A stretch of 64,000 nt of DNA, from NCBI GenBank assembly GCA_011033025.1, contig WFMF01000001.1:735755-799754 (forward strand), read 5' to 3'. This DNA comes from Beroe forskalii. Lineage: Eukaryota; Ctenophora; Nuda; Beroida; Beroidae. The translations under genes were made by a program, and so were the position numbers. Numbering within the stretch: the stretch's first letter is position 1; every line of letters begins with the position of its first letter. Positions 1 through 64,000 of this stretch are shown here, piece after piece. Below the pieces are notes generated by a model. The model ran no database searches. It worked only from the letters and a program-made list of their open reading frames with translations, and was not told the origin of the DNA.

Positions 1-471
1 AAACGCTTCAAATCGATTTATTACCATTCTGAGAGGCATTTTACAAAGTTTTACGGCCAGAAATTGTCTCTAAGTGTCCCAAAAACGCTTTTCAAAACGT
101 GGATACAGTCTGGGACAAAAGTGGATATAGATGGGAGTTGGGACAAATCTGGGACATCGGTTTTCTGGTTATATTTACTATATTTACGATGTATTCTGAC
201 TTTCAACGGTTCCAAATGGTTTGTACGATAGTTCCAAAGTATTTCATCGAATTTTGAGCCAAAATGGCAATTCTGGGCCCCAATATGGCCAGAATACAAC
301 GTAAATGTAGCCATAGAACTGATGTCCCAGATTTGTCCCATCTGTATCCACTTTTGTCCCAGACCGTATCCACGTATTTGAAAGCGTTTTTGGGACACTT
401 CGAGACAATTTCTGGCCGTAAAACTTTGTCAAATGCCTCTCAGAATGTTAATAAATCGATTTGAAGCGTTT
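1..471. repeat. Foldback (inverted-repeat) element
   Basis: The left arm (about 1-198) is the imperfect reverse complement of the right arm (about 285-471). The first bases, AAACGCTTCAAATCGATTTA, are mirrored by the bases ending at 471. The short central loop is roughly 205-285. No transposase is present. The small open frames here are mirror images of each other and are not genes. The left end may lie just outside the window. Confidence 0.85.
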
Positions 472-479
472 CCAGACCG

Positions 480-730
480 ATTGGAGCAATTTGAAATTTG
501 GGCCTTTTTTGGGCCTTTTCGACCATATTGGGGCCCAGAATGGCCCTTCTGGCTCAAGATTCGATGGGCATACTTTGGAACTACCCTACAAACCGTTTGG
601 AACCATTGAAAGTCAGAAAACAACGTAAAAATAGCCAGAAAACCGATGTCCCAGATTTGTGATTTTTACAGATTTTTTACAAATTTTTTACACAAATCCC
701 AGATTTTTACACAAATCCCAGATTTGTGAT
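480..730. repeat. Partial inverted copy of the same foldback family, plus short tandem repeat
   Basis: Bases about 530-655 repeat the central part of the preceding foldback (about 195-345) in diverged form. At 655-740 a short repeat built on AAATCCCAGATTT and GATTTTTACA follows. It looks like the degraded end of a second copy inserted next to the first. Confidence 0.6.
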
Positions 731-2257
731 TTTTACAGTGCATAATTGATCAGATATCATCAAAGTATCCCAAGTCACTTATAAATTCTTGTCTTATCAC
801 CAAGTACAGAAATGGGTCAAATGTTTGTCCAAAGCATAGTGATAATGAGTTTTATTGCACCTTGGTGACATTTCACTCTTTCTATTGGCTCTGAAAGACC
901 CATGAAATTCACTTCATCCTCAGAGGATACCCAATTAATTAATCTAGCAGATAATAGTCTTCTTTCATTCTCTAGAGCCTCTCAGGAGTTTTGGAAACAT
1001 GAGACACTGGTACACTGGACCATACCTACTGAAAATTGTATTGATTTATTAATCATGATAACAAAAACACGAGTTTAAAGTTGATACAAGCCTCTTCTTA
1101 GAGAGACTGCAATTCCAAGCCAGGCCTGAATTGAGGCTTCCAAGGCTGGTAAAATGTGAGGCACTACATAATTGATGGCTTAGCTAGGATAAAAAATTCA
1201 TATCATAAGCCAAAATGGAGCATTAAGACACATTTCCTGTGGTACAACTTGCTTCTCTATTGCTAGAACGTGTTTTTGGAAACCTCATTTTCGATCTTTT
1301 TTAGTGATTTTCGGTTATTTCTTGGTTACCAAATGCTTTGGATTGATCTTGCAGTGATTTTAAGGAATTATAGAAAACAGAATATTCATTATCTGGCCGA
1401 ATTTGGATAATTTTGTCACTATCATACCGAAGTGTGTGTAAATTATCAGTTTTGAGCACAAATATAATCATTAGCCACATTTCAATGAATAGGATGACAA
1501 GAGTAACCCTTTTACAATCATCTTGACAGGAGTTGCCAATCCTATAGCCAAAGTTTATGGTTATAAAGACACAATTCTATTATTTTCTCTCCAGAATTCA
1601 CAACTTAGTGTTTTTTAAACCTATGTAAGTGGTTGATAGTTAAATCTTCACTTTATTTGGCGAGAATTTTAGGTACTGCTATGCAATAAAGAACCAATTA
1701 GTAATCATATCAAAAAGAAATGTAATGTTAGTTGGCCAAGAAATGGATTAGAATATCACAATTGTGTATAAATTATCATTTTCGGCCATTTTAACTAATT
1801 CAGATAAATTTTTTGATTTGTATGCGATAGCAAACATTTTCACTATCTCTTATACAAGAAAAAGGCATAAATGCTGCTAAATTATTGATAATAACAACAC
1901 ATTTAGCTTTGTGTGTTGAAATTACCATATTGAGGCGATTTATGCGTGTTTCCATGACCCCAGATCAGCCACATATTGAGAAGTGACATATCAACAGGGC
2001 TAGTTACCTCCTTTAGCCTCTATGGTTATATTCAGTGTTCCAATGGATAGCAAAGTCACAAAAGTGTTTTTTGTATCAAATCGGGCCTTATTAATGAAAT
2101 TTTGTATTTTTAGTGATTCCATTATCCTCAAATTACCCACTTGCTGATATCTGAAAAATTTCAACTGATTATCATGTTAATTGTCAAAGATATTCAACAT
2201 TTTCGATTTTAACCAATTTCTGAAAAGCGGGAAATTGCCACTTTTACATGAAGGTGT
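731..2257. other. AT-rich noncoding stretch, nothing recognised
   Basis: I see no open frame of useful length, no splice-bounded exon, no RNA gene and no clear repeat here. Confidence 0.6.
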
Positions 2258-4664
2258 CCGCACTCAAACGTTCTATATGGTCCTAGCCTTGACCACGCCC
2301 ATTTTTCACCAAGGCGCGTTGGGCCAAAAATTACACAATTGACTTTACAGTCGATATAATGCATGTAGGGTGTCTAGGATATGGTTTTTGATGGCGCTGA
2401 GTCGATTCCCGCTGGCAGTTTTTCATACCGACCTTCCTGTGAGGCTCTTCATGCGACCACGCCCACTTTTGAGGTCCGCATAAGCCTCAAAATACCATTA
2501 ACCACAATTCGATCAAATGCATTAATGTGGACAATCAAAACTTTAGTTTTTGATGTCGCTGAGACGACTCTCGATGTTTGTTGTGGACTCAGAACTTCCT
2601 ATCAGGTCCCAGCCAGTGTCGAAATATTATGGTTTTTGGTGGTGCCTGAATGGATTGCTAGTGCCAGTTTTGCTGTTTTGTATTCCAACCGCTTCTTGAG
2701 AATGAGGATCTATTGACTACCGCACCTACTTTTGATTACTGAGTAATTATAATGCAACTAGGTTGTCTCTGTTATGATTTTCTTGGTCACCGGACCAATT
2801 CAAGGTGATAGTTTTGCAGATTGCACCCAGATCTAACCTTTAGGATTCAGCATCAAACATGCCCATTTCAAATTTATGTGTTCTGAATGGAGGCCTAGAA
2901 GTGCCAGCTTCAATTTTACTGAACCTGCTAATCAGGGGATCCTCGTGGTTAATCTTTGGAACTATCCCAAAGTTCAAATCCTTCTCGGGCTCCATTATTC
3001 ATGCCTTCATGATCAGTGGTCATTCATTTCGAAGGTTTTTTCTTCTCTTCCACCAATGACAGGAATCGAAGGATTCAAGTATATCAAGCCAGTGACGGTT
3101 AAGTTAGTGTAATACTTGCCTTAGACCTCGCTGCAACTCCTTATTTCTTTATTTAATCCTCCTGCAGTGCAGCTTTCCTGTATGCTCGGCCGAGTGAACC
3201 GTGTGGCTGCATAGGTGAGAACTCTCGGCCGGGAGTGTAATCCAGCATCTTTCTATTGCAAAGCACAACACACTATGTTGCAATAGTAGTTTATTGTTAT
3301 TTACTGTTACTTTCTTACTTTATGATTACTAATGATACTGTTTAGATAGGTCCCTTAGTAGCTAACAAGAAGTTTCACTGAGTACGAACTCTGACCCGTT
3401 AGAACTACCAATACACCAACTGACAAATGACAACAGTGATAGTCATGACTTCATGAGTCTGACCCGGTTTGGGTACCAATGCCATTCGCACTAGGTATGC
3501 TGTTGTGCTAAGGAAGAAAGGATGGCAGATTCTTCTCAACCGAAGCAGCCGCACAGTTCACTCAGGTGAGGAAACGGAGCAGCTGCTGGTTACATGAAGA
3601 AATACTGATCAGTGATAAATGATTGGATGGGCCAATGACGTAGAATCAACTAGGTCGGATGGCACACATGCCAAGCCCAGACTCATACTTACTGTTTCTT
3701 TGACAGAGGATGAAGGACGTGTACTCTTAAGTAGCTGATGCCTCTGAACATGTTGCTCCTATCCTTGCATCCATGTTCCAAGTTCAGAAATCCAAACTAG
3801 TGCCTATGAAAACTTCTCGCCTTTGACCTGATTGTCGCCTGTGGATTAGCCCTCGGCATAAATTGCCGTCTGTTTTTTGTATTTCATGATAGGTAAACAT
3901 TAAAAGTGACAATATCTCAGCATTGAGAAATATGGATGAAGCTGCCGTTGATATTTTAGACTTTGGTGTAATGCAATATTAGTTTTATTAGGTTGCGGTG
4001 TGCACTCTTATCTGAATCAAACAGGTTAGGTTTGGTGATACAGAGTCGATGGCAAATGGAATGTAACTATCAGCCCATAGAAATGGAGTGCACAAGTAAA
4101 GACACTACTCAGACATATGGCTCTTATGGAAAGCTAAGGGATGGTGCGTGGCTCTGAGCAGTGAGCAGAAGAGTTTGCAAGGGTGAGGGACGAGGGTGAA
4201 GGAGGACTGAGTTAAAGGGTGAGAACTGAGGGATCACTCAAGGGTTACCTGATTATTAGGATGATACCAAATACCGATACCAATGCAATACTATAAAGTA
4301 TAATAAATTTACTCCTCGTCAAGCCTGCGGCCTGATAGGAAGTTCTGAGTCCACAACAAACATCGAGAGTATTCTCAGCGACATCAAAAACTAAAGTTTT
4401 GATTGTCCACATTAATGCATTTGATCGAATTGTGGTTAATGGTATTTTGAGGCTTATGCGGACCTCAAAAGTGGGTGTGGTCGCATGAAGAGCCTCACAG
4501 GAAGGTCGGTATGAAAAACTGCTCAGCGCCATCAAAAACCATATCCTAGACACCCTACATGCATTATATCGACTGTAAAGTCAATTGTGTAATTTTGGGC
4601 CCCACGCGCCTTGGTGAAAAATGGGCGTGGTCAAGGCTAGGACCATAAAGGAACGTCTGAGTGC
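2258..4664. repeat. Inverted-repeat element with about 0.35 kb arms
   Basis: The left arm (about 2258-2611) and right arm (about 4322-4664) are near-identical reverse complements. Both contain CCTTGACCACGCCC, TGTAGGGTGTCTAGGATATG and TGATAGGAAGTTCTGAG or their complements. The two arms enclose 1.7 kb without recognisable genes (2612-4321), which holds an interspersed repeat at 3053-3235. Open frames in the arms appear once on each strand and are consequences of the inversion, not genes. Confidence 0.8.
3053..3235 (+). repeat. Interspersed repeat, three copies in the window
   Basis: This segment begins CCAATGACAGGAATC and continues to the GTGAACCGTGT..GCTGC..GGTGAGA region. Closely related copies lie at about 16399-16605 and 35722-35930. 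The family carries no open frame. Its identity is unknown. Confidence 0.7.
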
Positions 4665-4905
4665 AAAACAAACATCGGGAATCGACTCAGCGTCCTCAAA
4701 AACCATAATTTTGACTACCTATATGTATGGTATTGATCAAAGTATGGTTATTGATAATTTAGGCTTACGCAGGCCTCAGAAATGGGCGTGGTCCCATGTA
4801 GGGCCTCACCTGAAGGTCAGTATGAAAAACTGACATCAGGAATCGATTCAGTGTCATCAAAAACCCTATTCTAGACACCCTACATGCCTAGTCGGGCTGA
4901 AATTA
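4665..4905. repeat. Diverged extra monomer of the inverted-repeat arm
   Basis: The segment repeats, in diverged form, arm motifs such as AATGGGCGTGGTC, AAAACCATAATTTTGAC and CTAGACACCCTACATGC. This suggests the arm family is built from related monomers of about 200-300 bp. 4906-5282 beyond it is noncoding and unassigned. Confidence 0.55.
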
Positions 4906-5639
4906 AATTTTTGGCAATTTTGGGGAATTTGGGGCAGTCCAAAAAAGGGCGTGGCCCATAAAAAATGTTCTCAAGGTATCTGAGTTTGAGAACTTTCAGG
5001 ATATGTTTATTAGACCTAAAACTAACTCTTAGTGAAGGTTTTATGCTTATATCAATTTTTTCCCGGTTATGCAAAAATTTTATCTAATATCACCTTACTA
5101 CTAGTGAATATACCAATCTAATTGCAGGAAGCATATTAGAATTGGTCTGATAACAAATATTGAAATTAGCCCATTTTATGTCCTTGTGCGTCGATTACGG
5201 TCGTTTTTAGTCTGGACTAAAATCGACCGAAATCGACGCACCAGGCCAAACATCAAAAAAGGCAAACTACAATTATCCGGGAAAAAATGTGACAACATGT
5301 TATATGTTTTAATGGACCTTACCTTAGGTAGCTCACTTTTCTGGGTTGTGTGTGTCTGTGTGATCGTGTGTACATTTAGTGTAGTGCTTGAAGGTCTACT
5401 GTATATCCACTCAGAACCAATTAATGGAAATCAATCGGTTGGAGATGGGATAATCATAAATGTAAATCACAAAATATCTATGTTAATTGAGAAATGATAA
5501 TCTGTCTGAATTTTAGATCAGTCCCTCCCACTCTTCGCGCCATGTATATTTCCATTTAAATGAATGAGAGTTTGAATATGGTATAAATTATTAAATTATA
5601 AAATTCATTCTTAAATTGAAATGAATTATTAATATAAAC

Positions 5640-8600
5640 TTATAGATTTATACTTGGGTTGTTGAAAGTACAGCAGGGGCATCCTAGACACTCCAGGTTC
5701 CAGTGTAAATCTTTCTTGAACTCATTCCGTGCGTTCTGTTGTTCACACACATCCTTTTCTGTTGCACCTCCCTCAATCCTCTGCTTGTCTTCGGCAGTGT
5801 AATCGTAGCAGGTATTCTTTTCTGTTTGTTGACAAGGAGTGAGAAAAGTGTGTGCTTGAGTTGAAATAATGGAGTGATGGGAAGATCTTCATTTAACTCT
5901 CTCAAAGGTTATTTCCTGTGCAATAGTATATATTTTACGTGAGAGTTTTATGTGGGACGATAAATCTGAGGATCGGAAATTTGGGGGTCCGAAAATACGG
6001 AGAGTTTTTCAATATTGCTCAAGGACTCATGTTAACGTATTGTGATGACGTTATATTCGAATTCTATGAGGTGCAAAAATATGGGGATTTTTCCAAAATC
6101 CCCAAATTTCATTCACACATAAAATATATGCCTCGAAAAACGTTTCGTTTTAGCTATCTGTGAGACGCTGTTAATAAAGTGGGAAAAAATTGAAAATTTT
6201 CTCACTTTCCGTTTTTGTATGCAGGCATATTCCAGACAAGTAGCAAGTTTGTTGCACTGAATCGAGCATGAATTAGTATCCCTGTCAATGGGGACTGTTG
6301 CGTCACTCGTATTGACTCCTTGCACGGCACCATCTAATGAGTTGCCTTGAAAAGCCTCAGCAACACAAGTCACCAGCACTCCTTCGTTTCTGTCACACTG
6401 TGTGATACGATCATAGTTCCCTCCAATGGTTGTTGCCCCCTTACGTCTTACCTCGTAGGTTTCGTCTGATGTTTTGAAACAAATAGATTTAGCCTGAAAG
6501 AATGATAGCTGCAGTTAGCTCTGGGAATCACTGTTAAAGGGGTTGGCAACTACAGAAAAAGTACCATATTTTATTATCTAATTTACCTATAAATACTGTG
6601 AAAACAAAATGTGTGAAATCCCCATGTTTCTAAGCCCCTCCAATCGTGAGATATCGCACCTTTATGTTACCGCGCGATTGCGTCACAGTGGCAGTTCACC
6701 ACAACCCAGCGCTATGATCACTAGGTTAATGCTGTATTTTATTAGTATTTGACAGCATTGAAATGTATATTAGTGCATATTAGACGAGGCGTAGCCGAGT
6801 TTCATATGAACAATATGCATTGTAATGATGGCCAATACTAATATCAGTAGATCAGCAGAAAGATAGTAATGCATAAGCATGTATAATATGCATGTGAAAA
6901 GTGAGGGAACCTACTATAATTTAGTATAAATTATTGCTCCACCATAACAGAGCGTCGAGTTAGTTTGAGGGAGCCCGAGTTGGAATGGGGGAGCCCGAGT
7001 TTGTGGGTGAGCCCGAGTTGATTGAGGTGCACAAATAATCAAATAATATAGGGGAGCCCAGCTTTGCATGGGTGATGGGGGAGTCCTGGAAGTTAGTAAG
7101 GGGAGCCCAAATTAGTGTGGAGGAGCCTGAGCTGAATTAGTATGGGGGAGCCCGAATTAGTATGGGGGAGCCCAGGTTAGTATGGGGGAGCCCGAGTTAG
7201 TATGGGGGAGACCGAGTTAGTATGGGGGAGCCAAGGTTAGAATGGGAGAACCCAAGTTAGTATGGGGGAGCTCAGGTTAGTATGGGGGAGCCCGAGTTAT
7301 TATTGGGTAGCCCCGGTTGGTAGGGGAGTGCGAGTAAGTGTGGGGGAGCCCAAGCTATGGTGAAGCCCAGGATAAGGTGGAGCCTAGGATCAGGTGGAGC
7401 CTAGGATAAGGTGGAGCCAGGTATGGTGAAGTCCAAGGTAAGGGCGAGCCTCGTTTGGGCGATCCCATATTTCAGAGTTAGTCCAAAATATCAGTAAGGC
7501 CCAGGATAAGGTGGAGCCTGTTATGGTGAAGCCCGGCAATGAGGTGAGTCTGGTAAGGCTGAGCCCTTGTATCGGGGTTATGCCAAGGCATTGATGAAGC
7601 CCAGGATTAGGTGGAACCTCGTATGGTGACAGCTGGCAGTGAGGTGAGTCTGGTTAGGGTGACACCGAGTATAGAGGTGAGCCCCGGAAAATCAGGTGAG
7701 CCCTAGATTCAGGGGAGTGGTGTATAGGTGAGCCCGTGATTAGAGGTGATCCCATGTGAAGGGGAAGCTTGGGTACGGGTGTCGCTGTTATGTGTGATTT
7801 CAGGAATAGGGGGAACATTAATGCCTCCCCCGATTCCCGGGCTCCCATACTTGCCAACAACACCATTGTCACTGCATATGACCCGATACATTGTTCTTTC
7901 CTGTATTGTACGGCTTGCTAGATAATTTTCTGACGAGTACACTGTCTTCAAAGCTGGACATGGATCTGTTATATCACACATGCATTTTTGACCCATCATA
8001 AATGTCAATTTTTCAAAGCAGGCCTTGGCTTCTTAAATTTGAAACTTCAAAAACCTATTCGTCTTGATTAGCGTATTTTCAGGGCTAAGAAGTGATGAGC
8101 AAATATAAAAGGGGTTTCACGCACAGTAAGTAATATGTCTACTCAGATCCCCTGACCACCAGTTATGAATATTATAGATAACGTATGTGTTATGACTGAA
8201 GACTGAGAAAATTACGACAAACGGAGATGATCCAAACTTCAAGGAATCAAATAAATAAATAAAAAATCTGGTTAAATCGTAAAGGAATTAGCACCTAAAA
8301 CACGATACAGCCGTTTTACCAGTAATGTAACGCAGCGCAATAACATGTTACTGCCACAGTGACGTCATCGCGCTAAAATCTTTAAACCGCAATAACTCGC
8401 GAAATAATTAAGATAGAGAGGTGCGATTTTCTCCATTGTGTAACATGCTAGGTGAGAATTGATAAAAACATAATTATTTTCACGTTCCTGCTAGTCAATT
8501 CTATAGTTGCCAACCCCTTTAAGATTGATTTAAATGTAGAATGTATGAAGAACAATCGAATAGATTATAGAATTTAATCCTAAAACTGATCTCAGAGGAA

Positions 8601-9160
8601 ACAAATTCAACCGGATAACTTAATTCAGAATCATCATGAGGATATAAGTATATAAGCATGCAGTCTGTGGCAGTCATTTTAGATTCTTCATTTAAAGTTC
8701 TCATGCTGGTTTCAATAGGGATTTAATGATCCGAATTATCAATAATATTTTACAACCGATTATTTCTAATTCCTCGAAAAAAAAAGAAAAAAGAAGAAGA
8801 AAACAAAAAGCATGCCGCCTGAAAGCATCCTGCCCATCTTTACTGGAAGGAGTTAACTGATTTACACTGTACAGCTTACCTGAACTTTCGAGAGAGTGTT
8901 TTTCGTGTATGCTCTACAATTATTGTTAGATGTATAACAACCGCCTGAATCTTTATTTACATCCCACTTAACCAAATAACAATATAACATTTGATTAAGT
9001 GGAAATCATCAGGACAAGTCGCGTCTGAATAGTCATCAACATCTGCACTAGACCATTCACCAGTAACTAATACGGCGATGTCCGACAAGACTTTGTATGC
9101 GTGTCCAAGTGGGACCAAACAACAGTGTACCCACGCCAATAGGACATAGACGGTCTTCAT
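5640..9160 (-). CDS. Cysteine-rich secreted protein gene, possibly damaged
   Basis: I infer this gene from splice-bounded exons read on the minus strand. Exon 1 (9160-8880) starts with a signal peptide (MKTVYVLLAWVHCCLVPLG) followed by a Cys-rich segment with CPDDFHLIKC and GGCYTSNNNCRAY, and ends at CAG|GTAAGC. Its two halves are in different frames, so a small frameshift lies near 8966-8975. A further exon inside 7854-8040 contains KCMCDITDPCPAL and RVICSDNG. The exon at 6493-6206 (after TTCTTTCAG) reads AKSICF..., with CNKLATCLEYAC near its end, and is phase-compatible with exon 1. The last exon (5821-5640) contains CYDYTAEDKQRIEGG and CLGCPCC and stops at 5640-5642; its splice phase is not resolved. 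The spacing vaguely recalls cysteine-rich convertase tail modules, but I do not identify the family. The gene is absent from unit 2. It could be a recent pseudogene. Confidence 0.5.
6538..8518. mobile_element. TTAA-inserted element with terminal inverted repeats
   Basis: The ends are AGGGGTTGGCAACTA at 6538 and its complement ending at 8518, each flanked by TTAA (6534-6537 and 8519-8522), as for piggyBac- or Kolobok-type insertions. Subterminal regions are also mirrored (GCGTCACAGTGGCAGT on the left against ACTGCCACAGTGACGTCA on the right). No transposase is visible. The interior holds a minisatellite and, oddly, one exon of the surrounding cysteine-rich gene. Confidence 0.7.
6955..7790. repeat. 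Minisatellite, unit about 20 bp
   Basis: The core unit is close to TATGGGGGAGCCCGAGTTAG, repeated most regularly at 7130-7310 and decaying into GTGAGCC/GGTGGAGCC variants toward 7790. It lies within the TTAA element and within an intron of the minus-strand cysteine-rich gene. Confidence 0.85.
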
Positions 9161-9255
9161 TTTTCGATATATAAAATTTCCAACAACTTTAAACGGAAAA
9201 TAAGTCTTTTGAAGTGAGACACGCTTTATTTAAAGCTACGTTGGACCTTGCGACA

Positions 9256-9352
9256 CAATGAGTGCCATGCGTAACACAATGAGTGCCATTAGTCACATAA
9301 TGAGTACTAGTCACATAATGAGTACTATTAGTCACATAATGAGTACTATTAG
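9256..9352 (+). repeat. Short tandem repeat at the start of a small open frame
   Basis: Copies of CACAATGAGTGCCAT and CACATAATGAGTACTATTAGT follow each other. An 80-codon open frame (9258-9500) runs through the repeat and continues non-repetitively to a basic stretch, FGRRRRTALVSS. The frame has no recognisable domain, and I do not claim that it is expressed. Confidence 0.5.
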
Positions 9353-9917
9353 AGCAGAACTCGCCGAAAAATTGAAGGAAAAGATCAAAAACGAACCATC
9401 TATTAAATGGGTCATTCGTAAGGGTGAGGTTGTTAGCAATGGTTCATTTGGACGACGTCGTCGTACTGCGTTGGTCAGTTCGAACTCAGACTCTAAATAG
9501 AAGTATGAGAGGTCCACTGATTTGTTTGTTAATCACCAAACTGAATAAAAATCTACAGTTTGATTTGGAATTGGAAGCGGAGTAGTAGAATAAACTTGAA
9601 CACAAAATAAAAAGCCGTCATTATAGGGATATTTCGACATATGCTTTATGCCATTTTCAACCTGAATTTTGATTTATTATACAATGCTAACAAGCGAATA
9701 TATAATAGTTATTGCCTACAAGCACACTGAAGATGATCTTTTAAACTGGTAAATTTAAACTAGACGACCTTACACACAAAATCACAAAAATATGTTACAT
9801 AACGCAGCAAACCAACAAAAAATTAATATAATATTATCTAATGTAATCACTGAAGAAATGTACTAGATAAAGTGTTAAAAACCGATACAAAATCAGTGCA
9901 TTCATACAAAGTAGTAC

Positions 9918-10352
9918 TTAGAAAATGTTGAGCGGAATCGACCACTCCTGCGTATTAAGAGTCTGTTTTCTACCTAATTTGAGCATAATACTCTCCATAT
10001 AGCGAAGCCGAAGATCGTGTGAACATCTTCCAAGGATTTCAGTGTCCTTGAAGTCAAATTCACACTCGGGATCACCCGTTTCGGATATGTGCAAATGAAG
10101 GGCACTATTCTTAGTCCTAGCATTAAGATGGCCGTTAGAACCGTAAAATCTTTCGTAAACTGTGTTTTTGGTTTTACCCAAATAAGCCGCACTCGGCCCA
10201 CATTTTTTACATTTAGTGTAATATATTACTCCAGATTTACATTCAAATGGTAGAACATCTTTAAATTTGAACAAATTACCTAATGAAAGACCTTTCTTAA
10301 ACACAACTTTAAGCTCAACACACGGGTAAAATTTAGTTATTACTTTCTTCAA
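9918..10352 (-). pseudogene. Penelope GIY-YIG endonuclease, 3' copy
   Basis: This 144-residue frame reads GVIYYTKCKKCGPSAAYLGK, TVYERFYGSNGHLNAR and then LHLHISETGDPECEFDFKD, ending RLRYMESIMLKLGRKQTLN. This is the GIY-YIG domain that in Penelope-like elements follows the RT and nicks target DNA. It is the better preserved of the two endonuclease copies. Its open frame is separated from the RT by a frameshift. Confidence 0.85.
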
Positions 10353-10360
10353 TTGTTTAG

Positions 10361-11101
10361 CTAAGTGAAAAGAAGCGGGCCCAAGAAGGGTAATACTAAA
10401 ACAATAGATTTCTTACTTACTGTATCAATATGGGAAGGTGGATCACTATATTTCTTTTCTAAAAATTCATTAATACACCTGTGAATTAAATGTGCAGGAA
10501 ACCCATTACTTTTAAACTTGTTAGTAAGATGAGTTAAATCTTTATGAAACCAAGCATAAGTAGTGGCAATGGAATAAACCCTATAAATCAAACATTTAAT
10601 TAAGCTAAATTTGTAGGCAATAGGAACAAAGCTGTCGAATCCGTAGAACAACCCTCGGTCTGTAGCTTTCACTTTGGTAGAAACCTCAGTGGAAGGCACG
10701 GACAATGTCCGGTGAACCAAGGTGTCTAGGAAACCCAGTTTGTTATCACTTTCCAATTCTAGATCAAACTGTGTGGAGGGATCAATGCTATTTATGAAAT
10801 TAAGAAATTGCTGTGCTCTTTCCTCACAGGTAAACAAACAAAACGTATCGTCTACATATCTCCTATAAAAATCAGGATATAATTCACTATGAGTCAAAAA
10901 TTCTTCCTCTAAATATGCCATCCAAATATTAGCTAAGATCGGACCTAAACTACTCCCCATGGCAACACCATCGTGCTGCTCGTACACCTTACCATCAAAA
11001 ACAAAAGTACTATTAACCACACACAATCGGATGAGTTCACGTAAAACATGTTCTGGTAAAGAACATGTAGTACTTAGAAAATGTTGAGCGGAATCGACCA
11101 C
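10361..11101 (-). pseudogene. Penelope-like reverse transcriptase, 3' copy (5'-truncated)
   Basis: The homologous part starts at SLPEHVLRELIRLCVV near 11067. Upstream residues of the frame derive from the 3' end of the other copy. It carries HDGVAMGSSLGPILANIW, RRYVDDTFCLF and a longer C-terminal thumb (YAWFHKDLTHLTNKF, AHLIHRCINEFLEKKYSD) than the 5' copy. It lacks motif A, so it cannot be a complete polymerase. A frameshift near 10375 separates it from the endonuclease domain. Confidence 0.85.
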
Positions 11102-11125
11102 TCCTGCGTATTAAGAGTCTGTTTT

Positions 11126-11542
11126 CTACCTAATTTGAGCATAATACTCTCCATATAGCGAAGCCGAAGATTTGTGTGAACATCTTCCAAGGATTTCAGT
11201 GTCCTTGAAGTCAAATTCACACTCGGGATCACCCGTTTCGGATATGCAAATGAAGGGCACTATTCTTAGTCCTAGCATTAAGATGGCCGTTAGAACCGTA
11301 AAATCTTTCGTAAACTGTGTTTTTGGTTTTACCCAAATAAGCCAAAAGGGCCCACATTTTTTACATTTAGTGTAATATATTACTCCTGATTTACATTCAA
11401 ATGGTAGAACATCTTTTTTAAATTTGAACAAATTACCTAATGAAAGACCTCTCTTAAACACAACTTTAAGCTCAACACACGGGTAAAATTTAGTTATTAC
11501 TTTCTTCAATTGTTTAGCTAAGTGAAAAGAAGACGGGCCCAA
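11126..11542 (-). pseudogene. Penelope GIY-YIG endonuclease, 5' copy (damaged)
   Basis: The frame contains KKVITKFYPCVELKVVFKR and GVIYYTKCKKCGP, the first half of the GIY-YIG domain with its CxxC pair. It then shifts frame: the YLGKT part is read as WLIWVKPKTQ. The thumb region at 11543-11757 is also frame-broken. Compared with the other copy it has several small insertions and deletions, so it is not functional as written. Confidence 0.8.
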
Positions 11543-11757
11543 GAAGGGTAATACTAAAACAATAGATTTCTTACTTACTGTATCAATATGGGAAGGTGGA
11601 TCACTATATTTCTTTTTCTAAAATTCATTAATACACCTGTGAATTAAATGTGCAGGAAACCCATTACTTTTAAACTTGTTAGTAAGATGAGTTAAATCAT
11701 TATGAAACCAAGCATAAGTAGTGGCAATGGAATAAACCCTATAAATGAAACATTTAA

Positions 11758-12369
11758 TTAAGCTAAATTTGTAGGCAATAGAACAAAGCTGTCGAATCCG
11801 TAGAACAACCCTCGGTCTGTAGCTTTCACTTTGGTAGAAACCTCAGTGGAAGGCACGGACAATGTCCGGTGAACCAAGGTGTCTAGGAAACCCAGTTTGT
11901 TATCACTTTCCAATTCTAGATCAAACTGTGTGGAGGGATCAATGCTATTTATGAAATTAAGAAATTGCTGTGCTCTTTCCTCACAGGTAAACAAACAAAA
12001 CGTATCGTCTACATATCTCCTATAAAAATCAGGATATAATTCACTATGAGTCAAAAATTCTTCCTCTAAATATGCCATCCAAATATTAGCTAAGATCGGA
12101 CCTAAACTACTCCCCATGGCAACACCATCGTGCTGCTCGTACACCTTACCATCAAAAACAAAAGTACTATTAACCACACACAATCGGATGAGTTCACGTA
12201 AAACATGTTCTGGTAAAGATGGTGGAGTAATGTGTGATCTATATAACCTATCCATACAAATGTCTACGGTACGTGTTAGTGGAACATTGGTAAACAAAGA
12301 CCTTACATCAGTGATTACATTAGATAATATTATATTAATTTCTTGTTGGTTTGCTGCGTTATGTAACAT
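11758..12369 (-). pseudogene. Penelope-like reverse transcriptase, 5' copy (truncated)
   Basis: The 203-residue frame covers the palm of a Penelope RT. It contains DVRSLFTNVPL (motif A region), HDGVAMGSSLGPILANIW (motif B), and FYRRYVDDTFCLF with the catalytic YVDD, followed by KLGFLDTLVHR. The frame opens only about 20 residues before motif A, so the N-terminal fingers and everything upstream are missing. It ends at LLPTNLA because of a single-base difference from the second copy, which reads on. The start of the frame lies inside the inverted terminal arm. Confidence 0.85.
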
Positions 12370-12581
12370 ATTTTTGTGATTTTGTGTGTAAGGTCGTCTA
12401 GTTTAAATTTACCAGTTTAAAAGATCATCTTCAGTGTGCTTGTAGGCAATAACTATTATATATTCGCTTGTTAGCATTGTATAATAAATCAAAATTCAGG
12501 TTGAAAATGGCATAAAGCATATGTCGAAATATCCCTATAATGACGGCTTTTTATTTTGTGGTCAAGTTTACATTATTATTA

Positions 12582-13278
12582 CTAGTCGGTTCCCGTCCTA
12601 CGGACGGCGAATGATGGCAGCCGCATGAGCTAACGGCCACATGCCCCTTTGACAGTGATTTGACCGTGCGAGTTTGCAGTTAAAATTACTTTTGAATGAT
12701 GATTAAGCAGGAGGGGAAATTCGAAGGAATTTTGAAAAAATTCGAAAATCAATTATTTTTTCGAAAAAAGGGCGTGGCCTCCCACGCCCCTTAGGGTGAC
12801 CCAATAATTCGGACAAAATTCTCAAAACTTTTATTCATCATAAGCAACTCGATGGCGAAGGAATTGTGAAAAAATTCATAAGTTTAATTTTTGCGAAAAA
12901 AAGGGCGTGGCCTCCCACGCTCCTCAGAGTGACCCAATAATTCGGACAAAATTCTCAAAATTTCTATTAATCATAAGCAACTCAATGGCGAAGGAATTTT
13001 GAAAAAATTCGAAAGTTTAATTTTTGCGAAAAAAAGGGCGTGGCCCCCACGCCCCTCAGGGTGACCTAATAATTCGGACAAAATTCTCAAAATTTTTATT
13101 CATCATAAACAACTCAATGGCGAAGGAATTTTGAAAAAATTCGAAAGTTTAATTTTTGTAAAGTTTTTGTTACACGATGAAAAAAGAATTTCGTTGCCTA
13201 CTTGAAAACGAATCGCCAGCCATAAATAAATAAATAAATAAATATATATATTAACAACACGCATTATATATAGTAAGA
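12582..13278 (-). mobile_element. Non-autonomous Helitron-like element, copy 1
   Basis: Read on the minus strand it begins TCTTACTATATATAATGCG (after an A) and ends with the hairpin CCGTCC-GTA-GGACGG, a few bases, then CTAG followed by T. This matches the Helitron pattern of 5' TC, 3' hairpin plus CTRR and insertion between A and T. The interior has tandem segments of about 115 bp carrying GGGCGTGGCCTCCCACGCCC. There is no Rep/helicase gene. Confidence 0.7.
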
Positions 13279-13290
13279 TTATTATTATTA

Positions 13291-13930
13291 CTAGTCGGTT
13301 CCCGTCCTACGGACGGCGAATGATGGCAGCCGCATGAGCTAACGGCCACATGCCCCTTTGACAGTGATTTGACCGTGCGAGTTTGCAGTTAAAATTACTT
13401 TTGAATGATGATTAAGCAGGAGGGGAAATTCGAAGGAATTTTGAAAAAATTCGAAAATCAATTATTTTTTCGAAAAAAGGGCGTGGCCTCCCACGCCCCT
13501 TAGGGTGACCCAATAATTCGGACAAAATTCTCAAAACTTTTATTCATCATAAGCAACTCGATGGCGAAGGAATTGTGAAAAAATTCATAAGTTTAATTTT
13601 TGCGAAAAAAAGGGCGTGGCCTCCCACGCTCCTCAGAGTGACCCAATAATTCGGACAAAATTCTTATTAATCATAAGCAACTCAATGGCGAAGGAATTTT
13701 GAAAAAATTCGAAAGTTTAATTTTTGCGGAAAAAAGGGCGTGGCCCCCCACGCCCCTCAGGGTGGCCGAAAAAATCTTTCATAATTTTTCTGATTCATTA
13801 TAAAGTTTTTGCAACACGATGAAAAAAGAATTTCGTTGCCTACTTGAAAACGAATCGCCAGCCATAAATAAATAAATAAATAAATATATATATATATATA
13901 TATTAACAACACGCATTATATATAGTAAGA
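13291..13930 (-). mobile_element. Non-autonomous Helitron-like element, copy 2
   Basis: It has the same TC start (13930), 3' hairpin and CTAG end (13291-13294) as copy 1, at high identity, with only 12 bases between the two. It carries fewer internal repeat units (shorter by about 57 bp). The tandem arrangement fits repeated insertion or multi-copy rolling-circle products. Absent from unit 2. Confidence 0.7.
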
Positions 13931-13939
13931 TAAGATTAT

Positions 13940-14690
13940 AGTCACTATCAGGGCAAGTGGCCGTTGCATGTGGCTAAGTTCTTGCTTGCAATTTCTTCAT
14001 ATTGTTACGAGAGATCTTAATTTGGGTACGAGCAGAATACCATGTTATTTACATTTTCATGAGGACATTCAACTTTTCTTTGTAAGTCAACCTGATTTAC
14101 TACGCTTCCATCCAAGACAAGATGCTTGGAGAAAATCAGCATATCTGGGATGGGTAGTCTTTCGCAGTACGGGGATTTTACAATGCCAAAGATTCTTTTG
14201 AATGAAACTCTCGACAAGAAATATGGATATTCATCTATAGCAAATTAGGAAGTTACGATTGCTCTTTAAATTGACAAAGATGACTGTTGAATTATGAAAT
14301 GCCGAGTAGGCTATATGCATGTATGATTAAGTAATATGGGTGTCCTAATGAAGCACTGTGCCACACAGGCATGGGTCCAACTCAAAACTTTTGTGAGAGT
14401 GCAATAATGCAATTAGTTGACGCTCACTCGGCGCCACTTCGTGGTAAGCAGTATGATCTGCTTTTCCTCAATCCAAGGTAGGTACAAGGTATCCTCATGG
14501 CAGGACTTTGGGGACAGATGCCCCCAAAGGCCAAGTGTTAAATTCCTGCCGGCTGACGTTTTAGATTTTTAGCAGAGATACCACTTGAATGACAAGCAGG
14601 ACTATGAGGGTGGCAGCCCCAGAAGCCTAAGTAAAAAGAAATTTCAACTTTAATCTCACCAATTAATTCTTTATACTAATTGTATATCTA
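13940..14690. other. Duplicated noncoding DNA, shared by both units
   Basis: The segment matches 33470-34215 closely. Frames such as 13968-14201 also exist in unit 2, but they carry no recognisable domain and differ by substitutions typical of noncoding sequence. I call no gene. Confidence 0.6.
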
Positions 14691-14867
14691 TGCCAGTCAC
14701 TATTGCAACTCCAATAATTATTAATGAAAAGGGTCTTCAGCAACCCACCCTGGGAGGAAGAGCCCCCAGAACAGATTTACCGTCTGGTCGTCAATACCGA
14801 CCCCCTTCCGGACAACATGACCCCTCCTGTAGTACCTATCACTCCCACAGAACCCTCGTAATGGACT

Positions 14868-15015
14868 TATGGAACCTCTCGTAATGGAACCCCTTGTAAT
14901 GGAACCCCTTGTAATGGAACTCCTTGTAATGGAACCCCTTTTAATGAATGTTATGGAACCCCTCGTAATGGATCCCCTCATAATGGAACCCCTTATAATT
15001 AATTGAACCCCTCGT
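14868..15015. repeat. Minisatellite, unit about 15 bp (unit 1)
   Basis: The unit is TGGAACCCCTCGTAA/TGGAACCCCTTGTAA, in about nine copies. The matching array in unit 2 lies at 34375-34530 with different copy number and order, so it has changed length since the duplication. Confidence 0.85.
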
Positions 15016-15186
15016 TACAGACCCCTCCCTGTCCAAGAAGTTCAAAAATTATGCCAAAAATTGGATAATGGATATTTTGGTTGCGTAATGAACCACTGAA
15101 ACCCCTTCCCCCTCCCTGTAATCAGCTGCATTCATTTGAAAACACCCCCATCTCCCTTGGTAAAGCGATTTCGTAATATGTGAACA

Positions 15187-15473
15187 ATCTCTAATATAAA
15201 GTCGCGTTTTCTGTTTTTTTGTGTCTGTCACGCCCCATTGCAACGCGTGCACAGTGGTAAAAGTGCACGTGCAGATGAATTGCGCGCGCGTTCATTTCTG
15301 TTGATGCTCTCTTGAGTACGTTGTTCCGCAACTTTTGAGATTGGAATTTTTTGATAGGGTAAAAGTATTTAATCAATTTTAACTTTTTGATTGTAGTGTT
15401 TGAAATTTGCGAACGAGGTGCTGCGTAGCAGCGCCGAGTGAGCTTTGTATTTGCAGGCCCAACGGGCCTGCTA
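15187..15473 (+). mobile_element. Helitron-like end pair (tentative)
   Basis: It starts TCTCTAATATAAAGTCGCG and ends in a perfect hairpin GCAGGCCC-AAC-GGGCCTGC whose last bases run into CTAG. It is followed directly by another TC start (TCTTACTTATAATGTCGC at 15474). The unit 2 copy (34721-34803) has lost about 200 internal bases and has one mismatch in the hairpin. The hairpin sits closer to CTAG than is typical, so the class is uncertain. Confidence 0.45.
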
Positions 15474-16398
15474 GTCTTACTTATAATGTCGCAAATTCTG
15501 TTTTTTTTTTCTTTGTACGTTACGCCCCATGGCAACGTGCGGGCAGAAGGAAAATTGCACGTGCAGATTGATTGCGCGCGTGTCCATTTCTGTTTAATGC
15601 TGTTTTGAGTACTTTGCTCCGTAACTTTTGATCCGATAGGAAAACGGCGGTTTCCGCGCAGCATTAACTGAGTAACTGCCGCTATGTCACTCACTGCCAC
15701 TTTTGCATTATAACAGACATGAAGTTATACGTTAACATTGCAGCAGTGGCTGCATTGAAACTACCATTTTCTTTCTCATATCATAGTTTGTGGTAGAGAA
15801 TTCCAAACTTCAGCTTACAATCCCAACCATTTGAGTCTCATTTGTCTCCGCAAATTTTGTCCCATTTTGCATTTGTTCCAGGTCCAATTCACTTTTTAGC
15901 AACATTTGTTCTATTTTCTCTGTCCCATTGGTCCCTCCCCAATCCACTTTTTCTTTAGTAAGGGACAATTGGGGCAGTGGCACCCCCCCCCCCCTATAAA
16001 TCATATTTTCCCTCTCTCATTGGGGAAATTATAATTTGCCAAATTCCAGGAATAACAAGTAAATTAAAAGTCCACCTCCCACTTACTAAGTTACTATTCG
16101 TATGATTGCATTGTTAAATGAAAAACAGGACACAAAAAGATTCTAGGAAAAATAAATTATTGCGTTGTCGGCTTGCTGGCTCAGAGGTTAAATCATTTGA
16201 GATTTCACAATGCAAAAAAAGTATAATTGATGGGTCAGAACAAACCTTGAACCTTCGCTTTGTTTAGCTTTATACTTCAATAAGCTCATGAAAACGAAGA
16301 AAATATTAGATACAGTACTTTGCTAGTTTGCCGGCGCCAATATTTTCTTCTTGAATAATATTTTTGAAGGCTTTACTTCTATTCCAACAGCTGTAACA
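15474..16398. other. Duplicated noncoding DNA with low-complexity runs
   Basis: The segment matches about 34804-35720. It holds TTGTCCCA-rich sequence (15838-15975) and a C-homopolymer near 15985 that differs in length between units. No gene is seen. Confidence 0.55.
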
Positions 16399-16596
16399 GC
16401 CAATGACAGGAATCAAGGGATTCAAGTGTAATCAAGTCAGTGAAAGTTAAGGAAGTGTAATCCATACTTTATTCGCCCGGGACTTAACTGCGATGGGCAG
16501 CTCCTCATTTAACCCTCTCGCACAGTTTCCTGTAATCTTGTACGCTCAGCTGAGTAAACCGTGTTGCTGCTTAGGTGAGAGTTCTCACCCTTAGGA

Positions 16597-16974
16597 GCGT
16601 CCAAAAACGACATTTTCAACATCAAAAAATTCTAAAAATAAGTATAAATCATTGACAGAAAGCTCTTAGCTCGTTAAAAGCAATTTTTCTCCGTGACAAA
16701 AATTAGCGATTTAATGTTCAAAACATCATAGTTGATTCTAGGAGTGATTTAACAATTGCAGTTTTACCGTCAAAACTCAAAAAATTCTAAAAATAGGTAA
16801 CGCTCTTTGGCAGAAAGCTCGTTTAAAGTTAATCCTAGAGTTAATTATGATTTTTTCAAAACAATAAATTGCTTATTTTCGTCACGAAGAAAGACTTATT
16901 TTCAAACGAGCTTTCTGTGAACGATTTGTAACTATTTTTAGATTTTTTGACAGTTAATCTGTATTTTTGGACGC
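16597..16974. repeat. Foldback element, intact in unit 1
   Basis: Arms of about 150 bp begin GCGTCCAAAAA at 16597 and end with the complement at 16974. Both arms contain TCTAAAAATA, CAGAAAGCTC and the GTGAC(A/G)AAAA region in mirrored order. In unit 2 the left arm is interrupted by a TTAA foldback, and the right arm has been replaced next to a 2.1 kb palindrome. Confidence 0.7.
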
Positions 16975-17342
16975 TTTAGAATTAATTATGATTTCTTAAT
17001 AACTAACGTGTATTTTTCGATTTGATGGAAAATAATTTTAGTCTAAAAGCATTCTCAATAATTAGACTTGAAAAATCATAACTAAATCCAATAAATTTTA
17101 ACACTAAAACCCGTCTATTTAGTTGGAATAGAGAAACTACCTAATGAGTCTCTGACGCGATCCAAGAGAATCCGTTATACCTACTAGCTAGTGAGTAATT
17201 ACCTAGTGAGTGACTTACATTGCATTCGGGCCATTGCTCCTAGCTGAAGTAAGAAATATCAAATCGTGATTGACAAACGACGGGTTTTCGTTAAGTTGAA
17301 AAATGAGTTGCCACGGTCTCACTACAGAAACTGCAGATATGG

Positions 17343-18270
17343 CGACAACTATCTAACTATTGTTCTCATCATAACTGAGGTGTCGCCACCTCTGAGATCG
17401 GTGTCTGAAGTTTCCACAAAACCGCCATTTGTACGTGCGTGATACCGATTTAACAGTATATAGTAGTCTCACGACAAGTTTTGACCGATTTAAAGGGTAG
17501 TACTATATGCGTAGAGTCGTGTTCTACACGCGTTTTATATCGTGTGTTTGTTATGACTTACAACTTTAAATGTAAATCTATGCGACCTTTGTATTTGCGT
17601 TACAAAAATGTGCATATCTCCGAGGTTTTTTGAGCAAACTTGATGAAACTTTCAGGATATTTAGAGCTAGATATAAGCAACATCTCAGTGAAGTTTAGAT
17701 TCATTTTGAGCCCCAGAAGCGGAGTTATGACCGAAAAGCCACTTAATAAGCGGTAACTTTAAAAACAAAACACCAGTTTATTTGTCATATCTCAATTTCT
17801 GGAGGTCAAAAATGTTAGCTACTCCAGGATTATATTGGTCATATCTTGCCCGTAATATCCTGAAAATTTGATCAAAATTGCTCAAAAAAACGGCTGAGTT
17901 ATGCGCTTTTTTTGTTCTGTATAAACAAGCATTTTTATTATTACCATATAAGGTAATGTGCTTGTTGTGTACAGGGTGTGTCTTGTGTACACCGTTCGAC
18001 TAAAACTCACCGTTATAGGCTCAAACTCACCGCAGAAATATGATTTAGAGCACTCGGCTCAGCTTCGCTTCGCCTCGCACTCTAAATCATTTAAATGTCT
18101 CCAGCTGCGCTGTCGACATTTAAATATTATATAGAGCCCTGCTCTCGCAGGGCTCTATATTGTCTGCGTGTTCGTCTTACGCCTCTAAAGTACATATAAT
18201 CCACGTACGTACATGGCGCCGCGCGATCGGAAATTTCAGAATAATTCTTATTTCTCGAGGTCGCGACACC
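17343..18270. mobile_element. Unit-1-only insertion ending in three strong hairpins
   Basis: The unit 2 sequence jumps from GATATGGCG to CAGTAATATTAC with about 0.93 kb missing, so this is an insertion here or a deletion there. GGTGTCGC(C/G)ACCTC occurs near both ends in inverted orientation (17383 and 18256). At 18042-18163 three hairpins stand side by side, with perfect arms ATGATTTAGAG, ATTTAAATGTC and ATATAGAGCCCTG. No coding frame is present. Confidence 0.55.
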
Positions 18271-18315
18271 TGCCTAACAGTATTACTTTAACGTGTATAT
18301 CCAAGTTTAGCCAAG

Positions 18316-18513
18316 ATGAAACTCTTGATAATCACAGCCATTCTGTTGATGAGAACTATCGGTATATCAACAGAATATTATGAGGATGACGATATCGAGG
18401 TCTTTGGTCGTCAAAAGAAAAGCGAGGAAATGCAGAACTCGGAGGAAGAAATCATGCAGCCCCCTGGAGTTTGGAAAAGGTCCAAAGACTCCCCCGCTCT
18501 CGAGTTTTACTAA
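18316..18513 (+). CDS. Small secreted peptide precursor (unit 1 copy)
   Basis: The 65-residue ORF starts with a clear signal peptide (MKLLIITAILLMRTIGIST). An acidic segment follows, YYEDDDIEVFGRQKKSEEMQ, then SEEEIMQPPGVWKR and a C-terminal SKDSPALEFY before TAA. FGR and WKR resemble cleavage sites of neuropeptide or hormone precursors, and FGR could yield an amidated phenylalanine. The frame survives in unit 2 (39399-39620) despite a 24-base in-frame insertion, which supports coding. I cannot assign it to a known peptide family, and no introns are evident. Confidence 0.5.
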   Translation: MKLLIITAILLMRTIGISTEYYEDDDIEVFGRQKKSEEMQNSEEEIMQPPGVWKRSKDSPALEFY

Positions 18514-18606
18514 TAAGATGATGTGAAAATGGAACAGTTTTCCTTTTTTAATTCAGCTAGGTTTATTAATGGCAGTTAAGGGAAAATATGGAATTGCATA
18601 AATGAA

Positions 18607-18657
18607 GGAGAAAAAAAGAAAAAAAAAGAAAAAAAAGAAAAAAAAAGAAAAAAGAAT
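18607..18657. repeat. Simple repeat (AAAAAAG)n
   Basis: A-rich simple repeat with G every 5-7 bases. The equivalent in unit 2 (39718-39803) is longer. Confidence 0.9.
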
Positions 18658-19541
18658 TGCATTTGATGGCACTTAGGGTATTACTTATTGCTTTATCAAC
18701 TTAAACATCATGATATAATCTTATAGTACTTCTTTATATGCATTAATCTTCGGGATATTGATGTAGGTATTAATTAATAATATTGATAATTGGGATTTTT
18801 AAAGACACGGAGTGCACTAAATATTTTTCGACTTCAATTGTAGATATCTTTGTCTTCTTATTTCTTAATGTGTTTCATTTTTACCTTTGTCAATAGATAC
18901 CTGCTATCATAACTAAAACGCAACTCTAAACTAATAAAGTAATAAGTACTCTAAACTTAATGCAATCTCATTTTTGAACCTGACGGGTTTAAAAGTTCGC
19001 CGAATTCTAAAGAGGCTAAATTATTTAAGTATTAATTCACCATGTACGTTTATTGGTTGATTGACAAAATCAAGTGTCCAAAGAACGAGACTATATTGAG
19101 CCATAGTGTTGCATTGCTAGCATCCAACCATCAGTTGTTCGTTCATGGATCTAAGTTGCAAACTAATTTTAATAATTGTAAACCGTGACAGCTGATCCCC
19201 AAGTTATCGTATGCCTCGTGACTTCCACGTGAATGACTTCCCATTGTTAAAAACACTTATAGCTCTTGAACGAAACTCACACGCTGTCTCTTAAATTGTA
19301 AAGTATCGAACCATCATCATTGCCACAATCAATTGAGGTACCTTAATACTAACTCATGAAGATCTAATTCGGTACCATTTCAACTCAAACAATATTTAGG
19401 TACCCTTGCAGTTCTAAGTCATGTAACTGGGAAGTGTGAATTATGCAGTCAATGACCAGTCACCCGATGCACCCTGGACGCACCCTAAATGCACCCCAAA
19501 TGCACCCCAAATGACCCGGGCTTGTCCTCTAAAACTCTTAA

Positions 19542-20072
19542 AGGGATGGTGTAGTTTTGGGACCAAAAATAGATTTTGTTTATTTTAGCTTGAAAGGTAC
19601 CGAAATATCATATAAACAAGTATGTGATGTGTTTCAGTCCGCAATATCCGCCCTGTGACCACTAATTAATAAATTTGTAACGGAAAATTTATCATAGATT
19701 ATACATGACCGCAAAGCCGAGAAGGCATAGGGTGCACCTTTCAATATGATCTAATGTGATATCACGCTCAGAAGTTGCATCATTATGGCGGAACCACAAA
19801 TGTTTATGCAACAAAATAATATTTAGCATGTCCATAATTGATTGGAGAACCATAATCCATACATAATTAATGTCAAAAACCAATGAGTTTCACCTGATGA
19901 CCTCATAACTTCCATGTGCCTTTTCAGAGCAAATATTGCAGCCTTAATTGGGCCATTCCAGGGCGTGTTTATACAAACAAACGTGTAGAACCTTATCAAA
20001 GGTCATGAAGTAGCTATTTTTACCAGAATAAGATGAAATTAGAAATTTGCATCTGAAAACTACACCACCCCT
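19542..20072. mobile_element. TTAA MITE, unit 1 only
   Basis: The ends are AGGGATGGTGTAGTTTT and the complement of AGGGGTGGTGTAGTTTT, flanked by TTAA on both sides (19538-19541 and 20073-20076). Unit 2 has the empty site CTCTTAAGC with a single TTAA at 43310-43317. At 531 bp and with no transposase, it is a non-autonomous piggyBac- or Kolobok-type element. Confidence 0.85.
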
Positions 20073-20189
20073 TTAAGCGTACCCTTAATGCACCCTACAT
20101 GAACCATTGCACCCTATCTGTACCCCAATGTGCACCCTAAGTGAGTAAGTGCACCCTAAAGGCTCTTGTCTATCTAGGAATATTTTCAG

Positions 20190-23100
20190 GCATTCTGATG
20201 GTATTGGTGTGGCTGAACGTTACTCCTTTGGCAACATTCATTGCCAGATACGCCAAGTTTTACTTTCGGAAACAGACACTTTGGTTTACCATCCATAAAT
20301 ACAGTGGTCTCTTAACTGGTGAGTAAAATCACGCGTGGATTTTAGAACGCATATGTGTGCAGACCGCTCGATTTACAGAGGCCTCGATAATGACGCACGG
20401 ATTTCCTCTGCGCTTTTCAACTTTCTATATAAATTCCGTCAAGAGCACACAATTTCGCGCGTCTTTATCGAGGCCTTTTTCAATCGAGCGGTCTGCACAC
20501 ATAGGGGTTACAGTATGACAGTGGAGTAGAATCAACTTGTTACTTTGTTATACCTATCTTATGGGAAGGGTGTTTACTGTAGAATGCCAACGGAATTAAT
20601 TTTGAATATAATTCATAATGACTTGCAGCTCTATTCTCTCATCTAGGAAAGATTGGTAGAAATAATATGCACTAGAACATTATTGAGTTGAGAAGATTGT
20701 AGACCTAAAGTGTAAAGACGCGTTGTGTATATAATTTCAAAATACCGTTGTTACAATGTTACAGTTTATGTATATTAAATCGAGACTAAATGTCCAGTGA
20801 GCTGTATACGGTAAGTGGTAGTACATCGTATTCTGCACTGGACAACTGGCGGCTGAATGAAGTGTCACTGTCACAGCTTTAAATCATGGATTTAAGACTT
20901 CAAACTGCCTATTTGTTCGTATGAAACACTAACGCCCCCTCCTGGTGAAACACTAGACCCCCTTTCCACTCTGTATTACAGCACTAACCCCCTGATGAAA
21001 CACTAGCCCCCCTTTTCCCCCTGTATTACAACACTAACCCCCTGGTGAAACACTAGCCCCCCTTTTCCCCCTGTATTACAGCACTAACCCCCTGATGAAA
21101 CACTAGCCCCCCTATCCTCCTCGTGGAACACTAACCCCCTGATGAAACACTAGCCCCCTATCCTCCTCGTGGAACACTAACCCCCTGATGAAACACTAGC
21201 CCCCTATCCTCCTCGTGGAACACTAACCACACTGATAGAACACTAGCCCCCTATCCTCCTCGTGGAACACTAACCACCCTGATGAACCCCCCCCCCTGTA
21301 TTACAGCACTAACCCCCTGATGAAACACTAACCCCCTATCCTCCTCGTGGAACACTAACCCCCCCCTCCTGGTGAAACACTAGCGCCCCCCCCTGCATTA
21401 CAGCACTAACCCCCTGATGAAACACTAGCCCCCTATCCTCCTCGTGGAACACTAACCCCCTGATGAAACATTGAAACACTAGCCCCCTATCCTCCTCGTG
21501 GAACACTAACCCCCTGTGCACTTGCTCAGGTATAATGCTCCCTGTATCCATCCTCTTCGCGTACATCGGACTCAACAAGAGGGTAGAGTTACACCGGCAC
21601 CAGATGGTGGGTTTTGGGATGCTGGCTGTCATACTGTCACACATCTTACTGGCACTCTGCCGACCTGACCACAACTCAAAGTAGGTACAATTCCGTGGCA
21701 GTGTATAAGTTCAGTGCATGTACATCTGTACCCGTTCAGTGTATGTACCAGTAAGTCTATGATCCCAATACCTTGTAGTTATGTACTATGTACTTATGTA
21801 ACACCTTAAATGTCGCGAGCGAAAAGTTAAATGTTTACACACGGCCGTACTATTTGAGTGCGGCGGGCCAATTTAGGACCAAGTTTTGAAACTTTGGAAG
21901 AAAATATTACATGTATTAATTAATTTATCAAACGCCACCTGGGTTGAAATGAATTGTTATAGTGCTCCTTGTATAACTCTCCGTAAACTATGAAAAGTGC
22001 AATGTATTGTGTATATAAATACGGTAAAGAACTTTTCTTGGGTATAGTGACTTGTAACTTCGTAGATTTATGCTTTTAAAAACTTCACTCCGTGACCTCC
22101 TCTGATGAACCAGAATGGATGCTGCTGAAACAATAAACCCTTCAAAACGCAGCATTGTATTATTGCACATTTTGGTAATTAGTACAGTTTTAAATTACTT
22201 CTTTAGAAAGACTTCAATGTGTTTCACCTTCAGTTAAATGTCCTTTTTCACGTGTCCTTATTCACTACTAAACACCTTCTATATTGACTGATACAAGGAT
22301 ATTCTGCTGTGTATAATGTTCGTGACTGTGTAAAATGTCAAGAGTTTACTTTCTAGCAACCTTCTAACCTTGAAGAATTAAAGTGTCCGTCCCAAGGCGC
22401 ACATATTATTAATGCAACAATTTCCATTTTCTTTACAAAATGTACATTCCCCATTTTCATCAGGTAGAATGTACATTTCACATTTTGTGCTAACTGCAGT
22501 GCATCTAGGGTTCTGTACATTGTACAATATACATTTACTTTTCACCAGGTACAGGGTATTTTGGGAGGTGTTACACAGGCTTGGAGCTGTTCTCTTGGTG
22601 ACTGGAAGCATCTTCAACATTTGTAACGGTCAGTATTTAAACATGTGGTTGTCATCCTCAGTTTGGGCGTGTATCCAATGTCCATCTCACTAAAATACTT
22701 ATGAGCTCTTATTCTAATTCCAGCTGTCACTGCAACCACTGACCAACAGTCGATCAAATTGTCTGATTCATGTCAATGAAAACCTCTTACCAAGATCACG
22801 CATTATCATTACTTCAGGTCTGGTGATGTTGTCAGTTGACGAGGTGTGTTATTGGCTCCTTGCCATCCAAGTTACAGCCTGGTGCTTGCTATTCATGGCA
22901 ATGGAGTACTCCCATCAGGTATGGATGTGTACAATAGCTAATATATTGTACAATGTACAGTTAACAATGAACATTGTACATAACACATGAACAGTGTACA
23001 ATTTACGTTGCATTATGTACCGGATAGTTACATGTACATAGTACAGTGTGCAATGCAGTTTTTCATGAAAATTGGGAATTTTGCTTCATTTTAGATTGCA

Positions 23101-24457
23101 AATTTAAGTAATTGTACGCTCATTTCCGGGTGTTTTTATCTTCGAGCGTTCTAGCCAATGAATTTACATAAAATCGAGTAATTTGATTCCAATATAATTC
23201 ATATGCACTCCATAATTAAACGGGCACTTTTGACACTTTTGTAATCCTGCCTTTCCGTGATTACCTTGGCACTTTATCTCCGGTACGCTGAGTTAATCAT
23301 GGAGTTAATTAAGTAACCTTCTTTGTGTGAAATTGAATGTACTATAAATCCGCCATTGCTATTGGTTATTGTGTTGCAGCCATTCACATCTATTATACGC
23401 TTAGAGCATGGCTGGGAATGCGCTAATAGAAATTATTGCACGAGGCGTAGCCGAGTGCAATAATTTGTATTGTCGCACGAGGAGCAGGCCGAGTGCGACA
23501 ATACCAAATTATTGCACGAGGCGAAGCCGAGTGCAATAATTTTATTAGCGTCATGACCATTTGCCATGCTCTTAGTGTATTAGCCAATGTGAGGAGTGCA
23601 ATATTACTTATTATTGCACGCCTACAAGTACCCTCAAAATTGGCTAATAACTATTAGTTGATGACTCCCCTATTTTCCATCCAACTAATTAACTTTTCTA
23701 GGTTGCTTATCTATCACTCCCGACTATTCAGGCATTTCATCTCACGACACTTAATCTCACGACACTTCATCTCCCTGTCCTGACCCTAACTATAAGCCAA
23801 ACCGTAACCGGAACACTAACTCTCACCCACACCCAAGGGTATCACGAGTCCCAATCCTGGTTGGGACTTGACGGTACCCCGGAATAGCAACACTGGGCAA
23901 GAAGTCTCTTCCCGTAACCATGTTGTCAACACCAATGTGCTCCCGGCATATTGGTCCTCCTGGGGAGGTACGGGACTTGTTCCCATCCACAGTAGCCCTG
24001 GCAACAGGGACCTCCCAGCGGGAGGTCCCGTGCAGGGGACTCTGTTTGGATCTCTCGTAAATCCATCCCCCGTTTAGTAGTAGCACCCACACACTAACCC
24101 AGACCCTTACGTTTGCGTAGAGTTGGCATATTGCGAGAGATGAATTAATGTCCGTTATCCCCTCCCCAGGTCGGTAAGTACGTTGCCCGGGTATACCGCA
24201 CCCTCTCCTGCTGCCCAGTTAACCCCACGCTCTACTACTCCCTGGGACCACGTGACACACTCGGAGCACGTGACCTGCTCTCCGAGACACGTGACAGTGA
24301 CGCGGAGGAGAGCGAGTGTGACGATATCACCATGGTTACCGTTAACCTGGATACGTCTAGCCGGCAGGGCGTGTGTACGCGGGTGGGAATCTGGTGTTTG
24401 GTCGTGTTGAACAGTAGCGTCGTGGTGGTTATTGCAGTGGCGTTGCTGCATACGTAG
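20190..24457 (+). CDS. Cytochrome b561-domain protein, 3' exons (unit 1)
   Basis: Five phase-consistent exons: 20190-20318, 21530-21680, 22549-22628, 22818-22918 and 24170-24457, with GT-AG borders. The product has the successive membrane helices of a b561 domain: ILMVLVWLNVTPLATFIARY, then WFTIHKYSGLL, then LHRHQMVGFGMLAVILSHIL with ALCRP, then VFWEVLHRLGAVLLVTGSIF, then LLAIQVTAWCLLFMAME. Histidines in IHKY, HRHQ and LHR match expected haem-ligand positions. A hydrophilic acidic tail and a last hydrophobic stretch (VVLNSSVVVVIAVALL) end the protein. The family (ferric-chelate reductase 1 and DOMON-b561 proteins) moves electrons across membranes. The first exon starts in the middle of a helix, just after the usual HG, and no upstream exons are recognised, so this may be a gene fragment. 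Confidence 0.8.
20346..20509. mobile_element. Small MITE in b561 intron, unit 1 only
   Basis: Near-perfect terminal inverted repeats: AACGCATATGTGTGCAGACC on the left and, on the right, the complement starting AACCCCTATGTGTGCAGACC, both continuing GCTCGAT. Inner GGCCTCGATAA motifs are also mirrored. Unit 2 lacks it (GATTTTAGTACAG at 43582). Confidence 0.85.
20930..21520 (+). repeat. Minisatellite in b561 intron
   Basis: Units combine AACACTAGCCCCC, TATCCTCCTCGTGG and AACACTAACCCCCTGATGA (about 45 bp), repeated across about 590 bp. The unit 2 array (44005-44070) holds roughly one to two units, so the array has expanded or contracted strongly since duplication. Confidence 0.9.
23395..23595. 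repeat. Foldback carrying three GC-core hairpins
   Basis: The ends are TTAGAGCATGGC and GCCATGCTCTTAGTG. Inside are three hairpins at about 23432-23468, 23463-23505 and 23500-23542. Each has AT arms (ATTATTGCAC/GTGCAATAAT or GTATTGTCGCAC/GTGCGACAATAC) around a core such as GAGGCGTAGCCGA. A matching lone end occurs inverted at 33440-33470 in unit 2. Confidence 0.75.
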
Positions 24458-24827
24458 TGCCATTCAGACTGGTGCTATCAAGGTGTGACAAGATTCAACT
24501 TATGAACTTAGCATTAAATAAGTAATTACTAGTGGGTAGTGTGTTATTAGTTGAACTTATCATAAGTAAGTGACTGATAACTGTCATGAAAGGGTAGGAA
24601 TTATGTTATCAAATACTTAAGCTACAGATTGCTTCAAAACCTGTTGTCCGAGGTCAGTAAGTAAGTAAAAGTCAATTTATGAGAACTTGGAGTTGTATGC
24701 GGTTATAATAGTTCAATTTTTGCCGTCCTCTCTTGACGTCCTCTACATGACAAGGAAGTCTTTTGAAAACTTAAATCCCATCTGACCAGGTTTAAAGAAT
24801 CAAAGTTTTGCTCTCTTTCATAGTATT

Positions 24828-26239
24828 ATACTCTCCAAAACCGAGACGGTTGTCGTAGTAACCCCCTGCTGATTTGGTGACGTCAGTCCATTTCTTTCGG
24901 TTGGAACCAACGTAACTAAACCTCACGCATTCCGAAACAACGTTATTCTAACTTGGAATTACTAGAATTGACCAATTTCCTAATTTCTACAAATCGTCCA
25001 CGTGAACTCACGTGCTGAAATGTAGCACCCAGATCTAATTTCACGTGCATTAGTCGTATTTGAACTCATTTCAACGTAATCAAGTCGAAAATCGCGTGTA
25101 GATATCATTTTCTTGAAATCCCCTAATTTCTACAAAACGTCCACGTGAACTCACGTGATTCACTATTTCATCGTATATTTCCCACATTTAGTCACTGAGA
25201 GACATGAGGAAACCATTATTAGTTCGTCATCCGATCACAGAATAAGGCTAAAGTACAATTTTTCATCATTAACGTAATTTCAACCATTTTGCCGCTCAAT
25301 TTTTAGAGGCTTCGCATGACGACATATTTCGACCGATCACCTTGAAACTCGTTTTATAGCTAAATCTCGAGGTGTAAAAGCAAGATATCGAAGTTAAACA
25401 TATTCCGATGAAAACTCTCTGAGTTAGAGATGTTCAAAGTAGCGCAAAATAGCGTTTTATCGCAAAATACGCTATTTTAGTGGTTTTACGCGATTTTGAT
25501 GACGTCATCACAGCACCCAAATAGGCTCAAACCAATTTCCCATATAGCCTATAAGACAATTCCGCCTTAGTACAACATAATTTGACCGGTCTCATCTCAA
25601 GATAAGTCGCAGTTCTTGACATCTCGTACTCGTTTAAGTTTTTCCCGAAATTTTCGACATCGATTGTTTACCGCACCTTAGAAAATCGCGTATATCTCGA
25701 TAAAAAATCGAGATAGCCCAATGATCCGTATGATTTTCTGAAAGCTCTTTAAATTTCCAACTAACGATTTTTCAAAATTTTTGAGCTATCTCCACTCCTT
25801 CTTGCTGAAAAATGCGCTCGAAAACGACCTATTTTCGCTAAAAAAGCAGTAAAATTTCGCTAAGTTGATGACGTCATAATGACGTCATAATGACGTCACC
25901 ACAACTTCTCTTATAGCCTATTACATTTTCCCATCTTAGATCTACAAAACCTGACCTCGATCATGACTCTACCATTTGTGGAACTTGAGATCTCATCGAT
26001 TTAAATTGGGTCCCAAATTATCTTATTATTATTATTAAACTACTGTGACACCGAATTCTCTCATATATAGCCCTGGCCAGTTACGTTACTGTAGCGTGCG
26101 ATTTAAGTATACGCGTATCTATAAGAACGGTTGTTCTAGACCTAAAATTTTACGACGAATCGTTCTAGATAGGTCCTGACTCTCTATTTCTTTTTATTTT
26201 TCTGATATGCAGGGGGTTACCGCCCTGGCCAGGGCGGGA
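24828..26239. mobile_element. Insertion with 8-bp target duplication (hAT-like), unit 1 only
   Basis: ATAGTATT flanks it at 24820-24827 and 26240-26247. Unit 2 has a single ATAGTATT at 46661. The terminal regions share GTAACCCCCTGC in inverted orientation (about 24858 and 26208), but the outermost bases match poorly. At 1412 bp it has no transposase frame. An 8-bp duplication points to hAT-type transposition by inference. The inside holds TGACGTCATAA repeats at 25868-25898. Confidence 0.7.
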
Positions 26240-26247
26240 ATAGTATT

Positions 26248-27700
26248 CTAAATTGGTTGAGTATTGACGATAAAGCAAACGTTTTCAACTGATCAAATAG
26301 TAAATCACTTTAAAGTATAAGCATGAAATTTAAAGCAGAGCTTGGAGTAAAATAGAGATGGCAATCATGAATTATTAAAAGATATCGCACTGAAGGTCAT
26401 AAAGCTATACTGTAAAGTTGTAAAATACATAGCATTGTTATTTACAAAATACAGAAATATGTACGATGTTTATAATGTGAATGATTTCAATTTATCACTA
26501 TTAATATTTAGGTAAGTTCTGATACAATTACTCTGATTCAATTTAGCTTGAGTACAGAATCTAAGGGCATAGGTTAGTTTTCCACTTCAATCTATTAGGC
26601 ACGCCACTCAAATCAAATTAATTTGGTATAAGCTCTGATGCCGTTCTCATATAGGACCAATGATATCTCATACTACTGATACTAACTACTATACATTAAG
26701 ATTTGATGAAGTAGATCATCACAAATCATAGTGGAAAACAGACCAATCCCCTTCCATATATTATCAACTTCATGACATATTTTAGTATTTCGATTGATTT
26801 ATATTTGATTACAAGTATGTGAATAGCACATGTGAATATAATACTTTGACGACAACATAATGAAATAATCATTGACGTTTGCCTTTCGTACGTTTTAAAG
26901 TTTGTATGTTATCAGATATCCTAATACTACATTAGTATTTTAGTCTTTGATTTGTTATCCTTTGAGTCGGGTTGATTTGAATTTTCGGGCTTTGTAATGT
27001 GTAATGTGCATTTGTACTGGATATTTCCTCCGTGGTGATTTTTGGAGAGCAATTTTACCATCTAAAATGAACGCACTAACGTAGAATGTTACGCTCTGAG
27101 ATTTCTAATTTAATATAGTTATATGTCGGCTGATTGTTCCGCTGTCAGTTTCTAAGTTGGGCAAATATGAAATTTTCTGCAAATTTGGCACTATATGAGT
27201 AGCTACATTTTACACATTCAGTATGGCCCATCTGACAATTAAATAATTTCGTTGAGCATTCTTAGTGAATCTTATCATTCAATACTGCCTATTGCCTAAT
27301 GATTTGTAGAATTTTCAGTAATTTGATTATTAGCATATTTTACAATGTTACACTTAAATATACCTATTATTGACAACACCATTTCGATACTACCACCAGT
27401 GCATTTTATTTTCTCTTCATATCGCACAGGCAATCTTCTTGTTATCATTTCGTGACACTCACACGAGAAATGCTATACAGCATTTCCAAAACTCTTGTAT
27501 TGTTTGAAATTATTACAATTCGTCACCTGATAGGATTCAGCCCCATTTTGGCACGAATGACCGGTTAAATTTTGAATTTCAACCTGAACGCGAACGCCAG
27601 TGCTACTGAATAGACTTTTGTCAAAAGTCACATGTTGTTATTAGCGCACGCGTCCGTAAGTCGCGCGGTCTAGTAATATTAAACCAAATGAAATAATTAT
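26248..27700. other. Duplicated noncoding DNA
   Basis: The segment matches 46669-47265 plus 53138-54035. No exons or RNA genes are recognised. At 27655-27676 a GC-rich stretch ending CGCGCGGTCTAG followed by T resembles a Helitron 3' end, but I could not find its 5' end. Confidence 0.5.
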
Positions 27701-27965
27701 TATTGAAAAAATGTACCTATTGTACATTGTACGAGTCGGAAATCTGCGACGTCCGCAAATTTTCGACCATTTTAGACCCCCTCCTCCCCCCTTGTCCATT
27801 TCAGAAACACCTCCCTCCCCCCTGGACGTCCGTATTTTTCAGCGAAAATCTTTCGTCATCATTTTTGGCCCGAAATTTCGCATGATTTTCTGGTGAAATG
27901 ACCGTCAAACGGCAAAATTTCCAAATTCGCGGACGTCCGCATTTGGCAAAAATGTGACAACATGT

Positions 27966-30900
27966 TATATCCACTCGCGTGCGCTTTTTGAAGACATTTT
28001 AGGTTGCGCGCGGCCCGGTAAAATATCTGCACGCTAAATTTGATATACCCAGCGGATATAGCCCTGCCGCGAGAGCAGTTCTGCGTCAGTTGCAATATAG
28101 CCCGCCTCTTGGAAGAAAATATTTTTGGTGCTAAACCGGCTGAGATCATTGAAAGTGTCCACAACAATTTTAGCAGCAAAATATCGATCATGAGACAAAA
28201 ACTGGCAACAGAAGGATTTTTGTGGAGTTGATTATCGACAAAACATCGAGGCGATGGAAAGTTAAGAGTCAAAACACTGAAACTGACATCATTGTTCAGC
28301 AGCTACTGAATCATGAAATTATGAGAAGTAGTTCAACTTCGAAATAGAATTAATAAATATTCAGCAAAAATATGTGGTAACAGTAGACAAAAAGTCAAGT
28401 CAAATAGCAGAGAAAAACAGTGAACTGCAGTGATAGCAGTGATAGCAATGATAGCAGTGATAGCAGCAATTCTGTAAAATTCTGTAAAAGCAATCATTCC
28501 AGAAAGAGAAGTAAAAGATACAAAATCAAAAACGAGAATGAAATACAATATCATGAAATAAAGTTAGAATTTGCATTTGTGTTGATCATTAATTGCATTG
28601 CCATGTTGTCATGGTTACACATTCTTCGGAAATAGCAAAGAGGTGAGTGAGAGCAATACGTCATTATCATTAGTAACAATGGTGCATTACTTTTCTCACA
28701 CACAGCGGATACGATGTAAAATAAATGCCGCCTAATTACCGCGACACTCTGATACGTTGTGCAACTTCCCGTGAGAAAAATTTTGAGGGACACTTTATTC
28801 TATTGACTTACCATATTCAACCATGGTTATTACGTCATTCTCATTTGTCTATTATAACAGTGCTGCAGAGTTTCATCAAATGTAAATACGCTCATTTTAA
28901 CTCATTTTCTCTCATCGTTTTGTATCTCTTTTCAAGTTCTGCTGTAACTGATGCGTTTCACAAAGTGACATGCTACCATTTTCCCCTTTGTTTGTTTTTC
29001 CAATTATTGTTTGTGTGTCTGGTGATGTTATGTTTTGTTGATGTCAAAGTCTAAGAAAGAAGGTGGTGGTTCTCTAGTTATTTGGTGTTGTGGTATTTGT
29101 TCAAAGCAGTTGAAAAGTGAGTCACAGCAAATTGGATGTGATGGGCAGTGTGGTAAATGGTACCATGCTAGATGTGTCAAGATTGATGCCAAGAGTTACA
29201 GAAAACTTGCTGCAGATTCAAACTCTGAATGGTTCTGTCCACAGTGCAAAGACAGCCCAAAGCAACAAAGTGGACTGACTCAAGTCATCAAACAGATCAG
29301 AAGTGAGGTGGAAGGAAATGCACCTGCAAAAGTGGACCTCCCAGATCCAGAGACCAAGTCTACCTCATTAAATGAAGCTGTCTGGGGCACTCTTAAAGGT
29401 GCAGAGATTTCCAATGCTGTGAATGAGGTGTACAGAAATATTGTCACATGGAAGAAAAATGTTTTTAAGGTTCCTACTGGGAAAGCAGGACAGGATTTCA
29501 TTGAAGAAGTTACAAAGGTCCTAGGTTTTTACTTATCTGGCTCTCACTTTGAAAGTTGTGCTATGACCATGGTGATGATCATGTTCCCTCTGCTCCTCCA
29601 AAAGCCATCCCAGAAGTCCAAAAGTAAAGACCACAGTAAAAGGCTAGCAGAGAGACTTCTTTTGTGGAAGTCTGGTGATATACTAACTCTCCTTAGACAG
29701 TGCAGCAAAATCCAAGAGACTAAAAAGTCCCAAGGCAGATGAAAACCATCATGAAAAGATTTTTGCTCGGCTCATGCTACAAGGTAAAGTGTCTGCAGCA
29801 CTCAGATGGGTTGGCAGTCAAAGAAGTGGTTTGCTTGAAATCAGTGATGAAGTTGTCAGTCATCTCAAAGAAAAGCACCCTGCTCCTGGTGCTGTGAATT
29901 ATGAAGCACTCTTGAAAGGACCAGCCGAACCCTTTGAAGATGTAGTATTTGACTCTATTGATGCTGAAGTCATCCACAGAACTGCCAAAACAATTAGTGG
30001 TGCTGCAGGTCCTTCAGGTGCTGATGCTGAAATTTGGAAACAGATCCTGTGCTCAAAACAGTTTAAAAAGAAGCCAGAGGAATTGTGTGCCACAATTGCA
30101 GAGCTAACAAAGAAGTTATCCTGTTGTATTGTCAATCCTGAACATCTCAGAAGTTATACTGCAGGGAGGCTCATTCCATTGGATAAAAAGCCAGGTGTCC
30201 GTCCAGTGGGCATAGGTGAAGTTCTTAGACGAATTGTTGGAAAGGCTATAACAACTGTATTGAGACCTGACCTGGTGAAAAGCACAGCACCAATCCAAGT
30301 GTGTGCAGGCCTCCAAGGGGGGTGTTGAAGCAGCTATACATGCTATGAGACGCATGTACAATGATCCAGACTGCCAGGCAGTCTTACTTGTTGATGCTGA
30401 AAATGCATTCAACTCCCTCAACCGCATGGTGGCCTTACACAACATGAAATATACCTGTCCAAACTTGTTCAGATACACAGTCAACACATATCGCCAGCCA
30501 GCTGATTTGTTTATTGGAAACACAGAAGAATCACTTCTTTCTCAAGAGGGTACAACCCAAGGTGATACTAGTGCAATGGGTATGTATGCCGAAAGTCTGA
30601 TGCCTCTTATTGAAGGACTCAAGTCACATGTTAGCAAAGACCTGAAGCAGATTTTCTATGCTGATGATGCTGCTTCAGCCGGGAAACTAGAAAACATCAG
30701 GAAATGGTGGGCTAGCCTCCAAAAGGATGGACCAATATATGGCTATCATCCAAAACCCAGTAAAACCTGGTTGATTGTAAAATCAGAATTCCATGATGCT
30801 GCCTTAAAACTGTTTCCTGACATAAATGTTACTGCAGAAGGACATAGGTACTTAGGATCATATATTGGCTCTGAAGAAGGAAAATCTATCTTTGTCAAAA

Positions 30901-33015
30901 AGGAGGTTGATGAATGGATAAAAGACATTACTGGGCTATCAGAAATAGCATCATCAGAGCCACAGCTTGCATATGCTGGATTTGTGTATGGTGCTTCAAA
31001 AAGGTGGAATTTTCTAGCAAGAACCACACCAGGAGTGTCAGAACTGTTGAGTAGGCTAGAATACCACATAAAGGACGTGTTCATTCCAGTTATCCTGGGA
31101 AAACTACATGTATCTGAGCAGTTAAGAAAGATATTTGCCCTACCTGCCAGAATGGGTGGTCTCAGCATTGCTAACATTTGTCAAACAGCAGAGCTGGAAT
31201 ATGGTAATTCTACTCTAGCAATGGAAGATTTGACAAATGCCATATACAACCAAGAGAGCTCATTCAATGTTGATGAATCCAAACAAAATAAGGTCATCAC
31301 TCAGGTCAAGAAGAACAGACAAACCTTTTATGATCAATATAAGGATGATTTGGAGAAGGAGATCAGTCCCCTTGTACAGCGACAACTTGAACTACTCTCA
31401 GAGAAAGGGGCCTCATCATGGCTTACTTCACTACCTTTGAAAGAATATGGTTTTCTATTGAATAAGCAAGAATTCCACGATGCTATCAGTTTGAGGTATA
31501 ACTTGACTCTGAGCTCATTGAACAGGCCACGTCTATGTGTGTGTGGTGAACCAAGTACAATCAACCACTGTCTCACCTGCAAACTTGGTGGCTATGTTTC
31601 CCTGAGACATGACTCATTGAAAGGTACCATTGCAAAACTACTTCAACAGGTATGCAAGGACACAGTAATCGAACCAAGCCTGATACCTATAACCACTGAA
31701 CAGCTCCAAAGGGGTACTGATGTCAGTGATGGGGCTCGACTGGATGTATGCACAAGAGGTTTCTGGACACCTTTGGATAGAGCATTTACTGATATAAGGG
31801 TATTGCACCCACAAGCTCAATCCAATGCGAACACAAGCCTCTTTCAGATGTACAGGAGACATGAGAATGAGAAGAAAAGCAAGTACAATGACAGGGTACT
31901 GCAGGTTGAAAAGGCAACGTTTACACCCCTAGTGTTCAGCACAACTGGAGGCATGGGTAACGAAGCCTCTAGATTTCTAAAGCATTTGGCTGTGAAACTG
32001 AGTAATAAGAGTGGACAATCATACAGTGACACTGTTGCCTTTGTGCGGAGGCGCCTAAGATTTGACCTTCTCAAGACATGTGTCATTTCTCTCCGGGGCT
32101 ACAGAGGCAAGCCCAATGGTAAAACCTCAGAAATGGATACACTTGATCTAAATCTTATACCTAAAACTGATTACTAATTTATTGGGGACGCTAGTCCTAC
32201 TTTATTGAATTGTGTGTTTTTTATTGCAAAGGCATATAATATCATTGTTTGGATGTTTGCACCCTACTTTTTGACACTGACATTAAAATATGGGTTTATT
32301 GGCTATCATAATAGATTCTAACATCGGGTGTTTTTATAATTTGATAGATTTTTAATTCAGATATATTTAAGTATAATTGAATTGTTTATTCTATAATCAG
32401 ATTTGTAATCATGTTTCTCGGTGCTCTGGGATTCCCCAACATCAAATTACATTATATGACATTCATATAGGTTGCTTTTATATATTGATATTCGTCAGAC
32501 TGTTGAAAATATTTTGATTTATTGTTATTTATTGTTATTGCGATACACCATTCATTATGAATGTCTGGTGCTTACTCGAGCTATATAATATTTTACTCTC
32601 TTCGGAGATTTTTTACACATTATTGTTTGTTTTTCCAAGATTGCTAGTGTTTTAAGTTTAATTAACAGCATCTAACCACATTTTTAGCCAATAATCCTTC
32701 GATTGCAAGACCTTTGAGATTGATCCGTGCTTTGATTCGATTCGCCTTTAAAATTTTCGCCCTCGGGCCCTTCGGGCCCTCGGGCTCATAACTTCTACAT
32801 AAGCTTTGCCAACCCCTTCGATCAAATACTTACGGTGCTTAATCGTGTTTGTATTGCATTTGTGAAAAAATTAAATTTTTGTTAATTAGAGAAAAACTCA
32901 ATATTATTGTTGCAAAAACCTTCCTGTGTGTTCAAATCTTCGAGGATTTACTTGAACATTCAACTTTTTCATCTTAGATATGCCATTCTCCCAAAAGCTC
33001 ACGCGAGTGGATATA
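27966..33015 (+). mobile_element. RT element between short terminal inverted repeats
   Basis: TATATCCACTCGCGTG at 27966 continues CGCTTTT, and its complement ends at 33015 with one mismatch in about 23 bases. Comparison with 5283-5310 shows that foreign DNA enters exactly at 27970, the left repeat. On the right, another foldback (33011-33200) follows before unit 2 resumes at about 33193. The interior carries the PHD-RT gene on the plus strand. 27990-29040 (upstream) and 32178-32990 (downstream) are noncoding, with a GTGATAGCA microsatellite at 28430-28468. Confidence 0.55.
29041..32177 (+). pseudogene. PHD finger - reverse transcriptase - restriction-like endonuclease protein
   Basis: The gene runs across three frames (29041-29742, then to 30328, then 30303-32177). 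Slips lie near 29715 and in a six-G run at 30314-30319; removing one base at each would join the frames. The first segment has a PHD finger (WCCGICSKQ..GCDGQCGKWYHARC..WFCPQCKD). The RT core follows: DKKPGVRPVGIGEVLRRIVG, LLVDAENAFNSLNR (motif A), EGTTQGDTSAMGMY (motif B), IFYADDAASAGK (motif C, catalytic ADD) and HRYLGSYIGS. The C-terminus has RLCVCGEPSTINHCLTCKLG and RHDSL, then DGARLDVCTRGFW and AFTDIRVLHP, which I read as a zinc-knuckle plus PD-(D/E)XK-like nuclease, as in RLE-type non-LTR elements. Catalytic residues look intact, so inactivation is recent or due to consensus error. Family placement is by inference. Confidence 0.8.
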
Positions 33016-33200
33016 TACCATACTCCTCGCCTCATGGGCTGAATTTCGTATAGCACTCGGGCTCTTCGAGCCCTGCGTGCTATACGATATATATCCCACT
33101 CGGGCTAGCGCCCTCGAGGGATATATTTTCATATCGCACGCGCATGCGCGTGCGATATGAAATTCAGCCCTAGAGGCTGCGGGTATATGTATATATATGT
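33011..33200. repeat. Foldback with nested GC-core hairpins
   Basis: The outer arms begin ATATATAC..CCTC and converge on GGGCTGAATTTC / GAAATTCAGCCC (33036-33047 and 33159-33170). Inside are three hairpins: GTATAGCACTCGGGC..GTGCTATAC, TATATCCCACTCGGGC..GAGGGATATA and the perfect palindrome TTTCATATCGCACGCGCATG at 33128 onward. It sits at the right edge of the insertion in unit 2. Confidence 0.8.
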
Positions 33201-33439
33201 TTTAATGGGCCTTACCTTGGGTAGCTCACTTTTCTGGGTTGTGTGTGTCTGTGTGATCGTGTGTACATTCAGTGTAGTGCTTGAAGGTCTACTGTATATC
33301 CACTCAGAACCAATTAATGGAAATCAATCGGTTGGAGATGGGATAATCATAAATCACAAAATATCTATGTTAATTGAGAAATGATAATCTGTCTGAATTT
33401 TAGATCAGTCCCTCCCACTTTTCGCGCCGTGTATATTTC

Positions 33440-33470
33440 ACATTGGCTAATACACTAAGAGCATGGCAAT
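33440..33470. repeat. Lone end of a foldback element
   Basis: CACATTGGCTAATACACTAA followed by GAGCATGGC is the reverse complement of 23565-23595, the right end of the hairpin foldback in unit 1. It stands exactly where unit 1 carries the extra 5540-13940 cassette. Confidence 0.7.
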
Positions 33471-34374
33471 ATTAGTCACTATCAGGGCAAGTGGCCGTTG
33501 CATGTGGCTAAGTTCTTGCTTGCAATTTCTTCATATTGTTACGAGAAATGTTAATTTGGGTATGAGCAGAATACCATGTTATTTACATTTTCATGAGGAC
33601 ATAAAACTTTTCTTTGTAAGTCAACCTGATTTACTACGCTTCCATCCAAGACAAGATGCTTGGAGAAAATCAGCATATCTCAGATGGGTAGTCTTTCGCA
33701 GTACGGGGATTTTACAATGCCAATGATGCTTTTGAATGAAACTCTCGACAAGAAATATGGATATTCATCAATAGCAAATTAGGAAGTTACGATTGCTCTT
33801 TAAATTGACGAAGATGACTGTTGAATTATGAAATGCCGAGTAGGCTATATGCATGTATGATTAAGTGATATGGGTGTCCTAATGAAGCACTGTGCCACAC
33901 AGGCATGGGTCCAACTCAAAACTTTTGTGAGAGTGCAATTAGTTGACGCTCACTCGGCGCCACTTCGTGGCAAACAGTATGATCTGTTTTTCCTCAGTCC
34001 ATGGTAGGTACAAGGTATCCTCATGGCAGGACTTTGGAGATAGATGCCCCCAAAGGCCAGGTGTTCAATTCCTGCCGGCTGACGTTTTAGATTTTCAGCA
34101 GAGATACCACTTGAATGACAAGCAGGACTATGAGGGTGGCAGCCCCAGAAGCCTAAGTAAAAAGAAATTTCAACTTTAATCTCACCAATTAATTCTTTAT
34201 ACTAATTGTATATCTATGCCAGTCACTATTGCAACTCCAATAATTATTAATGAAAAGGGTCTTCAGCAACCCACCCTGGGAGGAAGAGCCCCCAGAACAG
34301 ATTTACCGTCTGGTCGTCAATACCGACCCCCTTCCGGACAACATGACCCCTCCTGTAGTACCTATCACTCCCAC

Positions 34375-34530
34375 AGAACCCTCGTAATGGACTAATGGAA
34401 CCTCTCGTAATGGATTAATGGAACCCCTTGTAATGGAACCCCTTGTAATTGAACCCCTTGTAATGAATGTAATGGAACCCCTTGTAATGGAACCCCTTAT
34501 AATGGAACCCCTTATAATTAAGTAATTAAT
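34375..34530. repeat. Minisatellite, unit about 15 bp (unit 2)
   Basis: Unit TGGAACCCCTTGTAA, homologous to 14868-15015 but with a different number and order of units and ATGGATTAATGG inserts. Confidence 0.8.
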
Positions 34531-36042
34531 TGAACCCCTCGTTACAGACCCCTCCCTGTCCAAGAAGTTCAAAAATTATGCCAAAAATTGGATAATGGAT
34601 ATTTTGGTTACGTAATGAACCACTGAAACCCCTTCCCCCTCCCCGTAATCAGCTGCATTCATTTGAAAACACCCCCATCTCCCTTGGTAAAGCGATTACG
34701 TAATATGTGAACAATCTCTAATATAAAGTCGCGTTTTCTGTTTTTTGTGTCTGTGACAGCGCCGAGTGATCTGTCTATTTCCAGGCCCAACGGGTCTGCT
34801 AGTCTTACTTATAATGTCGCAAATTCTGTTTTTTTTTTCTTTGTACGTTACGCCCCATGGCAACGCGCGCGCAGAAGGAAAATTGCACGTGCAGATTGAT
34901 TGCGCGCGTGTCCATTTCTGTTTAATGCTGTTTTGAGTACTTTGCTCCGTTACTTTTGATCTGATAGGAAAAAACGGCAGTTTCCGCGCAGCATTAACTG
35001 AGTAACTGCCGCTATGTCACTCACTGCCACTTTTGCATTATAACAGACTTGAAGTTATACGTTAACATTGCAGCAGTTGCTGCATTGAAACTACCATTTT
35101 CTTTCTCATATCATAGTTTGTGGTAAAGAATTCCAAACTTCAGCTTACAATCCCAACCATTTGAGTCTTATTTGTCTCCGCAAATTTTGTCCCATTTTGC
35201 ATTTGTTTCAGGTCCAATTCACTTTTTAGCAACATTTGTTCTATTTTCTCTGTCCCATTGGTCCCTCCCCAATCCACTTTTTCTTTAGTAAGGGACAATT
35301 GGGGCAGTGGCACCCCCCCCCCCTATAAATCATATTTTCCCCCTCTCATTGGGGAAATTATAATTTGCCAAATTCCAGGAATAACAAGTAAATTAAAATT
35401 CCACCTCCCACTTACTAAGTTACTATTCGTATGATTGCATTGTTAAATGAAAAACAGGACACAAAAAGATTCTAGGAAAAATAAATTATTGCGTTGTCGG
35501 CTTGCTGGCTCAGAGGTTAAATCATTTGAGATTTCACAATGCAAAAAAGTATAATTGATGGGTCAGAACAAACCTTGAACGTTCGCTTTGTTTAGCTTTA
35601 TACTTCAATAAGCTCATGAAAACGAAGAAAATATAAGATACAGTACTCTGCTAGTTTGCCGGCGCCAATATTTTCTTCTTGACTAATATTTTTGAAGGCT
35701 TTACTTCTATTCCAACAGCTGTAACAGCCAATGACAGGAATCAAGGGATTCAAGTGTAATCAAGTCAGTGAAAGTTAAGGAAGTGTAATCCATACTTTCT
35801 TCGCCCGGGACTTAACTGCGATGGGCAGCTCCTCATTTAACCCTCTCGCACGGTTTCCTGTAATCCTGTACGCTCAGCTGAGTGAACCGTGTTGCTGCTT
35901 AGGTGAGAGTTCTCACCCTTAGGAGCGTCCAAAAACGACAGTTTCAACGTCAAAAAATTCTAAAAATAAGTATAAATCATTGACGGAAAGCTCTTAGCTC
36001 GTTAAAAGCAATTTTTCTCTGTGACGAAAATAAGCGATTTAA

Positions 36043-36751
36043 GGGGGCCGGGGGGGGGGTCTGAGGTCGATTTTCGGTTTTTTGTTGTTTCTGATAGAGC
36101 TGAACGCCAGCTACCAGCAGGTTTTTACCGCATCAAAAAATATTGTTCCTAGCCGAAGTTATGAATTTTTCAAATCGCGATTTCGCCTGTAATTACAGTG
36201 CGCGCGCGAACTTACGACGCGATTTGCCGAGAATCAACTTTAAAATCTATCTCCTCCTACAGCTTTTGAGGAAAACCATTGAAACTTGGTAGTTATGTTC
36301 TAGGGCATAAAACAAAACTTTCATGCGAGCCGATTTTTGATTTAGGCCTCAGAAGTGAAAATATGAATTTTCAAAGTAGGCTCCTGTCCCAAAAATGGTC
36401 AAAAATGACGATTTTCAAATTTCAAAAATTCATATTTTCACTTCTGAGGCCTAAATCAAAAATCGGCTCGCATGAAAGTTTTGTTTTATGCCCTAGAACA
36501 TAACTACCAAGTTTCAAGGGTTTTCCTCAAAAGCTGTAGGAGGAGATAGATTTTAAAGTTGATTCTCGGCAAATCACGTCGTAAGTTCGCGCGCGCACTG
36601 TAATTACAGGCTAAATCGCGATTTGAAAAATTCATAACTTCGGCTAGGAACAATATTTTTTGATGCGGTAAAAACCTGCTGGTAGCTGGCGTTCAGCTCT
36701 ATCAGAAACAACAAAAAACCGAAAATCGACCTCAGACCCCCCCCGGCCCCC
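36043..36751. mobile_element. Near-perfect 0.7 kb palindrome inserted at TTAA
   Basis: Flanking TTAA copies lie at 36039-36042 and 36752-36755; unit 1 has one TTAA at 16722 (CGATTTAATG). Arms of about 330 bp start GGGGGCCGGGGGGG and TCTGAGGTCGATTTTCGG and are mirrored to the last base. The short centre is about 36375-36425. It is a foldback or MITE lacking a transposase. It lies inside the left arm of an older foldback. Confidence 0.9.
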
Positions 36752-36873
36752 TTAATGTTCAAAACATCATAGTTGATTCTAGGAGTGATTTAACAATTGA
36801 GGTTTTACCGTCAAAACTCAAAAAATTCTAAAAATAGGTAACGTTTTTTGGCAGAAAGCTCGTTTAAAGTTAA

Positions 36874-39006
36874 GGGGACACAGAAAAAAAAATTTCAGCT
36901 GGTGCCATCTTGCCGCCTCTGTAGTCGTGTTAGGTATGTAAAAATATGAAAATTACCCGAATATGAGCCATAACTGAGATGACTAAAATTTTCAAATCGG
37001 CATTTAAGTTTTCAGCAAAAAACGACGTTTTTGACTATTGTACGTGCTAGGAAAGTGCCCCGACCACCAAACTTGGAGGAATTTTAGTTGACCTGACCAT
37101 CTAACTTCTCTCAAAAGGATTTTGCTTTATCTCAAAAAATGAATTTTTCCCGGCCAATTAAGTGATTTTTTGAGGCTCCCATCTTTGAAATAGTCTCAAA
37201 GGCGTCTGGGGAATGATATAAGGTTGTCCTTTGGAAATTAGTTTAATTAAACATGGAAAAAAATTTGGTGAAAAAATCAGCCCTCGCACGTAAAAAATGT
37301 AGGCACAGTAACGAGATAATCTCGGCTGGGCGTCAAAAAGGCCGTTTTTGGCGGTTTTTGCTGTTTTTGACCACATAAATGTTTCTGGAACAAAAAGTAA
37401 GGCTAGTCCCATGCTGCCTGTTGGACATGTCTTAGATAAACCATTTTTCTGAAACATTTCTGAATTTCATTGGTTTAGACAATGTGCATCATGGCCAAAC
37501 TGGCAATTTAAAAAGTTGTGTATTTCGACTTGAGCTCCTTAAACTGGAATTATTATGAAAACCATTTCATTTGTGATGCTGAAACCGACAGGAAACGATT
37601 TTTTGGGTCATTTCACGTCGGAATAATGCTTTTTTGAGCGTTATTATAGATATTTCTGGGATTTTCTCGAGATTCGAGGGCCCAGACTCGAGGAATCTGC
37701 CGAAATGGCCACAATTTCGTATCTCGGTCCGGGAAGGTCATAGAGACTTCGTTTAGGGCGCAAAATGAGCGGAAACATCACTTTTATATACGACTTGTGA
37801 ATAAACATATGGTATCCCGAGTTATGACCCAAAAACTGTCAACCGTTAGGTACGTTTGTTATTGCTGTTTTCAGTTTGAATGGTTTTTGGGCCAAAGCTC
37901 GGTTCCTGAACGTTTTAGGCAATATTTTGGTTGACAATAGAATATGAATATGGCAGCTACGAATATTTTGAGCCAAAAGCCGAGCCCCTATAATTTTCCC
38001 GGACTGAGATAGGGCCTAGTTTTTGGCTTCGAAACCAGTTTTTAGCCTATAACTTTGTTCCTGAGCATTTTAGACCATATGTTTATTCACAAGTCGTATA
38101 TAAAGTGATGTTTCCGCTCATTTTGCGCCCTAAACGAAGTCTCTACGACCTTCCTGGACCGAGATACGAAATTATGGCCATTTTGGCGGCTTCCTCGAGT
38201 CTGGGCCCTCGAATCTCGAGAAACCCCCAGAAATATCGGTAACAACGCTCAAAAAAGCACTATTCCGACGTGAAATGACCCAAAAAATCGTTTCCTGTCG
38301 GTTTCGGCATCTCAAATGAAATGGTTTTCATAATAATTCCAGTTTTAGGAGCTCAAGTCGAAAAACACAACTTTTTTAATTGCCAGTTTGGCCATGATGC
38401 ACATTGTCTAAACCAATGAAATTCAGAAATGTTTCAGAAAAATGGTTTATCTAAGACATGTCCAACAGGCAACATGGGACTAGCCTTACTTTTTGTTCCA
38501 GAAGCATTTATGTGGTCAAAAACAGCAAAAACCGCCAAAAACGGCCTTTTTGACGCCCAGCCGAGATTATCTCGTTACTGTGCCTACATTTTTTACGTGC
38601 GAGGGCTGATTTTTTCACCAAATTTTTTTCCATGTTTAATTAAACTAATTTCCAAAGGACAACCTTATATCATGCCCCAGACGCCTTTGAGACTATTTCA
38701 AAGATGGGAGCCTCAAAAAATCACTTAATTGGCCGGGAAAAATTCATTTTTTGAGATAAAGCAAAATCCTTTTGAGAGAAGTTAGATGGTCAGGTGAACT
38801 AAAATTCCTCCAAGTTTGGTGGTCGGGGCACTTTCCTAGCACGTACAATAGTCAAAAACGTCGTTTTTTGCTGAAAACTTAAATGCCGATTTGAAAATTT
38901 TAGTCATCTCAGTTATGGCTCATATTCGGGTAATTTTCATATTTTTATATACCTAACACGACTACATAGGCGGCAAGATGGCACCAGCTGAAAAAATTTT
39001 TCTGTA
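36874..39006. mobile_element. 2.1 kb palindrome with about 0.93 kb arms
   Basis: The left arm (36874-37812) and right arm (38073-39006) are near-identical reverse complements around a spacer of about 260 bp, with the centre near 37943. The left end is preceded by TTAA (36870-36873). The right end stops at TTTCTGTAGG without the matching terminal bases, and about 170 bp of flanking DNA present in unit 1 (16838-17010) is missing, so a deletion removed the right terminus. The 99-codon open frames at 37158-37457 (minus) and 38429-38728 (plus) are the same arm sequence read twice. Confidence 0.9.
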
Positions 39007-39398
39007 GGTGTATTTTTCGATTTGATGGAAAATAATTTTAGTCTAAAAGCATTCTCAATAATTAGACTTGAAAAATAATAACTAAATCCAATAAATTTTA
39101 ACACTAAAACCCGTCTATTTAGTTGGAATAGAGAAACTACCTGGTACCTAATGAGTCACTGACGCAATCCAAGAGAATCCGTTATACCTACTAGCTAGTG
39201 AGTAATTACCTAGTGAGTGACTTACATTGCATTCGGGCCATTGCTCCTAGCTGAAGTTAGAAATATCAAATCGCGATTGACGAACGACGGGTTTTCGTTA
39301 AGTTGAAAAATGAGTTGCCACGGTCTCAATACAGAAATTGCAGATATGGCGCTCACCAACAGTAATATTACTTTAACGTATATCCAAGTTTAGCCAAG

Positions 39399-39620
39399 AT
39401 GAAACTCTTGATAATCACAGCCATTCTGTTGATGAGAACTATCGGTATATCAACAGAATATTATGAGGATGACGATATCGAGGTCTTTGGTCGTTTAGAG
39501 AAAAGCGAGGAAATGCAGAACTCGGAGGAAGAAATCATGCAGAACTCGGAGGAAGAAATCATGCAGCCCCCTGGAGTTTGGAAAAGGTCCAAAGACTCCC
39601 CCGCTCTCGAGTTTTACTAA
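39399..39620 (+). CDS. Small secreted peptide precursor (unit 2 copy)
   Basis: The 73-residue ORF is identical in signal peptide to the unit 1 copy. It has FGRLEK in place of FGRQKK and a tandem duplication of the MQNSEEEI block (24 bases, frame kept) before MQPPGVWKR and SKDSPALEFY. The loss of the KK pair after FGR would change the predicted cleavage. The surrounding noncoding DNA also matches, so the frame-preserving change is suggestive but not proof of coding function. Confidence 0.5.
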   Translation: MKLLIITAILLMRTIGISTEYYEDDDIEVFGRLEKSEEMQNSEEEIMQNSEEEIMQPPGVWKRSKDSPALEFY

Positions 39621-40040
39621 TAAGATGATGTGAAAATGGAACAGTTTTCCTTTTTTTTAATTCAGCTAGGTTTATTAATGGCCGTTAAGGGAAAATATGG
39701 AATTGCATAAATGAAGGAGAAAAAAAGAAAAAAAAATAGAAAAAAAAGAAAAAAAATAAAAAAAAAGAAAAAAAAGAAAAAAAAGAAAAAAAAGAAAAAA
39801 AGAATTGCATTTGATGGCACTTAGGGTATTACTTATTGCTTTATCAAGTTAAATATCATATAATCTTATAGTACTTCTTTATATGCATTAATCTTCGGGA
39901 TATTGATGTAGGTATTAAATAATAATATTGATAATTGGGATTTTTAAAGACACGGAGTGCACCAAATATTTTTCGACTTCAATTGTAGATATCTTTGTCT
40001 TCTTATTTCTTAATGTGTTTCATTTTTACTTTTGTCAATA

Positions 40041-42775
40041 CAGGTGTTTGCCTCACAAAAGTCCCACTATTTTTCATCATGCCATAAATCATCTAATTCA
40101 TTATTATTTTGTTTTTTATTCATCTCTAAGGTTGGAGGAGAAGCTGATTTTTTCTTCCCAGATGATTGAAATGGAGAAAATTGGAGTTTTCATTTTGAAA
40201 TTTTGTCCTAAAAAACGTATAGGTCTACACCTTGCCTCACAAAAGTCCCATTGACAAATTTTTTCCCTCCCCATTGGCCTTTTTGTGAATACAAAAAGGC
40301 AAATGAGAGGGTTGGCAGAGATCGTGGTTTGGGAAGGTGAGAATAGGGATATGTGTATATCAGGTCCAGATTTGCAATACAACTACTGTAATTTGTGGAA
40401 AGTGCCCGGATTGCTCCTTTATAATATCAGTCGCGAAAATGTCCCATGTCCGTCCGTCCGTCCGTCCGGTGTCCCCCCCCCCCTGAAATCACAAAATTGT
40501 TAATTTTGAAGCTGTCGATTGTCGAAAATGCAAATATTATAGGCTGAATAGGCCCATCCGTGCCACATGCTCAAACTCTCCTAAATTACGATTCATTCTA
40601 AATTAAAGGGCTGATGAAGATTTTGTGCGTCTTAAAATCTTAGGAGCGACTCGGGCTATGGGTTGGTTCTGTATATAGTTTAGTGCCAAACTACATGATT
40701 ATTCGACTGTATACTGAATTCAACTAAGTTCGAGAAATACTTGGTCGATGTGAAAGACAAATATTGCTTTTCGGAACAAGCGACAGCTTTGAAACAGAAA
40801 ACGAAAGCATGAAATTTGAAAGTGATATCAGCTTAGTGAACATCTGTTATTAAAAGTCCTGAGTATAGAAAATCATTATCATTGAATCAGTGTCATAATC
40901 TAACATCTATGCTTAAATTTCATAAATTCCACATCACGGTACGAAATTTCAATTCCTTGATGATCACTCAGCCAATAATTAATTGACGAGAAAATTTCCC
41001 AGATGGCAAAGTGCATAGGTGATTTGAGCTGCTTCAGGAACTCAGGAAAATACAGCGCGTAAATGAACAGTGACACAATCTGATGCGAAACGTAAACCAA
41101 TTCAACAAAATGGCGCGAAATCTACAACGAACTGAGTACAACAACTTGGTACGTAAGAACGCGCGCGCAAGAATTTAAAAAGAAATGGCACGTGCCAATA
41201 TGCATTTTCTCGGTGGTCGCGCGCAGCAGTGGAGCAATATTTATACTCTTACTGCGAACGACTGCGTGTTGTATCATGATGCAAAGGATACATCAACTGA
41301 TCAACCACCACGGGGGAGGGAAATTAAGCGGCTGCATACAGGAATATCGGACAAACAAGAATTGAGCCTGCAGGCGCAATTCTTGTTCTTTTTCTTCTGT
41401 TATGAAAATGCTACATAATTGAAACTATGCAGGCTCATTATTTGATTCAATTGCCTTCATCCTGAAAGCATTGTTGGTGTTTAAAAACGAAATTTATGTC
41501 ATATTTTGGAGATTTGAAATAAATTATGCCTCACAAAAGTCCCATGATATGAAATAAAGCTACATTTTTTGTTTAAGCAAAAATAAATCTCTCGATATGA
41601 CTGTTTTTAAGGATGCTAAATAAGTTAAATTTGTGTAATAGATGGTTTCCTTGAACACCTGAATGGCTAAATGGAGTAAAAATTTCATGCAATCAATTGG
41701 TACTTTTGTGAGGCAATATTGTATTTGGCTATATTATTCAAACAAATTTCGTAATTTTCTTATCCTCAAATTTTGCATTGTATTTTTGAAGATGTTTATT
41801 GACCTATGAAAAGATTTTGTATTTTCAACCTTTTCCAAAGAAAATTGACGGTTAAAGCCTCAACAACAATTTCAACACACAAAAATTGTTTTTTCAGTCA
41901 AATTTGGATAAATGGTAGCTATTTGAGTCACCAGCCATTATGCTAGCTTCCTTTTTGTCCCAAAGATATGTCTAATAGAAAGGAATTGGCAAATGCAAAA
42001 TTATTTTTCGTTCAAAACTTTTTTTTCGAAACTTTGGACTTTTGTGAGGCATAAATGGTGATTTCTCTCATTGCCTCACAAAAGTCCAATCAATTTTTTT
42101 TCTTTTTTATAGATGCAATGAAGCATTGATGCTGCTGATACTAATCTGACATTCTGAAAATCAAATTAACTTGCTTAATTTTGCCATTCCAGGCATTATA
42201 AAGAAAGTCCATGATATTTTTGTTGGCTTGAAAATGTGTTATGCCTCACAAAAGTCCTTTTTGATAATATTTTGGGCATTTTGAATTTTCAAGCATGATT
42301 ATTTACTTTAAATAGGTCATGAAAGTTCATACTACAAGACCAATATGCTTTTTATCAAACATCTAAAAGCCAATACAACCAAATTCTATTTTTAGGTATG
42401 GTACTTTTGTGAGGCAATGGTATTTTTTCAACTTTTTTTTCTTGTTTTTGATCACAAATTTTCTAAACTTCGTTTATATGTTCTATTTATATGGGTTCAA
42501 TTCAATCATACCCCCTTTTCATGACTTATCTTCAACGGATAAATCATGATAGGCACCCAGAACAATTCCATGGCCTAAAAATTTGTATTTATTGAGTCAT
42601 TGCCTGTAAAATAACAACCATTCAAGCTTATATGGTCTGAAGAAGTTTACTTTGTTCTTTCATTAACAAAGTTTCAGGATCAAAAACTACTCATATGTAG
42701 GATATAATTTCTTGTGCATACATTTCATGTGATAGGACTTTTGTGAGGCATGGAATTTTGTGAGGCATTCACCTG
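40041..42775. mobile_element. TA-inserted element carrying ten copies of its terminal motif
   Basis: The ends are CAGGTGTTTGCCTCACAAAA and the complement of CAGGTGAATGCCTCACAAAA, flanked by TA; the empty site is at 18895 in unit 1 (GTCAATAGATAC). The motif TGCCTCACAAAAGTCC recurs at about 40049, 40233, 41527, 42072 and 42242. Its complement recurs at about 41701, 42037, 42402, 42735 and 42756. No transposase frame is found. 40260-41520 lacks the motif and may be a further nested piece, with a TCCG microsatellite at 40451-40470. Confidence 0.85.
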
Positions 42776-43431
42776 TAGATACATGCTATCATAACTAAAA
42801 CGCAACTCTATAATAAAGTAATAAGTACTCTAAACTTAATGCAATCTCATTTTTGAACCTGACGGGTTTGAAAGTTCGCCGAATTCTAAATAACTAAATT
42901 ATTTAAGTATTAATTCACCATGTACGTTTATTGGTTGATTGACAAAATCAAGTGTCCAAAAAACGAGATTATATTGAGCCATAGTGTTGCATTGCTAGCA
43001 TCCAACCATCAGTTATTCGTTCATGGATCTAAGTTGTAAACTAATTGTAATCCTTGTAAACTTGTAATCCGTGACAGCTGATCCCCAAGTTATCGTATGC
43101 CTCGTGACTTCCACGTGAATGACTAGGTGCAATATACGTAATGAAAAATAATAGTTAAATGAATAATAAGCCACTACCCTTGCAGTTCTAAGTCATGTAA
43201 CTGGGAATTGTGAATTATGCAGTCAACAACCAGTCGTCCGATTCACCCTGGACGCACCCTAAATGCACCCCAAATGCACCCCAAATGACCCGGGCGTGTC
43301 CTCTAAAACTCTTAAGCATACCCTTAATGCACCATTGCACCCTATCTGTACCCCAGTGTGCACCCTAAGTGCACCCTTAAGGCACCCTAAAGGCACCCTA
43401 AAGGCTCTTGTCTATCTAGGAATATTTTCAG

Positions 43432-45186
43432 GCATTCTGATGGTATTGGTGTGGCTGAACGTTACTCCTTTGGCAACATTCATTGCCAGATACGCCAAGT
43501 TTTACTTCCGGAAACAGACACTTTGGTTTACCATCCATAAATACAGTGGTCTCTTAACTGGTGAGTAGAATCACGCGTGGATTTTAGTACAGTATGACAT
43601 TGGAGAAGAATCAACTTGTTATACCTATCTTATGAGAAGGGTGTTTACTGTAGAATGCCAACGGAATCAATTTTGAATATAATTCATAATGACTTTCAGC
43701 TCTATTCTCTCATCTACGGAAGATTGGTAGAAATAATATGCACTAGAAAATTATTGAGTTGAGAAGACTGCGATTGTAGACCTAAAGTGTAAAGACGCGT
43801 TGTGTATATAATAAATGTCAAAATACCGTTGTTACAATGTTACAGTTTATGTATATTAAATCGAGACTAAATGTCCAGTGAGTTGTATACAGTAAGTGGT
43901 AGTACATCGTATACTGCACTGGACAACTGGCGGCTGACTGTAGTGTCATTGTCACAGCTTAAAATGCTGGATTTAAGACTTCAAACTGCCTATTCGTTCG
44001 TATGAAACACCAGCCCCCCCCCCCACTGATGAAACACTAGCGCCCTATCCTCCTCGTGGAACACTAACCCCCTGTGCACTTGCTCAGGTATAATGCTCCC
44101 TGTATCCATCCTCTTCGCGTACATCGGACTCAACAAGAGGGTAGAGTTACACCGGCACCAGATGGTGGGTTTTGGGATGCTGGCTGTCATACTGTCACAC
44201 ATCTTACTGGCACTCTGCCGACCTGAACACAACTCAAAGTAGGTACAATTCCATGGCAGTGTATAAGTTCAGTGCATGTACTTCTGTACCCGTTCACTGT
44301 ATGTACCAGTAAGTTCAGTCTATGTTCCCGATAACCTGCAGTAATATGTACTATGTACTCATGTAACACCTTAAATGTCGCGAGCGGAAAGTTACATGTT
44401 TACATACGGCCGTACTATTTGAGGGCCAATTTAGGACCAAGTTTTGAAACTTTGGAAGAAAATATTGCATGCATTAAATTAAACGCCACCTGGGTTGAAA
44501 TGAATTGCTATAGTGCTCCTTGTATAACTCTCCGTAGACTATGCACAGTGCAATTTATTGTATATATAAATACGGTAAAGAACTTCTCTTGGGTATAGTG
44601 ACTTGTAACTTCGTAGATTTATGCATTTAAAAACTTCACTCCGTGACCTCCTCTGATGAACCAGAATGGATGCTGCTGAAACAATAAACCCTTCAAAAAA
44701 CAGCATTGTATTATTGCACATTTTTGTAATTAGTACTTTAGTACAGTTTTAAATTACTTCTTTAGAAAGACTTCGATGTGTTTCACAATCAGTTAAATGT
44801 CCTTTTTCACGTGTCCTTATTCACTACTAAACACCTTCTATATTGACTGATACAAGGATATTCTGCTGTGTATAATGTTCGTGTCTGTGTAAAATGTCAA
44901 GAGTTTTACTAGCATCCTTTAAACCTTGGAGGGTAGCCGCCCAAGGTTACACTATTATTATTATTAATGCAACAATTTCCATTTTCTTTACAAAATGTAC
45001 ATTCTACATTTTCATCAGGTAGAATGTACATTTCACATTTTGTGCTAACTGCAGTGCCTCTAGGGTACTATACATTGTACAATATACATTTACTTTTCAC
45101 CAGGTACAGGGTATTTTGGGAGGTGTTACACAGTGGATTGGGGAGCGTTCTATACGGTGACTGGAAGCATCTTCAACATTTGTAAC
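43432..45186 (+). pseudogene. Cytochrome b561-domain exons, unit 2 copy (broken)
   Basis: Exon 1 (43432-43560) and exon 2 (44088-44238) are intact and nearly identical in product to unit 1 (CRPDHN changed to CRPEHN). Exon 3 (from 45104) begins YRVFWEVLHS and then loses frame at about 45136. Exon 4 is not recognisable, and only a fragment of exon 5 (CAGTTAACCCCACGCTCTAC at 46137) remains. The break coincides with a stretch of dubious sequence quality, so the true state of this copy is unknown. Confidence 0.7.
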
Positions 45187-46340
45187 GGTCAGTATTTGAA
45201 CATTTGGTTATCATCCTCAGTTTGGGCGTGTATCCACTGTCCAACTAACTATAATACTTATGAGCTCTAATTCTTGTTCCAGCAGTCACTGCAATCACTC
45301 TACTAACAGATCTGATCCATTATTCTGATTCCTTCAAAGCCTCAAACCCTTTCCCAAAATCATTTTTCATTTTTTCTTTAGGGGAGAGAGGGGGGTGTTT
45401 TGGGTCCTTTCCCCCGGGGTTTTTTTTTTCTTGGGAAAATCCCATAAAAAGGAAAAGTAAAAACAATAGTAATAAAGTGCCCGTTAAACAATGAAAATTG
45501 TACATAAAACAGAAAGGGACACAATTTTTTCAATTGTTTCCCAAAAACAAAATTTTAAAGCAGGTTTTTTATGAAAATTAGAATTTTGCTTCATTTTAAT
45601 TAAAATTTAGTAATTTTTTACGTTTAAAATTTCCTTCCCTAATTTTCTCAAACTTCACCCAAAATTTAAAAGGGGAATTTTTTTAACTTTGTAACCTGCC
45701 TTTATTGTTTAAGGACTTTTCTCCTATTCGAGTTAATTTTGGGGAATTTTAAAAAGCCTTTTTGTGTGAAATTGAATGTACCAAAACCCCCTTCAATTGG
45801 GGATTGTTTCAAAAATTCAATTTAATTTAAAAGGTTAAGGCTTATTTTTTCCCTCCAAAATTTAAATTTTTTAGGGTTTCTTTATCCCCCTTTTTTAACT
45901 TTTCAGGCATTTTCCCCCGACATGTCTCCTTTTTCGACCCCAAAACCCTAAGCCAAAAAAACCGGGAAAACCACCAAAATTTACCCCACCCAAACCAACC
46001 CCAACCCCATTTAAGTTTTGGAAAAAGTTGGCCTTTGGGGATAAAAATGTCTTTAGATAGTGTTTGAAAATTTTTGCCTCTTTTCCCCCTCCCAGGGGTT
46101 TGGGAAGACAGCCCCCGATAAGCACCCCCTTTCCCCCAGTTAACCCCACGCTCTACTACTTGGGAAACCAGGTGACCCTCCATATTTGGAAAGTGAGGGA
46201 GCGGGGGCATGTACGTTCCCCTTTCCGTTAACCTGGGGTACGTCTAAGTTTGGGGGAGGGGAATGGGGGAAATCTGGGGGTTTGGGCGGGGAATGTAGGG
46301 GGTGGTTAATTATTGGGTTGCTACAAGGCCTTGGGGAGCT
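45120..46340. other. Suspect low-quality consensus
   Basis: Here unit 2 stops matching unit 1 base by base but keeps its gist. Homopolymer runs of A, C, G and T are inflated and mixed bases are collapsed; for example 45545-45780 is a blurred version of 23050-23360, and 46080-46350 of 24140-24490. Good matching resumes at about 46340. Open frames in this stretch should be ignored. Confidence 0.75.
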
Positions 46341-49300
46341 GTTGCTATCAAAGTGTGTGACAAGATTCAACTTATGAACTTGGCATTAAACTCTGGTAAT
46401 TACTAGTGGGTAGTGTGTTATCATTATTAGTTGAACTTATCATAAGTAAGTGACTGATAACTGTCATGAAAGGGTAGGAATTATGTTATCAAATACTTAA
46501 GCTACAGATTGCTTCAAAACCTGTTGTCCGAGGTCAGTAAGTAAGTAAAAGTCAATTTATGAGAACTTGGAGTTGTATGTCCTCTACATGACAAGGAAGT
46601 CTTTTGAAAACTTAAATCCCATCTGACCAGATTTAAAGAATCAAAGTTTTGCTCTCTATTATAGTATTCTAAATTGGTTGAGTATTGACGATAAAGCATA
46701 AATTTGCTCCAAACGTTTTCAACTGATCAAATAGTAAATCACTTTAAAGTATAAGCATGAAATTTAAAGCAGAGCTTCGAGTAAAATAGAGATGGCAATC
46801 ATGAATTATCAAAAGATATCGCACTGAAGGTCATAAAGCTATAAAGTTGTAAAATACATAGCATTGTTATTTACAAAATACAGAAATATGTACGATGTTT
46901 ATAATGTGAATGATTTCAATTTATCACTATTAATATTTAGGTAAGTTCTGATACAATTACTCTGATTCAATTTAGCTTGAGTACAGAATCTAAGGGCATA
47001 GGTTAGTTTTCCACTTCAATCTATTAGGCACGCCACTCAAATCAAATTAATTTGGTATAAGCTCTGATGCCGTTCTCATATAGGACTAATGATATCTCAT
47101 ACTACTGATACTAACTACTATGTTAAGATTTGATGAAGTAGATCATCACAAATCATAGTGGAAAACAGACCAATCCCCTTCCATATATTATCAACTTCAT
47201 GACATATTTTAGTATTTCGATTGATTTATATTTGATTACAAGTATGTGAATAGCACATGTGAATACACTCAGTTTTTTTTATAAGAAACTGTCTATAAGA
47301 AACTTAGCCTAGGATTTCCGAAAATTTAAGAAACTTAGCCTAGAATTTCGGAAAAATTAAGAAACTTCACTGATTTACAATTAAGAAATTAAGAAACTTC
47401 TAGCCTAGGGGATTTTGAAATTTGTATAAAATCCTATTGCAACTGAAATTCTTTAACATGATACATGTTTGGTTTATGGGGCTGCGCCCCCAGACCCCCA
47501 TTTTTGATTGTGAACATTCCGAAACTAATCTAGTACTTCTATTGAACTTCTATTACAGTATTACACTGGATATGTGATAATTGATCATAATATAGAATAG
47601 AAATTTAGAAAATGAACCTTTCATGATTTTTTCGGTTTAAAGTAACATGCCAGATACTAGCACAAAACAGAAATTTAGAAATTGCTGTTGCGCGACAGGA
47701 CACTATTACAGTTCCATATCTATTTCCAAAAGTTCCAAGCATTATAGGATTTAGAAATTATCTAAATTTCAAAATTTCAAACTTTTTTGGAAGAACATTT
47801 GATGAAGATCCTGAACATTATTGTATACAGCTGCACAAATCTTTTAAGATAGGTACATGCTTAAAAGTGTATAATTTAACTGAAAATATCAGAAGGTTCG
47901 ATTTCTAATCCTCAACTACAGTATACAGTAGGTTCCTATGTTGGAAATTTCGTAGACATTTTTCGTACGGTGTATATCGGTATGTAGAATTTAGGAAACC
48001 GATTAAGAAACTTTTAGGCTCAAAATCGTGAAAAAATAAGAAACTTGTAGCCTAGGATTTCAATAAGTTTCTTATAAAAAAAACTGAGTGTAGCGATACG
48101 ATATAATCAGGTTAATTTTACTAATAACCTTGAGGTTAAATCTAAAATTTTACACGAATTTCCTACTTGTCTGTCTCAAGCTATCCTGAAAGTTCGATGA
48201 AATCCACCGAAGAAATTCTTAGATCAGTCATCAGCGAAATTTGTACGTTTAAAAAATATATATACATGCGTTTCAAGTAATACCTTGAATTTGTGACAGG
48301 GAAACTTCTTGAAATTCAAACACTAATTATGTCTTAAGCTTTCCTGAATGTTTGGTGAAAATCCATCACTGACAATTTTGTGATGATGGCCTTTTAGCGA
48401 TATCTGCACAGTACAAGACGTACACAAAAATCCAGCTCTTTTAGGACAGTAGATGTTCAAAATTCATTGTTGTTAATGAGTTGATCGAATCACTGCAACT
48501 TTGTACTGTGTTAATTCTAAGAAAACACGTTACGGATGTTATGATAGGGATAATGTTTCATTCTGCCGAACACTGGACGGTTTGACGTGATACTTTGTTC
48601 CATAACAAATACGTCACAAAATCGAATAAACTTACAAGTCACAATGCTTTATTGATTATCTAATGTAGCTCATGACCACTGGTTTCAGACACATCAAGGA
48701 TTATAGTGGAATGTCCTAACGTGAAAGGCAAGCGCAAATAAAGTTTTGAAATTGGTAAGTTAGTAAGGCTTGACAGGACACCGCATTTCAAATGATCAAG
48801 GAAAATAGACACAAAGCTACGTATATCATGTCTCTTGTTGAGCTATTTCAGTGTTTGTTGCCGTTTGATTTGATTAATAAGGACTCCTGAAAGAATGAGG
48901 AGACATGACTTGGTCGAATCACGGCAACGTTGTGAACAGTGTCGTGTAGATAAAAATAGCTATACTAGTCATTGGATTCTAAGGTCCATATTACCCAATT
49001 CGGACTTAAGGGTCACCCTTAAGTGAAATACTTAAGGGGCAGCTCTAAGTGCCACTTTAATATGTGGCCCTTAACTCGAATTCGTGTGAACCAAATTTTT
49101 GGATGTGGCCCTTAAATGTTTAGGGTGACCTGCCCCTTAACTGTTGAGGACGAGGTGCCCCTTACTGAAAAGTTGGTGTGAACCAATATTTTTTCTCAAG
49201 TGTCAGCTCACCCTTAAGAGAATTTACCATATATGGTCAAGACACCCCTCATTATGGTAATATCGATATTGAAAGTTGGAAAAATCTCATTATCGCGTAA

Positions 49301-49951
49301 TCAAATTACATCCGAACTTATCAAAACATCCCGAAGTGTACAGGTATTGTTTCATTGTTGACTGTTTGATTTGCTTTATGATTATCGAATGTACTCTCCC
49401 GTTGACCCGTTGATTCATCCCCGTTTTTGGTTTAAGTTATGTTCTCATTTTATCATGGCTGTTCTCATTACTTTAGCTTCTGATTTATGAAATTTTTGTG
49501 TCCTTTTTGTCCAAAAATTTATGTCATTTTTGTCCAAAAATTTTGGTGTTTGTTTCTTGTGTCCGTTTTGTATTGTGTCCGTTTGTATTGTGTCTATCTT
49601 TATATAATTTTTGGCTGTTTCTATATCGGTTTTGTCCATTTTGACAATTTTATGTCCATTTAAGTGCTTTGTCTGTTTTTATGTTCGTTATTTCTATCAC
49701 AATTTGCTCTCATGACCATTTTTCGGCCATTAACAATTCTATATAAAGAGCTTCATTATCTGTTTTCGTGTTCGTTTTTTGTATATCCTTATATCTTTTA
49801 TGTAATTTTGTCTTTTTAGTGTAATTGAGATTGAAAACTTATATTCAAATACCAGTATCACTCCATAGCTTTATCAGGATGCGAGATAGATAATTTAAAG
49901 TTTCGCGTTAAACAGTCTTCACTTACACAGGGCACATCATTATACACGAAA

Positions 49952-51015
49952 ATGGATGAACTTGATGAGTTGATGGATTTACAGGGGGGTCCTCGTATCC
50001 AACGACCACTCAAAGATCGCTTGAACCCACTCCACGAATATGATGATGTAGAATTTTTTACGAGGTATAGAGTCAATAAGAATGGATTTGCAGCCATTCT
50101 TGCTCGCGTTGAACCAAAACTGAAACGTTTCACGAAGGGGACAAATCGGCCACTCAATTCAGTGCAGCAGCTTTCATTGGCATTAAGGTTCTTTGGAACT
50201 GGTTCCTTTCAAGTTGTTGCCGGTGACATTCTTAAACTACACCAATCAACTGTTTCCAAATATATGCCAATCCTCACTGGTGCAATAGCTTCCCTTTCAA
50301 ATGAAGTCATATGTTTTCCTGACAACCTTGAAAGTACGCATAAATTTTTTGCAGAATACTGTGGGCTTTCCGGAATATCCGGGATCATTGACGGTACTCA
50401 TATACCAATACAAAGTCCGGGAGGGAGTTATGCCGAAATATTTCGTTGTAGGAAAGGCTTTTTTTCCTTCAACGTACAAGTTGTTTGTAATGAGAACTTG
50501 AAGATAATGAACATTGTATCTGGTTGGCCGGGGAGTACGCATGATTCACGTATTTGGAACAATTCAACTATCTGCGTAGAGTTTGAGGAAGCTCGTATAG
50601 AAGGTATGCTACTTGGAGACTCTGGTTATCCTCTGAGTCCTTACCTATGATTCCGTATCCGTATCCTCCCAACTCACGTCAGAGGGGCCGGTTCAATCGA
50701 GCTCTGTGCAAAGCACGTTGTACTATTGAACGTTGTATCGGTGTTCTGAAGAGGAGATGGCCATGTTTGTCACGGAAGTTACGATGCAGATACGACAGGG
50801 TTCCTGATATAATAGTAGCATGTGCTGTCCTTCACAACTTATGCACTGAGTACAATCAGCCGCATTTCGGAGATATGGAAGAAGATAATGATGATGAGGA
50901 TGCTGTCAAGGCTATATCACAGAATGATGATTACGTTGAGTATCGACCTGGTTCCAACTTCGTATTTGCTGGAGAGGAGGTTAGAAACATGCTATCTGAT
51001 AGGTTTGCTGGTTAA
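49952..51015 (+). pseudogene. Harbinger DDE transposase (one frameshift)
   Basis: The first frame (49952-50650) has an N-terminal helix-turn-helix-like region (QQLSLALRFFGTGSFQ, HQSTVSKYM), then IIDGTHIPI (first Asp) and WPGSTHDSRIW (second Asp), ending LLGDSGYPLSPYL. The second frame (50647-51015) continues at once with IPYPYPPNSRQRGRFNRAL and TIERCIGVLKRRWPC (catalytic Glu) and VACAVLHNLC. One base is missing at about 50645. All catalytic residues are present, so the lesion is recent or a sequencing error. Family: HARBI1-like nuclease that cuts at 3-bp TWA targets. Confidence 0.9.
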
Positions 51016-51497
51016 AACTGGGGCGTCCCCCAAGGATGTAACACAGATAGTCATCGGTTACGATTTTTACTTCAGAGTTTATGTTCTGGGCCAAAGTTAT
51101 TCTTATGTGATGGTTTATGAATTCACTGTACTGTTTTTATCATTTCATTTTAAAGCCCGAACTTTTATCAAATTTTATTTACTATTTTAATCTTTAAAAT
51201 ACCACTAACATTGATGAAGATATTGCTGGAATTTCGGCTGGAATATTGATTCTATTTATTGTTTTATAAATCGTCTATTTTATTAATTCATTATTTTAAT
51301 AGTCAGTGATTTTACTTTCAGTTGTTACAGATATTCAATGTATGCATATCAGTATTCACATTTTATCGTTACCGCACGATATATTGCTTTCTATAAATTC
51401 ATTATCAATATCTTTGTAGCCTTGTGATAAAAGTATTGATGTAAATAATAATGCACTTGTTTAATAAATAGAAAAATAACTGATTTTACAGTTCAGA

Positions 51498-52433
51498 ATG
51501 GATATCAAAAGTGAATGTGACAAGAAGGGCAACGTGAAGAAGGATGTCCAAAACGGTGGAAAGAAGAAAAGATCTGCGCAGTTCAAAAAAGAAGAGATAA
51601 AGTTCCTGACGAAACTGGTTGGAGACCGCAAGCAAATATTGGAATCAAAAACTACCAGCAGGGATGTTAAGGACATAGCAAAGAAGGCAAGATCTTGGGA
51701 GGACCTTGCGACGGCCTTCAATGCAGGTTGTCAATTCACAGAGGGAAGGACTGTCAGTGAATTACGCAAGAAATGGGAAAATGTGAAAACTGAAACTAAA
51801 AAAGATTCAGCAGAAAGGAAGAAACAACGACTCAAGACTGGAGGTGGTAAGGCCCCAGAGGCTCCAGTTAACGAGATTTTCGCTATGGTTGAAGATGTCA
51901 TAAAGGGGACTATGGAACCTATTACAAGTCGCTATGACAGCAACAATCTTGGTGTACTGAAGGAAGAGGAAGAGGATTGTGAACTTGTGGAGGTGCAGGA
52001 TGAAGAGGAGCAGCTTGTGGACTCGTTAATTCAGCAAATCGATAATGATCTCGAAGAAGCAAGAACCCCGTGTGTCAAGAATCCTGAACAACCCAAAGCC
52101 AATGCAAGTTCACGGTCTGCACTTGAGGAGACACCCAGACCAAACAAGCGGAGTCTCGAAGAAGCCCTGGAGCCACCAAATAAGGGCCGAAAGTCCAATC
52201 AAACCAAGGCTACAGATGGATATAACAGGAGAGCTGAAGAACTCCACGAAGCTAAGATGGGACTAATAGCCCTGAAGTCACTACAGGCGTCTGAGCGCCA
52301 TTCGAAGTCCATGGAGCTAATGAATGCTCAGCTGGCTATGGTGAACAAAGGACTCATAAACCCTGTCAATATGGGAAGCTTTGTTCAAGAATTAGAACTA
52401 GAAGATGCTCACGATATGATGAACCTTGTTTAA
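51498..52433 (+). CDS. Harbinger-associated Myb/SANT-like DNA-binding protein
   Basis: An intact 311-residue ORF starting MDIKSECDKKGNVKK. Residues about 25-100 form a trihelical Myb/SANT-like domain (AQFKKEEIKFLTKLVGDRK, SWEDLATAFNAG, SELRKKWENVKTETKKD). An acidic middle and a conserved-looking C-terminal helix (AKMGLIALKSLQASERHSKS) follow. In Harbinger elements this second protein binds the transposon ends and helps bring the transposase to the nucleus. It lies 483 bp downstream of the transposase, in the same orientation, before the right terminal repeat. Confidence 0.9.
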   Translation: MDIKSECDKKGNVKKDVQNGGKKKRSAQFKKEEIKFLTKLVGDRKQILESKTTSRDVKDIAKKARSWEDLATAFNAGCQFTEGRTVSELRKKWENVKTETKKDSAERKKQRLKTGGGKAPEAPVNEIFAMVEDVIKGTMEPITSRYDSNNLGVLKEEEEDCELVEVQDEEEQLVDSLIQQIDNDLEEARTPCVKNPEQPKANASSRSALEETPRPNKRSLEEALEPPNKGRKSNQTKATDGYNRRAEELHEAKMGLIALKSLQASERHSKSMELMNAQLAMVNKGLINPVNMGSFVQELELEDAHDMMNLV

Positions 52434-53137
52434 ATGTACAAATTGACAAACTTTGCCAGTTTTTGAACTTTTTAAATCATCTTAACTTGGCATCATATAC
52501 CTCATCATATACCTATACTCCTATACCTCATGTATGTAAATTGTTTCACTAATTTGCAATGTAGATTATATATCATAACTAATCTATTATTTTTTATTGC
52601 TGTTATCTTTTATAACTCTTATAACTTTTATAATTTTGCTACTCAATATTGTATATTCAATGCTCGTAAATGCTTCTGTAAGGGGCACCTATCTAACTTA
52701 AGGGTGAGGGGGGTGTCCCTTAGATTTCTGGTAGTTAAGGGGCAACTTAAGGGCGAACTTAAGGGTGAGTCGATTTGATTCACACGAATTTACGTGCCAC
52801 TTAAGGGTCACCCTTAATCATCTTAGGGTCACCCTTAGAATGATGTTTGAATCACACGAAAACCGATGTGACCCTTAAGTCCATGACTTGAGGGGCACCT
52901 AGTGGGTTAAGGGCGACCTTAAGGGTCACCTCAATTTGGGTAATACGGACCTAATCCTCAACTACAGTCTACACAGTAGGTTCCTATGTTGGAAATTTCG
53001 TAGACATTTTTCGTACGGTATGTCGGTATGTAGAATTAAGAAACCGATTAAGAAACTTTTAGGCTCAAAATCGTGAAAAAATAAGAAACTTGTAGCCTAG
53101 GATTTCAATAAGTTTCTTATAAAAAAAACTGAGTGTA

Positions 53138-54274
53138 TAATACTTTGACGACAAAATGATAAAATAATCATTGACGTTTGCCTTTCGTACGTTTTAAAGT
53201 TTGTATGTTATCAGATATCCTAATACTACATTAGTATTTTAGTCTTTGATTTGTTATCCTTTGAGTCGGGTTGATTTGAATTTTCGGGCTTTGTAATGTG
53301 TAATGTGCATTTGTACTGGATATTGGCTGTATGACGAGTTTTTGGAGAGCAATTTTACCATCTAAAATGAACGTACTAACGTAGAATGTTACGCTGAGGT
53401 ATGGCTCTGAGATTTATAATCTAATATAGTAAAATGTGGACTGATTGTTCCGTTGTCAGATTTTAAGTTGGTGTTGGGCAAATACATAATTTTCTGCTTA
53501 TTTGGCACTTTAATATGAGTATTGAGGTATTGAGTAGCTACATTTTGCATTTTTAGAGTATGAACTATGACCCATCTGACAATTAATAAATTCCGCTGAG
53601 TATTCTTAGTGAATCGTATCATGATTTGTAGTATTTTCAGTAATTTGATTATAAGCATATTTTACAATGTAACACTTAAATATACCTATTATTGACATCG
53701 CCATTTCGATACTACCACCAGTGCATTTTATTTTTCTCTTCATATCGCACCGGCAATCTTCTTGTTATCATTTCGTGACACTCACACAAGAAATGCTATA
53801 CAGCATTTCTAAAAACTCTTGTATTGTTTGAAATTATTACAATTCGTCACCTGATAGGATTCGAAATTTCATTTTGGCACGAATGACCGGTTAAATTTGA
53901 ATTAACCTGAACGCGAACGCCAAAGTACAATTGAATAGACTTTGTCGCGTCACACAAGCTGTTATTAGCGCGCACGCGCGTCCGTAAGTCGCGCGGTCTA
54001 GTAATATTAAACCAAATGAAATAATTATTATTGAAAAAATGTACCTATTGTACATTGTACGAGTCGGAAATCATAAGGACGTCCGCAAATTTTCGTTCAT
54101 TTTAGACCCCTCCCTCCCCCTTGTCCGCATTTCAGAAACACCTCCCTCCCCCTGGACGTCCGCATTTTTCATGAAAATCTTTCGGGTCATCATTTTTTGG
54201 CCCGAAATTTTCTGGTGAAATGACCACGTCAAATCGGCCAAAATTTCCATAATTCGCGGACGTCCGCATTTGGC
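53138..54274. other. Duplicated noncoding DNA, end of unit 2
   Basis: The segment matches 26838-27947. 54077-54350 contains several copies of GGACGTCCGCA spaced about 70-100 bp apart; 27740-27947 shows the unit 1 version. No gene is seen. 54360-54920 beyond the unit is unique and noncoding. Confidence 0.55.
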
Positions 54275-54925
54275 CAAACACCCCCTCCCCCACTATGTCC
54301 GCAAACGTCCGCATTGGCCAGACTCCCCCTCATTGCGGACGTCCTTTATGAGGAACAGAAACCACCAAGATTTGAAATTTGATTGGAAACAAACTGAAAC
54401 GAATATTTTCTGATAGGCAATAAAAATACCAAAAGATTGACATATGAGACAGCATATTGATGTAAATATCGATCCGGAAAAGCTGAAGCATTAAAAATCA
54501 AATTAAATTACAAATATAACTGCCAGGATAAAATTTACGAAAGGCTTTTTCAAGGTACGTTGAAATACACTGTGGCAGCACTCGATGATATCCAAAATCG
54601 AAGTTTTAAAAGCTTGCAAAATTGACATAACCATCGCTCAAATGCTGCAAAAATTACAAACTTTTAAACAGTGATCTTATGAGACATATTTCCATGTTCA
54701 TCGCCTCATGTAAGATGTTCAAAAAATGTATCGAACGATGTTTTTCAACGAGTCTTGTTTGGATAAATATGAAATAGTTCGAAAATGTCTCCAAAACGCT
54801 GCTCCTTGCTTCAATACCAAGTTCGTGTATGTTTATTAGAAGGGGACTCTCCCTTGACTTGTGACTTCGCACACAGAAAAGAGAGAGCTGATATGTTATC
54901 AATTCTTTAAAAAGTGGGTGTGGTC

Positions 54926-57900
54926 TCAGCGTTCCAACTTGTGTCGCAGATACTCGGTCCCCTCAAACTTCTTACTGTAATCCGGCACTGACATGTACGC
55001 AGCCTTGATCATCTTGCCTGTAGAGGGAGGATTTAAGGTATGAGATCTGCTGAATCAGAGGATTGAGAGTTACATCATAGGATTTGGACAATTAGAGTTG
55101 TAATTAGACAAACAGATGATGGTCGCTGGGCATCATACCAATTTAATTCACATCACAACTACCAACCGAAGCACGAGTGATATGCTACAAAAATATTGAC
55201 TTTTCAAAAGAAATCTATTTTGATTTTTCCAAAGTTTCCTTATTACAGTTAAATCAGCAGCACACTCACCGGAGAACCACCGGCCCTGGAGGGAGTTGAC
55301 ACAGGCGCTGGCAATGGACGCGTTGACAGCCTTCAGGTAGACGCACCCGTTAGGGTCCGCCTTGTCCACGTGGATGTGGACCACGCCCCCGAACTGGGAA
55401 CACTCGCCGATCACATCGGACCTGATCTCCTCCGACCAGTAGGGGTCTGTCTCGCTGGGAGGGGAGAGGGTCTTAACTTAGTGCGGGGAGGGGAGAGGGT
55501 CTTAACTTAGTGCGGGGAGAGAGAGGGTCTTAATGTAATGCTGGGAGGGGAGAGGGTCTTTTTAACAGTGCTTACTGCATAGAACGTTACTCATTCAATA
55601 CGTTACATCAAGTCTGATAATACATACTGCCTACTTCTATCATTACACCCGTCAAAGCATTGCGGAAACTCACGTGCTAGGATCGAACATGTTCCGCAGT
55701 ACGAAGCACTCGGTGGGTGGCTGGCTGCTCCCGCCGCTGGTCGGTCCCCCGAACATCTCCTTCACTTTCTGCCCAATGTCTGTCGTCTCTTGGGGCGGTG
55801 CTGGCGGGGGTGGATCTGACGCTGCCTTCTGGAGTTGCTGTTTCGTCCTCAGCTGGTTCCCATTAGCCAGCTTAGCCATGAGCTGCACCCTGGCATTGGC
55901 GTTCATCTCGATACCTCCCCGCTCAGTCTCCTCGTCATCCAGGGCAGAGCCCATGTTCATGCTGTGGTCCATCTTCTCCGTGACCTCCCCCACCTTGATG
56001 GGTTTGCCTGCCAGTTCGAAGCCGTTGAGCTGCTCCTTCGCACGGCGGGCTGACTCCGCCTCCCGGTACTGCACGAAGCCGTACCCGCGGGACCTGTTCG
56101 TCTCAGGGTCTATCATGAGCTGGAGCGTGTCGATCTGCGGGATGTGAGGCTGTCAGATTCGATATATCAAGAGGGATGGGAATGGAGATTTAGCTTACTT
56201 TTAATCAAAATCACATTAACAGCTCAATCGAAGAGACTACAAATGACAAACGTACAATAAACAACTGAAAATTACCGCTGCATTACCGCAACTACAACAT
56301 AAATCACTTACGTAGCCGAAGGGTTCAAAGATGGCTTTCAACATGGTCTCAGTAATATTGCAGTGCAGAGATCCAACGTACAGCCTGGTCGGGCCTTGCT
56401 CCTTTGCCAAGTTAGCCAACATAGCTGCACGATTCTTCTCCGCCTGAAAATATAACAACCATTGAGTATTCACGACATATATAGAAAAGGTCTGTGAACT
56501 ACCAGTCAACATGAACGTTGAATGAAAAGGCGACACAATTCTAGCAGTCGCATATAGACCAGAGAAATAACCGCAGCGGAACATCAATGATCACTGAAAT
56601 ACCTGTGTGTGCTGGACTTGTATCGGGATTCCCATGATTTTAGTTCCGGACAGTTTCAGTGCCGGAGGTACCGAGTCTTCCTCGAAGAACTCGATGTAGG
56701 CGATACCTTTACACCGGCGACTGTTCCTGTCCGATATTATCCTAACGTCTCTGACCTGGTGATAATGTGGTTTTTTGGCAACTAACACGAACTGGGATCT
56801 ACATTATCGTGATTATTATGATAAAAAACAAGTCTGAAATTATTGATCTGCAAAACAAGATTAATAAAACGTAAAACGTATACCCAATCAATCTTTCTAC
56901 CAATAAACACGTATCCTAATAATCCTGACCTTTCCGACTTGTGAGAAGAACTCCTCCAAATCCCTAGCTCTGAGTCGGGTGTGGAGCTGCATGCAGAACA
57001 CGGTCCTTTTGTCCCGTTCCTCAGGCGGGATCTCCACATCAAATCCCCTGCCTCCGAAGCCCCCGTGCCCCTCTCCGCCGCCTCCCCCTCCGAACCTCCA
57101 GTGGAGGCTGCTGGACCGGCTCCTACTCCTCCTGCTCCTCTTGTCCCTGCTCCTCTTGCGGTGCCGGGAGGTCCGCTCCTTGCTCCTGCTCCGCCGCTTG
57201 CTCTTGCTCTTCTTGTGCGACGAGGAGGACGATTTCTTGTCTTTGGATCGGGAGCTCGATCTGCTGTGCCGCGACCGGCGCTTTTTACTGGGGCTCCTAC
57301 TCCGGCTTTTACTGCGACTGCCCTTTTTGTGTTTCTTGAAAGGTAATATCGTCATACCAGCCGGAAAGGATGCCGTGGCATCAATGACAACGAGAATTTT
57401 GAAGCAGAAACATGTCGTAAATCGTTTCTCTGCTTGAAATTTAAATACGATATCTTTTGAAACAAGTAGTCTAAAAACTAACTTTGATTTCTTTGTACTT
57501 TCACTATCTATCTTCTCGCTCTGAAAACAAAGGGGTGTTACACGGATTAATTAGTACCTTGTTTTGCCGGTGCTGACTGATATACTGCTATTAGCTATTA
57601 CGCTGGCCTAATATCAAATTGATTTTTTGAGGGACACGTGCAACCAGACTACATCTGACACCTATAAAAAAAGGTCCAGTGACTATTTTCAGCACCAACA
57701 AAACAAGGTACGCGGCGACGTGATGCTGCTGGATGAACGTGTGAGATATCTGATCATAATGTTCAATACGACAGTTCTTTCTCAGATGCATTCCTCTTAA
57801 TTCTGTAGAGCTCCACGATGCGGCCTGCAATTTAAACTATGTATTAATTGATTGCTGTAATTACCTCAAAACATAAATATCACATACAGCTAGTTTGACT

Positions 57901-59328
57901 CGTTAAATTCACGATTCACATTCAAATATATGGTTGATCTAGATATATCAAACCACAAGGAAATAAGTTGCCGATACATATTCATATATATCCAGGATCG
58001 CATTAGAACCTTACATGACTGAGTCAAGAGTCGCATAGAATGGGGTGACCGGTAAAACCTAGGAAGAGCAGCAGTGATTTAGGATGATCGATCATTGATC
58101 ATTAAATGGGATGATTGAGTAGAAATGAAAGGATTCTGAGACTACTTTCGGAACGTAGCCATAGCTGATTTACATTTTTCTTTTGCTACGAACAATTCAA
58201 GTATTAGGTAGCTTTACGATTTTCTGATAACTGAACGGCTTTTTATGATCAGAAAATTAAGAACTATCAAATTTAAGAGTTCGTGACTTTGAAGCATCAA
58301 CATAGCGACGCTATATTGAAGGGGTCAATGATCAAGGAGTCAGATTTTCTGAAGCATTAATCATGACAAACAGGATTTGAGCCGAAGGCTGAACCCCAAA
58401 AAACAAGCTCCAGTGTTGCGAAAACAGCACGTGAAACTTTATTGGAGAAAAGATTCCACTGATTGTGCAACTCTCAGTACTACCGTATCCTGGAAAGAAA
58501 ATGCTATCAGTAGAAATCGTATAGATATACAATCTGACAGCTTTAATATCAATATTAGGTGATCAGGTGTGGACTGTGTAACCATGGTGATACGTGTGTA
58601 CCTTGGTTGTGAACAGAAACTATTCAATGCTAGGCTCATACTCAATGAACAATCACCAGAGAGACGCCAGCACTGCGATAGCTATCACTTGGAATCAGTT
58701 TGATAGTTGCTTTCATTGTTGAGTCTTGGTGCCATAAAATAAATGCATAGAAAACTTCCATTGAAATTGAGTGGGAATGTAAATTGTAAATGCTTATCGG
58801 TTGACTGCTCCACCACATTGAAGTGTTTAGTTATTAAAAGCCGTTCAATGCCAACCTAAACCAGGTATTTGGTGGTAACGCAGAACATCATTCAGATCTC
58901 CATAGGCCGCTCCACACGGCCGATTGTTTACAACCAAGGCACACACATACCCGCCATCTTAGAAAATAAGGCTGGTGATCTCTGACCACGTATTATATGA
59001 TAAAACGGCACATACATCTAATCATGTTTACCGGGGGGTCAAATAGACCTTAATCCATGAGTTGACATTAACCAGCCCATTGTGCGTCACTATACCAATG
59101 TACCGTACATGATTATTTTAAGACGGATGTGTGGAGCTATCAATTATCCCATATTAGGGCAAAACGCGCACGTAAACAGTGCCACTTGACTCTTGTTAAA
59201 CACCACTTTGATTTGGAGTTTCGCGCGCGCCGTCAAATAGTGCTAGTTGTTAGGGTACTCACGCTTTCCGCCGGCTTTTTCTTCTCCAGGGGCGCATCCA
59301 GCATAGCTTCAATATCCATGTCATCCAT
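54926..59328 (-). CDS. RBM39: RNA-binding protein 39 (CAPER-alpha) orthologue
   Basis: Exons on the minus strand: 59328-59263 (start MDDMDIEAMLDAPLEKKK), about 57516-57479, about 57334-56930, 56755-56603, 56443-56312, 56134-55674, 55454-55270 and 55017-54926 (stop TGA at 54926-54928). The product has an RS domain (HKKGSRSKSRSRSPSKKRRS onward), a Gly-rich linker, RRM1 (TVFCMQL and KGIAYIEF), RRM2 (LYVGSL and RGYGFVQY), a linker (RVQLMAKLANG) and a C-terminal UHM-type RRM with GGVVHIHVDK and GRWFSGKMIKAAYM, whose RWF matches the UHM RxF motif. Order and length fit RBM39, a spliceosome-associated factor and transcription coactivator in the nucleus. Splice phases agree except at the RS exon, where the visible GT donor of exon 2 leaves a one-base mismatch. 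Exons are much more GC-rich than introns. Confidence 0.95.
55455..55565. repeat. Short minisatellite in an RBM39 intron
   Basis: About four copies of GGGGAGAGGGTCTTAACTTA with GTGCGG spacers lie directly upstream of the acceptor of the UHM exon (on the minus strand they supply the pyrimidine-rich tract). Confidence 0.85.
57517..59262 (-). other. RBM39 intron 1
   Basis: It lies between GTGAGT after exon 1 and TTTGTTTTCAG before exon 2. No coding frame, known repeat or RNA gene is recognised in these 1.7 kb. Confidence 0.6.
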
Positions 59329-60388
59329 ATTGGCTAGTTCTTGGCACAGCTATAAGAGATATAGAAGGTGAGCTTGGAAATTTTAGACAGGGGAATAAGA
59401 AAATGGTAAAAGAAGCACTGACTCAATCCATCCGCATCGATAGTCTTTCATTAATCAGCATTCACTGGACGATGTGTTGAGTGAGAAAAAGAATGATTGA
59501 GATATTTGAGATACTTGATATTTGAAATACTTGAACTACACCTGGCTTTTAACAGAAAATTTCACCATGCGGGTTATTGCACGCCAATAATTCCACAATT
59601 AATGAAATAAACAGCCTCAAACAGCAAATTATGAAAACATTTATTTGAAGCAAATAATAAAGCTTAATAACAATAAATAAGACATTTAAAATAATCCAAA
59701 TATAAACTCATAGCGTCATTTGGCAATGCAAAATCCTCTATTTTAATAATAAAAACAATCTCAAATTTAAAACTGAGCTGCGTTTTTGTAACATGAAAAA
59801 TGAAATGAGAGCGACGACGTAGCTTTAACTTTTTCAGCATAACTTGAACTCATAGTTTTAAACGAAAGGGCAAAAAAGGCAATTTTGGCTATAAATTTAC
59901 AAATAAATCAATATCACATGTCTATCGAAGAATGTCGCACAAAAATCATGAAAAACAACAGATGTTTCACAATCAACAATACAGGAAAAGGACTTTCTTC
60001 TTGATGCTGATATAATCTGTTTTTGGACTTGTTACGAGCTCTTGGATTCTTGAGCGCTTAGAAATGATAGGAAAGGAATCAACCGACAGAGAAATTCAAG
60101 GAACACTGCATCCAGATACATAATAGGTACATCGCACATCTAGATATACAACAATAATATGTATACCTAAATAACACACTGTATCTCGATACAAACACAC
60201 AAACACCACACTGTACTGTGGCCGACGCAGAATATAAATACTGTATCTACAAACTGTGAGCTGACACATCGTACACACACGTCATCATCATACGCACATT
60301 GTACAAACTATACATTGTACAAATGTACAATGTACAATGCACATTGTACACGTTGTCAATATATATATATCGCGTGGGTGTGTCTCGG

Positions 60389-63300
60389 CTACCTGGCGCC
60401 GGGGGAGTCTGGCACTGTGATAGGGGCACCGGACGGCTCTGATCGGATAGTTAATGGTTTGGGGGCTGGGGCGGGAGTAGCAGCTGCAGTAGTAGTTGTG
60501 GTGATGGGGGCTGGGACTTGAGTCGAGGTACCCGCGGCTTGCTGCTGCTGGGCTTGGAGCTGTTGTTGTTGGACAAGGAGCGCCAGACGTTGCTCGAATA
60601 AAGCTCGTTCAGCGGGGGGTAGCTGAGAGTTTGGATAGAGATTATAGAGGCGTCAATTGTCAAATAAGCGGTTACATGTCGAAGTGGTGACCGTATACCG
60701 CAACTTACATGGTCGAGGCGACAGCCGAGACTGTGTAAGTTGGATAATGGACGAGGCGTGCCGAGTTCATTATCGTAGGTATACGGTCACAGCTGAGATC
60801 ATGGAACCGGATTATACCCCGACCGGAAACAGCTGGGACCAACTATTCTACGGCCAAACAACAGTTTTTCTTCCCACTCGGGTCTCACGACCCTCGTCCG
60901 GATTCAACGCTTAAGTAGATTTTTGAGTGCTCCTTTATAAAATCAAATTTCATTTTAAGCTTTTTTGCACTGTTATTCAGTGGAGACCGTATAACGAAAC
61001 TTACACGGTCGCTAAAACAAGCTTGGGAGGGGTATAATGTTTATTAGATGCTTGATTGAAGGGATTCAACAGCAGTAGATAGAAAAAAAAGAAATTGGTT
61101 ATGTTATATGAAACTGAAATTTCAATTCGTATGAACGTGACAATATACTGTCATGTCCATAGCTGCCAAACTTTGGAAATCCTTCGACAGGGCATAAAAA
61201 TGGACCAAAAAGCAGGGCAAATGCAGAAAAAAACAGGGCATATATCCTTATGTATCTTTATAAGAGGTGTCGACCTTTTTTTTTTTTGGACGCTACCCTG
61301 GAAAGGCCATCCGAGGTAGTGCTTTTTGGGTATATTTTCCCATTTTCAGGTATATTTCAGCTATATTTTAGGTATATTTCATGAGAATTCGTTCAGCAAA
61401 GGTATATTTTTACTTTATTACGTATATTTCCAAAATTTATCCGAGACAGTGCTTAATAGGTATTTTTCCAAAATCCATCCGAGACAGTGCTCAATAGGTA
61501 TATTTCCAAATTCAACCCGGAACAGTGCTTGATAATTTAATAGGTATAGTTCAAAAATCCATCAGAGACAGTGCTTAATGCTTAAAAAGGTATATTTTCA
61601 AATTCCGTCGGAACGGTGCTTACAGTATATTTCAAAATTCCATCCGAAACAGTGCTTAATGCTTAAAAAGGTATATTTTCAAATTCCGTTGGAGACAGTG
61701 CTTAATAATACTTGAAAAGGTATATTTCCAAATTATATCCAAGACAGTGCTTATTGCTTAATAGGTATATTTCCAAATTCCATCCGAGACAGTGCTTAAT
61801 ACTAAAAAAGGTATATTTTCAAATTCTATTCGAAACAGTGCTTCATGATTTAATAGGTATATTTTAAAATTCCGTCGGAAACAGTGCTTAATACTTGAAA
61901 AGGTTTATTTCCAAATTCCATCCGAGACAGTGCTTATTGCTTAATAGGTATATTTCCAAATTCCATCCGAGCCAGTAATTAACACTAAAAAAGGTATATT
62001 TCCAAATTCCATCCGAGACAGTGCTTATTGCTTAATAGGTATATAAATCCAAATTGTATCCGAAACAGTGCTAAATAATAAGTTAACAGGTATCTGGTAT
62101 ATTTTCAAATTCCATATAGATGATAAATAGACGAATAGGTATATTTCAAAGTTCTGAGGCAGACCCATATAAATTAATAGGTATATTTCTGGAAAGTGGC
62201 GACCTTTTTTTTTTTTTTTGGAGGCGACCCAAAAATGGTAATCTAATTGCTGGGTATATTTTACGAAGAAAAAAACAGGGCAAATTGGTCGAAAAGCGGG
62301 GCAAAAGAAGGGCTTCCCAGGGCAAGGGCCCAAAAACAGGGCAAAAACAGGGCATGACAGGGCGCCCTGTCAAAAACAGGGCATTTTGGCAGCTATGGCT
62401 CATGTCGAAAGTCCTCGGTAAAGAATGTACTGCACGCATACAGGACGATCTGTGTAGAGTTATTAACTGGTCCTCAATCAATAACATGGAACTCCATGAA
62501 GACAAGTTTCAACTACTAAGCTATCCCCTTAATAGCTCTTACCTCCTAAGACAACTACCATTCTATCCTGAAAATGTCCAGTACAAAACCCCTAAAGGGC
62601 ATGTTATAGAACTGACAGACACTGCTAGGGACTTAGGGGTTCTTGTTTCAAGTGACAGATCCTGGTCGCCGCACATCGAACAGACTGTCCAGGCAGCCCG
62701 TAAAATGGCATCTTGGGTCCTCAGTGCATTCAGTGATCGTTCCTCTGTTGTCATGCTGACTCTCTACAAGTCAATGGTGCGTTCCAGACTGGAGTACTGC
62801 TGTCCTGTTTGGAACCCTACCAAGATCTCAGACATCCAGAAGTTAGACAATGTCCAACGATGCTTCATCCGCAAGATAGCCGGACTTAAAGACATGAGCT
62901 ATTGGGACCGTCTCAGGAAGCTAAATATGATGTCACTCCAACGGCGAAGAGAAAGATACTGCATCATTCAAGTTTGGAAAATCGCCAACGGTCATGCCCC
63001 TAATGACGTTGAAATGCAGTTCAAGGACCATCCTCGGCTTGGGATCAAGGCAATCATCCCACAGATTAACACCAAGGCCCAGCTCTCTATTCGTAGCAAT
63101 TACGATAGTTCATTTGGTGTTAGAGCAGCTCAGCTATGGAATATCTTGCCATCTGACGTCTCACGACTGAGTTCACTTGATAGCTTCAAGATCGGTTTGG
63201 GCAGGTTCCTTGAGCAGTTCCCGGATACACCTCCTGTTCCGGGGTACACTGCTGTGAACAACAACTCATTGCTGAGCTGGAAGGAGACGCGCACGACGCA

Positions 63301-63567
63301 GATGTCCTGAGCACGCCCAGTCAAACTCACCAAAACGTACCAAAACGTACGTATGTCAGTATCACGGATCACGTACTAGAATTTCAATAGGTATCATTTT
63401 CAGGTGTAGCAGCACCAGTGTAAGAATCTATAGCTGGTTAATGAGATGCTGGTTGGGCAGTACACGAGCTATTTGAGCAGCCTGGATCTGCTGCATTTGC
63501 TGCTCTTTGATAGAGTTGATGAATACTTGTTGCTGTTCAGGACCCAGACCTTGGATGTGAAGACGAC
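60389..63567 (-). CDS. Glutamine-rich protein, last two exons
   Basis: The terminal exon (60622-60389, after CTCTCAG) reads LPPAERALFEQRLALLVQQQ, QAQQQQAAGTSTQ, a Thr/Ala/Pro-rich stretch and PITVPDSPGAR before TAG. The preceding exon (63567 to about 63464, after TATACCCAG) reads LHIQGLGPEQQQVFINSIKE and QMQQIQAAQIAR. Using the donor CGT|GTACTG, the phases agree (0). If that donor is not used, the frame runs on to a stop at 63428-63430. Upstream exons lie beyond the window. The composition suggests a nuclear cofactor, but I do not recognise the gene. 59380-60388 is its 3' untranslated region or the intergenic space toward RBM39. Confidence 0.6.
60680..61020. repeat. Hairpin-rich repeat in intron
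   Basis: GTGACCGTATACCGCAACTT at 60687 and GTATACGGTCAC near 60780 are inverted partners. Between them are CTTACATGGTCGAGGCGACA..TGTGTAAG and GATAATGGACGAGGCGTGCC..CATTATC, hairpins with GC cores like those in units 1 and 2. A partial copy (AGACCGTATAACGAAACTTA) starts at 60984. Confidence 0.65.
61158..62397. mobile_element. TIR element filled with a minisatellite
   Basis: The ends are CATAGCTGCCAAA and TTTTGGCAGCTATG, with TCATGTC next to both (61151-61157 and 62400-62406). Both subterminal regions repeat AAACAGGGCA. 61330-62160 is an array of about 16 units of roughly 45-55 bp built on GGTATATTTCCAAATTCCAT and CCGAGACAGTGCTTA. The T-run CCTTTTTTTTTTTTGGA also flanks the array on each side. 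No transposase is present. Confidence 0.75.
62402..63310 (+). pseudogene. 5'-truncated CR1/Jockey-like LINE ORF2 (C-terminal part)
   Basis: An open frame of about 300 residues corresponds to the end of the RT domain and the thumb/C-terminal region of CR1/Jockey-group elements: LCRVINWSSINNMELHEDKF, DLGVLVSSDRSW, RSRLEYCCPVWNPTKISDIQ, LDNVQRCFIRKIAGLKDMSY and LNMMSLQRRRERYCIIQVWK. Catalytic motifs A-C and the endonuclease are missing, as usual for truncated LINE insertions. The frame is unbroken to the stop at 63308. It lies antisense within the intron of the Q-rich gene. The first about 90 codons of the longer open frame (from 62120) belong to the preceding element. Confidence 0.85.
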
Positions 63568-63729
63568 CTGGGTATACAAACGTTAAGAAGGGAATCTAGG
63601 GAATCTAATCTCTTCGAGGAGAAAAAACAAAACATAAATTATTCGACTTCGCAACGCAAACCAATCAACAGAGCTGTAATCAACTGAACTGTGTAATATG
63701 CCAAATATCAAATCTAAGTAAAGGGGGGA

Positions 63730-64000
63730 GTGTCACTGTCCCAATTGTCCCTGTCCCAATTTACTTTTTTTGAGTTTGGGACTGGTTTTTGGGACAATTG
63801 GGACAACTGGGACAATTGGGACAAACAAAAAGTTGAAAAAATCAGTCAGTTATCATTTTTTACATTGATCCAAGTTTTTCTATCTTGAAATGAAAGTTAT
63901 ATTACTACTACTATACTAAGTACGTATTTTGGCTGTGTTTGTTTACAAAACAAAATCATTTGAGCCCCAGTTGTCTCTGTCACTTTTGTCCCAATTGTCA
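63730..64000. repeat. GGGACAATT-rich repeat at window end
   Basis: GGGACAATTGGGACAACTGG and its complement alternate, forming inverted copies around 63770. The array probably continues beyond the window. Confidence 0.6.

Follow-up and report, generated by a model that had tools for sequence, protein, structure and literature searches.

Among eukaryotic mobile elements, Replitrons are HUH transposons of the single-tyrosine type whose ends carry short direct repeats. IS608 carries subterminal hairpins of single-stranded DNA and inserts immediately downstream of a short motif, which remains in the left flank; next to a hairpin, guide bases recognise the cleavage and target motifs by pairing, and a circular junction is described (PMC5934647). 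Elements of the Helitron2/Helentron/HINE/DINE-1 kind are eukaryotic, leave no target-site duplication and have unequal inverted repeats and terminal hairpins, with GAA loops in two Fusarium subgroups of Helitron2 and tandem copies on record (PMC5148889; PMC4067079). In the Fusarium elements (PMC5148889) and in those of a mite, one repeat occupies the 5' end or its immediate vicinity, and 38-60 bp separate its partner from the 3' end. Short, probably mobile hairpins of varied sequence have also been described from mitochondrial DNA, as repetitive hairpin elements in sponges (PMC2800124) and as GC clusters in yeast, where the examined clusters are flanked by short direct repeats (PMC4478555). 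Both of these are mitochondrial, unlike the elements reported here, and the string CGAGG is absent from the main text of the sponge study (PMC2800124). Among the listed titles and abstract openings from an open-access library, none describes elements of the present kind.

The 64-kb stretch of DNA analysed here (the window) contains hairpins that are the folded 5' ends of several abundant families of small, non-coding mobile elements. Exact matches to the core pattern CGAGGCGN{0,20}GCCGAGT number 2562 on the two strands of the 216-Mb genome (1268 + 1294), against 11 (2 + 9) for a control pattern read backwards. It is confirmed that the hairpins are real and far more abundant than chance would allow, as is the original observation of a hairpin family sharing this core at particular places in the window, with variant cores at the sites near 33055 and 33090. 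Hairpins with self-complementary arms surround the cores at 6785 (where arm pairing has one mismatch), 23441, 23479, 23517, 60714 and 60752 on the forward strand and at 18077 on the reverse strand; the looser form suspected near 15410 is present too, with its core at 15413 and about two outer pairs. No Rfam family matched the window at gathering scores, a result neutral towards any RNA role of the structures. A 21-base pattern found a single match in genome_contigs, which resembled a bacterial terminator.

The flanking arms had been said to differ from hairpin to hairpin while each pairs with its own partner, and this proved correct. Of the 280 outer positions in 28 distinct hairpins, 258 were paired with their own partner; when the arms were shuffled 10,000 times, the number averaged 163.3 and never exceeded 192. 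Since these hairpins had been selected by requiring GA opposite GA and mostly paired arms (about 16 of them sit in loci retrieved by the core), the shuffle contrasts own with swapped arms and not hairpins with random sites. When sites were picked by the core alone, 20 of 28 had at least seven of nine outer pairs, three of these 28 sites coming from the window and some belonging to one family. By the same measure, 8 of the 124 listed hits of a 15-base core in viral contigs (at least 120 stretches) were paired. The exceptions in a 20-site core sample were one locus with no such hairpin (L120), two that were poorly paired (L102 and L115) and three of the E type listed below, with unpaired outer arms (L108, L110 and L116). 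Beyond what had been described earlier, one to three hairpins stand together inside a larger closing stem, and every such group forms the 5' end of an element that is itself repeated.

What stays constant between families is not the arm sequence but the arm pairing, together with a GA/GA mismatch and a loop of the form C(GNA)G or C(GNNA)G. With both dinucleotides left free in the pattern CNNGGCGNAGCCNNGT, the first 100 matches listed comprised 95 with GA opposite GA and none with a fully Watson-Crick dinucleotide pair at that position; with the loop left free, 93 of the first 100 listed matches had GNA. Of the 28 distinct hairpins, 24 have a loop of one of the two forms named above, and in 27 both strands read pyrimidine-GA-purine. 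Such GA pairs and GNA loops are familiar mainly from oligonucleotide chemistry. The earlier suggestion that the hairpins form repeatedly by template-switch or foldback copying was not borne out, because such copying would yield perfect palindromes and erase the conserved mismatches. That arm complementarity is maintained by quasi-palindrome correction through template switching, in the absence of selection, would suit arms that diverge while remaining complementary, but correction of this kind would also remove the GA/GA mismatch, and we regard it as highly improbable.

These data support selection on structure. The earlier idea of selection for a cruciform survives in so far as the structure looks selected; the form concerned is more likely the single-stranded DNA of one strand than a double-stranded cruciform, because the G.A and G.T pairs can form on that strand only and because the same strand has the module at its 5' end in all six families with both ends read. 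GNA and GNNA loops closed by at least two G-C pairs are described as exceptionally stable in DNA (PMC4686876). Calculated with DNA energies, the module of family A also has an alternative fold, owing to arms common to its hairpins 1 and 3.

Both ends could be read in six families (A, B, C, D, F and I, with F and I represented by two copies each), and further modules are also present. This diversity rules out a single MITE as the source of all copies. What remains of that view holds within a family, where copies are ordinary near-identical repeats (98-100% identity in A over 40 scored places, window included); there are many families, and their arms are unrelated. All six have one anatomy: a 5' stem with one to three hairpins, followed by a guide, the body and the 3' end. 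The guide is a short stretch directly behind the 5' stem that is complementary to the element's own 3' end. Measured from the 5' end, the guide begins at a distance of 99-188 nt; the repeat at the other end coincides with the 3' terminus. When the last 12 nt of the 3' end were compared with the rest of the element, the best complementary stretch fell behind the 5' stem in 6/6 families, with 10-12 of 12 positions matching. Shuffles reached the guide score, per 500, in 0 cases for A, 21 for B, 0 for C, 7 for D, 16 for F and 0 for I, the match by itself being only moderately rare for B, D and F. In family C the first 12 bases find their best partner (8/12) elsewhere, and the closing stem before the guide is drawn from the fold alone.

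Table 1. Positions of the hairpin-bearing elements and their parts in the 64-kb window.
Feature	Position	Strand	Remarks
Element A, complete, 254 bp	23396..23649	+	40 scored places 98-100% identical
A hairpin 1	23432..23464	+	arms ATTATTGCAC/GTGCAATAAT, GA/GA, C(GTA)G loop
A hairpin 2	23467..23504	+	GA/GA, irregular loop
A hairpin 3	23507..23541	+	GA/GA, C(GAA)G loop
A guide TATTAGCCAAT	23578..23588	+	exact complement of the 11-nt 3' terminus
A 3' terminus ATTGGCTAATA	23639..23649	+	
Element B	17459..18194	-	736 bp in L083; guide region in the window unlike that of L083
B hairpin 3	18040..18090	-	two nested GA/GA motifs, C(GAA)G loop
B hairpin 2	18090..18124	-	GA/GA, C(GCA)G loop
B hairpin 1	18129..18160	-	perfect stem without GA
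Element C, 5' part only	32610..33189	-	complete copy 1628 bp, L040:1510-3137
C outer 5' boundary	near 33189	-	blurred by a TA run
C hairpin 1	33127..33162	-	perfect palindrome without GA
C hairpin 2	33089..33126	-	GA/GA, C(GCTA)G loop
C hairpin 3	33047..33086	-	GCA/GA internal loop, C(GAA)G loop
C guide region	33002..33015	-	in L040, 16-nt exact complement of the 3' end
Element D, 373 bp	60666..61038	+	
D hairpin 1	60701..60742	+	GA/GA, C(GACA)G loop
D hairpin 2	60743..60774	+	GA/GA, two-base or four-base loop
D guide ATTATACCCC	60811..60820	+	exact complement of the 10-nt 3' terminus
F-like copy	about 6774..6918	+	hairpin 6774-6819, 3' end near 6903-6918; compare L003:1460-1634
E, looser form	15406..15495	+	core 15413 with few outer pairs, hairpin 15453-15471
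E closing stem	15406..15495	+	TTTGCGA/TCGCAAA, enclosing the core and hairpin 15453-15471

The elements start with TACG, TGTA, CATA or (T)AAGC, and end with CTACTATA in B, GGATATA in C and GGGGTATAA(T) in D. Terminal inverted repeats were absent from 6/6 families, the likeness of the two ends being no greater than in shuffles. In A (31 copies with both ends), B and D a target-site duplication, if there is one, comprises at most one or two constant bases, TA in A and a single T in D. The tail of the left flank equalled the head of the right flank over two bases in only 2/31 copies of A, and in a B copy with the left motif TACA (L079) the right end was still TATA.

Insertions adjoin a TA-rich motif that resembles the element's own 3' end, clearly in A and D and narrowly in B. 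Over the last five bases, the left flank agreed with the own 3' end at a mean of 4.31 positions in A (next best 3.13), 3.50 in D (next 1.86) and 3.62 in B (next 3.46). The left flank of A was TATTA in 9/39 cases, one mismatch to the guide. Nearly all C copies are preceded by the same bases (TATATATA), which blurs the left boundary of this element and makes its target match uninformative. Exact head-to-tail dimers occur for D in L069-L071 and for B in L085, and A-A junctions predicted from the ends were found eight times, with none for the control.

A motif on both sides of the element and head-to-tail copies would also follow if a tyrosine recombinase acted through a double-stranded circle, as in Cryptons, with the TA-rich motif as the crossover core. 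In this genome the Phage_integrase profile passes its cut-off seven times (E 5e-7 to 5e-4). This explanation is improbable, as it leaves the one-strand hairpin features and the guide unexplained. We also considered that the structures act as RNA, the elements being transcribed and retroposed structured RNAs; any hairpin could function as RNA, and tandem G.A pairs are stable in RNA as well. GNRA is the RNA-type loop, however, and here the tri-loops are GNA and four of the five four-base loops among the 28 distinct hairpins (GACA, GCCA, GTCA and GCTA) are not GNRA. Moreover, no poly-A tail was seen at the element ends read, and ends and head-to-tail junctions are exact. An RNA role thus appears quite improbable.

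A stronger competitor is that these belong to the non-autonomous Helitron2/Helentron (HINE-like) elements, their ends being exceptionally elaborate, and are moved by RepHel proteins of the genome. They share with such elements the lack of terminal inverted repeats, the hairpins near the ends, the unequally placed inverted repeat and the tandem copies; the hairpins at the start of Fusarium Helitron2 elements have a GAA loop on a C-G pair, and these elements insert beside TNAT (PMC5148889); the genome has 20 matches to the Helitron_like_N profile. In contrast to Helitron2, however, the repeats are placed the other way round, with the 3' repeat terminal and its partner well inside the 5' end; the targets are TA-rich and vary by family instead of being TT; and up to three hairpins share one stem. 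The canonical Helitron signature (5'-TC, 3'-CTRR, A/T insertion) is absent in A-D, with CTAA followed by T in A alone. At the 8 of 20 Helitron_like_N loci that were partly retrieved (L087-L100, ends partly reached), we saw by eye neither hairpins of this code nor ends shared with these elements nor a linked RepHel protein; the few GA/GA stretches near them looked chance-like, likewise by eye. Helitron2-type reading frames on contigs C1099 and C432 were considered as partners and rejected, as their partial flanks fold into other kinds of hairpin and none of this code. We consider a Helitron2 origin possible, though not the favoured reading.

Profile searches of the same genome with Y1_Tnp, Viral_Rep, Helitron_like_N and Phage_integrase revealed no enzyme tied to the elements. 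Y1_Tnp had no match, with controls recovered in 5/14 cases, and Viral_Rep (CRESS-type Rep) had none, its controls being equally silent, which makes this second negative uninformative.

Families without a common arm sequence keep the same folding rules for single-stranded DNA, which suggests movement as folded single strands. We therefore favour, as rather probable, the reading that the hairpins are 5' recognition modules of non-autonomous transposon families that move as one folded DNA strand, the mobilising enzyme being most likely of HUH type (rolling-circle or IS200/IS605-like). The sharp ends without inverted repeats, the left-flank motif, the junctions, the structural code and the guide are read from the sequence, and from them we infer steps of folding, pairing and strand exchange. 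The single-stranded 5' end would fold into a branched module, and the strand that closes the 5' stem would run on into the guide. Two partners would then be available to the guide, the 3' end of its own element and that of a target, and pairing would bring the chosen one up against the element's 5' end. A nuclease of HUH type would exchange which 3' end joins that 5' end: joining the own 3' end would produce circles or dimers, and joining the target 3' end an insertion. G.A pairs and GNA loops would lend rigidity to the single-stranded hairpins and, as the arm sequence is free, may be what the enzyme reads.

By its sequence, the relation between left-flank motif and guide appears to be like that of IS200/IS605 elements in A and D, and narrowly in B. 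In contrast to those elements, the present ones are eukaryotic, have branched modules with GA/GA and GNA loops, bear a single guide that lies downstream of the 5' module and clearly complements the 3' end, and come from a genome with no Y1_Tnp match. That they represent a eukaryotic class of single-strand transposons, with ends recognised by a DNA shape made of G.A pairs and GNA loops on arms of free sequence, and with target and 3' end both selected through Watson-Crick pairing to one built-in DNA guide next to the 5' end, much as in IS608, is a tentative and somewhat doubtful proposal. If true, it would mean that a eukaryotic transposon system uses folded single-stranded DNA to address both its own ends and its targets. 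Many families under one code would amount to a natural covariation experiment on the requirements of the enzyme, and the guide rule makes a directly testable prediction, namely that an altered guide should lead to an altered target.

Copies of A nested in other A copies expose empty sites, with GCGCTAATA on the left and GAAATT on the right, in three of 30 A loci (L032, L033 and L035). The host copies were 92% identical in L033 and 80% in L035. In L027, one A copy has inserted between two hairpins of another.

Paired-arm hairpins were found at every site where the original prediction had placed a conserved GC core, with the exception of 15413, the core of the looser form E, although the sites themselves were all present. 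In a genome-wide pattern search of the assembly (216 Mb, 1134 contigs), the core CGAGGCGN{0,20}GCCGAGT gave 2562 matches, compared with 11 for the pattern read backwards. Gene content marks the assembly as eukaryotic, and its retroelements suggest that it may come from an animal. When the surroundings of the hairpin sites were used as queries, families with sharp ends resulted. The hairpins belong to mobile elements. Copies of family A were 98-100% identical across 40 scored places, the window among them, and the 39 best other places of family B were 93-96% identical to the window copy; the best 40 candidates were scored per search, making copy numbers of A-D lower bounds. With copies so nearly identical, hairpins inside one family are plain copies. 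Between families the arms are unlike, with a mean identity of 4.8/10 across 28 distinct hairpins, conserved inner base counted.

Element families, and reading frames of the window (caret, element boundary; guide match, exact bases from the 3' end; candidates, first-look candidate places)
Feature	Window position (strand)	Length (bp)	Left flank	Right end	Guide position	Guide match	Candidates
A	23396-23649 (+)	254	TAWTA^	GGCTAATA^	183	11	764
B	17459-18194 (-)	736	TATA^	CTACTATA^	188	10	1263
C	32610-33189 (-)	1628 in L040; 580 left in window			177	16	737
D	60666-61038 (+)	373	WAA^T	GGGGTATAA^T	146	10	1276
F	about 6774-6918 (F-like)	175 in L003			99	7	
I (ends from two copies)		845 in L004	TAATATA^	GTAATATA^	175	11/12, mismatch at last base	
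E, looser form	15406-15495						
Two tandem frames	10361-12369 (-)						
PHD-finger and two long frames	29035-32177 (+)						
DDE_Tnp_4 and Myb/SANT-like	49952-52433 (+)						

What the hairpins share is a structural code. On the strand carrying CGAGG, the order is arm, pyrimidine-GA-purine, inner stem, C(GNA)G or C(GNNA)G, inner stem, pyrimidine-GA-purine, arm. Arms paired with their own partners at 258 of 280 outer positions in the 28 distinct hairpins, which none of 10,000 shuffles matched, and 24 of the 28 had a GNA or GNNA loop (B hairpin 3 counted by its inner loop), the exceptions being AAA twice, GT once and one irregular loop. Since these hairpins had been selected by GA/GA and paired arms, about 16 of them from loci fetched for the core, both features are partly built into the set. 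Part of this bias was removed by leaving either element of the pattern free. With a free loop, GNA appeared in 93 of the first 100 listed matches (82 GAA, 10 GTA, 1 GCA; the remainder TAC, GAG, ATT, AAA twice and ATA twice). With free dinucleotides, GA stood opposite GA in 95 of the first 100 listed, and none of these 100 had a fully Watson-Crick dinucleotide pair. Each pattern matched 1311 places (reversed forms, 0 and 9), and all these counts cover related copies, not independent events.

The window was scanned for hairpins that combine six or more outer pairs with a mismatched 2x2 internal loop of any class. Of the 24 rows, in which both strands are listed, GA/GA and its reverse-strand form TC/TC took 5 each, more than any other class; by eye, one of the five is unrelated. 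Across 355,738 bases, a set enriched for these elements through the way of fetching, we counted 10 distinct GA/GA hairpins and at most two of any other class, its own complement apart. Our reading covers one genome, about 0.3 Mb of 216 Mb. Bases beside GA vary pairwise (T-A outside at L004:1425, A-T inside at L004:1465), and B hairpin 3 nests two GA/GA motifs. The code is not universal within modules, as B hairpin 1 and C hairpin 1 are without GA. Tandem sheared G.A pairs in DNA favour pyrimidine-GA-purine. GNA and GNNA loops on at least two G-C pairs are described as exceptionally stable DNA mini-hairpins (PMC4686876).

Three E-type copies (L108, L110, L116) have the core with a long inner stem and barely paired outer arms, followed by a second hairpin of the GGGCC type. 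A Saprospiraceae contig also carries the 21-base hairpin core (L121:7608-7628), there with the loop GGA, downstream of a gene and upstream of a T run, like a terminator.

None of the six families (A, B, C, D, F, I) had terminal inverted repeats above shuffle level. A TA-rich motif closes the left flank, whereas on the right each element has a constant end. Flank repetition was absent from the 31 A copies that have both ends, two of which agreed at 2 bases; a duplication could still lie hidden within constant bases, TA in A or the single T in D. The last five left-flank bases were best matched by the element's own 3' end in A and D, and narrowly so in B. In C, near-constant bases precede the element and blur the boundary, so that such a match carries no weight. 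At 3 of 30 A loci a young A had inserted into another A, between GCGCTAATA and GAAATT within the 5' module, and at a fourth between two hairpins; a C copy (L059) had entered the corresponding spacer of another C.

In all six families, the best in-element complement of the 3'-terminal 12 bases, the guide, lies behind the closing stem of the 5' module. Singly the matches of B, D and F are only moderately rare, with shuffled ends equalling them in 21/500, 7/500 and 16/500 cases; it is the shared location across all six families that convinces. The closing stem of C is read from a computed fold, as the simple test left its first 12 bases without a good match. In a model drawn from sequence, the 3' end paired with the guide would stack on the 5' stem and lie against the 5' end, and the left flank, bearing a similar motif, could take its place on the guide.

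Head-to-tail copies share an exact junction. Among the matches listed were six adjacent D pairs, three of them read in sequence, and three B pairs spaced 728-752 bp apart, one of them read (L085). The A-A junction expected from the ends occurred eight times, and not once in the control. Different families also adjoin: C directly follows D in L043, and F directly follows I in L004 and L243. Three core-match pairs at the I-F spacing of 766-770 bp occurred among the first 100 listed, L242 by spacing only. A further element, G (L011 and L038, near 1750-1950), holds three code hairpins within a long closing stem, TAGGATAATCAAACACCC, and in L038 stands directly behind A.

Known systems offer two comparisons. 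IS608 inserts 3' of a left-flank motif that is retained, and it recognises cleavage and target sites by guide bases adjacent to its hairpins (PMC5934647). In Fusarium, the inverted repeats of Helitron2 elements are unequal, and two subgroups have 5' hairpins whose loop is GAA (PMC5148889); the Helentron-derived HINEs are described with subterminal repeats, hairpins and T-rich targets, and without target-site duplication (PMC4067079). The present elements combine features of IS608 with others of Helitron2 and HINEs but have the defining set of neither. Y1_Tnp had no match in the genome, and Helitron proteins are present without a link to these elements. We therefore call the elements non-autonomous and of the HUH-like single-strand kind, assigning no class. 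Two Helitron open frames, 2871 and 2814 residues long (L097-L100; contigs C1099 and C432), are flanked by arrays of hairpins of another kind, and the C432 flank carries the repeat TGCGATTAAAAGT in both orientations.

The window also holds protein-coding frames. The two tandem frames are largely identical and Penelope-like by eye, and the one scanned matches RVT_1. Behind the PHD-finger frame, the two long frames look reverse-transcriptase-like by eye, have no Pfam match at E 0.001 and run to within about 430 bases of the edge at which C is cut. The DDE_Tnp_4 transposase lies beside the Myb/SANT-like protein, an arrangement known from Harbinger elements.
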